Assembly: GCF_016790145.1 (NCBI RefSeq)
Contig: NZ_JAEUOI010000002.1
Coordinates: forward strand, 1-54,764
Direction of reading: 5' to 3'
Length of the DNA: 54,764 nucleotides
DNA from: Propionivibrio sp.
GTDB taxonomy: Bacteria; Pseudomonadota; Gammaproteobacteria; Burkholderiales; Rhodocyclaceae
Part shown: positions 1 through 54,764 of the stretch, piece after piece
Layout of the letters: each line of letters starts with the position of its first letter
How positions within the stretch are numbered: position 1 is the stretch's first letter
The notes under the pieces: model-generated
Seen by the model: the letters and a program-made list of their open reading frames with translations, nothing else
The model's database searches: none
Told to the model about the DNA's origin: nothing
Made by a program: the position numbers and the translations under genes

Positions 1-372
1 CTGGTTCCCCCGGAACGCATGTCCGCTTTGCTGGAGGATATGATCGGACGCAAGTCCGGTCTGCGACTTCTCAGCCTGAAAACCCTGCCGGTCTCGCCCC
101 TGCTTGAGAAGAAAGCGGGTGCCGAAGCGTCGGGGGCGGAAAAATCAGTGGATAAACCGGCCAATACCTCGGCTGGACTGTTCAAGCATGGTGTCGAGAT
201 CAGGCTGGAAGGAAGTTATCAGGAGTTGACCGCTTACCTTGAACGCCTTGAGCAAGCGAAATCGAAACTACTGTGGAGCAGTGCCAGCCTTGCTGCTGAG
301 CAGCATCCCAAACTGGTGCTGACGCTGACCGTCTATACCTTGAGTCTGGATCGCGCATGGCTGATCGTCTGA
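1..372 (+). CDS. mshJ: MSHA pilus assembly protein MshJ, C-terminal part (5' end outside window)
   Basis: The frame is open from base 1 and its first in-window ATG (19) is internal, so the gene starts before the window. The visible 123 residues end in a beta-rich tail with a GVEIRLEGSYQELTAYLERLE segment, typical of the PilO/MshJ ferredoxin-like domain of inner-membrane type IV pilus assembly proteins. MshJ is expected to pair with MshI in the periplasmic inner-membrane platform. The stop (TGA 370-372) overlaps the next start as TGATG, and mshK, mshL, mshM and mshN follow, which is the main support for the name. Similarity to MshJ is by context and gross pattern only. Confidence 0.72.
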   Translation: MVPPERMSALLEDMIGRKSGLRLLSLKTLPVSPLLEKKAGAEASGAEKSVDKPANTSAGLFKHGVEIRLEGSYQELTAYLERLEQAKSKLLWSSASLAAEQHPKLVLTLTVYTLSLDRAWLIV

Positions 373-755
373 TGCCGGTTTTCCGGGCGACACTTTTACT
401 GGCGCTAAGCACGCTGGCGCTTGGCGTGCGGGCGCAAACGGCGCTGACGGATCCGACCCGCCCACCGCTTGCCTTTTCGTCGCCAACGCCCGATGCCGGA
501 CCGCTTGCAGGCCCAGTGTTACAGTCGGTCAAAATTCCGAAGAAGGGCAAACCGGTTGCTGTAATCGGTGGGCAACAGGTCAGGCTGGGTGAACTTTACG
601 GGGATAGCCGACTGATCAGGCTGACTGAGCGTGAAGCCGTTCTGCAGGGGCCGGCCGGGACCGAACGTCTCATGCTGACGCCGGGTATCGAGAAGACAAA
701 CATCATTACAAAATCGCCTGCGGCCAAACGAGCGCAGAGTGGGGGTAAGCCATGA
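372..755 (+). CDS. mshK: MSHA biogenesis protein MshK
   Basis: A protein of about 127 aa begins with a Sec-type signal peptide (hydrophobic run LLLALSTLALG, cleavage near VRAQ). A short DPTRPP motif and a PilP/GspC-like small domain follow, with the recurring pattern of strands around VAVIGGQQVRLGELYGDSRL and GTERLMLTPG. MshK is a periplasmic component of the MSHA pilus machine. The ATG at 372 overlaps the mshJ stop; an in-frame ATG at 357 is an alternative that would add five residues. The stop overlaps the mshL ATG by four bases (ATGA), indicating translational coupling. Confidence 0.75.
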   Translation: MPVFRATLLLALSTLALGVRAQTALTDPTRPPLAFSSPTPDAGPLAGPVLQSVKIPKKGKPVAVIGGQQVRLGELYGDSRLIRLTEREAVLQGPAGTERLMLTPGIEKTNIITKSPAAKRAQSGGKP

Positions 756-2506
756 AGTTCAGATTGCTTCTGTTGGTCACGCTGATGCCGTTTTTTGTCG
801 CCGGGTGCGCCATGCAGCAAAAAGCACCTGGATCCACCTTCGACCTGATCGGACAGGAGATGAAGGGTGCATTGGGCGCACGGACGAAGGGTGCGGACGA
901 GGCGCTTAGCCAGGCCATGTTGCCCCCCTTGCAACTTGATCTGCCCGATTCTGCAAAAAACGTTGAGCCACGCTTCGATCTGGCCGTGAGCAATGCGCCG
1001 GCGACCCAGGTATTCATGGCGCTGGTCAGCGGAACGCGTTACAGCATGCTGGTGGCGCCCGAAGTTTCAGGTAACGTAACGGTCAATCTGAAAAGCGTGA
1101 CGGTGCGTGAAGCGCTGGAGGCTTTGCGCGAACTGTATGGCTACGAATTCAAGTTCCAGGGCACGCGTATCTATATTCAGCCGAATACGATGCAGACGCG
1201 TATCTTCCAGCTCAACTATCTGGACGGGAAGCGCAAGGCGCAGTCCGAGGTGAGGGTGACATCGAACACCAATAACTCGGCTCAGCCAGCGACACCAGGT
1301 TCGTCTGCCTCAGGGCCTTTTTCGCCCACCACAACAGGTGGAGTGACACCGCAAGGCCCGCCGAGCAGCCAGGTGACGACCACCTCAACCAGTGATTTCT
1401 GGCGCGACCTGACCACCGCATTGACCAGCATTATTGGCACCCAGGACGGGCGGGCGGTGATCGTCAACCCGGGTCCCGGGGTGGTGCTGGTCAAGGCTTT
1501 TCCCGCGGATATCCGGGCCGTCGAGAACTACTTGCGCATTACCCAGTTGATCGTCGAACGGCAGGTGATGCTGGAAGCCAAGATCATCGAGGTGGAGTTG
1601 AACGAAGAGTTTCAGGCCGGCGTTAACTGGAACCACTTTGGCGGAACGAATAATCGTTTTGCCTATGGTCCGGCGCAGCCGGGAACGGTGCTGAATACGA
1701 CGAACCGATCCGGATTCGATGCGTCGGGTGTAGCGCAAAGCGGAGCCGGCGCAATAATCGGGCCGGGTGTCGGCGTATTGCCGGGTGTCGGCGGAGTTAC
1801 AACAGCAACCAGGCTGGGCAGCGGGTTTTTCGGGCTGGCATTTCAGAGCGCCAACTTTGCGGCCCTGCTGAACTTCCTGGAAACCCAAGGCAATGTCCAG
1901 GTCTTGTCGAGCCCGAGAATTGCCAGCATCAACAATCAGATGGCCGTGCTCAAAGTCGGTGTTGACGAGTTCTTCGTGACCAACGTGAGTTCAACGGTGA
2001 CCTCGTCCGGAAACAATAACGTAACGACACCGTCGATTACCCTGCAGCCCTTCTTTTCAGGCATTGCCCTCGATGTGACGCCGCAGATCGATGGCGAGAA
2101 CAATATCGTTCTGCATGTTCACCCGTCGATCAGCCTGGTCAAGGCGAAACAGACGGTCATCGATCTCGGTACGCTCGGTCAGTTTACCCTGCCGCTGGCC
2201 AACAGTGCGGTCAATGAAACAGACAGCGTGGTACGTGTTCAGGACGGCAACATCGTCGCCATCGGCGGCCTGATGAAGCAGGAGCAGTCGTCGGATGCCA
2301 ACGGTTTTCCGGGAACGACAACTTCATCGGTCTGGGGATTGTTGTTCGGAACGCGCAATAGCTATCTCAGAAAGCGCGAAATCGTCATCCTCATCAAACC
2401 GACAATCATCCGCAACGAGTCGAGCTGGAAGGACGACCTGATCGAGACCCAGGGCCGGGTTCAACAGCTTGATCCGCGCCTGGCACGGCCGCAAGCCGGG
2501 CAGTGA
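752..2506 (+). CDS. mshL: MSHA pilus secretin MshL
   Basis: This 584-aa outer-membrane secretin forms the channel through which the pilus emerges. A lipoprotein-type signal ends in VAGC near residue 20. Next come an N-terminal secretin/STN-like domain (about residues 75-140) and a Ser/Thr/Gly/Pro-rich linker (about 170-210), then the secretin core. The core contains VLSSPRIASINNQMAVLKVG and, near the end, VRVQDGNIVAIGGLM, both hallmark GspD/PilQ/MshL segments. Length fits the family. It lies in the mshJKLMN operon with a 4-base overlap upstream; the following ATPase gene begins about 25 bases downstream. Confidence 0.9.
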   Translation: MKFRLLLLVTLMPFFVAGCAMQQKAPGSTFDLIGQEMKGALGARTKGADEALSQAMLPPLQLDLPDSAKNVEPRFDLAVSNAPATQVFMALVSGTRYSMLVAPEVSGNVTVNLKSVTVREALEALRELYGYEFKFQGTRIYIQPNTMQTRIFQLNYLDGKRKAQSEVRVTSNTNNSAQPATPGSSASGPFSPTTTGGVTPQGPPSSQVTTTSTSDFWRDLTTALTSIIGTQDGRAVIVNPGPGVVLVKAFPADIRAVENYLRITQLIVERQVMLEAKIIEVELNEEFQAGVNWNHFGGTNNRFAYGPAQPGTVLNTTNRSGFDASGVAQSGAGAIIGPGVGVLPGVGGVTTATRLGSGFFGLAFQSANFAALLNFLETQGNVQVLSSPRIASINNQMAVLKVGVDEFFVTNVSSTVTSSGNNNVTTPSITLQPFFSGIALDVTPQIDGENNIVLHVHPSISLVKAKQTVIDLGTLGQFTLPLANSAVNETDSVVRVQDGNIVAIGGLMKQEQSSDANGFPGTTTSSVWGLLFGTRNSYLRKREIVILIKPTIIRNESSWKDDLIETQGRVQQLDPRLARPQAGQ

Positions 2507-2531
2507 TGGTTTTCCCAATGAGGTGTCTGCG

Positions 2532-3365
2532 TTGTATCTGAACCATTTCGGCCTCACCGAACTGCCCTTTGGCATCACGCCGGACACCAGCTTTATCTAT
2601 TCCATCCAGTATCACCAGGAAGCGCTCAATACCCTGTTGCTGGCGCTCGACGAAGGAGAGGGCTTCGTCAAGATCAGCGGCGAAGTCGGTACCGGAAAGA
2701 CACTGCTCTGCCGCCGCCTGCTGCAAACGCTGGACGATGGCTGGGTCAGTGCCTATCTGCCCAATCCCAACCTCAACGCAGATACGCTTTTTCTGGCTCT
2801 GGCCGAGGAGTTGGGCATTATGGATGCCAACGGACTGGATCAGTATCATCTGGTGCGGCGCATCAATCATGTGCTGCTTGAGCATGCCCAGGCGAAAAGG
2901 CGGGTAGTCGTCTGCATCGACGAAGCGCAGGCGATGCCGGTCGAAACGCTGGAGGCCTTGCGCCTGTTGTCCAACCTGGAAACCGAGAAACGCAAGCTGT
3001 TGCAGATTGTCCTTTTCGGTCAGCCTGAACTGGATGAAAAGCTGCACCGTCCTGAAGTTCGGCAGTTGTTGCAGCGCATCGCCTTTCACTATCGCCTGGA
3101 CGGCTTGAGGAAGAGCGAAACCGGAAACTATATTGCGCACCGCCTGCGCGTTGCCGGCTACCGGGGAGATGGACTGTTCACCCCGGCCGCACTGCGTGCG
3201 CTGCATCGGGCCAGCGGCGGAACGCCACGCCTGATCAACATTCTGGCGCACAAGTCATTGCTGTCGGTTTTTGGCGAAGGTCGCCAGATGGCCAAAGTGC
3301 GCCATGTCAGACTGGCGCGCAAGGATACGGAAGGCGCGAGTAATGTCGGGTGGTTCTGGGGATGA
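2532..3365 (+). CDS. mshM: MSHA biogenesis AAA ATPase MshM (ExeA-like)
   Basis: A 277-aa ExeA/GspA-type AAA ATPase thought to help secretin assembly at the envelope. A Walker A motif GEVGTGKT lies near residue 50 and Walker B VVCIDEAQ near residue 130, followed by a sensor-type segment and the LINILAHKSLLSVFGEG region typical of the family. I chose a TTG start at 2532 (MYLNHFGLTELPF), because family members begin this way and TGAGG at 2519-2523 sits 8 bases upstream. An in-frame GTG at 2523 and longer versions are possible. The gene follows mshL directly and precedes mshN by about 30 bases. Confidence 0.85.
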   Translation: MYLNHFGLTELPFGITPDTSFIYSIQYHQEALNTLLLALDEGEGFVKISGEVGTGKTLLCRRLLQTLDDGWVSAYLPNPNLNADTLFLALAEELGIMDANGLDQYHLVRRINHVLLEHAQAKRRVVVCIDEAQAMPVETLEALRLLSNLETEKRKLLQIVLFGQPELDEKLHRPEVRQLLQRIAFHYRLDGLRKSETGNYIAHRLRVAGYRGDGLFTPAALRALHRASGGTPRLINILAHKSLLSVFGEGRQMAKVRHVRLARKDTEGASNVGWFWG

Positions 3366-3395
3366 TGTTGTGACGATTGTGTCGATGGGAAAGCC

Positions 3396-4592
3396 ATGAG
3401 TCTGATCAATCAGATGCTGCAGGATCTCGATGCGCGACAGGCAGCGCATGGCGTCGGTAGCCGGTTGCCCAACGCTGTTCGTCCTCTGCCGAAGCCGCAG
3501 GCATCGCCACTCCCGATTATTGTCGGCGTCCTTGTCCTGCTTGTTCTGGCTGGCGGGCTTGCCTTGTTTATGTGGGAGACGAGGCAGCAGGCAGTGCCGC
3601 CCGTACCGCCTGCTGTGCCGACCCTTGTAATACCCTTGCAAGTTCCATCAGCCATGCCGCCGTCCCTTGGATTGCCTGCGCCTGAGCCGGATAAAATCGT
3701 TTCAATCCAGCCGAAACGAGCAGTGCAGGTACCTTCGACCCCTGCGACAATGCAGGAAACAGGTGGGAGTCAGCGGATGGCTGAAAAAATAAAGCCGCCG
3801 GCAGAGAAATTGGCTGGAGCCAAACCAGATACGGTGTATGCGGCTTCCGGGAAGCCTGTTCTTGCCAATAGAAAAACTGACGATGAGCGCAGCCTGGCGA
3901 AAGTAGCTGAAACAAAGACATCCGCAGCGGCTGGTTTGACGCTGCAGGGGTCAGGAAAATCGGTCAGAGATTCAATGCCACCGACGGCCGCGACGAACCC
4001 GATGATCGAGAGAACCGATGCCCCTGGTTCGTCCCGTGAGCGTGCCGAGACCGAGTATCGCAAGGCCATTGCCGCCGTCAATCAGGGGCGGATTGGCGAA
4101 GCCGTAGACGGATTGCATAACGCGCTGCGTCAGGAGCCTTTGCATATTGCTTCCCGGCAGTTGCTGGTCAAGCTGTTGCTTGAGGCCAAACGGACGGATG
4201 AAGCCGCCCAGGTTTTGCAGGAAGGCCTGCAGGGGCAGCCGGCACAGATTGGCTGGGCGATGAGCCTGGCCCGCTTGCAGGTTGATCGCAAGGACTTCAC
4301 GGGAGCTTGGCAGACACTCAATTATTCGTTGCCGGCAGCCGGCAGCAATGCCGATTATCAAGGCTTTATGGCGCATGTCCTGCACCGTCTCGGGCGCCAC
4401 AAGGAAGCGGCCGAACACTACCAGGCGGCGACCCGGCTGTCGCCTGGCGATGGCCGCTGGTGGCTCGGCCTAGGCTTGGCGCTGGAGGAGGAAGGGCGTG
4501 TCAGCGAAGCCAGGGAAGCGTTTCTGCGTGCCCGACAAAGCGGCAATCTCGGCACTGAATTGAGCGCGCTGGTCGAGCAGAAGCTGCGCTAG
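3396..4592 (+). CDS. mshN: MSHA biogenesis TPR protein MshN
   Basis: A 398-aa bitopic inner-membrane protein. It opens with MSLINQMLQDLDARQA, the conserved N-terminus of MshN, then one transmembrane segment (about residues 33-58, PIIVGVLVLLVLAGGLALFM). A long Pro/Lys/Ala-rich low-complexity stretch follows (about 60-200). The C-terminal tetratricopeptide repeats (about 215-390) show repeated A-E-Y-R-K-A and H-Y-Q-A-A-T-R-L patterns. It probably scaffolds pilus machinery in the periplasm. In known msh loci mshE, mshG and pilin genes follow; here the operon stops and an unrelated dehydrogenase gene begins 170 bases on. Confidence 0.82.
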   Translation: MSLINQMLQDLDARQAAHGVGSRLPNAVRPLPKPQASPLPIIVGVLVLLVLAGGLALFMWETRQQAVPPVPPAVPTLVIPLQVPSAMPPSLGLPAPEPDKIVSIQPKRAVQVPSTPATMQETGGSQRMAEKIKPPAEKLAGAKPDTVYAASGKPVLANRKTDDERSLAKVAETKTSAAAGLTLQGSGKSVRDSMPPTAATNPMIERTDAPGSSRERAETEYRKAIAAVNQGRIGEAVDGLHNALRQEPLHIASRQLLVKLLLEAKRTDEAAQVLQEGLQGQPAQIGWAMSLARLQVDRKDFTGAWQTLNYSLPAAGSNADYQGFMAHVLHRLGRHKEAAEHYQAATRLSPGDGRWWLGLGLALEEEGRVSEAREAFLRARQSGNLGTELSALVEQKLR

Positions 4593-4596
4593 GGAA

Positions 4597-4712
4597 ATAC
4601 ACGCTTTTCACCCAGCTCATTTCCGGGCAGGCCAGGGTATTCTTCCGGAAACCAACGCGGCATGGTCATAAAATTTATTTGCCACCCGGCGCCTTTTGCG
4701 GAAAGCGTGTAT
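4597..4712. repeat. 11-bp inverted repeat flanking the mshN-gdh spacer
   Basis: ATACACGCTTT at 4597-4607 is matched by its exact reverse complement AAAGCGTGTAT at 4702-4712, with 94 bases between. The pair brackets nearly all of the spacer between the pilus operon and the dehydrogenase gene. It could be a pair of operator sites, a long-looped RNA stem, or the ends of a decayed insertion. Nothing in the sequence decides which. Confidence 0.4.
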
Positions 4713-4763
4713 ACATAGCAAACTGAATTCAATCGGATTGATGTCAGAACGGAGGTGATGGAC

Positions 4764-7700
4764 ATGACACTCGTATTGGACGCCGACAACAGCCTTCTGC
4801 GCAACCTGCGCGAGATTTCCACACGCCAGAAGATCTCGACCGACCTCGCTAGCCATCTCGAGCAGTATTTTGCCAATGCCGACGTTGCCGGCATCAGCGA
4901 AGCGAGTCCCGAAGAACTGCATGGCGCGGCGATCCAGCACCATCGTCTCGGTAAATCACGTCTCCCCGGTCAGGCCGTGATCGCCTTTTACACGCCGGAT
5001 TTCGACCGGCACGGGTGGCATTCGGCGCATACCATCGTCGACATCGTTACCGACGACATGCCCTTCCTCATCGATTCGATCACCATGCTCATCTATCATC
5101 AGGGTCTCACCATCCACCGCCTGATGCACCCGCTGCTTGGCGTCGAGCGTGATGCGAGCGGCGAGCTGTTGCGCAGCGACGAGCTCGGATCCGCTGGAAC
5201 ACGAACCGAGTCCTGGATTCACCTCGAGATCGACCGGGTCAGCGATGTTCACCAGATCGAGGCATTGCGTAACGAGATCGTCGAGGTTCTCGCCGACATC
5301 CGTGCCGCCGTCGAGGATGTTGCTGCGATGCGGCAACGCATCGGCTCGGCGATCGCCGACCTTGACTTGGCACCGAACGCCGAAACAGAAGAAATAGCGG
5401 AATATCTGCGCTGGATTGCGACCGGCAATTTCGTCTTTCTCGGCTACACGCACTATCACGTCGCTACCGGCGACCGTGAGTTGAAGCGTGCACCCGACGG
5501 TGGCCTCGGCCTGCTGCGGCGGATCGACCACCCGCGCTTCGCTCGTTGTCTTGCCGGCATACCCGGCCAACGGGCTGAAATCGAGCGCATGCCTTCGGCG
5601 CTGACGCTGGTCAAGGCCGATGTTCGTTCGACCGTCCACCGACCGGCGTATCTTGACTTTGTCGGCGTGGTTCACCGCAATGCCGCGGGCAATATCGTCG
5701 GCGAGCATGTCTTCGTCGGCCTCTATTCCAGCCACTTCTATCACGTATCGACGACCGAGATCCCGGTCGTTCGCGGCAAGGTTGCCAAGGTTCGTGCCAA
5801 CTGCGGTTTTGCACCGGGAAGTCACAAGGACAAGACGCTGCTCAATGTCCTCGAAACCTATCCGCGCGACGAACTGATCGAAAGCACCGATATCGATCTG
5901 CAGCGCATTGCCGGCGGCATCGTGATGCTGCAAGAGCATCCGCGCGTCCGCGTATTCCTGCGCCACGACACCTGGGGGCGTTATGTCTCGGCGATGATCT
6001 TCATGCCGCGCGACCGCTTCGATACGACCATACGCAGGCGCATAAGCACCCTGCTCAGTGATACGCTAAATGCAAATAGCATTGATTTTTTCCTGCTGGT
6101 CGGTGAGTCGCGTCTGGCCCGCCTGCAATTGATTGCGTGGACGCCGGACGGCACACGTCCTGCCTACGATGCCGACAGCTTAGAGCGCGAAGTCGCGCGC
6201 ATCGTTCGTGGCTGGCACGACGAATTGCAGCAGAACCTGATCGAGCACTGCGGCGAGGAGCGCGGCAATGCCTTGCTGCGCCGCTATGCGCTGGCGCTGC
6301 CGCTTGCCTATCAGGATCAGGTGCCGCCGACCTCGGCGGTGTCCGATCTCGAACGTCTTGAAGCCGCCGAACAAAGCGGGAAAATTGAGGTCAAGCTCAA
6401 TGCGCCCTACGGCGACGATGGTTCGCACCAGCACCTCAAACTGTTCCTGAAGGGCAGTCCGCGACCACTTTCGGTGGTGCTGCCGGTGTTTGAGAACATG
6501 GGACTGACGGTGCTCTCCGAACAGCCCTTCAATCTGACCGGCAGTAATCTGCATATCGCCGATTTTGCCATCAAGCTACCACGCGCCGAAGCGCTCGACG
6601 CCGAGCCAACACGGCACGCCTTTGTCGAACTGCTCGAAAAGTTGCTGCGCGACGAGGCCGAGAACGACGGTTTCAATCGACTTGCACTTCTCGCCGGACT
6701 CGACGGCCCGCGCATCACCATCCTGCGTGCCTATGCTCGCTACTTGCGCCAGGCCGGACTGCACTATAGCCAGGTCTATATCGAACGCTGCCTGGCCACC
6801 TATCCGCACATCGCCCGACTACTCGTCGATTTCTTCGCGGCGCGTCTTTCACCGCCGGGCGACGACGCACGCGCCGAGGCCATCGCCAAAGAACTTTTTG
6901 TCGCGCTGTCCGAAGTCAGCAGCCTCGACGACGACCACATCCTCTCCGCTTTTCGCACCGCCATCGAGGCGACGCTGCGAACCAACGCCTACCAGAGCGG
7001 AGCAGACGGCAAGCCGAAGGGGTACCTGTCGTTCAAGATAGCCTCGAAGCAGATACCTTTCTTGCCAAAGCCGGTGCCGCTCTACGAAATCTTCGTGTAC
7101 AGCCCACGCATGGAAGGCATTCATCTGCGCGGTTCGCGCGTCGCCCGTGGCGGTCTGCGCTGGTCCGATCGCATGGAGGACTTTCGTACCGAGGTGCTCG
7201 GCCTGGTCAAGGCCCAGATGGTCAAGAACGCTGTCATCGTCCCGCTCGGCTCGAAGGGCGGCTTCGTCGGCAAGCGCCTGCCGTCGGCCAGCGAGCGTGA
7301 GGCCTTCCAGAGCGAAGGCATCGCCTGTTACTCGACTCTGATTCGCGGTCTCCTCGACCTCACCGACAATCTCGTCGACGGCAAGATCGTACCGCCACAG
7401 GATGTCCGCCGCCGCGACGGAGACGATCCCTACCTCGTCGTTGCTGCCGACAAGGGTACGGCGACCTTCTCAGATATTGCCAACGGCATAGCCATCGACT
7501 ACGGCTTCTGGCTCGGCGACGCCTTCGCTTCCGGCGGCTCGGTCGGCTACGACCACAAGAAGATGGGCATCACCGCACGCGGCGCGTGGGAGGCAGTGAA
7601 ACGACACTTCCGCGAGATGGGTCGCGATACGCAGCGAGAGCCAATCACCGTCGTCGGCATCGGCGACATGACCGGCGACGTGTTTGGCAACGGCATGCTG

Positions 7701-9437
7701 CTGTCCGACCAGATCTGTCTGCTCGCCGCATTCGACCACCGGCACATCTTTCTCGATCCGAACCCAGACAGCGCACGCAGCTTCACCGAGCGACAAAGGA
7801 TGTTCGCGCTGCCGCGTTCGTCCTGGGACGATTACGACAAATCGCTGATTTCGGTCGGCGGTGGAGTCTGGCCGCGTAGCGCGAAAAGTGTCCCGCTGTC
7901 ACCGCAAATACGCGAATGGCTGGGTGTTGATGTCGAACAGATGGCGCCGACCGAACTGATCAACCAGATCCTCAAGGCGCCGACCGACCTCCTGTACAAC
8001 GGCGGTATCGGCACCTATGTCAAGGCCAGCAGCCAGAGTCACCAGGATGCCAATGACCGTGGCAATGATGCGTTGCGTGTTGACGCGAGCGAACTGCGTG
8101 CCAGGGTCGTTGGTGAGGGCGGCAACCTCGGCCTGACGCAGCCGGCGCGGATCGAGTTTGCGCTCGCTGGCGGCCGTATTTTCACCGATGCCATCGACAA
8201 CTCCGCCGGCGTTGACTGCTCGGACCACGAAGTTAACATCAAAATCCTGCTCGCTGGCCTTGTCGCCTGCGGTGACATGACCGGCAAGCAGCGCGATGCT
8301 CTGCTGGCGTCGATGACCGATGATGTCGGCGACCTCGTGCTCGCCGATAATTATCAGCAGACCCAGGCGATCGCGCTCGAGGTCGCCGCGGGCCACGAGC
8401 TGCTCAACGCGCACGCGCAATTGATCCGCAGCCTTGAGGCAAAAGGCGCGCTCGATCGTCGTATCGAGTTCCTGCCTAATGACAAGGCTCTTGCCGAACG
8501 CGCGCAGATGAGCCGCGGCCTGACCTCGCCAGAAATTGCCGTTCTTCTCGCCTACGCCAAGATTACGCTGAAGGAGTCGATACTTGCCTCGCCGCTGCCT
8601 GATGCGGAGGAACTGCAGCAGTTGCTTGTTGATTACTTTCCGGCGGCGCTCCTGCGCCAGTGTGGAGGTCAACTCGCCACGCATCCGCTGAAGCGGGAGA
8701 TCGTGACGACGCAACTGGTGAATCGCCTGGTTAACCGGATGGGAACAAGCTTCGTGATGCAGATCGGCGACGAGACCGGAGCCAGTCCGGCTCAGGTTGC
8801 GGCGGCCTGGTTCGCGGTGAGCGATCTGCTTGGCGCCGAAGCCGCGTGGTGCGAGATTGAGGCGCTCGATTTGAAGATCCCGGCTACCCGGCAGATGGCA
8901 CAGATGGCTGCGCTGCGCGAGATGGTCGGTGCCGCCACCCGCCAGGTGATCGCCGCGCAACCGGTCGGCGTGGGCATCACCGCCATCGTCGATATCTACC
9001 GCGCTGCGGTCAATCAAGCGATCGCTATTGCCCGCCAAACTGAAACGGGAGGCCTGGCCGTCACTGCGCTGCTCGAATCACGTGCCGCCATCGTTGGCGT
9101 CTTTGAGCTCGTCGATCTGGCGCGCGCCAGCGACAAGCCCATCGACGAGGTTACGAGCGCTTGCGCACTTCTTGAAGCGAGACTTGATCTGGCCTGGTTT
9201 GGAAATGCCATTGCCCGGCTGCCGGCCGGCAACCGCTGGCAAGCACGCGCCCGAGCGCAACTCGCCAGAGAATTGCGCAAGCTGCGGCAGAAGCTATTAC
9301 AGCGCAGCCCCGGAGAGTCCCAGGCTGAAGTCAGCGAGGCCAGCAGCGTGGTCGACGAACTGAAGCGCGACGCTCCACAGGATCTGGCCATGCTGTCGGC
9401 GGGTCTTGCCGAAATCAGGCGAGTGCTCGCCGGCTGA
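4764..9437 (+). CDS. gdhB: NAD-specific glutamate dehydrogenase, large (180-kDa class) type
   Basis: A 1557-aa enzyme interconverting glutamate and 2-oxoglutarate plus ammonia with NAD(H), probably a catabolic homotetramer or hexamer in the cytosol. The long N-terminal half carries ACT-like regulatory segments (DDMPFLIDSITMLI near residue 95). The catalytic core starts near residue 790 with RGGLRWSDRMEDFRTEV and the lysine-rich VKNAVIVPLGSKGGFVGK. A Rossmann-type GIGDMTGDVFGNGML lies near 966 and EGGNLGLTQPARIEFAL near 1115. Length fits the 1500-1650 aa family. GGAGG at 4751-4755 is 8 bases before ATG 4764, so I prefer it over GTG 4755 and ATG 4758. The gene stands alone. Confidence 0.93.
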   Translation: MTLVLDADNSLLRNLREISTRQKISTDLASHLEQYFANADVAGISEASPEELHGAAIQHHRLGKSRLPGQAVIAFYTPDFDRHGWHSAHTIVDIVTDDMPFLIDSITMLIYHQGLTIHRLMHPLLGVERDASGELLRSDELGSAGTRTESWIHLEIDRVSDVHQIEALRNEIVEVLADIRAAVEDVAAMRQRIGSAIADLDLAPNAETEEIAEYLRWIATGNFVFLGYTHYHVATGDRELKRAPDGGLGLLRRIDHPRFARCLAGIPGQRAEIERMPSALTLVKADVRSTVHRPAYLDFVGVVHRNAAGNIVGEHVFVGLYSSHFYHVSTTEIPVVRGKVAKVRANCGFAPGSHKDKTLLNVLETYPRDELIESTDIDLQRIAGGIVMLQEHPRVRVFLRHDTWGRYVSAMIFMPRDRFDTTIRRRISTLLSDTLNANSIDFFLLVGESRLARLQLIAWTPDGTRPAYDADSLEREVARIVRGWHDELQQNLIEHCGEERGNALLRRYALALPLAYQDQVPPTSAVSDLERLEAAEQSGKIEVKLNAPYGDDGSHQHLKLFLKGSPRPLSVVLPVFENMGLTVLSEQPFNLTGSNLHIADFAIKLPRAEALDAEPTRHAFVELLEKLLRDEAENDGFNRLALLAGLDGPRITILRAYARYLRQAGLHYSQVYIERCLATYPHIARLLVDFFAARLSPPGDDARAEAIAKELFVALSEVSSLDDDHILSAFRTAIEATLRTNAYQSGADGKPKGYLSFKIASKQIPFLPKPVPLYEIFVYSPRMEGIHLRGSRVARGGLRWSDRMEDFRTEVLGLVKAQMVKNAVIVPLGSKGGFVGKRLPSASEREAFQSEGIACYSTLIRGLLDLTDNLVDGKIVPPQDVRRRDGDDPYLVVAADKGTATFSDIANGIAIDYGFWLGDAFASGGSVGYDHKKMGITARGAWEAVKRHFREMGRDTQREPITVVGIGDMTGDVFGNGMLLSDQICLLAAFDHRHIFLDPNPDSARSFTERQRMFALPRSSWDDYDKSLISVGGGVWPRSAKSVPLSPQIREWLGVDVEQMAPTELINQILKAPTDLLYNGGIGTYVKASSQSHQDANDRGNDALRVDASELRARVVGEGGNLGLTQPARIEFALAGGRIFTDAIDNSAGVDCSDHEVNIKILLAGLVACGDMTGKQRDALLASMTDDVGDLVLADNYQQTQAIALEVAAGHELLNAHAQLIRSLEAKGALDRRIEFLPNDKALAERAQMSRGLTSPEIAVLLAYAKITLKESILASPLPDAEELQQLLVDYFPAALLRQCGGQLATHPLKREIVTTQLVNRLVNRMGTSFVMQIGDETGASPAQVAAAWFAVSDLLGAEAAWCEIEALDLKIPATRQMAQMAALREMVGAATRQVIAAQPVGVGITAIVDIYRAAVNQAIAIARQTETGGLAVTALLESRAAIVGVFELVDLARASDKPIDEVTSACALLEARLDLAWFGNAIARLPAGNRWQARARAQLARELRKLRQKLLQRSPGESQAEVSEASSVVDELKRDAPQDLAMLSAGLAEIRRVLAG

Positions 9438-9675
9438 CGTTGTAGGTCAGCTTCAACGGTTACCGTGAAAAAGTATGGCTGACAGGCAACAAAAAACCCT
9501 CGCGGCCAGAATGGCACGATGTGCAGTCAAAGAGCGAACCGGTGTGCCACCACTCTGCCAAGCACCACCCCTGGTGCCTCTAACAACAGTGGAGGTTTCC
9601 GATGCCCCATTTTTTCATGTTCCGGGGTGGCAAATCAATCGCCATGATGGTTAGACCAGCAGGTCGCCAAGTGCA

Positions 9676-10407
9676 TCAGGGCTTCGCCATAGCCCGGGCA
9701 ACGACCAGCACGGTGACCTCGGCAGCACCGTGCAGTTTGAGGGTGCGTGCACACTCGTCAAGCGAAGCGCCGGTAGTCATCACGTCATCAACGAGAATGA
9801 CCCGTTTCCCGGTGAAATCAGCCGAACAGCAATAAGCGCCACGGATGTTCTTTATCCTTTCGCGCCAGGGCAGGATGGCCTGGGCTGGTGTGTTGCGCGT
9901 GCGGCTGCAGTGGGCGGTGTCGATCGGCAACTGCAAAACGCTACTGACCGGGCGCGCAAGTTCAAGCGCCTGATTGAAGCCTCTTTCGCGCAAACGTTCG
10001 GTGTGGAGCGGCAGGGGGATGATGAGGTCGGCAACAAGGTTCGTGCTTAGTGAGGCCAGTTGCCGGCCGAAGTAGGCGCCGAGTGCCAGACGATGAGCGT
10101 ATTTGAAAGATTGAACCAGTTTGTCAAGCGGGAAGTCATAGCGGTATGCGGCAAGCGTGGCTTCGTAGTGTGGCGGTTTGGCCAGGCAACGACCGCAGAT
10201 TTCGCCGTTCGGTGTTGGCAGGGCGCATCGAGGGCAGCAAGGTTTTTGAAGTTGTGGCAGATCGGCTGCACAGGCTGCGCACACGATGTTATCTTCACTG
10301 GCGGCAGCGCAAAGCAGGCAATCCTGCGTTAGCAGCTTGCCGATGTTGATCGCTATTTCGCGTATCGGGCCGGTCTTCAAGCCCTTGTTTTGGGTTAAAA
10401 TCGACAT
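9676..10407 (-). CDS. comF: ComF family phosphoribosyltransferase-like protein
   Basis: A 243-aa protein with an N-terminal zinc-finger region of paired cysteines (CLLC, CAAC, CPRC, CGRC, about residues 35-75) and a C-terminal type I phosphoribosyltransferase domain. Its PRPP loop is VILVDDVMTTGASLDECA (about residues 200-217), and the RGFNQALELAR motif typical of ComF lies near 135. Family members are linked to DNA uptake and processing of incoming DNA; the substrate is unknown. It is divergent from bioB, an arrangement common in proteobacteria where comF (gntX) neighbours biotin genes. The start ATG lies at 10405-10407. Confidence 0.9.
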   Translation of the reverse strand: MSILTQNKGLKTGPIREIAINIGKLLTQDCLLCAAASEDNIVCAACAADLPQLQKPCCPRCALPTPNGEICGRCLAKPPHYEATLAAYRYDFPLDKLVQSFKYAHRLALGAYFGRQLASLSTNLVADLIIPLPLHTERLRERGFNQALELARPVSSVLQLPIDTAHCSRTRNTPAQAILPWRERIKNIRGAYCCSADFTGKRVILVDDVMTTGASLDECARTLKLHGAAEVTVLVVARAMAKP

Positions 10408-10411
10408 TCCA

Positions 10412-10431
10412 GAACCGTCCCTGAGCGGTTC
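10412..10431. promoter_or_regulatory. Candidate operator or hairpin in the comF-bioB divergent region
   Basis: GAACCG (10412-10417) and CGGTTC (10426-10431) form a perfect 6-bp inverted repeat with an 8-base spacer, between the divergent comF and bioB starts. A -10-like TAAAAT lies at 10396-10401 just upstream on the plus strand. It could be a repressor site for the biotin genes; the bases do not match the BirA operator I know. Function is inferred only from position and symmetry. Confidence 0.3.
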
Positions 10432-10489
10432 ACTGATTGTGCCTGCATGTTCCCTGCGTGTCTTCTTTTTTTTCTGTTAGGTTTCGCTC

Positions 10490-11479
10490 ATGAATACAAT
10501 TGCTCCAGTCCTTGCGCTGACTCCCGATTCTTCTGCGCCAGTCCGCTCTGCGAAATGGACGGTTTCCCAGGTCGAGGCGCTTTACCAGATGCCCTTGATG
10601 GATCTGCTTTTCCGTGCCCAGCAGGTGCACCGCGAAAACTTTAATGCGAACGAAGTGCAACGTTCGACGCTGATTTCGATCAAGACGGGCGGCTGTTCGG
10701 AGGATTGCAGCTATTGCTCGCAGTCGGCGCGCTACAAGACCGAAACCGAGCGCGAAGCGCTGATGCAGGTTGAGGACGTGCTGGCGGCGGCCCGCGATGC
10801 CAAGGCCAAGGGCGCTTCACGCTTCTGCATGGGAGCCGCTTGGCGCGGACCCAAGGAAAAGGAACTTGAGGTGGTCACGCAGATGATCCGCGAGGTCAAG
10901 GCGCTTGGTCTGGAAACCTGCGTTACCCTGGGCATGCTCAAGGACGGGCAGGCCAGTCAGCTCAAGGAAGCCGGACTGGACTATTACAACCACAATCTGG
11001 ATACCGACTCCGAGTTCTACGACCAGGTGATTACCACGCATAAGCACGCGGATCGCGTCGATACGATTTCGCAAGTGCGCCAGGCCGGGATCAAGGTTTG
11101 CTCAGGGGGCATTCTGGGCCTGGGCGAGACACGCCGGAACCGGGCGGCAATGGTGGCCCAACTGGCCAACCTGAATCCACCCCCGGAATCCGTGCCGATC
11201 AACAATCTGGTTGCAATTCCCGGTACGCCGCTGGCAACAAGCGAGCAGATCGACAATTTCGAGTTTGTCAGGACCATTGCCGCAGCACGCATCACCATGC
11301 CAGGCAGTTTCGTCCGCCTCTCTGCCGGTCGCGAGGCGATGACGGAAGAAATGCAGGCGCTGTGTTTCTTTGCCGGTGCCAATTCGATCTTCTATTGCGA
11401 CAAACTGCTGACCACAAGCAACCCGGGGATTGATCGCGACCAGTCCTTGTTCGACAAACTCGGTTTGCGTCCAATCTGA
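10490..11479 (+). CDS. bioB: Biotin synthase
   Basis: A 329-aa radical-SAM enzyme converting dethiobiotin to biotin by sulfur insertion, last step of biotin synthesis. The radical-SAM cluster motif is CSEDCSYC (CxxxCxxC, about residues 69-76). The BioB-specific [12 protein letters not shown] lies near 168 and [24 protein letters not shown] near 240-262, with the R-L-S-A-G-R segment carrying the arginine ligand of the [2Fe-2S] cluster. Length is normal. A Shine-Dalgarno-like TTAGG precedes the ATG. bioC follows after 6 bases, so the two are co-transcribed; bioA, bioF and bioD are not in the window. Confidence 0.97.
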
Positions 11480-11485
11480 TAGTCC

Positions 11486-12382
11486 ATGAGCGCACCGGCG
11501 CCGTTCGTTGATTCGCGCCAGGTGCGGCGCAATTTTGCGCGTGCGGCGGCAAGCGGTTACGATGCAGTTGCGGTCTTGCAGCGTGAGGTTGGCAGCCGAA
11601 TGCTTGAACGGCTCGACTATGTGAAGATCGAACCCGGGCGTGTGCTGGATCTGGGTTGTGGAACCGGTGCCAGCCTTGGCGCGCTGAGCGAGCGCTACGC
11701 AAAGTCGCAGGTGCTGGGCGCCGATGTCAGCGAAGCCATGCTGCAAGCCGGGCGTAAAGAACGTTCACGCCTGCGCTGGCTGCTTCCCTTTCTGCGCGCG
11801 AGCAGGAAGTCAAGCGCACTGGTCGCTGCCGATACGCTTGCCTTGCCCTTCACCTCGGGTTCGGTGGGACTGATCTGGTCTAACCTGATGCTGCACTGGC
11901 TGGACGATCCCGTTCCGGCTTTTCGTGAGATGCATCGCGTGCTTAACGTTGGCGGGCTGTTGATGTTTTCCACTTTTGGTCCGGATACGTTGAAGGAATT
12001 GCGTGCCAGTTTTTCCGACGGCTATGTGCATACCCAGCGCTTTGCCGACATGCACGACTTCGGCGACATGTTGCTTGCCTGCGGCTTCGCCGATCCGGTG
12101 ATGGATGTGGACGTGCTGACCATGACCTATTCCAGTATCGACGACCTGTTCCGCGACTTGCGTCAAAGCGGCGCTGCTTGTGCCATGCAGGCACGTCGTC
12201 ACGGGTTGATGGGGCGTTCGGCCTGGCATGCGGCGCGCGCCGAATACGAGAAACACCTTTCGCAAGGGCGCTTGCCGGCAACCTTCGAGGTTGTCTATGG
12301 TCATGCCTGGAAAGCACAGGCCCGAAAGACCGCAGACGGCGCCACAATTGTCCGCTTTGATCCCAAGCAACGGCTTCGCTAA
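11486..12382 (+). CDS. bioC: Malonyl-ACP O-methyltransferase
   Basis: A 298-aa SAM-dependent methyltransferase that masks the malonyl-ACP carboxyl group so fatty-acid synthesis enzymes can build the pimeloyl chain for biotin. Motif I is VLDLGCGTGASLGAL (about residues 53-67), and the acidic VLGADVSEAML and SNLMLHWLDDP segments follow in the expected order. The FARAAASGYDAVAVLQREVGSRMLERL opening is typical of BioC. It lies 6 bases after bioB, which strongly supports this role over a generic methyltransferase. Confidence 0.92.
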   Translation: MSAPAPFVDSRQVRRNFARAAASGYDAVAVLQREVGSRMLERLDYVKIEPGRVLDLGCGTGASLGALSERYAKSQVLGADVSEAMLQAGRKERSRLRWLLPFLRASRKSSALVAADTLALPFTSGSVGLIWSNLMLHWLDDPVPAFREMHRVLNVGGLLMFSTFGPDTLKELRASFSDGYVHTQRFADMHDFGDMLLACGFADPVMDVDVLTMTYSSIDDLFRDLRQSGAACAMQARRHGLMGRSAWHAARAEYEKHLSQGRLPATFEVVYGHAWKAQARKTADGATIVRFDPKQRLR

Positions 12383-12393
12383 CGGGATGAATT

Positions 12394-12402
12394 TGCTATG
12401 AT
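12394..12402 (+). promoter_or_regulatory. Extended -10 promoter element for gpmI
   Basis: TGCTATGAT gives an extended -10 (TGn followed by TATGAT, 5 of 6 matches to consensus) about 50 bases before the gpmI start. TTCGCT at 12375-12380, 16 bases upstream, is a weak -35. It overlaps the end of the bioC coding region, so gpmI probably has its own promoter. Confidence 0.45.
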
Positions 12403-12456
12403 TAACCGTTCTCCCCGCTTCTTTTCTGATTTTCCAATTCCTTGCAGGAACATATC

Positions 12457-14109
<1,653 letters not shown>

Positions 14110-14190
14110 TCGCCAAAAGGAAAAAGAACGCAGAAAAGCTGGAGCGAGCGAGTGGCCTTATTCGATCCGGTTTTTCTCTGCGGCTGAAAT

Positions 14191-14213
14191 AAAAGCAGCT
14201 TAAACCTGCTTTT
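14191..14213. terminator. Bidirectional Rho-independent terminator
   Basis: AAAAGCAG (14191-14198) and CTGCTTTT (14206-14213) form an 8-bp perfect stem with a 7-base loop. The A and T tracts are part of the stem, so it can act on both strands. It lies between convergent gpmI and the CBS-domain gene, where a shared terminator is expected. Confidence 0.75.
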
Positions 14214-14226
14214 CGTCGATTGCCAA

Positions 14227-14652
14227 TCAACTGGCGATGTAATTTTCCAGTTGGCCGATGATGAACTTCTGCTGGCTGACCATTTCGTTGAGTATGTCAC
14301 GAATAGAAATGATGCCCACGGCAAGACCTTTCTCGTCGAGAACCGGCAAGTGACGGAAGTTATTTTCTGACATGATCGCCATGCATTGTTCTATCGTGTG
14401 ATCCATCGTCACCGAAACGACCTTGTCGGTCATGACTTCGCTGACTTTGGTATACACCGAGACCTTACCCTGCAAAATCACCTTGCGCGCATAGTCGCGC
14501 TCCGAGAACATGCCGGCTAGACGCTGTCCATCAAGGACAACCAGTGCCCCGACATCATATTCAGCCATGATTTTGAGTGCATGAAGCACAGATTGTTTGG
14601 GAGAGACGGTGTTGAGTTCCTTGCCCTCAACGAGCTGTTTTAATGTTTTCAT
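14227..14652 (-). CDS. CBS domain protein
   Basis: A 141-aa protein made of two CBS motifs (about residues 8-65 and 75-130), which together form a Bateman module that usually senses adenosyl ligands such as AMP, ATP or SAM. Visible signatures are ALKIMAEYDVGALVVLD, GMFSERDYARKV and its second-repeat counterpart NNFRHLPVLDEKGLAVGIISIRDIL. There is no attached enzymatic domain, so it probably regulates another protein. I chose the ATG at 14650-14652, preceded by AAGGAGG, over an upstream in-frame start. It stands alone, convergent with gpmI. Confidence 0.85.
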   Translation of the reverse strand: MKTLKQLVEGKELNTVSPKQSVLHALKIMAEYDVGALVVLDGQRLAGMFSERDYARKVILQGKVSVYTKVSEVMTDKVVSVTMDHTIEQCMAIMSENNFRHLPVLDEKGLAVGIISIRDILNEMVSQQKFIIGQLENYIAS

Positions 14653-14718
14653 GGGGCCTCCTTGTAAGGTGGGGATGACGAGGTTCAATCCTGTGGCGGA
14701 TTTTTATTCTGGTTCTCA

Positions 14719-15354
14719 TCAGCGCAGGCCGGCAGTGTACTCTGCAAGTGCCTTGATATGCTTGTCCGAGAGTTTTTCGGCAATGCTGCGCATCATTTTT
14801 TCCGGATCATTTGCGCGTTCTTCGCTGCGGAAATTTTTCAACTGGGCTTCAGTGTAGTCTGCGTATTGTCCGGCGAGGCTCGGGAACTGCGCCGGAACGC
14901 CGGCTCCCGCTGGTCCGTGACAACCGGCACAGGCAGGAATGCCACGCTCAAAGTCGCCCTTGCGCCAGAGGCTCTGGCCTGCCGCAACCAGCTTTTCGTC
15001 AGTCGCGGTCGACGGTTTCTGCTTCTGCTGCGAGAAGTAGAGCGCAAGGCCCTGCATGTCTTCGGTGCTCAATGCAGCTGTCATGCCGCCCATGATGGCG
15101 TTGTTGCGTAAAGCCGGTTTGCCGTCAACGGACTTGAAGTTCATCAATTGCTTGAACAGATACTCCGAACCCTGACCCGCAAGAATCGGGTTGGCCGACG
15201 TCGGGCTGTTGCCGTCCGCACCATGACAGGCTATGCATACGGTTTCAGCGGTCTTCTTGGCTTTTGCAAGATCTGGTTTGATTTTCATTTCTTCTGCCGC
15301 GTTTACGGAGAAGCCGACGGTCATGAGAACCGCGAGTGCTGTGGTGCGAATCAT
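14719..15354 (-). CDS. Dihaem cytochrome c4
   Basis: A 211-aa exported electron carrier with two class I c-type haem domains. A signal peptide (IRTTALAVLMTVGFSVNAAE) precedes haem motifs CIACH (about residue 38) and CAGCH (about residue 135), each followed by the distal methionine regions NAIMGGMTAAL and EKMMRSIAEKL. Cytochrome c4 usually delivers electrons from the bc1 complex to a cbb3-type oxidase. I chose the ATG at 15352-15354, preceded by AAGGAG; a longer frame lacks a signal peptide at its N-terminus. A -10-like TAGAAT lies on the minus strand at 15410-15415. It is divergent from engB. Confidence 0.92.
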   Translation of the reverse strand: MIRTTALAVLMTVGFSVNAAEEMKIKPDLAKAKKTAETVCIACHGADGNSPTSANPILAGQGSEYLFKQLMNFKSVDGKPALRNNAIMGGMTAALSTEDMQGLALYFSQQKQKPSTATDEKLVAAGQSLWRKGDFERGIPACAGCHGPAGAGVPAQFPSLAGQYADYTEAQLKNFRSEERANDPEKMMRSIAEKLSDKHIKALAEYTAGLR

Positions 15355-15464
15355 GTACAAACTCCTTTTGATGAATCCGAGTTCAGCGAAGCATATTTCC
15401 AAACCTGATATTCTATCGCAATTCAGGACTTGTTTACCTAGCCCCCAACCTCTTCGGTTTGCCA

Positions 15465-16180
15465 ATGCCTCTTTTTCAGAAGGCGGTTTTTTTCACTACC
15501 GTCGCCAATTTAAGTGATTTGCCTCCCGACTCTCAGCGTGAGATCGCTTTTGCCGGTCGCTCGAACGCCGGAAAGTCATCGGCCATCAACACGCTGGCCA
15601 ATCACACGCGCCTTGCCTTTGTTTCCAAGACACCGGGGCGGACGCAGCACCTCAATTATTTCACTCTCGACGAGGGGAGATACCTAGTTGATTTGCCTGG
15701 CTACGGGTTTGCCAAAGCACCGGAGGAAATCCGTTCCCAATGGGAAGGTTTGCTGGCGCCCTATCTGCGCTATCGCGAGCCACTGGTCGGTCTGGTACTG
15801 ATCATGGATAGCCGGCATCTTTTAACCGAGCTTGATTTTCAGATGCTTGACTGGTTTGCGCAGACTGGCAAGCCGATGCATATCCTGCTCTCCAAGGCGG
15901 ACAAGCTGAGCCGTCAGGAGCAGACGCAGGCTCTACGCGAGGTACAGACGGTACTGACTAAAATAGGCGATCACTGTACGCTGCAACTGTTCTCCAGCCT
16001 GAAAAAAAGGGGTGTTGCCGAGGCCGAGGCGGTTCTGGGTGGCTGGCTCGGCATGGAGTCAAAACAGGTCGCATTGCCACCAGTCGGCTTGCGTTCCGAG
16101 AAAGTCGCAAGGCCGAAGAACCGAAAGGCCATGGGCTGGAGTGCAAGAACGGCGCAAGGCGGGGTAAAAAGCGCAGAAAA

Positions 16181-16205
<25 letters not shown>
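15465..16205 (+). CDS. engB: Ribosome biogenesis GTPase EngB/YsxC (YihA)
   Basis: A 246-aa GTPase needed for late assembly of the 50S ribosomal subunit. The P-loop GRSNAGKSS is near residue 33, switch [10 protein letters not shown] near 75 and the guanine-specificity motif LLSKADKLS near 143, as in the YihA family. The C-terminal tail (about residues 200-246) is basic and low complexity. ATG 15465 is the first ATG after an upstream in-frame TTG. The last codons lie inside the hairpin of a minus-strand small-RNA candidate, so the two transcripts would be antisense at their ends. Confidence 0.93.
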
Positions 16206-17374
<1,169 letters not shown>

Positions 17375-17518
17375 CTCGAACCAATCACTCATGAGAGCGC
17401 GTAACGGCAGGGTGATCGTGTGCCGGTTACGCTGGATCGACGATTGTGTGGACTGGAATTTACAGCGATTACCCTGTCCCAGACCTTGTTCGGCGCTCTG
17501 AAGAGCACACAGTTCGTG

Positions 17519-17524
17519 TATAAT
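17519..17524 (+). promoter_or_regulatory. -10 element upstream of the DEAD-box helicase
   Basis: A perfect TATAAT lies 46 bases before the helicase start. No good -35 is found 16-18 bases upstream, so a regulator or an extended contact may help. It lies in the roughly 200-base spacer after hemB, which otherwise shows no gene. Confidence 0.4.
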
Positions 17525-17570
17525 CCCAGCCCTATGCCATTGATTCCAGATTTATTTATAGGCGCTGCCG

Positions 17571-19031
17571 ATGCGTTTTGACGAACTCGGCCTCGCGCCT
17601 GAGCTGCTAAGAGCCATTTCCGAACAGGGTTACACGGATCCAACGCCGATTCAGGCGCAAGCTATTCCGATTGTTCTTGCCGGTAACGACCTGATGGGCG
17701 GTGCCCAGACGGGTACCGGCAAAACCGCTGCGTTCACCCTGCCGCTGCTTCAGCGCATCCTGCCTTTTGCCAGCCCGAGCCCGTCACCCGCTCGCCACCC
17801 GGTACGCGTTCTGATGCTGGCGCCGACCCGCGAACTGGCGATCCAGGTCTATGAGTCGGTCAAGACCTACAGCAAATACATTCCGATCAGGAGCCTATGC
17901 ACTTACGGCGGCGTCGATATCAAGCCGCAGATCGCCGAGATCCGCCTCGGTGTCGAGGTGCTGGTGGCTACCCCAGGGCGCTTGCTCGACCTCGTTGAAC
18001 AGAAATGTCTCAACTTCGGCAGTGTGCAGGCGCTCGTGCTCGACGAAGCCGACCGCATGCTGGACATGGGCTTTGTCCCGGATGTCACCCGCATCATCAA
18101 CCTGCTGCCACAGCAGCGGCAGAGCCTGCTTTTCTCGGCAACTTTCTCGGAAGAGATCAAGAAGCTGGCCGACAAAATGCTCAAGTCGCCGGTGCTGATC
18201 GAAGTGGCCAAGCGCAACACAGTAGTCGACACCATCACGCACCGCGTGCACCCGGTGGCGGCTGACGCCAAGCGGGCGCTGCTGGTCAAATTGCTCAGGT
18301 CATCGGAATTCAATCAGGTTCTGGTGTTTACCCGCACCAAGATCGAAACCAACAAGCTCGCCCGGGAACTGCAGCGTGCCGGAATTGCCGCCGATTCGAT
18401 TCATGGCGACAAGAGCCAGCAGGATCGACTGAAAGCCCTCGAAGCTTTCAAGGATGGCACGGTGCTGGTGCTGGTGGCCACCGACGTTGCGGCACGCGGC
18501 CTGGATATTGACGATCTGCCGCACGTCATCAACTTCGAGCTTCCGCATACACCGGAAGACTACATCCACCGCATTGGCCGTACCGGTCGTGCCGGCAAGC
18601 AGGGCACGGCGATTTCTCTGGTTTCGGCCCACGAAGTCCAGTATCTGGTCGACATTGAAAAACTGATCAAGATAAAGGTCGAGCAGGTCATCGTTCCAGG
18701 TTTCGATCCGGAATACGATTACGAATATCCGCCCACGGGCCGGAAAGCGCATCACCGTCGCCCGCCGGCACCGTCGGCGGTAGCCGCCCCGGTGGCCAGG
18801 CCACGCCGTGAGCATTCCTCGGGAAGCACTCCGGTCAGCAGCCGGCGCAGAACTCAGATCGCTGCCGACGGTTTCGATTTCAGCAAGCCGTATGAGAGCG
18901 CCGAACCGCAGCCGATGGCTGCACCTGCCGACGCCGAAACCGCGCAGATTGTTGCCCACATGGAGCATCCGCACAAGCCACGCCGGCTGGTCGCGGCGCT
19001 ACTTGGCGGTCTGGGTCGGAAAAAGGTCTAG
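17571..19031 (+). CDS. rhlE: DEAD-box ATP-dependent RNA helicase, RhlE type
   Basis: A 486-aa RNA helicase that unwinds short RNA duplexes, likely in ribosome assembly or RNA decay. The Q motif is FDELGLAPELLRAISEQGYTDPTPIQ (split over residues 3-28). Walker A AQTGTGKT lies near 46, the DEAD box VLDEADRML near 158, SATF near 188, and the domain 2 motifs ARGLDI and HRIGRTGR near 306-340. A basic, Pro/Ala-rich C-terminal tail (about 395-486) is typical of RhlE. It is convergent with the PP2C gene 18 bases downstream. Confidence 0.93.
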   Translation: MRFDELGLAPELLRAISEQGYTDPTPIQAQAIPIVLAGNDLMGGAQTGTGKTAAFTLPLLQRILPFASPSPSPARHPVRVLMLAPTRELAIQVYESVKTYSKYIPIRSLCTYGGVDIKPQIAEIRLGVEVLVATPGRLLDLVEQKCLNFGSVQALVLDEADRMLDMGFVPDVTRIINLLPQQRQSLLFSATFSEEIKKLADKMLKSPVLIEVAKRNTVVDTITHRVHPVAADAKRALLVKLLRSSEFNQVLVFTRTKIETNKLARELQRAGIAADSIHGDKSQQDRLKALEAFKDGTVLVLVATDVAARGLDIDDLPHVINFELPHTPEDYIHRIGRTGRAGKQGTAISLVSAHEVQYLVDIEKLIKIKVEQVIVPGFDPEYDYEYPPTGRKAHHRRPPAPSAVAAPVARPRREHSSGSTPVSSRRRTQIAADGFDFSKPYESAEPQPMAAPADAETAQIVAHMEHPHKPRRLVAALLGGLGRKKV

Positions 19032-19048
19032 CTTCCCGCCATCGGCGA

Positions 19049-19816
19049 TTAGTTTGCCGGCTTTTTTGCCGGCGCATCGACGAGTTTCAGGATAGCCAGC
19101 GAAACATTGTCGCCCTCACCCTGAGCTCGCGTACGCGCCCGACTAATCAGCATTTCCGAGGCTTCACGTGCAGAATAGGCGGCGATCACGCCGGCCAGTT
19201 CGGCATCACTGAAGTATCCCCAGAGACCGTCAGAGCACAAAAGAAAAGAATCGCCGGCCTGCAGGTCTTCTGCTTCACCAAAATCGATTCGGGGTACTTC
19301 GTTGCCGCCGAGTGAAGTGATCAGGATGTTGCGATTGGGATGAACCAGCGCCTGTTCCGGCGTGATTTTTCCCTTGGCCACCAGTTGTTCAACGTAAGAA
19401 TGGTCGGTCGTGCGAAAAAAAGGCTGGTCACCACGGAACTGGTAGAGACGGCTGTCACCGCAGTGTGCCCAGCTCACCTTGCCCGGCTGCAGGATCAGGA
19501 TCACGGCCGTACTGTGCGGATCCTTCTCGTTGATGAAACGCGATGCCTTGATCAGCATGTGCGCCTCTTGGAGACTCGATTCCAGCATGATCTGTGGCGA
19601 CTCGCTACGCGCCGAGAACTGCTCAAGATTGTTGCAGGCCGTGTGAATCACCTGCTGCGCCGCCAGCACCCCGCCGGTATGTCCGCCCATGCCATCGGCA
19701 ACGACGGCGAGCGCAACCCCACCACCCCTGGGATGGGGAAAAAGGGCAACACGATCCTGCTGTTCCTTGCGGTCACCCTGATGCTGGGCAACGCAGGCAT
19801 CAATGATTAAAGGCAT
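19049..19816 (-). CDS. PP2C-type serine/threonine protein phosphatase
   Basis: A 255-aa metal-dependent (PPM) phosphatase acting on Ser/Thr phosphoproteins. Metal-binding aspartates are in VVADGMGGHTGG (about residues 35-46), AHCGDSRLYQFR (about 125) and LLCSDGLWGYF (about 195), with the final GEGDNVSLAIL. An N-terminal RKEQQDR matches the family's QDR-type start. Length fits a stand-alone PP2C such as PstP or Stp1. No kinase gene is adjacent. I chose the ATG at 19814-19816, preceded by GGAG, over an upstream in-frame start. Confidence 0.92.
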   Translation of the reverse strand: MPLIIDACVAQHQGDRKEQQDRVALFPHPRGGGVALAVVADGMGGHTGGVLAAQQVIHTACNNLEQFSARSESPQIMLESSLQEAHMLIKASRFINEKDPHSTAVILILQPGKVSWAHCGDSRLYQFRGDQPFFRTTDHSYVEQLVAKGKITPEQALVHPNRNILITSLGGNEVPRIDFGEAEDLQAGDSFLLCSDGLWGYFSDAELAGVIAAYSAREASEMLISRARTRAQGEGDNVSLAILKLVDAPAKKPAN

Positions 19817-20074
19817 TACACTGAATCTCCATGGAGAATCGAGAATATCACGTTTGGCCCTCGCCACTACACTGTGTGTGACGTTTGCATTTAACCGTGC
19901 AGGTTAAAATCTGTTTCACCTTCTTCCTGAACTGCGAACCTGCCGTGCAGACGCCGGGTGGTTTTGCATCCTGTATGTAGATCGCGCCTTGAAATTGATC
20001 ACGGCTCACCATGCACTGGGTCCGCCAACACATACCGGCTTTACAGCAAAGCAAAGCTTGCAAAAGTCTTCAGA

Positions 20075-20080
20075 TATAAT
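20075..20080 (+). promoter_or_regulatory. -10 element upstream of the adenosyltransferase gene
   Basis: A perfect TATAAT lies 37 bases before the start in the 300-base divergent spacer 19817-20117. No convincing -35 at the right distance and no cobalamin-riboswitch-like structure was seen; the rest of the spacer shows nothing else I can name. Confidence 0.4.
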
Positions 20081-20117
20081 CAAGCACTCACCTTCATTAC
20101 TCAACAGGAAACCATTC

Positions 20118-20681
20118 ATGGGCAACCGCCTCTCTAAAATCGTCACCCGCACCGGCGATGCCGGCACCACAGGCCTTGGCGATGGGTCAAGGGTCGCCAA
20201 GGACTGCTTGCGCATCGAGGCCATGGGTGATGTTGATGAACTCAACTCAAGCCTGGGCGTCCTGCTCACCGAACAAGTTCCGGAAGCCATCCGCGACGCT
20301 CTGCTCGGTGTCCAGCACGATCTGTTCGACCTCGGCGGCGAACTCTGCATACCCGACTCGAAAATCATCGGCGAGGCACACATCGTTCGCCTTGAAGAAC
20401 TGGTCAAACAATTCAACAAAAATCTCAGCCCGCTCAAGGAGTTCATCCTGCCTGGCGGGACCCCCGCGGCGGCCCTAGCACACCTCTCACGCACGATCTG
20501 TCGCCGTGCCGAACGTCGCGTAGTACACCTCTCGAACCATGAAAACGTTTCCGACTTTGCCCGCAAATACCTCAATCGCCTGTCCGATCTGCTGTTCGTA
20601 CTCGGCCGCGCCCTGAACAAGGCCGGTGCTCGTGGTGATGTCCTGTGGGTACATGGCAAGAATCTCGGCAAGACGTCATAG
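20118..20681 (+). CDS. Cob(I)alamin adenosyltransferase, PduO type
   Basis: A 187-aa enzyme that transfers the adenosyl group of ATP to cob(I)alamin to make coenzyme B12. The N-terminal TRTGDAGTTGLGDG (about residues 9-22) is the ATP-binding signature of the PduO/PF01923 family. RIEAMGDVDELNSSLG (about 33) and the C-terminal CRRAERRVVHL and YLNRLSDLLFVLGRALN complete the typical five-helix bundle. I chose ATG 20118, preceded by CAGGAAACC, because homologues start at about this point; an upstream in-frame ATG at 19989 is unlikely. No other B12 gene is adjacent. Confidence 0.93.
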   Translation: MGNRLSKIVTRTGDAGTTGLGDGSRVAKDCLRIEAMGDVDELNSSLGVLLTEQVPEAIRDALLGVQHDLFDLGGELCIPDSKIIGEAHIVRLEELVKQFNKNLSPLKEFILPGGTPAAALAHLSRTICRRAERRVVHLSNHENVSDFARKYLNRLSDLLFVLGRALNKAGARGDVLWVHGKNLGKTS

Positions 20682-20689
20682 GCGGCGAA

Positions 20690-21690
20690 GAGAAAAGCCG
20701 TACTCCTGACCGTCTGAATTGGGATGCGAGGCCTTGGATTGGTGGCTTTCGCAGCCTCAAATAATGCTATCAGACGATCTGGAGCGCGTACTTCTTTGCA
20801 GACAAAGAGTGGCGTAGGATTAAATGGGCAATCAGAATCGGTGATTTATTTGCGCTTGTGCGATGCATAATGTTGCAGGGATACTCTATAAGCTGTTCCA
20901 GTTCGGCCAACTGCAGACATTCCGTCCAAAACTGAAACCTGCTGATGCGGGTTGCTCTCTGTATTTGTCAGGTTGATCCTACTTTGCTTTCCGTCTTGAC
21001 CAGCTAGCCAGCATTCCCTTGCCAGCCAAAGTTGAAAGCGATCGCTTGAGCTTGTGGGTCCATCGCCACTGACATGGCGAAGAGAGCAGTGAATTTGGTG
21101 ACGAGATTCTTCAAAATCTTCATAAGAAAGCCCCTTCTTCGATCTATTTACGATTATTCAGCAGGAGAAACATTCAGCTTCCGCAACAATCCCTTAATCC
21201 AGAAATGCTCGAACGACGCATGCTCAGCACGAAACATGCCTAAAAAGAAATTCTTAAACAAACAAACGGTTAGAGACGAGTGGTGACAAAGGAGAATCGA
21301 AGTGTAAAAAATATCGACAATGTTACTGCACGACAAGGCTACCCCGGATTCCGACAGCTTGGGGTCTGTAAATTCATTGTCGGGCGGTCTTGCCATGGCA
21401 GACCGTCTACAGACGAGTGGCTCCACAGGCTATCGTCATGGGATGATAGGCACGTTGATGGCATCAACGTCCATGCGATTGTCTGCACAATGCCGCCTCC
21501 TCCAAGGCGGTGGAGACGAACAGCTGACCTTCCCCTTTCGCGCGGAATGTGTGACTGCAATGGGCTCGAACTCAGACAATAAACAAACAAAAAGCTCGTC
21601 ATGAATCGCCGCTAAATGCGGCAATGCGAAATGACCTCTGCATATAAAATACGGAATACGGCTCTCCGTTACTTACTCAACCCGATTCCC
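20690..21690. other. About 1 kb spacer without a convincing gene
   Basis: This stretch between the adenosyltransferase and the exporter genes is visibly richer in A and T. It carries only short frames on both strands, none with a recognisable motif or good codon use. The only item I can support is a minus-strand signal-peptide-like start at 21004-21123, which looks like a gene remnant. It probably marks the left edge of the accessory island that runs to about 37431. Confidence 0.5.
21004..21123 (-). pseudogene. Signal-peptide-like start of a secreted protein, cut by an early stop
   Basis: From an ATG at 21121-21123 the minus strand encodes 39 residues: a basic start (MKILKNLVTK), a hydrophobic run (FTALFAMSVAM), a possible A-Q-A cleavage site and IAFNFGWQGNAG, ending in TAG at 21004-21006. 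A GAAGAAGGGG stretch precedes the ATG. Past the stop, another frame stays open for about 55 codons (INLTNTESNPHQQVSVLDGM and so on), as if a frameshift had broken a longer exported protein. I do not recognise the family. It may also be a chance ORF. Confidence 0.35.
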
Positions 21691-21699
21691 GCCCGGTCA

Positions 21700-24615
21700 T
21701 CATGCCAATTGCCGTTCCGCCAGTTCGCGGAAAAGCCCGGGCTGTTCCATTAGTTCGCTGTAGGTACCGGACTGAACAATCCGGCCACGGTCCATCACGA
21801 GTATTCGATCGGCATTGATGATCGTACTCAAACGGTGGGCGATAACGATGCGGGTCGCCTTCAAACGTTCCACCGAATGACTCACCAGGGCCTGGGTACG
21901 GTTGTCCAGCGCGCTGGTGGCTTCATCGAACAGCAACACGCGGGGGTGTCTGACAATGGCGCGGGCGATCATGATGCGCTGCTTCTGGCCGCCGGAGAAG
22001 GTTGAAGCGCCCTCGGCCAGCATGGTGTGCATGCCCATCGGCATGGCTTCAATATCGGCATCCAGCCCACACAGGCGCGCAGCCACCCAGGCGTCATCGA
22101 CAGTCAGGTTGAGGGCTCCGACAATGTTGGTGTAGATGTCGCCAGGCATCAGTTGCCCGGATTGAAGCACTACCCCCATGTGCTTCCTTAACGATTGCAA
22201 ATCCAGGTCTTCCAGATCCTTGCCATCGAAGTAGATCGAGCCGGACTCGGCGCGCTCAAAGCCCAGCAACAGGCGCATCAGCGTCGACTTCCCGGAACCC
22301 GAAGGTCCGACTACGGCCAGGAACTCGCCTTCCCTGGCGGAAAACGAGACGCCGTCGAGAATGGGTGGGCCGTCCTGCCGGTAGCGAAAGACCAGATTGG
22401 ATGCTGAAATGTTTCCTCTCAGTTCATGCACCCGCGTTCTGACCGGATCGGCTTCCGGCTGGGCTTCCAGGATAGGCCGGGCGCGTTCCAGTTGGGGCAG
22501 GAGGTGCAGAAGCGAAAGCAATGTGTTGCTGAAGCCGATGAATTGCAGAAAGAAATTGGCAAACGTTCCCGTGAAGGCAACAAAGGTACCGGTACTGAGC
22601 AGGTTGCCGGCGCCGGCTGAATTTCCTCCCGCGAGCGGTTGCGCTACCAGGTAAAAAATTACGGCACTGGCGATGACCGAAAATGTCGAGACGAAAACGT
22701 CTGCGGCATTGCGCAAAATCTGGGCGTCGATGTGCAAGGATTTTTCTTGGGCAAAGGTCTCCGCCCAGCGGGCGAATGCCCGTCCTTCAGCCGCAGCGAC
22801 GCGCAGCTTGGCGATGCCATTGAGATAGTCGAGTACGCGGCTGCTGAGTTTGCCCTGCAGTGCGACGTTCTGACGCTCCTTGCGCAGAATGAGGTAAGCC
22901 AGAATTCCATTGCCGGCGATCGCGACGACCACCAGGCCAAGCGCGACTAGCGCGAGCATTGGCGAGAGATAGAAGAGCAGGGCGAGATTCAGGAATGAGA
23001 ACAGGCCACCGAGAAGACCACTGATCGTTGTTCCCGAGAGGTGCTGGTAGATGAGGTTAACGGCGTTGATGCGCTGCTCGAGATCGCCTGCGGAGTAATT
23101 CCGGAAAAAGCGGACTGGAAGTTTCAATACCCGGTCCCAGATCGCTGCCTGGAGCGCCGACTCGGTACTGGTTTCCAGGCGCAGCAGGACTTCGGAGCGA
23201 AACAATGAGAAGAGCAAAGCGGCAAACGCCGCTCCAAGGAGGGCAATCACCATTTGCAGGAGCTGGTTCCGGTTCGCCTCCGGTATCACATGGTCGAACA
23301 GATAGCCCATGGCCAGCGGGGCCAGGGTGCCGAGGATGCCCAGAAGCATGGCCATGGACAGGACCATTCCCGCTTCCCGGCGGCGACCGCTGAGGCCAAG
23401 GCGAACCAGGTCAATAATGGCGATGGGCCTGGCCGGCAGACTGCGGAAGAAACCGTAGGCAAAATGGGCAAGCGTTGCGGCCAGCACCGAATCCACTTTC
23501 TGCTGCTCCCCGGTGTGCGGGGAGACCGCGCTATAGCCGCCTGCCCGGTCCGGCAACAGGGCGACGGGTTCTCCGCTTTCCATGGTAAAGCCGACCATCG
23601 GGCCGGCATCCTCCGCCCACCAGCACCCACGCAAGGCCACCCGGCGTTTCTGCACGCGCGCCATATCCGCGAGGACCGCCAGGCGCTCGTCAGCGGGCAG
23701 GTGCAAGGCGTTCGACGGCAGGTCAGGGAAGCTGATGTCCAGTGCGGCGCCGACGATCCGGCAGGCGGACAGCACGGGATCAATGCCACCCTGCCAGGTG
23801 GCTTCGGGCAATCCGGGATCGAGGAGGCCAGCAAGCCGACGCAACCCGCCCTCCATCTGCCGTCCCATCTCTTCGCGCCTGGCTTGCAGGCGTTGTGCAT
23901 CGGCCACGTCGTCGGCGCCGAGTTTCACGATAAACGCCTGCATCAATACCGTCTGCATATTTACCAGCGACGACAGCAGGCGCCGGTCGATGATGATCTG
24001 TCTGAAATCGAGCACCTGCAGCCGCGCTTCACCGCAGCCGGCAATCCAGGCGTCGGCATGCAGGCAAACCACCGATCCTGCCTGGAAAAGCAGCTCCTCG
24101 TTGCCCATCAGGGTGACTTGGCCTTCAATGATTTCCACCCAGCGCATTGCGGACGCTACCGCGCACACCTCGGCATTGCCGAACGGGAAGGGCTCTGTCG
24201 GCTCGGGTTCCCTGTACTGCGAAGGCACCAGACCGGATCGTCCGGCGCGCACCAAGCCACCGATCCATTCGGCGACACTCACTTCCAGTTCATCTCCAGG
24301 TGGCAGCGGGGCACCGGACATCAGCGAGTCAAGCGGCAGCAAGCGGGTTCCCGGCAGCGCTACAAAGCGCACCTGGTAAGCCGCAAGTTGTTCCGGCAGT
24401 TCGCTCCAGACCAGGAAGTTGCCCGCAGTAATCCGGTATACCGCCCGCAAAGCCTGGGCGGTTTCCGTCTGCTTGATCTCGGTCAGGAACAGATCAACCG
24501 CCCCCTCGATAACCAGGGCGGCACGAGGCGAGCCTTCACGAAAAAAATCCACTGCCGGCACGGCGATCGATTCCTGTGCCGCCAGCCACGATGTCCAGTT
24601 GCTGTCCCGAGTCAT
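21700..24615 (-). CDS. NHLM-type peptide exporter, ABC permease/ATP-binding protein 2
   Basis: A 971-aa protein whose large N-terminal region (about residues 1-390) is not a C39 peptidase. An exporter membrane domain with about six hydrophobic segments follows (about 400-700), then an ABC ATPase. Walker A GPSGSGKST is near 765, signature TFSGGQKQR near 870 and Walker B LLFDEATSALD near 893. This architecture matches the second ABC protein of nitrile-hydratase-leader microcin (NHLM) export systems (from memory NCBIfam TIGR03797). It is last in the minus-strand export operon and overlaps the peptidase-exporter gene by four bases, so the two probably act together. Confidence 0.9.
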   Translation of the reverse strand: MTRDSNWTSWLAAQESIAVPAVDFFREGSPRAALVIEGAVDLFLTEIKQTETAQALRAVYRITAGNFLVWSELPEQLAAYQVRFVALPGTRLLPLDSLMSGAPLPPGDELEVSVAEWIGGLVRAGRSGLVPSQYREPEPTEPFPFGNAEVCAVASAMRWVEIIEGQVTLMGNEELLFQAGSVVCLHADAWIAGCGEARLQVLDFRQIIIDRRLLSSLVNMQTVLMQAFIVKLGADDVADAQRLQARREEMGRQMEGGLRRLAGLLDPGLPEATWQGGIDPVLSACRIVGAALDISFPDLPSNALHLPADERLAVLADMARVQKRRVALRGCWWAEDAGPMVGFTMESGEPVALLPDRAGGYSAVSPHTGEQQKVDSVLAATLAHFAYGFFRSLPARPIAIIDLVRLGLSGRRREAGMVLSMAMLLGILGTLAPLAMGYLFDHVIPEANRNQLLQMVIALLGAAFAALLFSLFRSEVLLRLETSTESALQAAIWDRVLKLPVRFFRNYSAGDLEQRINAVNLIYQHLSGTTISGLLGGLFSFLNLALLFYLSPMLALVALGLVVVAIAGNGILAYLILRKERQNVALQGKLSSRVLDYLNGIAKLRVAAAEGRAFARWAETFAQEKSLHIDAQILRNAADVFVSTFSVIASAVIFYLVAQPLAGGNSAGAGNLLSTGTFVAFTGTFANFFLQFIGFSNTLLSLLHLLPQLERARPILEAQPEADPVRTRVHELRGNISASNLVFRYRQDGPPILDGVSFSAREGEFLAVVGPSGSGKSTLMRLLLGFERAESGSIYFDGKDLEDLDLQSLRKHMGVVLQSGQLMPGDIYTNIVGALNLTVDDAWVAARLCGLDADIEAMPMGMHTMLAEGASTFSGGQKQRIMIARAIVRHPRVLLFDEATSALDNRTQALVSHSVERLKATRIVIAHRLSTIINADRILVMDRGRIVQSGTYSELMEQPGLFRELAERQLA

Positions 24616-26801
24616 TCGGCCACCGCCAGACGCCGGTAATTACCCTCCGGTATGGCGAGCAGTTCGTCATGCGTTCCGGCCTCGACGATCCTACCTTCCT
24701 GCAGAACGTAGATTCGGTCGCAGTCGCGTACGGTACTCAGACGGTGGGCGACAATAACACAGGTGCATCCGCGTCGCCGCAGATTCAGATCGATCTCCAT
24801 CTCGACCACGGGGTCGAGCGCGCTGGTCGCCTCGTCAAGCACCAGCATGCGCGGGTCATTGACCAGCGCGCGTGCAAGTTCGAGTCGTTGGCACTGTCCA
24901 CCACTGAAATTTCGCCCCCCCTGGTCGACCTGCCCATCGTAACCTCCGGGCCGGTTCACTATGGCTTCATGCATGCAGGCGTCGGTAGCCGCCCGTACCA
25001 AGGCCGAATCGGAGACCGTTCCATCCCAGAGGGTGAGATTGTCGCGAATGCTCCCCTCGAACAACACGATCTCCTGGTCAACAACCGCCAGGGACAGAGC
25101 CAGCAGATCGCGGTCCCAGGACTGCCGGGGCTTACCATCGAGCAGCACCTCGCCGGACCAGGGTTGATAAATGCCCATCAACAGTCGCGATACGGTCGAC
25201 TTCCCGCACCCCGAGGGGCCGACCAGGGCAATGCGTTGTCCCGGCTCTACGGTGAGGGAAAAGCTGCTGATCAGCGGTGCTGCGGCCCGGTTGTAACCGA
25301 AGGTCACGCCGCGCAGCTCGATGCGGCCCTGGAGCCTGGCGTTGCCTTGTGGCAGAGCCGAGGGCGCTGACAAGCCGCTAGCGGTTTCCGGGGTGACGCG
25401 CTGGACATCGTCAAGGCGGTCCATGTCGCCCTGAAGCTGCTGGATCTGTGCGCCCAGGTTGACCAGCGACTGTACCGGTCCGGAAAAACTCTGGGCCAGG
25501 CTCTGAAAGGCCACCAGCATGCCAACGCTCATCGCCCCGTCCATCACCCGCAAGCCACCGAGACCGACGATCAGCGAAGCCTCGACTGCCGCCAGGGTCA
25601 TCGGCAGCGTATTCAGCAGCAAGGATGAGCGTGCCTGTTCCTGGGTCGACATCAGCCAGCGTGCCTGGTAACCCGCCCACTTCTCGAAAAAATCGGATTC
25701 CGCACCGGAGGCCTTGATGGTTTCCATCAACATCAGGCCGTTCATCGAGGTCCCGACAACCTTCCCGCCATCGATCGCCAGCCGTTGATTCGCGGCCTTG
25801 CGCCGACCGGCCACCGATTGCAGCAGCCCGATATTGGCCACGGCAAAGAATAAACTGACCAGCGACAGCACGATGTCATAGCTGAACATGACCGCCAGAA
25901 AGAACAGGGCAGTGAACAGATTGAGGCCAGCGGCCGGAAGCCCGCTTGAGACCATCTGGGCGACGCGATCGCTGATGGTCAGGCGCGATCCGATCTCACC
26001 GGCATAGCGCTGGGTATAAAACTCGATGGGCAGGTGCAACATATGCCAGAACAGCTTGCTCGCGGTCGCTACGGCGATTGATGACTCCATGCGCAGCAGA
26101 AAATGCTTCTCGATGGCCAGCAGTCCGCCGCGCAGCAGGGCAGTGACAAGCATGCCCACAACGACAGGCAACAGCCACGAGTGCTGTCCGCCGATCATGA
26201 AATCATCAACGAAGATTCTGGAGAAGGCCGGGATGGCCAGTCCGGGAATGACCAGGGTCAGGCCGACCAGGGAGACGAAAGAAAATGCCGACTTGTAGCC
26301 GGAGACCCTGGCCAGCAAGGCCTTGACGACACTGGGCGGTTCGCCCTGTGGACGGAACTCCGGGGTCGTCTCGAAGGTCAGGGCAACGCCGGTGAACGAC
26401 TGGTCGAACTCCTCCCAGGAGGCAATCCGGCATCCGCCGGCAGGGTCATTGAGAGACACCCCCTCAGCAGAGAACCCCTCGACGACCAGGAAGTGATTGA
26501 AGTTCCAGAATACGATCATCGGCAAGGGCAAATCCGACAGAGCGGCCAGCTCCTTGCGGAAGCCGCGGGCGTTCAAGCCGTAGGCCCTGGCCGCCTTGAT
26601 GATGTTGCTGGCCTTGCTGCCATCGCGCGAAACACCGCACTCGAGACGCAGCTCATTGAGGGGTACCCAGCACCCGTAATAGGCCAGAATGCTGGCCAGA
26701 GCCGCCGCGCCGCATTCCACGGCCTCCATTTGCAGTATAACCGGCGTCTTGACCTGACGCAGACGAAAACCCTCCGGTGCCGAGGTGACGGCCTGATCCA
26801 T
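24612..26801 (-). CDS. NHLM-type C39 peptidase/ABC exporter
   Basis: A 729-aa exporter that should cut double-glycine leaders and pump the core peptide out. The N-terminal C39 cysteine peptidase has its triad in view: Cys30 in EAVECGAAAL, His103 in NFNHFLVVEG and Asp119 in LNDPAGG. Membrane segments follow (about 160-440), then the ATPase with Walker A GPSGCGKST near 525, signature NFSGGQCQR near 630 and Walker B VLDEATSALD near 650. Its substrates are very likely the three GG-leader peptides encoded at 31633-35232. It abuts the HlyD-like gene (stop TAG next to ATG) and overlaps the second ABC gene. Confidence 0.94.
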   Translation of the reverse strand: MDQAVTSAPEGFRLRQVKTPVILQMEAVECGAAALASILAYYGCWVPLNELRLECGVSRDGSKASNIIKAARAYGLNARGFRKELAALSDLPLPMIVFWNFNHFLVVEGFSAEGVSLNDPAGGCRIASWEEFDQSFTGVALTFETTPEFRPQGEPPSVVKALLARVSGYKSAFSFVSLVGLTLVIPGLAIPAFSRIFVDDFMIGGQHSWLLPVVVGMLVTALLRGGLLAIEKHFLLRMESSIAVATASKLFWHMLHLPIEFYTQRYAGEIGSRLTISDRVAQMVSSGLPAAGLNLFTALFFLAVMFSYDIVLSLVSLFFAVANIGLLQSVAGRRKAANQRLAIDGGKVVGTSMNGLMLMETIKASGAESDFFEKWAGYQARWLMSTQEQARSSLLLNTLPMTLAAVEASLIVGLGGLRVMDGAMSVGMLVAFQSLAQSFSGPVQSLVNLGAQIQQLQGDMDRLDDVQRVTPETASGLSAPSALPQGNARLQGRIELRGVTFGYNRAAAPLISSFSLTVEPGQRIALVGPSGCGKSTVSRLLMGIYQPWSGEVLLDGKPRQSWDRDLLALSLAVVDQEIVLFEGSIRDNLTLWDGTVSDSALVRAATDACMHEAIVNRPGGYDGQVDQGGRNFSGGQCQRLELARALVNDPRMLVLDEATSALDPVVEMEIDLNLRRRGCTCVIVAHRLSTVRDCDRIYVLQEGRIVEAGTHDELLAIPEGNYRRLAVAE

Positions 26802-28067
26802 CTACAGCCCCCCCAGGGCATTGCGCAACGCCGGAATGAGCAAGGAAATAGGTGGTTGCCGTCGGACAACGATCTCGGCCTGCGCTGGAGTACCGGCAGA
26901 AATCTTCACCGGGGGCCCCTGTTGCGAAGACCACTGGTAGCCGCTGAGGGTAGCGGCGCGAATCAGTTTCGCGCGAAGTTCGATGGGCGACAAACTGCCT
27001 GAAAGTTCACGGACCAGTTCTTCGTTCTGCAATGTACTGCGCATGCTTTGCTGCGTGGCTGGATAGTCTGAGACATAAATCACCTCGCCGATCAGATAAC
27101 CGTATTCCTCACGTCGCACATTGGCCGGCACTACATGCACCGCCATTCCCTTGCTGACCTTCTTGCCATCGCTGGCGGCAAGATAGATCGCCACCTCCAG
27201 CCCGTCGGCGACTTCGCCCTCCGGCTCGACCGTTACCAGGGGCGTGCCAGGTGAAACCAGCGCGCCTGGCGCCACGCGTACCTCGACAACCCGCCCGGCA
27301 TACGGGCTTTCGACGAGGGTCGTCAGGCGTTCGGTCTGCGCCAGACCTTCGACCGCACGTTGCGCCTCGGCGACCTGCGACTTGATCTGGCTTAATTCGG
27401 CCTCGGCCTGTTTTCTAGTATCCAGTTGCTTGAGCGCCAGTTGCCTTGTCTGAACGCGAATGTTCTCGGACTCAAGTCGGGCGCTGGTAAGCTCCATCTG
27501 GGTGGCGAGCAATGTCTGGCGCGTAATCAGTCCCTGTTCGAGCAGGATGGTCTGCGCGGCGACTCGTTCGCCCAGAAGGCGGCTACGCTCCTCGGCGGCT
27601 TTTTGCTGCTGGTTAAACATCGTCTGCTGTTGCTTGATCGATGCCTCGCTGATGTTTTCGCCTTGCTCGAGCAGCGCGTTGATCCGCGCTTCTTGGCGCC
27701 GTAGTTCGGCCAGTCGATCTGCCGCCTGGCGTTGCCTTTCAGTCAGCTCCGGCTGGGATATGCGCGCGATGGTCTGGCCGCGATTCACATGGCCGCCGAT
27801 GCTGACCAGCAGATCCATGACTCGCCCCTGGGCCGCCGAACTGACCTCGGCCAGGCCGCCCCGCTGAAGCAGAATGGCGCGGCCCGAGACCACCGTCGGC
27901 ACCGAGCCGAGGAAGCCCCACACCAGGGCACCGAATACGAGTCCGGCGAGCGGTGCCCACAGCAACCATCCGCGCGGAGTGATGACATGCACCAGTCGAT
28001 CCAGTTGTTCCGGCGAGGACAGCCGATCAAGCGAAACCTGACGGAAGATGTTTTTTCGTTCTGACAT
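26802..28067 (-). CDS. NHLM-type HlyD-like membrane fusion protein
   Basis: A 421-aa periplasmic adaptor linking the inner-membrane ABC exporters to the outer-membrane channel. One transmembrane segment (about residues 34-58, LLWAPLAGLVFGALVWGFLG) is followed by a biotinyl-lipoyl-like half motif (VMDLLVSIGGHVNRGQTIARI). A long Gln/Glu/Arg/Leu-rich coiled coil (about 105-255) precedes the second half motif AGRVVEVRVAPGALVSPGTPLV and a beta-barrel region. It matches the HlyD protein of NHLM systems (from memory TIGR03794). It sits 12 bases after the TolC-like gene and directly before the peptidase-exporter gene. Confidence 0.9.
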   Translation of the reverse strand: MSERKNIFRQVSLDRLSSPEQLDRLVHVITPRGWLLWAPLAGLVFGALVWGFLGSVPTVVSGRAILLQRGGLAEVSSAAQGRVMDLLVSIGGHVNRGQTIARISQPELTERQRQAADRLAELRRQEARINALLEQGENISEASIKQQQTMFNQQQKAAEERSRLLGERVAAQTILLEQGLITRQTLLATQMELTSARLESENIRVQTRQLALKQLDTRKQAEAELSQIKSQVAEAQRAVEGLAQTERLTTLVESPYAGRVVEVRVAPGALVSPGTPLVTVEPEGEVADGLEVAIYLAASDGKKVSKGMAVHVVPANVRREEYGYLIGEVIYVSDYPATQQSMRSTLQNEELVRELSGSLSPIELRAKLIRAATLSGYQWSSQQGPPVKISAGTPAQAEIVVRRQPPISLLIPALRNALGGL

Positions 28068-28079
28068 GAGTATCCGTCC

Positions 28080-29693
28080 TCAGGGCAAGGCAAAGCGCAT
28101 GAAGCTGGCGAGATTGACTTCGAACTGATCGCCCGCGGTTCCCACCAGGGCATCGACTTCATGCCCGAGCCTGACCACGCTGATGGCATAAGTGCTACGG
28201 CGTTGCACTTCGTCGAGCAGGGCACGGAAATAGCGATCTTCAACGTTGATGACGTCGATCAGCGTGGCCACGCCAAGACGGCGCCTGGTGCGTTCATGCT
28301 CAAGCGTTTTGGCATAGCGCTCGACGATCTGCGCGGAACCGCGCAAAGCATCGGCCGAGCGGCGGACCAGCGCCGACGAGGCTTCCACGGCCGCACCGAT
28401 GTCGGCGCGCAGAGGCTCACGACGAATCTCGGCTTCGCTGAGCAGGGCGGAGGCCTGCCGCATCTGTCCGGTGGCGGTATTGTTGCCGACCGGAAGCTGA
28501 AAATTGAGAATGGCCGCGACCGATGGCCCTGCAGCATTGCCGCCTACGGGGTTCACCACACCGGAGATGCCGGCGCCTTCCTGCAGGCTGTTGGAACTGA
28601 CGAGCAGGGTCAAATCAATCTGCGGCCGGGTCAGATCCCTGCTGCCGGCCAGACGTTCGCCCAGCGCCAGGACGCGTCGCTCGATCGCCTGCCAGTCACC
28701 GCGCCGGAGCAGCGCCCGCTCCAGCAAAAGGTTCACTGCGGGCAGGTTGGTGACTGCCTCAGGCGCCGGTGGCGGGGTAAGCGGCTGGCCGATTTCCCTT
28801 TGCAGTTGCGAGGTCAGCCCCATCCTTCTGCCAAGTGCTTGCTGGGCTTCCAGCAAGGCTTGCTCGGCAATGATGCGGCTATTGATCCGTTCGAAGTGGT
28901 TGGCCTGGGCCAGGTCGATGTCGGCCGCCGGAACCTCATCCGCAGCGACCAGTTTGCGCAGTTCCTGGAGCAGACCCAGCGTCCGCTCTTCACCGCTGCG
29001 CGTGATTTCCAGTTGTCGCCATCGGCTGCTGTATTCCCAATAGGCAATCGCCGCATCGCGCAGGGCCAGAGAGACGGCATAGCGCCTTTCTGCGCTCGCC
29101 GCCGCCAAATCCTGCTCGCCGGCCTTCAGCGTCGAGTTTGCCGAATTGCCTTCGCCGGCACCCCTGGCCAAGGGAACACGCAGTCCGAAAGCAATCGACC
29201 GGGTGGTCTGGGAGGGAAGCCCCAAAACCCTCGATGTGCTGTTCTGCAGGTAGGTGGACGCAGCGCTACCGAGGAGCGTCGGCCCCGAGCGCAGGCGCTT
29301 CTCCACGCTCGCATCAAGACCGGATCCACTGCCGCTCAGGTCGGTAAGAACCGGCGTGACAAATTGCTCTGCCTGGGTCAGGGGGCGCCGGTCCTCATTC
29401 CGACGAGCTTCGACTGTCAGCAAGGGATCGAAGGTCCCCAGTGCCTGCTGCACAAGAGCATCTGCAATCTGCACCTGGGCTTCGCTGATCTGCACGTCGC
29501 GATTGCCATGCAGGGTCACAAGAATGGCATCGTTAAGCGACAGGCCGCTGACCGTCTGGGCAAGCGCCGGAGTCGTGCAGCCAATCCACATTACCGCCGC
29601 CAATGCAGCAAGCACGCTGTGCGGATGACGTCGGCAGTTGCCGATGGACGTTGCGTAGTCAATCATGCCAGGGGTCACGCGCTTCAGGCTCAA
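28080..29693 (-). CDS. TolC-family outer-membrane efflux protein
   Basis: A 537-aa outer-membrane channel protein. A signal peptide (HSVLAALAAVMWIGCTTPALAQ, ending near residue 46) precedes two repeats rich in Ala, Leu, Gln and Arg that form the alpha-helical tunnel. Typical features are SLNDAILVTLHGNRDVQISEAQ at the start and LGVATLIDVINVEDRYFRALLDEVQRR near the end. It completes a tripartite exporter with the HlyD and ABC proteins of the same operon. It lies 12 bases after the cyclic-nucleotide-binding gene. The exact start is uncertain because several upstream codons could serve. Confidence 0.88.
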   Translation of the reverse strand: MSLKRVTPGMIDYATSIGNCRRHPHSVLAALAAVMWIGCTTPALAQTVSGLSLNDAILVTLHGNRDVQISEAQVQIADALVQQALGTFDPLLTVEARRNEDRRPLTQAEQFVTPVLTDLSGSGSGLDASVEKRLRSGPTLLGSAASTYLQNSTSRVLGLPSQTTRSIAFGLRVPLARGAGEGNSANSTLKAGEQDLAAASAERRYAVSLALRDAAIAYWEYSSRWRQLEITRSGEERTLGLLQELRKLVAADEVPAADIDLAQANHFERINSRIIAEQALLEAQQALGRRMGLTSQLQREIGQPLTPPPAPEAVTNLPAVNLLLERALLRRGDWQAIERRVLALGERLAGSRDLTRPQIDLTLLVSSNSLQEGAGISGVVNPVGGNAAGPSVAAILNFQLPVGNNTATGQMRQASALLSEAEIRREPLRADIGAAVEASSALVRRSADALRGSAQIVERYAKTLEHERTRRRLGVATLIDVINVEDRYFRALLDEVQRRSTYAISVVRLGHEVDALVGTAGDQFEVNLASFMRFALP

Positions 29694-29705
29694 TCCTGTT
29701 CCAGG

Positions 29706-30236
29706 TTAACCGATGAGCTTCTTGAGCATGCGATCGAATCGACTTCCTGCCAGATGCAAGGTATCCAGCACGTGACCGTCAAGTTCGCCAAGCTGCATCT
29801 CATCGACGTCGCCTGCTGACTCGCCATAACCGAAACGGGCGAGAACATTGCGCATGCGATCGGCCAGAAAGATCGCAATCGACTTGTAGAAGCGGGCCGC
29901 AAAAGCGGCATCGGCGGCCATTCTCTGGCTGATCAGACGATGTTCTACCGCAAGTACCAGTACCTCGCTGATGGTCTGCACGGAAGCCGACGTGGGACTG
30001 TCGTCAACGAAGGACATTTCTCCCAGGATATCGCCCACCCCCACTCTGGCAATTTCCTGGCCTTGAGCGGCAAGGACCTTGAGCTCGCCATCGAGAACAA
30101 TGAATAACTGTTCAAGGTGTTCGCCCTGCCGAACCAGCAGTTCGCCGGATTTGACATGCAGCCGTTTGCCGACTACCGCCAGCCAGTCAGTATCCTGGTC
30201 TGTCAGTTGCCCGAGAATGTACAAGACCTTGCGCAT
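29706..30236 (-). CDS. Cyclic-nucleotide-binding domain protein of the export operon
   Basis: A 176-aa protein with a single cNMP-binding beta-roll (about residues 15-115: LLVRQGEHLEQLFIVLDGELKV, GVGDILGEMSFVDDSPTSASV). Its helical tail has no helix-turn-helix, so it is not a CRP-like DNA binder. Small proteins of this kind accompany NHLM and other bacteriocin-type transporters (from memory the family named bacteriocin-type transport-associated protein). A role in gating or regulating export by cAMP or c-di-GMP is possible but unproven. GGGAGGGG sits just before the ATG. It is the first gene of the five-gene minus-strand operon. Confidence 0.82.
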   Translation of the reverse strand: MRKVLYILGQLTDQDTDWLAVVGKRLHVKSGELLVRQGEHLEQLFIVLDGELKVLAAQGQEIARVGVGDILGEMSFVDDSPTSASVQTISEVLVLAVEHRLISQRMAADAAFAARFYKSIAIFLADRMRNVLARFGYGESAGDVDEMQLGELDGHVLDTLHLAGSRFDRMLKKLIG

Positions 30237-30626
30237 ATACCCCTCCCGATGACGCTTCCGGTGGTTATCGAGTGACTGCGCAAATGCGCGAACTCTTATG
30301 TCTCGTGTGAAGCGAACATGTCACTGTAAATAATAACAGCAAGCAGATTCTCTCCGCCAGATTAGTTGGTCAGGGAACAGCAACCGATCCGAACCGGTGC
30401 GCCAGAAAAATGTGAAATGCATTCAGCGGTTCTCCGAAGCAGCTTTTCGGGCGGTGCAAGCTCAACTCCCCATTGCTCGTGAAGAATTGTCTGGTGGCCA
30501 GTGATCGCAGAACTCTCTTGATGATCGTTGGCAAACCTGGGGAGAACCATTTCGCCATCCTCTGTAATCTGCTTTTCTCTTTGGTCAAGGTGCTGTAAGG
30601 TATCAAGAGTCTGTTTCTCCAGGCCC
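30237..30626. promoter_or_regulatory. Divergent control region between the export operon and the CRP-type regulator
   Basis: This 390-base spacer must hold the promoters of both the minus-strand exporter operon and the plus-strand regulator. TGTGA (30306-30310) and TCAC (30321-30324) form half-sites like the operators described below, but 10 bases apart instead of 5. On the minus strand, the half GTGACAT is identical to one half of those operators. A palindromic TGCGCAAATGCGC lies just beside it. Short frames cross the rest but show no coding character. Confidence 0.35.
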
Positions 30627-31268
30627 ATGATGGATACACTTCCGGAATTCCCTGATCTCACCGCCTCCGAGCTTGCTGCCCTTCTGGAGCGAGCCGTGCT
30701 GCGCTCGTATCCGAAAAATTCAGTCATCATCAACGAGGGAGACCAAGGCGACAGTGTTTATTTCGTCATCCAGGGCAAGGTCAAGGTCTTCCTATCGAAC
30801 GACCAGGGGCGCGAGGTTGTCATCGGTCAGCTCGGGCCGGGTGACTATTTCGGAGAAATGCTGCTCGAACCCGGCTCACGTTCCGCGTCGGTGATGACGC
30901 TAGAGGCCTCGCGCTTTGCCCTCGTGCGGATCGAAGAGTTTCGCGAGTTCCTGAAAAGTCACCCGGATTTCGTCCTCGCCCTGATGGGAAAACTGATACG
31001 TCGAAGCCGCACCCTGGCGCGCAATGTCAAGAGTCTGGCCCTGCTCGACGTCTATGGACGCCTGGCCCAGCTTCTGCACGAACTGGCTCGTCAGCAGGGA
31101 GAGACCTGGTTGATCGACGAACCCCTGACACAGCAGGAAATGGCCAGCCGCATCGGTTCGTCGCGGGAAATGATCAGCCGTATCTTCAAGGACCTGGTGG
31201 CCGGCGGTTACCTGACCGTGTCGCGCCAGCGCATCGAGATCAGGCGTCGCTTGCCAACTGCATGGTGA
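30627..31268 (+). CDS. CRP/FNR-family transcriptional regulator of the peptide cluster
   Basis: A 213-aa activator-type protein. The N-terminal cNMP-binding domain has the phosphate-binding cassette FGEMLLEPGSRSASV (about residues 78-92), whose G-E and R-S-A match those of E. coli CRP, so cAMP or a similar ligand is plausible. There is no cysteine, so it is not an FNR-type iron-sulfur sensor. In the C-terminal winged helix (about 165-205) the recognition helix SREMISRIFK keeps the R-E...R residues by which CRP reads TGTGA. Matching sites exist at 31345 and 34436. ATG 30627 or the adjacent ATG 30630 is the start. Confidence 0.9.
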   Translation: MMDTLPEFPDLTASELAALLERAVLRSYPKNSVIINEGDQGDSVYFVIQGKVKVFLSNDQGREVVIGQLGPGDYFGEMLLEPGSRSASVMTLEASRFALVRIEEFREFLKSHPDFVLALMGKLIRRSRTLARNVKSLALLDVYGRLAQLLHELARQQGETWLIDEPLTQQEMASRIGSSREMISRIFKDLVAGGYLTVSRQRIEIRRRLPTAW

Positions 31269-31632
31269 GCGCGCCAGCAGCAAAATTGATGAGGAATTGC
31301 TGATTGGGAATTGTTAAAGACTGGCGACAATTCCTGTTTGTACTTGTGAATATGTCACACTGTTCGTTGTTAATTAGGTCGCTTTACCGACTTATCGGGT
31401 CGGGTTATTCTTTGATACAAGAAGTCATAACGAGTGTTGGTCTGACAATGCGTATACAAATAAACAATTTATTGCGATTCTAAGCCTCGGGCTTTGGATT
31501 TCGGATTTTCAGAGAATGTAATTGTCATTTTTACACGCAGCCATAAATAGTAGCTTAAATGGATGCCCAACCTTAAGCCCAGGGGCGTCCTGCATGTTTC
31601 GGGCTTTGTTGTCTAATTTGGAGGTAGTGATC
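31269..31632 (+). promoter_or_regulatory. Long leader region of precursor gene 1
   Basis: This 364-base, AT-rich spacer contains the CRP-like operator (31345-31359) and a small hairpin AAGCC-TCG-GGCTT (31482-31494), perhaps the end of the regulator transcript. A possible promoter follows, with -35 TTGTCA at 31522-31527 and -10-like TAAATA at 31544-31549. A second hairpin, AAGCCC (31575-31580) with GGGCTT (31601-31606), lies just before the GGAGG ribosome site. No gene is evident. Confidence 0.4.
31345..31359. promoter_or_regulatory. CRP-like operator 1
   Basis: TGTGA-ATATG-TCACA is a 15-base inverted repeat, 77 bases after the regulator stop. The half-sites equal the CRP consensus; the spacer is 5 rather than the usual 6 bases. 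Fourteen bases (31346-31359) match the site at 34436-34449 with a single difference. It is probably bound by the regulator encoded just upstream and should control precursor 1 and the maturases behind it. Confidence 0.6.
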
Positions 31633-31830
31633 ATGTCAGATGCTTACAAGAAGCCAGAGGGCGATAACGTTGTTGTCGTTACGAACACCGATATGGAATT
31701 GAACGAAGAGGATCTCGCCAAGGTCGCCGGGGGAATGATGATGTCGGGCGGCGGCACCAGCGCAAAATCCAAGACCATTAATGGACTGGATACGACCAGG
31801 CCTACCTATGACACGGATGTAGGGTTCTGA
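31633..31830 (+). CDS. RiPP precursor peptide 1 (double-glycine leader, graspetide-like core)
   Basis: A 65-aa peptide, led by a good GGAGG 9 bases before the ATG. Residues 1-34 form an acidic leader ending in MELNEEDLAKVAGG, a classic double-glycine cleavage site for C39 peptidases. The core would be residues 35-65: a Met/Gly/Ser-rich start (MMMSGGGTSAKSK) and a tail containing TTRPTYDTD. Hydroxyl donors (T, T, T, Y) and acidic acceptors (D, D) around a proline resemble the ester/amide cross-linked cores of microviridin-like graspetides. The next gene is an ATP-grasp maturase, which supports that reading. The exact core motif is not one I know. Confidence 0.85.
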   Translation: MSDAYKKPEGDNVVVVTNTDMELNEEDLAKVAGGMMMSGGGTSAKSKTINGLDTTRPTYDTDVGF

Positions 31831-31833
31831 ATC

Positions 31834-31852
31834 AAGCAGGTCAATCCTGCTT
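31834..31852 (+). terminator. Small hairpin directly after precursor 1
   Basis: AAGCAGG-TCAAT-CCTGCTT is a perfect 7-bp stem beginning 4 bases after the precursor stop and followed by AAATTG. It may protect the 3' end of the precursor mRNA or pause RNA polymerase. It lacks a clear T-run. Confidence 0.4.
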
Positions 31853-31890
31853 AAATTGAACACAGTGCGAAACAAGTACTGTATGTTTTT

Positions 31891-31925
31891 GAGGGCGGGC
31901 GGAGCATAATCCTTTTCCCGCCCTC
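31891..31925 (+). terminator. Terminator/attenuator between precursor 1 and the ATP-grasp gene
   Basis: GAGGGCGGG (31891-31899) pairs perfectly with CCCGCCCTC (31917-31925), giving a 9-bp GC-rich stem with a 17-base loop, followed by TTATTTAG. It lies 23 bases before the maturase start. Partial termination here would make precursor mRNA more abundant than enzyme mRNA, a common device in peptide clusters (inference). Confidence 0.65.
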
Positions 31926-31947
31926 TTATTTAGGGTGCTGCTGCGAA

Positions 31948-32919
31948 ATGATTCTGATCATAGCCAAGCATAATGAACCCACTGCGATTTTGATTAACGA
32001 ATTGCTTCAGCAGCAGAAACAAAATTCGGTACTTGTTGATCTTGAATGTTTCCCCGCTCACGATACGCTTGCATTTCGCCATTCTGCCAAGCATGGCTCA
32101 AGTGTTGTTTATAACCAGGCGAAAGGCTGTGCAATTCCTCTGGAAAAAATCAGTTCCATTTTCTGGTGGAGGCCAGAGTTACCAAAAGCCAGCCCGGATC
32201 TGACGGATGTTGCACTGGTAACGCATATCGAGGAAGCATCGGCGGAAGTCGTCTACGGTATTTTTGATGATCTCGACTGTCTGCATTTCCCATGTTCGCG
32301 TCATACGATGCGGCGTGCGAAGTTGAAACTACCCCAATTGACGCTGGCAGCCAAACTGGGATTTCATATCCCTGAAACGTTGGTTACGAACGACCCTGAA
32401 GCATTTCTGGATTTTTTCAACGCCGCACAAACCCGCGTCATTACCAAACCTGCCGTCGCACTACCCAATCCGATTTTTCGTGAGGTTGTATTTGGTTATG
32501 CGAATCTGGTACAGCCTCGAGATCTATTGTATTTTCAGGATGTCCGCTTGTGCCCTTTCATCGCACAACACTACGTTGAGAAGAAAGTTGAGATCAGGGT
32601 AACTGTAGTCGGGCCAGATGTTTTTGCAGCAGAGATTCATTCACAGTCAACCAACAGAACGAAAACTGACTGGCGACATTACGACGACGGCAATACGCCA
32701 CACTTCGTTCACCAATTACCTGAAGAGATTGAACAGTTGTGCAGGAAGCTTGTCGTTGCGATGGGACTGCTTTATGGGGCTATCGACCTCATATTGACTC
32801 CCGCTGGAGATTATTTTTTCCTTGAGATCAATCCTGCGGGCCAGTTTGGCTGGATTGAAGGCATGACCGGCTTACCGATCAGCCAGCGGATCGTTAGAAT
32901 GCTCGTCGATCATGTGTAG
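31948..32919 (+). CDS. ATP-grasp peptide maturase (graspetide synthetase-like)
   Basis: A 323-aa ATP-grasp ligase of the MvdD/MdnB-MdnC kind, which joins side-chain carboxylates of a precursor peptide to hydroxyl or amino side chains using ATP. An N-terminal pre-ATP-grasp region holds IFWWRPELPKASPD (about residues 71-84), the counterpart of the W-x-R-R segment of microviridin ligases. The central part holds KLKLPQLTLAAKLGFHIPETLVTND and ITKPAV, and the Mg-ATP end is FFLEINPAGQFGWIE (about 290-304). The presumed substrate is precursor 1 just upstream. The gene is AT-richer than the flanking chromosome, as is its downstream partner, suggesting transfer. Confidence 0.88.
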   Translation: MILIIAKHNEPTAILINELLQQQKQNSVLVDLECFPAHDTLAFRHSAKHGSSVVYNQAKGCAIPLEKISSIFWWRPELPKASPDLTDVALVTHIEEASAEVVYGIFDDLDCLHFPCSRHTMRRAKLKLPQLTLAAKLGFHIPETLVTNDPEAFLDFFNAAQTRVITKPAVALPNPIFREVVFGYANLVQPRDLLYFQDVRLCPFIAQHYVEKKVEIRVTVVGPDVFAAEIHSQSTNRTKTDWRHYDDGNTPHFVHQLPEEIEQLCRKLVVAMGLLYGAIDLILTPAGDYFFLEINPAGQFGWIEGMTGLPISQRIVRMLVDHV

Positions 32920-32973
32920 GCGCTATTATGGAGTAGAACCAAACGCATCAGAAAATCAGGCAAAGGATTGTCG

Positions 32974-34029
32974 ATGAATGCATTAACTGATCAATCACAA
33001 ATCCTCTTGTCTTTCATTGCGGACCTCAGCCGCCAGAACCTACTTCCTGAAGAGGCGCTAAACAACTTGAAGCACTTAAAGGGCGATTTCCCGGACTGTG
33101 CTTTGGATCTGGTGTGGGAACTCGATGATGCATCAGGCCTGTATTGCTACTGCCTGTTGGTTACCAGCGATAGTGGGACGCTGTCTCTTAGTGCCACGCA
33201 AAACGGCGTTCTGCCATGGTCATTAAGGGGCGGGGTTCGGCTTGACTCCAATATCCTTGTTAAGGTGAATGGAAATCCACTAACCGTTGTGCAAGCAATT
33301 ACCTATGTGGATCTTGTCCTGAGTAAGGGTAATCTGTTCACGGACTTGGTCGATTACGGCTTGTTGGCAGCGCAGGCAAAGCATTTCGATGTGCCCGTTT
33401 CCAAGGAGCAATTGGACACCGCGACAAGCAACTATTTTGCATCAAGAGGTATTACAGGCGGGGTTGAGATCGCTGCTTGGTTAGGTCAAAGAGGTCTGAC
33501 TATTGAGCGCTTCCGGACTTTCATCGAAGATGGCATGCGAAGCCGTGCTGTAGAACGTCATCTCGCTTCATCCATTGAGGTGGCGAGCATTGATTTCTCC
33601 CCGAATGCACTCGGATCCATCCCGGTTTCACGAATCAGCCTGCCAGCCCAGTTGACCGAGCTTGCCACGGAAATTTTGCGGAAGCACCCTGGAGATGACT
33701 TGCCTGCCCTTACTCGAAAAATTGCAGAGGCTTGCGATTTCAAAGCAATGCTCAAAATTGAGTTTGTGCGATTGTTTAACTTCGAGTTGGTCAGCCTTTT
33801 CCCCGATAGATCAGATTTTCCAGTAGGGAAAGTACTGGTCAGTGCTGACAATGGCACGGGTATCGAAATCATGCAGGTGCTAGGGTCCGCCGATATCCCT
33901 TCATCATCACAGAGGGAAATCAGGCGGGTGCAGAAAGCTGTGCAGGCGTGGTATGAAAATGAAAGAGCTAAAGCGAAAGTTGAATGGAATTGGGGAAAAG
34001 CGAATTTTGGGATGATTTCGCTGAAATAG
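32974..34029 (+). CDS. PpiC/SurA-related putative peptide maturation protein
   Basis: A 351-aa protein without signal peptide. Residues 1-100 form a domain I do not recognise. From about residue 110 there is a SurA/PpiC-like N-domain pattern (VKVNGNPLTVVQAITYVDLVL, DVPVSKEQLDTATSNYFASRGI, WLGQRGLTIERFRTFIEDGMR). No complete parvulin catalytic domain follows. I recall a family called putative peptide maturation system protein (TIGR04500), PpiC-related and found beside such ATP-grasp and NHLM genes; this fits. It may bind or chaperone the precursor. AAAGGA at 32962-32967 supports ATG 32974 over TTG 32968. Confidence 0.75.
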   Translation: MNALTDQSQILLSFIADLSRQNLLPEEALNNLKHLKGDFPDCALDLVWELDDASGLYCYCLLVTSDSGTLSLSATQNGVLPWSLRGGVRLDSNILVKVNGNPLTVVQAITYVDLVLSKGNLFTDLVDYGLLAAQAKHFDVPVSKEQLDTATSNYFASRGITGGVEIAAWLGQRGLTIERFRTFIEDGMRSRAVERHLASSIEVASIDFSPNALGSIPVSRISLPAQLTELATEILRKHPGDDLPALTRKIAEACDFKAMLKIEFVRLFNFELVSLFPDRSDFPVGKVLVSADNGTGIEIMQVLGSADIPSSSQREIRRVQKAVQAWYENERAKAKVEWNWGKANFGMISLK

Positions 34030-34040
34030 TTGTTTATTAT

Positions 34041-34335
34041 TGCCGGGATCGGGCTCGCGTTCCGTGTCGGTGATGACGCTGATGCCTCGCACTTTACCGA
34101 CGTGCGGATCGAATAGTTTCACGAGTTCCTGAAAGGTCGCCCGAATTTCGTACTCCCCCTCATGGGCAAACCTATACGTCGAAGCCGCACACTTACACAG
34201 CAGGAAATGGCCTGCCGCATCGGTTCGTCGCGGGAAATGATCAGCCGCATCTTCAAGGACCTGGTGGCCGGCGGTTATCTGACCGTGACACGCCAGCGCA
34301 TCGAGATCAGACGTCGTCTGCCGACCGCCTGGTGA
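34041..34335 (+). pseudogene. Decayed 3' copy of the CRP-type regulator gene
   Basis: This stretch matches the 3' part of the intact regulator (about 30870-31268) over nearly its whole length. It is nearly identical in the helix-turn-helix part and again ends in ...TAW and TGA (34333-34335). It is broken three ways: no 5' half, a GAG to TAG stop at 34114-34116, and an internal deletion of roughly 105-110 bases matching about 31013-31120. It follows the PpiC-related gene after 11 bases. With the intact gene it forms direct repeats around the first precursor/maturase cassette. Confidence 0.9.
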
Positions 34336-34435
34336 ATTGAACCAGCGTGTCATCTATTGAGACTGGTGCTCAGCGTATTCTCGCGGCCAATGCTGAAGAC
34401 CAATCTGTGAGCGGACATGAATCCTGTCAACCGGG

Positions 34436-34449
34436 GTGAATAAGTCACA
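34436..34449. promoter_or_regulatory. CRP-like operator 2
   Basis: GTGAATAAGTCACA differs at one base from operator 1 and lies 100 bases after the end of the regulator pseudogene, a position like that of operator 1 after the intact gene. Its centre is about 60-65 bases before the start point predicted from TATAGT at 34495-34500, the distance of a class I CRP-activated promoter. It should control precursors 2 and 3 and the methyltransferase. Confidence 0.6.
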
Positions 34450-34494
34450 TCCCGGCTGTGCCGCAGGTCAATGGCTACGCTCTGAATAATCATC

Positions 34495-34500
34495 TATAGT
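34495..34500 (+). promoter_or_regulatory. -10 element for precursor 2
   Basis: TATAGT (5 of 6 consensus bases) lies 53 bases before the precursor 2 ATG. No good -35 is present at 16-18 bases upstream, as expected for a promoter that depends on an activator bound at 34436-34449. Confidence 0.4.
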
Positions 34501-34553
34501 CTGTTCAAGCGTTGCGATTCCGTAGCGCGATGCCGCACACCAAGGAGATCATC

Positions 34554-34727
34554 ATGACGAATACCAGCAAGCCATCGGCACAGGAAACGCCTGAAAAAAC
34601 CCAGGAAATCGAGACAACGCCGGAGAGCGAACTTTCCGATGACGCGCTTGACCAGGTGTCTGGCGGACTTAAGCGATTGGCGAGGGGTCCGGGAACGCAG
34701 ACAGAGGACGATGTTTACGTCGGCTGA
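34554..34727 (+). CDS. RiPP precursor peptide 2 (double-glycine leader)
   Basis: A 57-aa peptide with AAGGAG 6 bases before the ATG. The leader (residues 1-38) is rich in Glu, Thr, Ser and Pro and ends in SELSDDALDQVSGG, aligned with the leader ends of precursors 1 and 3. The 19-residue core is LKRLARGPGTQTEDDVYVG: a basic half, a Gly-Pro, then a Thr/acidic half (TQTEDD). The Thr and Glu/Asp side chains could be ATP-grasp substrates like precursor 1, or it may be processed differently. No dedicated enzyme lies directly beside it. Confidence 0.78.
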   Translation: MTNTSKPSAQETPEKTQEIETTPESELSDDALDQVSGGLKRLARGPGTQTEDDVYVG

Positions 34728-34771
34728 TGCCCATCTGCAAGCGCAGCCTGACAATCAAAGAGAGCTTCGCA

Positions 34772-34897
34772 ATGAACTCGAAGCAGCCCATTGACCCGCA
34801 CCAACAACAGCCGCAATATCTTGTTAGCACCCTTGAATTTTCTATCCATGGCTGGCGTGGGGTGCCCCAGCCCAACCCTAGAGGAGTCCAATCATGA
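34772..34897 (+). CDS. Possible 41-aa ORF coupled to precursor 3
   Basis: An ATG at 34772, with GAGAG about 9 bases upstream, opens a 41-codon frame (MNSKQPIDPHQQQPQYL and so on) whose TGA overlaps the precursor 3 ATG as ATGA. It has no double-glycine leader, signal peptide or known motif and is rich in Gln and Pro. The overlap suggests translational coupling. It could be a leader ORF, an unrecognised small peptide, or chance. Confidence 0.3.
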   Translation: MNSKQPIDPHQQQPQYLVSTLEFSIHGWRGVPQPNPRGVQS

Positions 34898-35232
34898 GCC
34901 TGGAATCATTCAATGCCTTCATGGCTAAAATCAATGCCGATGAAATGCTGCGCAACGAACTGAAGCAAGCCAATCCTGACGGAATGACGATCGAAGCGCT
35001 AGCCGACGTAGCCGCCCAGCATGGCTTCAGCTTTGCCGCGCAGGACGTTAGCAACGAGTTGTCCGAAAAGGATCTGGACGTGGTCGCTGGTGGTTATTCC
35101 TTTGATCCCGGTTCCACCAGGCTTGGCACACAGAAACTGGGCGCAGCCGGCGGTTCAGCGTTTACCATTAAAGGCGATTTCCAAAATATGTCGTTTCAAC
35201 CGGGAGGTGTACTGATATTCAAGCCCCAGTGA
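34894..35232 (+). CDS. RiPP precursor peptide 3 (Nif11-type leader)
   Basis: A 112-aa precursor. Residues 1-67 form a Nif11-like leader (MSLESFNAFMAKINADEMLRN, then GMTIEALADVAAQHGF) ending in NELSEKDLDVVAGG, a double-glycine site. The 45-residue core starts YSFDPGST and is rich in Gly, Phe, Thr and Ser, with no cysteine, so lanthionine or thioether chemistry is excluded. GAGGAG precedes the ATG. The stop overlaps the start of the methyltransferase gene (GTGA), so the enzyme probably acts on this peptide. Nif11-type peptides are standard cargo of NHLM exporters, as encoded at 21700-30236. Confidence 0.88.
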   Translation: MSLESFNAFMAKINADEMLRNELKQANPDGMTIEALADVAAQHGFSFAAQDVSNELSEKDLDVVAGGYSFDPGSTRLGTQKLGAAGGSAFTIKGDFQNMSFQPGGVLIFKPQ

Positions 35233-36635
35233 CCGCTGAGGGCAGCGCACTGCCCAAGAAGCACTCGCTCCCGGCTCCCAGCTTTCCGGACCGCTCGACT
35301 CGCGACAGGGTCTTTGCAGCGCTTGAGGCTGCACGGCAGTGTGGACGAAGCTCGACCCTGGGCATACTCTTCACGGACGGCTACGCGCTGTCGACCGTAA
35401 CGGTGAGCGAAGCTATCGGTGATGCACTGAACGCATTGATCGCCGCCAACATGGTCGCGGTCGATGGCCAACAGGTTTCGGCGACGGTCCGACTGCAATA
35501 CTACGCTGGCTGTTACTTCACCAGCGATCGCCCCGAGTTGCATCGGGACCGCTTTGCCGACTTCGTTCTCGGAGTGGGGTTTGCCACTCGGAACTTCGCC
35601 GAAATGATGCCGCTACGACCGGGTAGTTCGGTACTCGACCTTGGCTGCGGCTGTGGCGTACTCGCGGTGCTCAGTGCGCCGCTGGCGTCTGCGGTGATGG
35701 CCGTCGACATCAATCCGCGCGCGCTCGCTTTCACCCGCTTCAACGCCGAGCTGAACGGCTTCCCGCATATCGAAACGGCCCTTGGTGATCTGTTCGCTCC
35801 CGTGCACGCTCGGCGCTTCGATGTCATTGTCTCCAATGCTCCGTATGTCATCTCGCCGGCGTCGACCTACCGCTATCGGGACGGTGGCGCCGGCATCTGC
35901 GAGCGTATTGCCCGCCAGGCACCCGCACTGCTCACTGCCGGCGGCTGCCTGATGCTCGCCGCAAGCTGGCCCGAGCATCGTGGACGATCCTGGCAGGGCG
36001 AACTCGCGCATTGGTTCGAGTCATCGGGTTGCGATGTATGGGTGCTGGCCACCGATCACCTGCTCCCCGATGACTACGCCCGCGTGTGGCTGGCGCAGGA
36101 ATATGGCGACATCGTTCCGACCGAGGCGATCAATAGCTGGCTTGCCGCATATAACGCCGCCGACATCACCATGCTGCACTGCGGCTTCGTGCTGCTCAGC
36201 CACGCGCCAGGCCGCGAGCCGTGGATCGAGATACGCGAGTTGCCGCCCGGCGGCGGACGGCGCGGCGAGTCGCTTGATCGCATTCTCGCCGCACGCGACC
36301 TGGCTGCACGCAGCGACGACGCAGCGCTGATCGAACTGAGACTGGCCCCGCTTGCCGGGCTTGAAGCGATCGAACGCCGTCGCCCCGGAGCGAGCGGCTG
36401 GTGCGTCGAGCGTGTCGATCTGCGAGCGGCCGACGGCCTGCGGATCGCCATGCGGGTCGATCCGCTCGCCGCCGACTTGCTCGGCTGGATGGACGGGTCG
36501 CGCAGCGCAGCCGAAGCCGCTACGGCGTTCGCGCAGGCGCGTGGGCTTGCAGCCGAGACGATCATTGGTGCGCTGCCTGCTTTGCTGCGCAAACTGCTCG
36601 AAGCTGGGCTGATCGTTCCAGCTACAGATTCCTGA
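35229..36635 (+). CDS. SAM-dependent methyltransferase coupled to precursor 3
   Basis: A 468-aa protein of three parts. An N-terminal helical region (about residues 1-110) precedes a HemK/RsmC-like class I methyltransferase (about 110-300) with motif I VLDLGCGCGVLAVL near 136 and VSNAPYV near 203, an N-x-P-Y type active site. The C-terminal part (about 300-468) ends with LLGWMDGSRSAAEAA and LLRKLLEAGLIV. This resembles the tail of PqqD-like peptide-recognition domains, though weakly. It starts with GTG inside the precursor 3 stop, without its own ribosome site. N-methylation of a core amide or side chain is plausible. It is GC-richer than the first cassette. Confidence 0.78.
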   Translation: MTAEGSALPKKHSLPAPSFPDRSTRDRVFAALEAARQCGRSSTLGILFTDGYALSTVTVSEAIGDALNALIAANMVAVDGQQVSATVRLQYYAGCYFTSDRPELHRDRFADFVLGVGFATRNFAEMMPLRPGSSVLDLGCGCGVLAVLSAPLASAVMAVDINPRALAFTRFNAELNGFPHIETALGDLFAPVHARRFDVIVSNAPYVISPASTYRYRDGGAGICERIARQAPALLTAGGCLMLAASWPEHRGRSWQGELAHWFESSGCDVWVLATDHLLPDDYARVWLAQEYGDIVPTEAINSWLAAYNAADITMLHCGFVLLSHAPGREPWIEIRELPPGGGRRGESLDRILAARDLAARSDDAALIELRLAPLAGLEAIERRRPGASGWCVERVDLRAADGLRIAMRVDPLAADLLGWMDGSRSAAEAATAFAQARGLAAETIIGALPALLRKLLEAGLIVPATDS

Positions 36636-36757
36636 TGACGAAGAGATAGCTGGCGCAGCCGCAGAGATTCACTTTCACAGCCCCTGAGAAATGCCACTTG
36701 GTCTACGGCTGCCATCGTGCTAGCATGTATCTACACGTATCGACAGGCGAGGTGGTC

Positions 36758-37006
36758 ATGAAGCTGCAATTGGCAAAATGGGGCAACAGTCTGGCAGTTC
36801 GTCTGCCGGTGGAATGCACGCGCGCTGCCGGGTTGCGCGAGGGCGATACCGTCGAGGCGGAAGTGACGCCGCTCGGCGAGATCAAGTTGACACCGGCGCA
36901 GCCGTTCGACAAATCGGCGTTCATCAAGCATCTGCGCAAGCTGCGGGCAAGCATGCCGATGACGACGACGAGTGTTCAGATGATGCGTCAGGAGGATCGC
37001 TATTGA
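36758..37006 (+). CDS. AbrB/MazE-type antitoxin (VapB-like)
   Basis: An 82-aa DNA-binding antitoxin. Its N-terminal swapped-hairpin domain is MKLQLAKWGNSLAVRLPVEC followed by GLREGDTVEAEV (about residues 1-45). The C-terminal tail would bind and block the toxin. ATG 36758 follows GCGAGG. Its TGA overlaps the toxin ATG (TGATG), the usual arrangement for co-translated toxin-antitoxin pairs. It should also repress its own promoter. It sits at the right end of the accessory island. Confidence 0.88.
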   Translation: MKLQLAKWGNSLAVRLPVECTRAAGLREGDTVEAEVTPLGEIKLTPAQPFDKSAFIKHLRKLRASMPMTTTSVQMMRQEDRY

Positions 37007-37431
37007 TGATCTATCTGGACACCAGCGCAGCGGTTCCGATGTTTGTCCCCGAACCGGCGAGCCCGGCAATCGAAGCCTGGTTTGAGTCCTGCGCCGAACC
37101 CCTGGTATCGTCAGACTGGATGGTGACGGAATTTTCGAGCGCCTTGTCGATCAAGGTTCGGAAAGGCGAGATCAGTGCCAGGCAGGCACAGGCGGCATGG
37201 AAGGACTTCGACGCGTTCTGCAAGTCTGGATTGCGCTTGTTGCCGGTGAGTCGAAAAGCCTTTGCAGAGGCTGCCGGGATGGCGCGGAATGCGGCAAGCG
37301 GCTTGCGCTCCGGTGATGCCTTGCACCTGGCGATGGCGCTTGAAGCAGGCGCCAGCGGGATGGCGACGGTAGACGAAACGCTGGCGAAGAACGCGAAAGC
37401 GAAGGGGTTGGCGCTAAGCCGGATCGCTTGA
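37006..37431 (+). CDS. PIN-domain toxin (VapC-like ribonuclease)
   Basis: A 141-aa PIN-domain RNase, presumed toxin of the pair. The acidic metal-binding residues are visible: Asp5 in MIYLDTSA, Glu in DWMVTEFSSAL (about residue 43), Asp in LRSGDALHLA (about 106) and Asp in ATVDETL (about 124). VapC toxins cut tRNA or rRNA when the antitoxin is degraded. Length and the antitoxin overlap are typical. GGAGG lies about 10 bases upstream. The next gene, tamB, runs convergently from 37585. Confidence 0.88.
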   Translation: MIYLDTSAAVPMFVPEPASPAIEAWFESCAEPLVSSDWMVTEFSSALSIKVRKGEISARQAQAAWKDFDAFCKSGLRLLPVSRKAFAEAAGMARNAASGLRSGDALHLAMALEAGASGMATVDETLAKNAKAKGLALSRIA

Positions 37432-37584
37432 CTGTCTCTCGGTTCACGACCCGATCCGTTCTCATTTACCGCTTGCATTCACCCGTTCAACCCTTGCACA
37501 GGACGATGCGAGATCAGCGCTCGGACTGTTCTTGATGCCATTACCAGCAGTCTGGTGGACGACTTGGCCAAGTCCGACAGGCGG

Positions 37585-40500
37585 CTAGCGCCCAAAGCTG
37601 TAGTTCCAGAATATATCGAGCGCATTATCCGAACCGGCACGGCCGACGAGCGATACATGGCGGCTCAGGTTATGCGTCAGCTTGACGATGCTCTCCATAG
37701 TGTCCAGCGACTGCTCGTAACTGAGCAGGGTGTTTGCCGAGAGGCGCTTGCCGACGCTGACGATCTGCCCGTTTACCGTTTGGCTGTTGCCAAAACCCGA
37801 GGAGCCGGCGACGCGGCTGGTTGGCAGACGATCAACGCCGCCCAACTGGCCGCTGCTCACGCCGAACTCGTCGATCCCCAGTCCCCGCTGCAGCTGGCGC
37901 AAAGCACCGCCGTCCTGCCCGCCAAGGATGGTCTGCGCTGCCGCGAGCAGCAAGGCGCTGTCCCTGCCGCCCTGCTGATCGGGCGAGCGACCGAGGACCA
38001 GCCAGGACAGTTTTTCGCTATCCGGCACATTGGGCGTCGACACCAGGCGGACCAGTGGCCGCTGCGCCGTGCCGCTGACCTCGACACCGGCTTCGACCGC
38101 CAGGTTTCTGCGTACGGCAAGAATATTGAGCCCGGGGTTATCGATTGCTCCCTGGAAGTTGATGATGCCGCGTTCGATGTCGAGTTTCTGCCCGTAGGCG
38201 TCAAAACGCCCATCCACCGTGCTGATGCTGCCGCTCGCCCGCGGCAGGCCGGCATCGTTGGAGCGGATGCGTACTTGTCCGTCCAGGCGGCTCTCGACGC
38301 CGGCGCCGCGGAAGTGGAAACAGCGCCCGAGATCGGCCTCGAGGTCGAGGTGCAGAATCCGGCGAACACGGCTTCGGTTACCCTCCGACTGCGCCTGCAG
38401 AATCACCACATCATCGGACAGTCGCGGACGGCCGGCATCGGTCAGCGACCAGAAACCGGCATCGACACGCAGTTTGCCCATGACATCGAGCACGCGTTCG
38501 CCGACGCGCAACTCGCCCTCGCCGGAGACGGCGACCCACTGATCCGGACGCTGCAGGACACCGACCCGATCCAGGCGCAGTTTCAGCCGCGCCGCGCTCC
38601 CCGGCGTCACGCCGGTCAGCGGCAGTTCGCCGCTCGCCTCGAAACTTCCGGGGGCTCCGGTCAGCCGCGCGGCGTCGATGTTCGGCTCGAGTTTCAACGC
38701 GCGCGGCAAGGGCTGAAAATCACTCTCGAAACTCAGCCGATGCAGGATCAGGCGCTCCGGGGTGATTTCGAGCAGAGCCTGTCCGCGCTCCAGCCGCATG
38801 CCCCGATCCAGCGTGCGCAGTGCCAGCTCTGCACCGCGCCACTCGCCGCTCAATTGGGGTCGTGCGGCGCTTCCCGCCAGACGCAGTTCGCCATCCACCT
38901 GGCCGGCCAACTTCCAGCCTTCGCCGAGCAGCGGGCCAAACCACGACAGATCGGGCAACCGCGCCTGCAGGCGACCCTGCCACGGCGCCTGCCGATCGAT
39001 CAGGGACTGCATGGCGCCGCCCGCCCCGAGTGCGCTCTGTGCATTCCACTCCGCGCTGATGTCGCCCAGCCGGCTGCCGTGCACCTGTCCTTTCACCGCC
39101 AGGCGCCCTGCGTCCAGGCTCGCCTGCAGACGGGCCTCGCCAAGGCCGAGCGGCAGCTTGCCGAGTACCAGATCGCCGCCCTCGCGCCACAGCGCGGCGC
39201 GACCGGCAGGTCGCGCGGCGCTGATCAGCGCAAAATCCCACTCACCGCCGAGCACCAGCGCTTGCGGATTGGCCCGGTCAAAGGCATCAAGCTGCGCCTC
39301 TATCGTGGGGAACTCGGCCAGCACGTCCTGCGGGCGGAAATTCTGCCAGCGCCCGGCGCTCTGCCAGCGGCCCTGCTCATGGCCCAGTCGCTCGATGCGC
39401 AAGTTACCGATCAGCCCGTCGATCAAGGCCGGACCGAAAGCAAGTGCCGTACGGCTCACGCGCAGCGGCGCCGGTGCCGTGAGCCGGAGCAGGGGCGCCG
39501 CATTGGCCGCGTCGATCCTGGCTGCGTCGGCCCTGGCCTTTTCCAAGGTTTCCACGGGCCGTGTTCCCACCCGCAACTCGCTCAGCATACCGCCCCAGAA
39601 CAGCATCGGCGAACTGCCGACAGAGGAGGTTGCCGCGCCTGACCGGCGGGCAGCCTCCTCGTGCAAGCCGCCGTCGAGAGCCACGCGTATTTCGCGTTTG
39701 TCCGGCATGCCGGCACGCAGCTCCAGACGATGCCGCTGGCGCAGCCCCTCGGCTCTTGCCTCCAGCGCCAGTGCCGGAATGCCGTAGGTCGGCAGCGCGC
39801 AGGCGGTGCAGCGCAGCAGGCCGCCCAGCACGCCTTGGGTACCGGCGCCGAGTTGCCCATTGAAGGACAGCCCCTGCACATCAAGTTGCCTGGCCAGACG
39901 CAGCCGTGTCGCCTGTAATTCCCCGGAAAACACCGGGCTGGTCAGACTGCCGCCGAGCACAAAATCAGCACGGGCATCGCCGGCAAGGTCAGGCCAGCCA
40001 AGCGCCTCAAGTCTCGGTGCCTGCACCGTCAGCCGTAGCGTATCGCCGGCCTTGCCGAAGGCCCCGAGGGCGCTCAGCCGATTTCCGGCGGCGTCGAGAT
40101 TGATATCGACCTTGCGCAGACGGCTGCCGAGCAAATCGACATCGCCTTTCCCGGCCAGTAGTTGCGTGCCGATGCGGCTGTTGCGCAGCTCGAAGTGCAG
40201 GCCGAGTTCGAGCGCCGGACGCAACGCCCCTCTGGCTTCGAAGCCGGCGTTGAGCATGCTGCGGACGGCCGCATCGCGGTGCAGGAAGCGCGCCGGATCA
40301 AAATTCTGCACGCTGCCCTGCGCCGTGAATCGCCCCTCGCCGCTCAGCGCCAACAGTCCCTGCGCGGTTAGGCGGGCCTCGCCGCTGGCCACTTGCAGGC
40401 GGCTCACTTCGAGCACCTCCGGAGTCAGGCTGGCGCGTGCGTTCAAGGCGAATTGTGAATCATGTAAATCGAGATCGAGGTTCTGGCTGTCGCCGCCGAA

Positions 40501-41817
40501 ACGGGCGCGCACGGGCCCGGCCAGCCGCGTCGGCAGCAGACGGTCATGCAGCGCGTGCGCGTCGACGTTCCGGGCGAGCAGATCAAGCTCGAGTCGTCCA
40601 CCGGCAAAATGGCCCTGTCCCTTGAGGCGGCCACCGCCGCTCAGCTCCAGGTTGAGATCGTCGAAGGCCAGGCGATCGCCCTGCCACTTGATTTGCGCGT
40701 TCAGCGAGGCCAGCGGCAATAGATTGCGATCGAGCGCTCCGCTGCTGCGATTGAAAATACTCAGGTGACCGCTGGCAAGCACTTCGCCCTGCGCGCTCGT
40801 TTGCGATTCGATCCGGGCATCAACGTCAAGCCGCGCCTGCGGTGCGCCAGCGGAGAAAAGGGAGGGGTCGAGCTCGCTCATCCGAAGACGCAGGGAAGCC
40901 AGTGAATGCGCGGCAAAAGGGGTCAACAGCGCATGCAGTTCACCGGTCGCCAGAGCAGGGGTTGCCGAGTCTGCGGCTGCCTTGCCTGCTTGCGCTGGCT
41001 GCGCCAGCGTGGGTTCCATCGGGATGGTGTCGGCTGCTCCGCTGGCGAGCTGGCCATCGATCTGCACGTGCTCAAGCGAGCCGCTGCCAAGCAGGTTCAG
41101 CAGCACCGGCTGGCCGAGTGCCGCGCCGCTCAGCACGGCCTGCGCCGTCAGCGCAAACGGCGGCTCGCCAGCGAGCCTGGCGCTGGCGGTCAGCGCAAGT
41201 TTCCCAAGCTGCGCCTGCACGCGTTCAAGGCGATGCGTTCGCCCGTCGCTGGCGAACCCGGCGTCGATTCCTTCAGCCAGCAGCAACGGAATATTGCCGT
41301 ATTGGGTGCGTTCGCCAAACGTTGCGCGGCCGAGCAGCACGTGCCCGATCCGCAGGGCCAGCGGCAATTGCAGGCTGAGCGGACGCGGCGTCGGCCCGGC
41401 GCTCGCGGTATGGAAAAAGTTCAGGCTGGCGGCTTCGATGCGTTCAAAAACCAATTGGCCACGCAGCAGTTCGCGCGGCGTCCAGCTCAATGTCAGTTGT
41501 TGTACCTCCACCTCCTGTGTGGCGTCGAGCCAGAGCACCGAGTCCGCGTGCCAGTCGCCGAGCAGACGCCCGCCCGGGGCTTCGATCTGCAGGCGACCGG
41601 CGCTGAACTGCACCAATTGTGCACACAGGAAACGCAGCCCGCCTTCGCTGCCTCCCAGCCAGCCGAGCACGGCCAGCAACACGCCGCCGACAGCCAGCAG
41701 CCAGCTCAGAGTGAGCCGAAACCTGGGAGATACGCTGGGCGTTGCGGCGGGCGCTGCAATGGGTTCTGGTCCAGGCTGCGCTGCGCTCTTGTGAGTCGTC
41801 ATGGCGTCGTCTTGCAT
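37585..41817 (-). CDS. tamB: Translocation and assembly module protein TamB
   Basis: A 1410-aa inner-membrane-anchored periplasmic protein. One N-terminal membrane segment (about residues 32-55, LTLSWLLAVGGVLLAVLGWL) is followed by a very long repetitive beta-strand region. The TamB (DUF490) domain at the C-terminus ends in ALDIFWNYSFGR. It bridges the inner membrane to TamA, works in outer-membrane protein assembly, and AsmA-like proteins of this shape also carry phospholipids. Length fits the 1250-1450 aa family. Its gene follows tamA after 10 bases on the same strand. Many long frames opposite to it are artefacts of high GC. Confidence 0.92.
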   Translation of the reverse strand: MQDDAMTTHKSAAQPGPEPIAAPAATPSVSPRFRLTLSWLLAVGGVLLAVLGWLGGSEGGLRFLCAQLVQFSAGRLQIEAPGGRLLGDWHADSVLWLDATQEVEVQQLTLSWTPRELLRGQLVFERIEAASLNFFHTASAGPTPRPLSLQLPLALRIGHVLLGRATFGERTQYGNIPLLLAEGIDAGFASDGRTHRLERVQAQLGKLALTASARLAGEPPFALTAQAVLSGAALGQPVLLNLLGSGSLEHVQIDGQLASGAADTIPMEPTLAQPAQAGKAAADSATPALATGELHALLTPFAAHSLASLRLRMSELDPSLFSAGAPQARLDVDARIESQTSAQGEVLASGHLSIFNRSSGALDRNLLPLASLNAQIKWQGDRLAFDDLNLELSGGGRLKGQGHFAGGRLELDLLARNVDAHALHDRLLPTRLAGPVRARFGGDSQNLDLDLHDSQFALNARASLTPEVLEVSRLQVASGEARLTAQGLLALSGEGRFTAQGSVQNFDPARFLHRDAAVRSMLNAGFEARGALRPALELGLHFELRNSRIGTQLLAGKGDVDLLGSRLRKVDINLDAAGNRLSALGAFGKAGDTLRLTVQAPRLEALGWPDLAGDARADFVLGGSLTSPVFSGELQATRLRLARQLDVQGLSFNGQLGAGTQGVLGGLLRCTACALPTYGIPALALEARAEGLRQRHRLELRAGMPDKREIRVALDGGLHEEAARRSGAATSSVGSSPMLFWGGMLSELRVGTRPVETLEKARADAARIDAANAAPLLRLTAPAPLRVSRTALAFGPALIDGLIGNLRIERLGHEQGRWQSAGRWQNFRPQDVLAEFPTIEAQLDAFDRANPQALVLGGEWDFALISAARPAGRAALWREGGDLVLGKLPLGLGEARLQASLDAGRLAVKGQVHGSRLGDISAEWNAQSALGAGGAMQSLIDRQAPWQGRLQARLPDLSWFGPLLGEGWKLAGQVDGELRLAGSAARPQLSGEWRGAELALRTLDRGMRLERGQALLEITPERLILHRLSFESDFQPLPRALKLEPNIDAARLTGAPGSFEASGELPLTGVTPGSAARLKLRLDRVGVLQRPDQWVAVSGEGELRVGERVLDVMGKLRVDAGFWSLTDAGRPRLSDDVVILQAQSEGNRSRVRRILHLDLEADLGRCFHFRGAGVESRLDGQVRIRSNDAGLPRASGSISTVDGRFDAYGQKLDIERGIINFQGAIDNPGLNILAVRRNLAVEAGVEVSGTAQRPLVRLVSTPNVPDSEKLSWLVLGRSPDQQGGRDSALLLAAAQTILGGQDGGALRQLQRGLGIDEFGVSSGQLGGVDRLPTSRVAGSSGFGNSQTVNGQIVSVGKRLSANTLLSYEQSLDTMESIVKLTHNLSRHVSLVGRAGSDNALDIFWNYSFGR

Positions 41818-41827
41818 GTCCGGTTTT

Positions 41828-43618
41828 TCAGAAAGGCACAGCCAACGAGAAGCTCATGCGAAATGTATGGTCGAGCTGGCCCCACGCCACATCGATGGCC
41901 AGCGGGCCGACCGGGCTCTTGTAGCGCGCGCCGACACCGTAGCCTGGAGCCAGCTTGAAAACGTCCCGAGTGTCGGCGGCCTGGCCGGCATCGGCAAAGA
42001 GGGCCATTCCCCACCGGGCGTCGAACCAGTGCGTGTATTCGGCGCTCACGGTAATCAGATACTGGGCGCCCAGCGTTGCCGAACCCTCCTGAATGCCGAG
42101 GCTCTGGTAGGCATAGCCGCGCACCGAATTTGTTCCGCCGGCGCGGAACAGATAGTCCTGCGGGATGCCCTGCGAAGACTTCGCTGCGGTGGCGCCGAGT
42201 TCGCCGCGCAGCAGCAGGGCGTCCGACTTGCCGAGGGGGATCCCCTGGCTGTAGCGGAAATAGGTGCGGACAAAATTCTGGTCGGAGAGTAACGCTTTCG
42301 TCGCGCCAGCCAATTGTAAATGGGCGACGATACCCTCGCTGGCATCGAGCAGGTCGTCGGCGTGACGCCAGGTCCAGCCCACCGTCGCCGTCAGTGCCTG
42401 GTTCGTGCTTGTTGGCTGACCATTCGGTGTCTGTCGCTCATACTGCCAGTTGATCCCCAGGCGCTGCTCGATGCTGCCGCGTAACTGTACGCGTGAAGCG
42501 GCCAGGGCAACCCGCTGAATCTCCAGCCCCTGAATGTCCGAATGCTGAGCAACGGCGCCGACACTGTCGCGGTGGCGCTGGCCATCCGGCGGGAAAAAGA
42601 TGTCGGCATAGACGCTCTGGCGCAACTGCTCGATGCGTGCGCCGGTATCGAGCTCCCACGCCCGGCCGAGGAAATCGGCATTGCGAAAATTGCCCTCGAC
42701 ACGCGCACCGGTATTGGAGCTGTAGCCGGCACCGAGCGCGATGTTGTAAGGCGCGCGCTCGTGCAAGCGGATGATCACCGGCACCTGTAGTGCTTCTTCC
42801 TGTGTTTTTTCGAGCACCCCCTCCGCCTCCAGCACCACCATCTCCTCTTCAACCCCCTGATTTTCTGTCGCTGCGCTGCGCTCCAGTTCGACGCCGGCCG
42901 ATGAAAAGAAGGGGGTATTCTGCAGCGCCGCCTGCACGGCCAGCAGATCCTCGTGGCGGTAGGGCTTGCCTGGGCGAATGTGTTCGTTGAATCGTTCGAC
43001 GAGCGTTGCCGGATAGGGTTGCTGGCCTATATTGCGAATCTCACCTTAGGGTTAGCGCGGGCCGGCTTCATAGTCCAGATGCAGGTCGACCCGCGCCGCA
43101 TCGACATCCACTTCGGCCTGGCTCGACAGCAGGCGCGCGCCGGCATGATCGACCGCCATCAGTTCACGCAGCAGACCCTGCTTGGCGTTATCCCAGTCGG
43201 ACTGCCGGAAGACCGCCGCCGTCGGCAGCGACCACTCGTCGATCAACTGCTGGCGGCGTTCGCCGGTCAGCGCGCCGCGTAGCTCGATATGCACGCGACC
43301 AATGTGCGCCTGCGGCCCCGGCTCGACGTGCAGGACCAGGCCATCGTCGCTGTCGAGCAGTTCGACTTGCGGGGAGAAATAGCCTTCGGTAGCGAGCAAA
43401 TCGCCGGCCTCCCTGCGCAGTCGGCGCTCAAGTGAAGCGCGCGCCGTAGCGTCCTCCGGCTCACTTCCGGGCGAGGGCAGTGACAGATGGCGCAACAGCA
43501 GATCGCGCACCGGCTTTGGCGCCACCAACTGCGCTGCGGCAGCCGCCGGCAGGGCAAGGCTGAAGGTCGCTGCAATACATAAAGCGCAAAGCAGTCGGCA
43601 CGTACGCATAACAAACAA
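41828..43618 (-). pseudogene. tamA: tamA (Omp85-family), interrupted by two in-frame TAA stops
   Basis: Two halves lie in one continuous 597-codon frame. The N-terminal 188 residues (signal peptide, then POTRA-like region) run to 43052; the C-terminal part (last POTRA, then the 16-strand barrel with VRGYAYQSLGIQEGS and ending in RMSFSLAVPF) runs on to 41828. Between ...LDYEAGPR and GEIRN the sequence reads TAA CCC TAA (43054-43046), so full-length TamA cannot be made without readthrough. Sequence on both sides keeps TamA-like content and no base is gained or lost. Reinitiation at a GTG (42935-42937) would give a protein without signal peptide. Start is TTG 43618 (GGAG 6 bases upstream) or ATG 43609. 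Confidence 0.8.
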
Positions 43619-43621
43619 AAA

Positions 43622-44037
43622 ATACTCCGGGAATCTTGTAAAGGGGCGCTGCGCAAACGGCCGACGACAGCCCTGGCTGCCGCCTCACGGTGCGCCAGCG
43701 GGAGAATCAGGTGAAGCTGGAAGTTGCCGATGCACCCGACCAGACCACCGCCTGAGCCAATAACAAGCCTGCAATTATATCGGCACCCTGAAGCAGCCGA
43801 TCAAGAAAAGGCCAAAACCCCTAGGCAATCGCATGAATGCATCGGTCATTTTTTACGAGGCTCCGCAGAGCCTTTCCTGTCCAGAAACCGTCGTCCCGGC
43901 AAAAGCCGGGACCCTGTTGGTGCTCCAAAAACCTGGATTCCGGGTCAGGCCCGGAATGACCGTAAAAATATGAGTTAGCGTAAGAAAAAATTTACCTTGT
44001 TTTAAAGCGTAAGTCTTATTGCCGCCTGCCGGAAAGT
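43622..44037. other. Spacer with dispersed hairpin repeats
   Basis: Around 415 bases between tamA and the hydrolase gene. The part near 43650-43756 reads as a short plus-strand tail of a frame ending in TGA (LTVRQRENQVKLEVADAPD), perhaps a remnant of a lost gene. The rest is AT-richer and holds the hairpin pair listed separately. I see no complete gene. Confidence 0.4.
43893..43957. repeat. Pair of intergenic hairpin repeats
   Basis: GTCCCGGC-AAAA-GCCGGGAC (43893-43912) and ATTCCGGG-TCAGG-CCCGGAAT (43937-43957) form two perfect 8-bp hairpins 24 bases apart. The wording (cggcaaaagccgggac ... ctggattccgg) is that of the dispersed intergenic repeats found in many proteobacterial genomes. Other copies would be expected outside the window. 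Confidence 0.6.
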
Positions 44038-44883
44038 TCAGGTGCCATCGATCAGCTCCGAAAGTTCGGCGGCGAAGCGCTCCGGCTGCCACAGGTGCGG
44101 GCAGTGGTCGGCGCCACCGTAGAGGCTGAGCCGCGCCTGCGGCGTGTGTTGCGCGACGTAATTGGCGGTCGCCCGCGTGTAGAAATTGCTCTCGCTGCCG
44201 TAGGCGAGCAGGGTCGGCACCTCGATGGCCGGCAGCACGTCGCGGTAGTCGGCGGCGACCAGCGATTTCCAGATGGCGATGGCCGGCAGCGGGTCGATGC
44301 TACGTAGTGCTTCGCGTGTCACACGCCAACCGATGGTGTTGCGCAGGTAGGTGGCGCGCGCCTTGTCGTTGAGACCGAGGGCGATCAAGCGCAGCACGGC
44401 TTCGACGAAATTACCCTCGCTTTCAAATTCATCGATCAGGCGCTGCGCGTGCGCGCTGTCGAAGTCGCCGTAGATGCCGCCGCTCCAGATGTCGTCGGTG
44501 AGCAGCTTCGGCGACTGGTCGATGAAAGCCAGGTGCGAAAAGCGTTCGCAGCCGAAATCACGGATGCACTGCCACAGCGTCAGTGCGCCCATCGAGTGGC
44601 CGACGGCGACGACGCGCCCGATTTCGTAGTGGTCGAGCAGGTTGATGACGTCGCGCGCCAGACGCCTGACGTCCGGCGCCCGCGTGGCGCTCAGCGGATG
44701 GCCGCCGTGACCGCGCGCATCCGGGCGCAGGAGGCGATGCTGACCGGCCAGCGGCTTGATCAGCGGTGCCCAGGCGGCATGGCTGGACGTCCAGCCGTGC
44801 AGCAGCAGGATCGGCGTTCCGCTGCCGGAAAGGCGGATGTGCAGTTGTTCGCCGTCGTCGGCGCTTATCGTTTCGTGCTGCAT
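44038..44883 (-). CDS. Alpha/beta-fold hydrolase
   Basis: A 281-aa hydrolase of unknown substrate. The oxyanion loop is LLLHGWTSSHAAW (about residues 25-38), the nucleophile elbow is GHSMGA (about 95) and the catalytic histidine is in GGADHCPHLW near the C-terminus (about 258-267). Esterase, haloperoxidase-like or C-C hydrolase activity is possible. I chose the ATG at 44881-44883, which gives MQHETISADDGEQLHIRLSG. It begins 10 bases after the carbonic-anhydrase-like gene, so the two are probably co-transcribed. Confidence 0.85.
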   Translation of the reverse strand: MQHETISADDGEQLHIRLSGSGTPILLLHGWTSSHAAWAPLIKPLAGQHRLLRPDARGHGGHPLSATRAPDVRRLARDVINLLDHYEIGRVVAVGHSMGALTLWQCIRDFGCERFSHLAFIDQSPKLLTDDIWSGGIYGDFDSAHAQRLIDEFESEGNFVEAVLRLIALGLNDKARATYLRNTIGWRVTREALRSIDPLPAIAIWKSLVAADYRDVLPAIEVPTLLAYGSESNFYTRATANYVAQHTPQARLSLYGGADHCPHLWQPERFAAELSELIDGT

Positions 44884-44893
44884 TATCCGCTCT

Positions 44894-45964
44894 TCATTCC
44901 GCCAGCAATTCCAGGTTGCGCGAGCGCCAGTCGAGCACCGCCGTATGCATCGCCATGCGCCCGGCGAGCGTCGGGTACTCGGCGCGGATGACGTTGGCGG
45001 CGAAGCAGGAAAGGAAGCGCGACTTGAGTTCGGCACGCGCGCGGTCGACACCGATCTCGTCGTAGGGTACCGAGGCCAGCAGCAGGAAGCCGTCGGCCGG
45101 AATACGCTCGGTTTTCATATTGTCTTCGATGATGCCGGCCGCCTTGCGGATCGGGTCGGCCAGATCCGGGCTGTAGGGGCCGATGATCAGCGCCAGGTTG
45201 GGGGTATGCAGGAAGTCGAAGCCACGGCCGAGACAGATCATCCATTCGCGGTGCTCGATGTCGAGTGTGCGTTCGTGGCGACGAACCTGTTCGCGGACCT
45301 GGGCGATATGTTCCAGATTGCCGGCCAGCAGGGGCAGCAGGTCGGCGCGCATCTGCGCCGACATGTCCGGCAGCAGGGCGGCCAGCCTCGGTTCGAGCGT
45401 GGTGACGTCCCACGCGCCGAGCGTCGAGAGGTCGAGCGTGCGGCCGTCGACGCCGTGGATGACCAGGGCGTCCTCGTCGGTTTCGAAGCCGCAGACCAGC
45501 GGGTAGACGGTGCCGTGGCCGCTGCCGAAAATATGTTCGACCTGGCCGCGGATTTCCTGCGTGTGCTCGATTGCCGCCTGCGTGTTGTAGGCGAAGCCGG
45601 CACAGCCGCGCGCCGGATCGCCCTTCGACCAGTGGTAGGTAATCAGGAACAGCACGCGCCGGCCCTCGCTGACCATGCGCTGGACGTGGTGCGCGAGTAC
45701 CTCGCCAAGGTGCGGCCAGCCGAGATCGAACATGCCGCCGAGGTTGCGGAAGGGCATCAGGATACCGGTCGGGGTGTTGGTGGCGAACGGAATGTTGATG
45801 CGCCCGTCCATGCATTTGAGCACCGCGATGGCCGTCGGATGCTCGGCCAGATAGCGCTCGCGGGCGAGCCAGGCTTCGGGGCTCCTGAACGACTCGCCGT
45901 GGCGGCGGGCGAGGTCGAGCAGCCAGTCGATGCGTTGTTCGATGGGTTTGCTGTGGATGTCCAT
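44894..45964 (-). CDS. Carbonic-anhydrase-like protein related to carboxysome shell CsoSCA
   Basis: A 356-aa protein. KCMDGR (Cys51, Asp53, Arg55) and, 60 residues on, ITYHWSKGDPARGCAG (His111, Cys121) give a Cys-His-Cys zinc set with an Asp-Arg pair. This is the active-site layout of beta-class carbonic anhydrases and of CsoSCA, where the His-Cys spacing is similarly long. NCBI labels proteins of this kind carboxysome shell carbonic anhydrase domain-containing (from memory). No carboxysome or RuBisCO gene is in the window, so it may work as a free cytosolic enzyme. The ATG is at 45962-45964; the hydrolase gene follows after 10 bases. Confidence 0.7.
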   Translation of the reverse strand: MDIHSKPIEQRIDWLLDLARRHGESFRSPEAWLARERYLAEHPTAIAVLKCMDGRINIPFATNTPTGILMPFRNLGGMFDLGWPHLGEVLAHHVQRMVSEGRRVLFLITYHWSKGDPARGCAGFAYNTQAAIEHTQEIRGQVEHIFGSGHGTVYPLVCGFETDEDALVIHGVDGRTLDLSTLGAWDVTTLEPRLAALLPDMSAQMRADLLPLLAGNLEHIAQVREQVRRHERTLDIEHREWMICLGRGFDFLHTPNLALIIGPYSPDLADPIRKAAGIIEDNMKTERIPADGFLLLASVPYDEIGVDRARAELKSRFLSCFAANVIRAEYPTLAGRMAMHTAVLDWRSRNLELLAE

Positions 45965-46142
45965 GGCGAAAAGTCACTGTGCATGATGAAGACAGCGATG
46001 AATATACCATCGGGTAGGGGATTGATGTCGAACATGCCGGGAGCGGGTGAGCACAAGATCGAGAAGGTCGGGTCGGCGATTGCGGCGTTGCACGTTCAGA
46101 ACTCCTGACCCGAAAACTCCGGAGGATGGCTAGTAAACCGGC

Positions 46143-46224
46143 GTCGGGTTATGCCCCGAAGGAAATCCCCTTGCGGGACGCCCTTTGGGCTAACCCGACA
46201 TACGAACAACTAACCCGACCTACG
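46143..46224. repeat. REP-like repeat with inverted and direct copies of TAACCCGAC
   Basis: GTCGGGTTA (46143-46151) pairs with TAACCCGAC (46191-46199), and a near-copy TAACCCGACCTACG (46211-46224) repeats TAACCCGACATACG (46191-46204) 20 bases on. It lies in the 309-base spacer 45965-46273 between divergent genes, where I see no gene. Such GTCGGGTTA/TAACCCGAC elements are common dispersed repeats in betaproteobacteria. Confidence 0.6.
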
Positions 46225-46273
46225 GACTGACTCGACCAGCGAATTTAAAGTGGCCAGTGCGTTATCATTGCGC

Positions 46274-46990
46274 ATGCTTGAACGCTTCATCACTTCGCTG
46301 CTGGTACTGCTCATGCTCGCCGCCTGCGCTACCCGCTTCGGTCCTGACGGGAAGAAGGAAAACCGTTTTGATCCGCGTTATCTGGCCAAGACCGAAATCG
46401 ACCGGGTGATCGATACAGATCGGGGTGAAGTCATGGTCGGCATGCACCGCATCGCCGAGAAACTCTACAAGCGCAACCCCAAGGAGTGGAAGAAGTCCGG
46501 GCAGCCGAGCATGGAGGCCGCTCTTGATCGGCTGTTTGCCGGTAATCTGGATTTTCCCGAACTGGAGGGCCGGCGCGAGGGTGCGGCAGCGCTCTATGCC
46601 TTCAGCTCCAATTATCAGGGTGATCGCGTGCTGGCCGTGATGGCCGGGCTGCTCGGCATGGTCTATGCCGCCTTCGAGCACAAGGACGATTTTTACGTTC
46701 TTGACGACCTGAACGAGCAGAAGCTCTACAATTGCGCCCGCAACATCGAGATCGCCATCTGGAAGATGTCGTCGACGAAGAATGCCGGCGGCGAGCCGCT
46801 GCTGATTACCAATGAACTGGACCCGAATAACCCCAATCTGAGTTTCGAGCGTGAGTTCGGCCGCGTTATCGGCCTGCTGGATTTTCTGTCCAAGGTGGTC
46901 GCCGACAAGCAGGGCCGGGCGATCACGCGTTTTACGCAAAGCATGGCGACGGCGATATTCCTGCCGGTCGGCGCGCTGGGAATCAAATGA
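46274..46990 (+). CDS. Conserved hypothetical lipoprotein
   Basis: A 238-aa protein with a lipoprotein signal: ITSLLVLLMLAAC, lipobox LAAC with the cysteine near residue 17. The mature part is mostly helical with one hydrophobic stretch (GDRVLAVMAGLLGMVYAAF, about residues 115-135) and a second near the C-terminus. I do not recognise the family. ATG 46274 is chosen because it puts the charged start (MLERF) just before the hydrophobic run. The TGA overlaps purN by four bases (ATGA), so it is co-translated with a purine enzyme, which does not itself suggest a function. Confidence 0.8.
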   Translation: MLERFITSLLVLLMLAACATRFGPDGKKENRFDPRYLAKTEIDRVIDTDRGEVMVGMHRIAEKLYKRNPKEWKKSGQPSMEAALDRLFAGNLDFPELEGRREGAAALYAFSSNYQGDRVLAVMAGLLGMVYAAFEHKDDFYVLDDLNEQKLYNCARNIEIAIWKMSSTKNAGGEPLLITNELDPNNPNLSFEREFGRVIGLLDFLSKVVADKQGRAITRFTQSMATAIFLPVGALGIK

Positions 46991-47631
46991 AATCGATCGT
47001 CATCCTCATCTCCGGTCGCGGCAGCAACATGCGCTCGCTGCTCGACGCCGTCGCGGCAGGGACACTGCCGGTGCGCGTGGCGGCGGTGCTCTCCAATCGT
47101 GGCGACGCGCCGGGGCTGGCAACCGCCGCCGCACGGGGGGTTGCCACGCACATTGTCGATCACCGCGCTTTTGCCAGTCGCGAGGCTTTCGATGCGGCCC
47201 TGGCCGGTGTGATCGATTCCCTTGCGCCGGATCTGGTGCTGCTCGCCGGTTTCATGCGGATACTGAGTGACGGCTTCGTGCAGCATTTCGCCGGGCGTCT
47301 GATCAATATCCATCCTTCATTGCTGCCGGCCTTCCCCGGCCTGCACACCCACCGGCGTGCGCTGGCCGAGGGTGTGCGGGTGCATGGCTGCACGGTTCAT
47401 TTTGTGACGCCGACGCTCGATCATGGCCCGATCATCGTGCAGGCGGCAGTGCCGGTGCTCGACGGCGACGACGAGGCCAGCCTGGCGGCACGGGTGCTGG
47501 CGCAGGAGCATCGGGTCTATCCGCTGGCCGTGCGCTGGCTCGCCGAAGAGCGGCTGCACATGGTCGGTGGGCGGGTGCTGTGTTCGGCGCCGCAGGACGG
47601 CGCCACGGCGCTGATCTCGCCGCCGGCATGA
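46987..47631 (+). CDS. purN: Phosphoribosylglycinamide formyltransferase
   Basis: A 214-aa enzyme that formylates glycinamide ribonucleotide with 10-formyl-tetrahydrofolate, step three of purine synthesis. The phosphate-binding ISGRGSNMRSLLDA is at residues 8-21. The catalytic region is NIHPSLLPAFPGLHTHRRAL (about residues 107-126, with catalytic Asn and His), and the third catalytic residue is in LDHGPIIVQA (about 144). Length is normal. It overlaps the lipoprotein gene by four bases, and the DUF3108 gene follows after 19 bases. Confidence 0.95.
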   Translation: MKSIVILISGRGSNMRSLLDAVAAGTLPVRVAAVLSNRGDAPGLATAAARGVATHIVDHRAFASREAFDAALAGVIDSLAPDLVLLAGFMRILSDGFVQHFAGRLINIHPSLLPAFPGLHTHRRALAEGVRVHGCTVHFVTPTLDHGPIIVQAAVPVLDGDDEASLAARVLAQEHRVYPLAVRWLAEERLHMVGGRVLCSAPQDGATALISPPA

Positions 47632-47650
47632 ACCACAGGCTGAGGTTATT

Positions 47651-48661
47651 ATGCCCTTCGCATTGCTGATGGCGCTTGCCGCTTCACTCAGCCTTCACGT
47701 TGCAGCGCTCTTCGGGCCGGAGATCGATCTGTCGACCGAGCCGGAAAGCGTTCCGCTGCTGGCCGAACTGAAGCCGATGCCGATGCCGAAAGCGCCGCCC
47801 GATGTGCTGGCCCAGCCGCAACAACCGGTAACGGCGAAAGCGCCCAAACCCCCAAAACCTCCAAAACCCCCGCGCAAGGTGGAAAAAGTAGCCAGTGCCT
47901 CGCCGGTGCTGAGCATCCCCGAGGCGTCGGCGGTGGGGGCGGCGGCAGCGACCGCAGCGGCTGCGCCAGATGCGCCGGCGAGCGGAGCGGCGCCGCCGCT
48001 CGCCTCGGCGCCGTCGGCAGCCATTGAATCGCGACTTCCGCCTCACGGGTTGATTCGCTACCGCGTCGATCGCGGCGATTCGAATTTCGAGATCGGCGTT
48101 TCCCGGCACGAATGGGAGATCGCCGATGGCCGCTACCGCCTGACTTCGCTGGTCGAAACGAGCGGTCTGGTGTGGCTGATCAAAGCCTATCGTATCGAAA
48201 TGGAAAGCCGTGGCTGGTTGACCGCCGAAGGTTTGCGGCCGGAAAGCTTTGTCATACGACGCAATGGCCAGGAGACCAGGGAGAAGGCTGTGTTCGATTG
48301 GGAAAACATGACAGTGCGCGTCGGCGATCGTGCCGAGCAGGCGCTCACCTTAGGCGCGCAGGATCTGCTGTCATTCAATTTCCAGCTCGGCTATCTGGCG
48401 CATCCCGAGGCCGGCAGCACCATGCACATCGCCACCGGCAGGAAGTACGGGGTATACCGGATCGAGGTGCTGGGCGACGAGGAAATCGAGGTGCCGGCCG
48501 GTGTGATGCGTACGCTTCATCTGCGCGCTCCCGGAGTGAATACGACCGAACTCTGGCTGGCTTACGATTATCTGCTGCTGCCGGTTAAAATCCGCCACGT
48601 TGACAGCAAGGGCGACAGTTTCGTCCAGGTCGCCACCCAAATTCAAGTGAGTCCACCCTGA
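47651..48661 (+). CDS. DUF3108 domain envelope protein
   Basis: A 336-aa protein. A hydrophobic N-terminus (LLMALAASLSLHVAALF) is followed by a Pro/Lys/Ala-rich spacer (about residues 35-130, with repeated P-K-P-P) like that of TonB. A beta-rich DUF3108 domain covers about 140-330 (RYRVDRGDSNFEIGVSRHEWEI, TELWLAYDYLLLPVKIRHVD). The shape suggests an inner-membrane-anchored periplasmic protein reaching through the cell wall; its job is unknown. The TGA overlaps the next ATG (TGATG). Confidence 0.82.
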   Translation: MPFALLMALAASLSLHVAALFGPEIDLSTEPESVPLLAELKPMPMPKAPPDVLAQPQQPVTAKAPKPPKPPKPPRKVEKVASASPVLSIPEASAVGAAAATAAAAPDAPASGAAPPLASAPSAAIESRLPPHGLIRYRVDRGDSNFEIGVSRHEWEIADGRYRLTSLVETSGLVWLIKAYRIEMESRGWLTAEGLRPESFVIRRNGQETREKAVFDWENMTVRVGDRAEQALTLGAQDLLSFNFQLGYLAHPEAGSTMHIATGRKYGVYRIEVLGDEEIEVPAGVMRTLHLRAPGVNTTELWLAYDYLLLPVKIRHVDSKGDSFVQVATQIQVSPP

Positions 48662-49941
48662 TGCGCTTTACACCCACGCTGTTCAAGCATACCGAAGCAC
48701 TGCTGGCCGAGCTGCTACGCTCGACCTTCCCCGCCGATCTGGTTGTCTCGCGCTATTTCCGTCAGCATCGCGAACTCGGTCACAGCGAACGCGGCTTTGT
48801 TGCCGAAAGCGTTTATTCTGTCCTGCGCCGCAAGCGCTCGTTATCGGCACGCTGCTTTGATGACGTGACATCGCGGCGTCTGTTGCTCGCTTCGCTGGCC
48901 TGCGTGCAGGGCTTGAACCGGCGCGAGCTGGATGCGGTGCTGAGCGAAGCCGAGGGCAAGTGGCTGGCGCAGGCCAAGGCGGTCAGGCTGGACGATCTGC
49001 CGCCGGCCGTTCGCCTCGATCTGCCGGACTGGTTGTATGAGGCGCTGAGCGCGCACTACGCGGCACCGGAGCTGGAGGCGCTGGCTGGCGGCCTCAGCCA
49101 GCCGGCGCCCCTCGACCTGCGCGTCAATCCGCTCAAGGCCGGGCGTGCCGAGGTGCTGGCCCGGCTCAACGCCGACGGGCTGGCGGCAGAGCCTTGCCGA
49201 TATTCGCCGCTCGGCATCCGTCTGGCGGGCAAGCCCTCGATTTCACGCCACCCCCTGTTTCTCGACGGCAGTTTTGAAGTGCAGGACGAGGGCAGCCAGT
49301 TGCTCGGCTTTCTATTGCAGCCGAAACGCGGCGAAATGGTCGCCGATTTCTGTGCCGGAGCCGGCGGCAAAACGCTCCTGCTCGGTGCCCTGATGCGCTC
49401 GCAAGGCCGCCTCTACGCCTTCGATGTCGCCGAAAAGCGGCTGGCCAAGCTGAAGCCGCGTCTGGCGCGTTCCGGGCTGTCGAATGTGCATCCGGCACGT
49501 ATCGAGTCCGAGAAGGACATCAAGATCAAGCGGCTGGCCGGCAAGCTGGATCGCGTGCTGGTTGACGCGCCGTGCTCCGGGCTGGGAACGCTGCGCCGAA
49601 ATCCCGATCTGAAATGGCGTCAGAGCCCGGAAAATGTCGCCGAACTGAGCGTCAAGCAGGCTGCGATTCTTCACGCTGCGTCGACTCTGGTGAAGCAGGG
49701 CGGCAGGCTGGTCTATGCCACATGCAGTTTGCTTGAAGCGGAAAACGAGTCGCTCGTATCGGCCTTCCTGGCGACCCATCCGGAGTTCGTTTCGCAGTCC
49801 GCGGCCGAGGTTCTGCTTAAACAGGGGATCGAAATGGGTGGTGCTGAAGCAGCTGACGGGGAGGGCGGTGAGCGTTTGCGCCTATTGCCGCATCGTCAGG
49901 GTACCGATGGCTTTTTTGCCGCCGTAATGGAGCGTCGATGA
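48661..49941 (+). CDS. RsmB/NOP-family RNA m5C methyltransferase
   Basis: A 426-aa SAM-dependent methyltransferase that makes 5-methylcytosine in rRNA or tRNA. The N-terminal helical part (about residues 1-140) is followed by the catalytic domain with SAM motif DFCAGAGGKTLLLGAL (about 230), motif IV VDAPCSGLGTLRRNPDLKW (about 301) and motif VI YATCSLLEAENE (about 354). Both family cysteines are present. It lacks a clear NusB-like RNA-binding domain, so it may not be the true RsmB. It overlaps the DUF3108 and mscS genes by one and four bases, forming an operon. Confidence 0.9.
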   Translation: MRFTPTLFKHTEALLAELLRSTFPADLVVSRYFRQHRELGHSERGFVAESVYSVLRRKRSLSARCFDDVTSRRLLLASLACVQGLNRRELDAVLSEAEGKWLAQAKAVRLDDLPPAVRLDLPDWLYEALSAHYAAPELEALAGGLSQPAPLDLRVNPLKAGRAEVLARLNADGLAAEPCRYSPLGIRLAGKPSISRHPLFLDGSFEVQDEGSQLLGFLLQPKRGEMVADFCAGAGGKTLLLGALMRSQGRLYAFDVAEKRLAKLKPRLARSGLSNVHPARIESEKDIKIKRLAGKLDRVLVDAPCSGLGTLRRNPDLKWRQSPENVAELSVKQAAILHAASTLVKQGGRLVYATCSLLEAENESLVSAFLATHPEFVSQSAAEVLLKQGIEMGGAEAADGEGGERLRLLPHRQGTDGFFAAVMERR

Positions 49942-51239
49942 CCGAGAAACAGATGTTTGCCCTGCTCACCCAGATCTGGGGCGATTTGCAACACGCCCAG
50001 TTTTTCTGGGTGGCGCTGGCGCTGGTGCTGATTCTGGCCTTTTCCGCGTGGTTTTCTTACCGTCTACGTGGCCAGGAGCACAAGTATCAGCATTCCGGGC
50101 AAAGTGCGCTACGCTCCTTCGGCATCGGCAGTCTGAAGCGAATTGCTTTTCCCCTGGTGGCGTTGATCTTCGTGCTGATTCTGCGCAAGATACTTGTCGC
50201 CTTGCACTGGGAGCACCTCAGCCTGCTCTATCTGGCGGGACCCTTGCTCGTCACATGGGCGCTGGTCAGAATCCTGGTCTACCTGCTGCGCTGCGTCTTT
50301 TCCGAGGGTGGCTTCCTCAAAACCTTCGAGCGGGTGATCACTTCGGCCATCTGGGGTTGGATGGTGCTTGGCATCACCGGGCTTGACGATCCGTTGATCG
50401 AACTTTTTGAACAGGTGAGCTTCAGTTTCGGCAAGCAGACGATCAATCTGTGGATGCTGATGCATGGCGCGGTGACGGTTGGCATCACGCTGCTGATCGC
50501 GCTGTGGGTCGCCAGTCTGATCGAGAGCCGCCTGATGGCGGCCGAGCATCTGGATGCCAATGTGCGCGTGGTCCTGGGGCGGCTGGCCAAGGCGATACTG
50601 CTGGTGATTGCGCTGCTCAGCAGTCTTTCGCTGGTCGGCATCGACGTGACGACGCTCTCGGTATTCAGTGGTGCCCTGGCCGTGGGTCTTGGCCTCGGCT
50701 TGCAGAAAATCGCCAGCAATTATGTCAGCGGCTTCATCATTCTGCTCGACCGTTCGATCCGCCTGGGCAATCTGGTGAACATCGATGACAGGACTTCGGG
50801 AACGGTGACGCAGATAACTACGCGCTATACCGTCCTGCGTACCCTGACCGGTACCGAGGTGATTATTCCCAACGAGTATCTGGTAAGCAATATCATTCGC
50901 AACCAATCGTTTACCGATACGCGCGCGCGGGTCGCCTTGCCCATCCAGGTTGCCTACAGCACGGATCTTGACCAGGCCATGCGCCTGATGGTCGAGGCGG
51001 CACGGCAGCAGCCCAGGGTGCTGGTCGAGCCGGCGCCCGGCGTCTTGCTGACCGACTTTGCCGACAGCGGCATCAATCTGGAACTCGGCTTCTGGCTAGC
51101 CGATCCGGAAGAAGGAACGGGCAATGTACGCTCGCAAATCAACCTGGCGATCTGGAAGTCGTTCCGCGAACACGGCATCGAGATTCCCTTCCCGCAGCGC
51201 GAGGTACGCATGATTGGCGAGGCACCCGCTTCAGCCTGA
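49938..51239 (+). CDS. Mechanosensitive ion channel of the MscS family
   Basis: A 433-aa membrane channel that opens under osmotic downshock. About five to six hydrophobic segments lie in residues 20-250. The pore-lining helix VFSGALAVGLGLGLQKIASNYVSG (about 238-261) has the Gly/Ala pattern of MscS TM3, followed by the beta domain GFIILLDRSIRLGNLV and a cytoplasmic vestibule. It is longer than E. coli MscS through extra N-terminal helices. Its ATG overlaps the upstream stop (ATGA). A minus-strand small-RNA candidate ends just after its stop codon. Confidence 0.92.
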   Translation: MTEKQMFALLTQIWGDLQHAQFFWVALALVLILAFSAWFSYRLRGQEHKYQHSGQSALRSFGIGSLKRIAFPLVALIFVLILRKILVALHWEHLSLLYLAGPLLVTWALVRILVYLLRCVFSEGGFLKTFERVITSAIWGWMVLGITGLDDPLIELFEQVSFSFGKQTINLWMLMHGAVTVGITLLIALWVASLIESRLMAAEHLDANVRVVLGRLAKAILLVIALLSSLSLVGIDVTTLSVFSGALAVGLGLGLQKIASNYVSGFIILLDRSIRLGNLVNIDDRTSGTVTQITTRYTVLRTLTGTEVIIPNEYLVSNIIRNQSFTDTRARVALPIQVAYSTDLDQAMRLMVEAARQQPRVLVEPAPGVLLTDFADSGINLELGFWLADPEEGTGNVRSQINLAIWKSFREHGIEIPFPQREVRMIGEAPASA

Positions 51240-51252
51240 TCGCACGATCTGC

Positions 51253-51375
51253 AGCAAAAAAAATCCCGCACCGGTTCGGCGCGGGATTGAAAGGCCCATC
51301 ATTGGCGATGGGTCAGGGAGGGTCAAACATTGCCAGCTGGGGAAGCTGAAGCAACGTGCTCATGGTAGGGATTAG
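51253..51375 (-). ncRNA. Candidate small RNA B, paralogue of candidate A
   Basis: On the minus strand the order is ATCGGCTAATC, CACGTT, a stem-loop CAGCT-TCCCC-AGCTG inside a larger stem (ACGTTGC with GCAATGT), then CCTCCCTGA, a short hairpin CCCATCG...TGATGGG, CCTTTC, and a terminator. The terminator pairs AATCCCGC with GCGGGATT (51262-51288) and runs into eight T residues. The blocks match candidate A at 16181-16305 in order. The exposed C-rich loop and CTCCC tail suit pairing with ribosome sites (inference). It lies in the 380-base spacer between mscS and alaS, which otherwise shows no gene. Confidence 0.6.
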
Positions 51376-51574
51376 CCGATTGTGTGTCTGTTGTGCCTGT
51401 GCGGCGATTGCGTGACGCTATGTAACTGCCCGTTCTCCGGCAGTAAGCGTCAGCGGTGCACCGTACGCGGATCGAATGCGCCGGATTTTCCGGAAGGAGG
51501 ATGTGCGGCCTGGCCAGTTTGCCTTGCCAGGCCTTGTCACGGTCTTGCGAGCCGTCTGCCTGTGCCCGATTCGG

Positions 51575-51583
51575 TGCTAAAAT
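51575..51583 (+). promoter_or_regulatory. Extended -10 promoter for alaS
   Basis: TGCTAAAAT (TGn followed by TAAAAT, 5 of 6 consensus bases) lies 41 bases before the alaS start. An extended -10 can work without a good -35, and none is seen here. Confidence 0.45.
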
Positions 51584-51623
51584 CAACCCCCTTTGCCATA
51601 CGCTGCTTCAGGGACGATGACCG

Positions 51624-54247
<2,624 letters not shown>

Positions 54248-54251
<4 letters not shown>

Positions 54252-54583
54252 AGCATGCGCTGAATGTTGTTGCACGATATTTGATGCCCTTGTGCTGCGC
54301 GGCAGCACTGTTGTGCACTGGCGCGCACGCGGCAGATGAATTGAAGCGCGAACCGATCGACGCCATCACCGTTGAGGGCGACAAGGTTCGTCTCTACCCC
54401 AACGGGCGTTGGGAGTATGTCGACGCCATTAAAGCCGCGAAAGCCAGCGAGCAAGCCGCGCAGTATCCGGAAAACAAGCCCCGACCCGCTGAAGCGCAGG
54501 GCGGGCTGTTTGGCATTGGCCGCACGATCATGCCGGGCGACAAGGATTACAACCGCGGCTCAATGAGCGGCAAGGGGCGCTGA
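54248..54583 (+). CDS. Small secreted protein of unknown function
   Basis: A 111-aa protein with a signal peptide (basic start [10 protein letters not shown], hydrophobic [12 protein letters not shown], cleavage near THAAD-like GAHAADE, about residue 31). A short domain then holds [19 protein letters not shown], a pattern seen in small periplasmic proteins that precede or follow enzymes; I cannot name the family. The C-terminal part is Pro/Gly-rich. The ATG overlaps the alaS stop (ATGA), so it is translated with alaS. Confidence 0.78.
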
Positions 54584-54662
54584 GGCGGGTGCCGAGTGGT
54601 TTTGAGTATTCAGATCAGAAGCCGATTACCCAAATGCGCGAAAAGCCTCGTCCAAACGATCT

Positions 54663-54734
54663 GGTTGCGAAGCAACCGTTAGGCGAAGCCGTCGAGTTTG
54701 GTCGGGGATGGATAGCGCGGACGCCGTAGGCGTC
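54663..54734. repeat. Two short hairpins after the last gene
   Basis: GGTTGC-GAA-GCAACC (54663-54677) and GACGCC-GTA-GGCGTC (54720-54734) are perfect 6-bp hairpins with 3-base loops, about 40 bases apart, in the last 180 bases of the window where no gene is seen. They look like dispersed intergenic repeats; neither has a T-run, so they are not typical terminators. Confidence 0.45.
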
Positions 54735-54764
54735 GTTGCCCTTGGTTGTTAATCGGGTGTTGCC

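Follow-up and report, generated by a model that had tools for sequence, protein, structure and literature searches.

The question raised by this locus is whether RiPP precursors accompanied by different enzymes belong to one system that shares an exporter and a regulator. The window, that is the whole 54,764-nt stretch of DNA that was analysed (Propionivibrio sp., GCF_016790145.1, contig NZ_JAEUOI010000002.1), contains all parts named in the original prediction, the five-gene export operon, divergent regulator, ATP-grasp ligase and PpiC-related protein being recognised by family profiles and the three precursors sharing a common leader end (Table 1). The gene order is NHLM export operon (21700-30236), divergent crp-like regulator, then three precursors, ATP-grasp ligase, PpiC-related protein and methyltransferase, placed as in Table 1. 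The block seems to encode two or more modified peptides of different chemistry, in line with the two different kinds of enzyme that had been predicted. We hold with moderate confidence that this RiPP island is made up of a single NHLM export operon and, next to it, two tandem precursor cassettes, each led by a regulator. Cassette A, with crp, precursor 1, the ATP-grasp ligase and the PpiC-related protein, would yield a graspetide; cassette B, with the broken crp, precursor 2, the Nif11 precursor and the methyltransferase, would yield a second product, and the peptides of both probably exit through one exporter and under one switch. The island itself is a real observation, and the chemistry given here for its products is predicted from sequence.

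Table 1. Features of the island, with positions in the window, strand and supporting matches (bit scores, with curated cut-offs)
Feature	Position	Strand	Evidence
NHLM ABC transporter without peptidase	21700..24615	-	TIGR03797 872.1, cut-off 709.4
NHLM ABC transporter with C39 peptidase	24612..26801	-	TIGR03796 1011.3, cut-off 853.3
HlyD-type periplasmic adaptor	26802..28067	-	TIGR03794 352.8, cut-off 156.2
TolC-like outer membrane channel (OEP)	28080..29693	-	PF02321 65.9, cut-off 22
Cyclic-nucleotide-binding protein, of a kind found beside such exporters	29706..30236	-	TIGR03896 140.7, below cut-off 161.05
Near match (2 mismatches) to candidate operator, exporter/crp divergent region	30312..30324	+	Weak on its own
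Crp/Fnr-type regulator, intact	30627..31268	+	PF00027 83.7, PF13545 53.6, both over cut-offs
Candidate operator GTGAATATGTCAC before precursor 1	31346..31358	+	
Precursor 1, graspetide type, core MMMSGGGTSAKSKTINGLDTTRPTYDTDVGF	31633..31830	+	TIGR04497 18.7, below cut-off 32; leader motif
ATP-grasp ligase, graspetide synthetase type	31948..32919	+	TIGR04187 204.3, below cut-off 350
PpiC-related protein, ATG likelier at 32974	32968..34029	+	TIGR04500 130.6, nearly whole profile, below cut-off 180
Broken second crp copy	34041..34335	+	88.8% identical to 3' part of intact crp (294 aligned bases)
Candidate operator GTGAATAAGTCAC before precursor 2	34436..34448	+	
Precursor 2, core LKRLARGPGTQTEDDVYVG	34554..34727	+	Leader motif ELSDDALDQVSGG; no family over cut-off
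Precursor 3, Nif11 leader, 45-residue core	34894..35232	+	TIGR03798 49.7, cut-off 32.3; PF07862 37.9, cut-off 23.8
SAM-dependent methyltransferase, start GTG 35229	35229..36635	+	PF05175 63.1, cut-off 23

The exporter was assigned to the NHLM class, for which TIGR03794, TIGR03796 and TIGR03797 each exceed their curated cut-off. The cyclic-nucleotide-binding protein matches TIGR03896 at profile positions 139-317 only, and a 46.6% identical protein adjoins an NHLM exporter in a genome of the same order (G1030). The C39 peptidase domain (PF03412) has a single match in the genome, located in this operon, which supports the claim that one exporter serves the island; its peptidase would cleave the leaders after Gly-Gly, and the cores would be exported. 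Hydrophobic leader residues at -4, -7 and -12 are recognised by LahT (PMC10885120, in the part on recognition), and residues of this kind can be read at the same three places in all three leader ends. These ends (ELNEEDLAKVAGG, ELSDDALDQVSGG and ELSEKDLDVVAGG) are similar to the Nif11-type motif ELSDEELEAVAGG given in the relevant portion of PMC2887384, in which TIGR03794/03796/03797 exporters are paired with Nif11 leader peptides; the partners named in that portion are cyclodehydratase and LanM-like enzymes, whereas the island has a methyltransferase.

The leader search expression was composed after the three leader ends had been seen, so that its three matches in the window are obtained by construction. 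Applied to 722,783 bases of other loci (overlapping loci counted repeatedly, loci copying the window excluded), it returned five rows corresponding to three distinct sites, of which one lies in this genome. A fourth precursor on another contig of this genome (contig 22) is probable. A TIGR03798 match over cut-off combined with a Gly-Gly leader end, taken here as the mark of a Nif11-type precursor, was found for precursor 3 only. For precursor 1, the list of open reading frames gives a start at 31522, yet GGAGGT precedes the ATG at 31633.

The number of regulators is where the original prediction had to be amended. The one CRP-type regulator that it described is present as a single intact crp (start likely at 30627 or 30630, not 30528), and it is probably the remnant of two regulator-led cassettes, the second crp being broken. 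The broken copy is without its 5' part and has a 111-bp internal deletion and an in-frame TAG; it most resembles the local crp (96% over a 47-residue stretch of the DNA-binding end), the next full-length crp paralog in the genome being 36% identical to it. Its position between the two branches suggests two regulator-led cassettes in tandem. This copy had not been mentioned in the original prediction.

The palindrome GTGAATAnGTCAC has two exact matches in the 4.05-Mb genome, each before the first precursor of a cassette, and its reversed control has none genome-wide. This candidate operator was noticed first by eye and the statistics were computed afterwards: a common 13-mer with palindromic ends was obtained in 0/400 shuffles, and in 8/100 when the palindrome condition was dropped. 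GTGA-N5-TCAC has two matches in the window versus 0.65 expected (16/100 shuffles reach two), or four versus 2.1 expected when two mismatches are allowed (20/100 shuffles reach four). Local alignment of the two spacers preceding the precursors is borderline, its score being 23 where the 95% mark is 22 and the shuffles reach up to 30; that of the exporter/crp spacer to either of them is not above the 95% mark. The spacing of Crp sites is one base longer than that of the candidate operator, and the Crp site pattern gave no match; a promoter and terminator scan was not above shuffles. It is probable that the first precursors of the two cassettes are preceded by a common operator, which speaks for the common regulation of both branches that had been proposed, in which the surviving intact Crp-like regulator would control both cassettes through one palindrome.

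The graspetide branch was rejected as an undescribed combination, its layout (graspetide ligase, PpiC-related protein and NHLM exporter) being that of group 21 graspetides such as rosaritide, as laid out in the part of PMC13097080 that deals with them; TIGR04500 is likewise listed as an ATP-grasp companion in the portion of PMC8939145 that concerns it. The original prediction, which knew of no described system with exactly this set, is corrected in this respect; a second genome carrying both cassettes was not found among those searched. In the part of PMC13097080 that covers it, the rosaritide cluster has in common with the island a precursor, a TIGR04187-type ligase, a TIGR04500-type PpiC-related partner and a TIGR03796 exporter, and rosaritide has in common with precursor 1 a core end in which Asp-x-Asp follows Arg-Pro, the first acceptor Asp being replaced by Thr in precursor 1. 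Unlike that cluster as presented there, the island contains a second cassette and a Crp-type regulator, and its exporter is accompanied by HlyD and TolC proteins. Rosaritide is described in the same part as dependent on MirC, and the PpiC-related protein would be the partner of the ATP-grasp ligase, as in the rosaritide system. Graspetides are defined by side-chain links from Ser/Thr or Lys to Asp/Glu in the core. In the core end TTRPTYDTDVGF, the ligase would connect side chains of Ser/Thr with those of Asp, and the core of precursor 1 contains Ser/Thr and Asp residues that are possible link partners.

All members of the group 21 gene set (a precursor, a ligase of TIGR04187 type, a protein of TIGR04500 type and a TIGR03796 exporter) are present, both enzyme matches being real and below the curated cut-offs: TIGR04500 gives 130.6 bits here versus 514.7 for the Herpetosiphon protein (cut-off 180), and TIGR04187 gives 204.3, the Herpetosiphon protein being also under the cut-off of 350 with 241.8. 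The DFR motif, which the portion of PMC13097080 concerned states as conserved in MirB and not for the whole of group 21, is at the aligned place EIR here, EVR in the Herpetosiphon ligase and ELR in that of Nonomuraea (37.6% and 40.1% identical to the ligase of the island, respectively). Since these three tested features fail, cassette A is considered to work like a group 21 graspetide system and was not filed as one. The Herpetosiphon aurantiacus plasmid pHAU01 carries, consecutively and in the order seen in cassette A, a small ORF and the genes for an ATP-grasp enzyme and a TIGR04500 protein, the PpiC-related proteins being 26% identical; unlike in the island, no NHLM exporter or methyltransferase match was found in the 25 kb examined.

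The ATP-grasp ligase could also act on precursor 2, the graspetide branch then having two peptides and the methyltransferase serving the Nif11 peptide alone. The core end TQTEDDVYVG of precursor 2 offers Thr donors and Glu/Asp acceptors and looks somewhat like the TYDTDVGF of precursor 1; however, precursor 2 lies beyond the broken crp and adjoins the Nif11 gene, no family matches it over cut-off, and its core is short and the likeness an apparent one, read by comparing the two peptides, so that we consider this assignment possible and rather doubtful. Under the two-cassette arrangement, precursor 2 is counted with cassette B.

In cassette B, the methyltransferase begins with a GTG that shares 4 nt (GTGA) with the end of the Nif11 precursor gene, the overlap as such having been noticed in the original prediction; the enzyme would be translationally coupled to this precursor and would most likely N-methylate its core. 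The best solved relative is gentamicin N-methyltransferase (5u4t, 5u18, 5tyq; E 9e-22), named as an aminoglycoside enzyme, which aligns to residues 61-295 and whose chains, 320-341 residues long, have no counterpart of the last ~170 residues of the window protein. The arrangement DUF7059-MTS-DUF7782 is not complete: MTS is present, DUF7782 (PF25004) scores 27.1 versus a cut-off of 27, and DUF7059 gave no match at E 0.1. All three domains are found in the relative from Tsukamurella, and MTS only in that from G1156.

The methyltransferase may alternatively be no peptide tailoring enzyme, protecting the producer (e.g. by target modification) or being an unrelated passenger. Its three distant relatives with neighbours examined (Tsukamurella, a Gemmatimonad locus and G1156) adjoin non-RiPP genes, and its nearest solved relative acts in gentamicin methylation; the overlap of its start with the end of the Nif11 gene speaks against this alternative, which we judge unlikely. 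A weak match to the PqqD-like peptide-binding domain of RRE-bearing RiPP enzymes at the end of the protein (19.3 bits, cut-off 23.4; structure models of the methyltransferase poor, mean pLDDT 34.7 and 41.4) was not retained as a mark of RiPP function and is no help against this alternative, because the Tsukamurella relative has one too (21.6 bits). The Gemmatimonad locus reads like type VI secretion genes.

The co-occurrence of ATP-grasp, PpiC-related and methyltransferase genes with NHLM genes in related genomes, suggested in the original prediction as a support for a single system, was not observed. Own genome counted each time, the methyltransferase query matched 1/249 genomes of the family (E 1e-20), 2/250 of the order and 3/398 of the phylum (E 1e-18), the three non-self matches being partial (42-45% identity), and the PpiC-related protein matched 1/300 genomes of the order, its own. 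Occurrence of the methyltransferase only in unrelated contexts had been named as one of the observations contrary to a single system, and this part of them holds for the three distant relatives above. A scan of genome contigs gave four distant methyltransferase loci, with an ABC match at only one; the catalytic motifs were not covered by its search words, so that the absence of nearer relatives weighs little.

The ATP-grasp ligase matched 5/248 other genomes of the family (33-39% identity), and these five loci were rejected as relatives of the module, no PpiC-related, precursor or methyltransferase match being found when they were extended. One of them ends in an ABC transporter fragment and another has weak ABC matches. 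At class level and E 0.001, TIGR04500 matched 40/369 genomes, among them the own genome (130 bits, the next 90), none of the 40 over the cut-off, and matches below cut-off were also obtained in 2/14 control genomes. C39-type ABC matches are present at both loci extended from the 39 others (G411 and G444), and a PpiC match (E 0.007) at G444 only; we take their TIGR04500 matches for putative chaperone-type proteins. Viral contigs contained no relative of the PpiC-related protein or the methyltransferase. In the plasmid collection, the methyltransferase matched 19 records, none covering 80% of it, the PpiC-related protein one record, the ligase 86 (neighbourhoods of five examined, including Herpetosiphon), precursor 3 one in its leader part, and precursor 1 none. 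None of the other genomes searched yielded the Nif11/methyltransferase branch.

The block is absent from one sister genome having both flanks (G1003), in which the flank genes are ~1.15 kb apart versus 16.9 kb here. The C39 subunit of the exporter (TIGR03796 at E 1e-150) is absent in 27/27 other genomes of the genus, some of them incomplete. Adjacency to tamB was found in one of the 24 other same-genus genomes having the left flank gene, and was not found in six same-genus loci extended to ~17 kb. Codon-position composition (GC3) is 0.488 for the ligase and 0.525 for the PpiC-related protein versus 0.697-0.758 for four exporter genes, with 0.71 for crp and 0.727 for the methyltransferase; the separation is not sharp, with 0.633 for the cyclic-nucleotide-binding gene and 0.584-0.636 for the three precursors. 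That the cassettes are two unrelated neighbours, cassette B being a decaying leftover and the graspetide branch alone active, agrees with the broken crp, with the unlike composition of the enzymes of the two branches and with the lack of a second genome carrying both among those searched, but is quite improbable against the intact open frames of precursors 2 and 3 and of the methyltransferase, the intact leader motifs, and the retained GTGA overlap and palindrome before precursor 2.

Keeping the reading of two tandem cassettes on one exporter, a more detailed history may be proposed tentatively. The cassettes would have piled up on the exporter, each adding a crp, an operator, a precursor and a chemistry of its own; one crp would then have decayed, leaving the surviving regulator and the exporter to run all peptides, and cassette B would represent a new RiPP class, in which a Nif11 peptide is N-methylated on side chains by a relative of gentamicin N-methyltransferase.

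The island adds a divergent relative of partner-dependent graspetides whose exporter includes HlyD and TolC proteins, together with a putatively coupled pair of Nif11 precursor and methyltransferase. It suggests a possible route to new peptide chemistry without a new exporter, by plugging in a peptide with the right leader end.

The host's draft genome, which is 99.8% complete, spans 4.05 Mb over 239 contigs, and contig 129 contains the window. The original prediction was of a two-branch RiPP island served by one exporter and one regulator, and its exporter operon, regulator, precursors and enzymes were all found where they had been placed. Three exporter proteins scored above the curated cut-offs for NHLM families (TIGR03797, TIGR03796 and TIGR03794), and the Nif11 precursor did so for TIGR03798. 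Three other proteins scored below the cut-off of their family: the ATP-grasp ligase reached 204 of the 350 bits required by TIGR04187, the PpiC-related protein 131 of 180 for TIGR04500, and precursor 1 18.7 of 32 for TIGR04497.

Coordinates of the island features and of the loci compared with them
Feature	Coordinates	Strand
NHLM exporter operon	21700-30236	-
Palindrome match with two differences, divergent exporter/crp region	30312	
crp	30627-31268	
Palindrome 5' of precursor 1	31346	
Precursor 1	31633-31830	
ATP-grasp ligase		
PpiC-related protein	32968-34029	
Broken crp	34041-34335	
Palindrome 5' of precursor 2	34436	
Precursor 2	34554-34727	
Nif11 precursor	34894-35232	
Methyltransferase	35229-36635	
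MazE-like antitoxin/PIN-domain pair	36758-37431	
Gemmatimonad locus L048	5000-13258	
L105, same-order genome G1156	7424-9223	-
L106, contig 22 of the same genome	3625-3951	-
L052, same-order genome G1030	7964-8200	+

A broken crp copy lies downstream of the PpiC-related gene and ahead of precursor 2. It is 88.8% identical to the 3' part of the intact crp over 294 aligned bases, has lost its 5' part as well as 111 bp internally, shows a further deletion of 1 bp, and contains a TAG in frame. Its DNA-binding end shares 96% identity over 47 residues with the local Crp; for the next full-length paralog of the genome the figure is 36%. We infer two tandem regulator-precursor-enzyme units: A, with crp, precursor 1, the ligase and the PpiC-related gene, and B, with the broken crp, precursor 2, the Nif11 precursor and the methyltransferase.

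A palindrome, GTGAATAnGTCAC, lies 5' of precursor 1 and of precursor 2 and has no other match in the genome, where the reversed control pattern had 0 matches. The motif was spotted first and the statistics were done afterwards: with the palindrome required, such a word was shared by 0/400 shuffled spacer pairs (0/100 when any palindrome spacer of 4-8 was allowed), and by 8/100 once this condition was dropped. Aligned locally, the two precursor spacers gave a borderline result, and the exporter/crp spacer did not rise above the 95% mark with either. In the window, GTGA-N5-TCAC had 2 matches for 0.65 expected (2 reached by 16/100 shuffles) and the longer pattern, when two differences were allowed, had 4 for 2.1 expected (4 reached by 20/100). 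The half-sites resemble those of Crp, with a spacing of 5 here and 6 there; the Crp pattern had no match within the window. The palindrome is probably an operator shared by both cassettes.

Branch A works like a described kind, because of its likeness to the rosaritide set, to the ATP-grasp companions that include a TIGR04500 cluster with 40 occurrences (PMC8939145), and to a Herpetosiphon plasmid on which a small ORF, a ligase and the partner are consecutive. In the available text of PMC13097080, the rosaritide set comprises MirA, MirB (TIGR04187), MirC (TIGR04500) and MirD (TIGR03796), MirC co-purifies with MirB and is needed for rosaritide, and the acceptors Asp22, Asp24 and Asp26 lie downstream of Arg20-Pro21. 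The core of precursor 1 reads R22-P23-T-Y-D26-T-D28, which places two of the three acceptors equally far past Arg-Pro (MirA being compared by its published positions); the third could be D19. Formal membership of branch A in the rosaritide kind was rejected on two cut-offs and the DFR motif, in place of which the window, Herpetosiphon and Nonomuraea ligases share E-x-R. The Nonomuraea ligase locus had no PpiC-related match.

In branch B, the predicted function is based on the position of the methyltransferase and its GTGA overlap with the Nif11 precursor. This enzyme contains an MTS-type domain whose SNAPY motif is a variant of the N-methyltransferase NPPY site. Among solved structures, its closest relative by sequence is a gentamicin N-methyltransferase (E 9e-22 over residues 61-295). 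For both reasons N-methylation is the favoured predicted reaction, with Gln or Asn of the Nif11 core as possible targets. Its C-terminal end barely passed DUF7782 and showed a weak PqqD likeness, as does that of a Tsukamurella relative in ordinary surroundings. Matches were found in 1/249 family genomes (E 1e-20), 2/250 order genomes and 3/398 phylum genomes (E 1e-18), its own included, the three non-self matches being partial with 42-45% identity, and a scan of genome contigs gave 4 distant loci. The best of these, in a Gemmatimonad, lies amid genes reading as type VI secretion. Of the three non-self matches, the neighbourhood covered is L105, in which the relative has a QPPY motif and unrelated neighbours. 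No parallel to branch B was found in the family, order and phylum genomes and genome contigs searched.

The whole genome has one C39 match. Leader ends of all three window precursors resemble the Nif11-type motif in the available text of PMC2887384, and all three have hydrophobic residues at -4, -7 and -12, as for LahT in that of PMC10885120, where LahT has up to nine putative precursors and a single exporter for several peptides is known in principle. The L106 peptide, with the same Gly-Gly leader end and a Nif11-like character, a 59-residue core and 17-18 bits against TIGR03798 (below cut-off), is probably a fourth precursor; window proteins matched 9.4 kb of its contig only weakly (best PpiC-related, E 0.005). 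In L052, a Gly-Gly precursor with core repeats KLEK(I/V)(T/V)VTAKR accompanies NHLM exporter genes.

Literature searches covered NHLM/graspetide, Nif11/methyltransferase, regulators, graspetide with Nif11, TIGR04500, NHLM/methyltransferase and shared clusters; among the matches listed, no title or abstract described the window's combination, subscription journals being mostly outside coverage. Some clusters of new graspetide groups also encode enzymes from other classes, lanthipeptide dehydratases among them (PMC13097080, available text).

The island is flanked by a cobalamin adenosyltransferase gene and tamB, 16.9 kb apart here and about 1.15 kb in the sister genome G1003, to which flank similarity continues beyond tamB. 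The left flank gene occurs in 24 other same-genus genomes, of which only G1003 has tamB within 1.5 kb of it, so that the empty site is based on a single genome; tamB had no match in six same-genus genomes extended about 17 kb past that gene. TIGR03796 at E 1e-150 was found in 0/27 other same-genus genomes, several of them incomplete. The island was taken for an insertion in this lineage. The MazE-like/PIN pair, between the methyltransferase and tamB, also lies within the gap; the MazE query had no match in the G1003 stretch.

Base composition differs across the island. At third codon positions, GC amounts to 0.488 for the ligase, 0.525 for the PpiC-related gene, 0.584-0.636 for the three precursors and 0.697-0.758 for four exporter genes (0.633 for the cyclic-nucleotide-binding gene); it is 0.71 for crp and 0.727 for the methyltransferase, and three flanking genes have 0.686-0.763. 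Composition suggests that cassette A may have joined an island already holding cassette B and the exporter.
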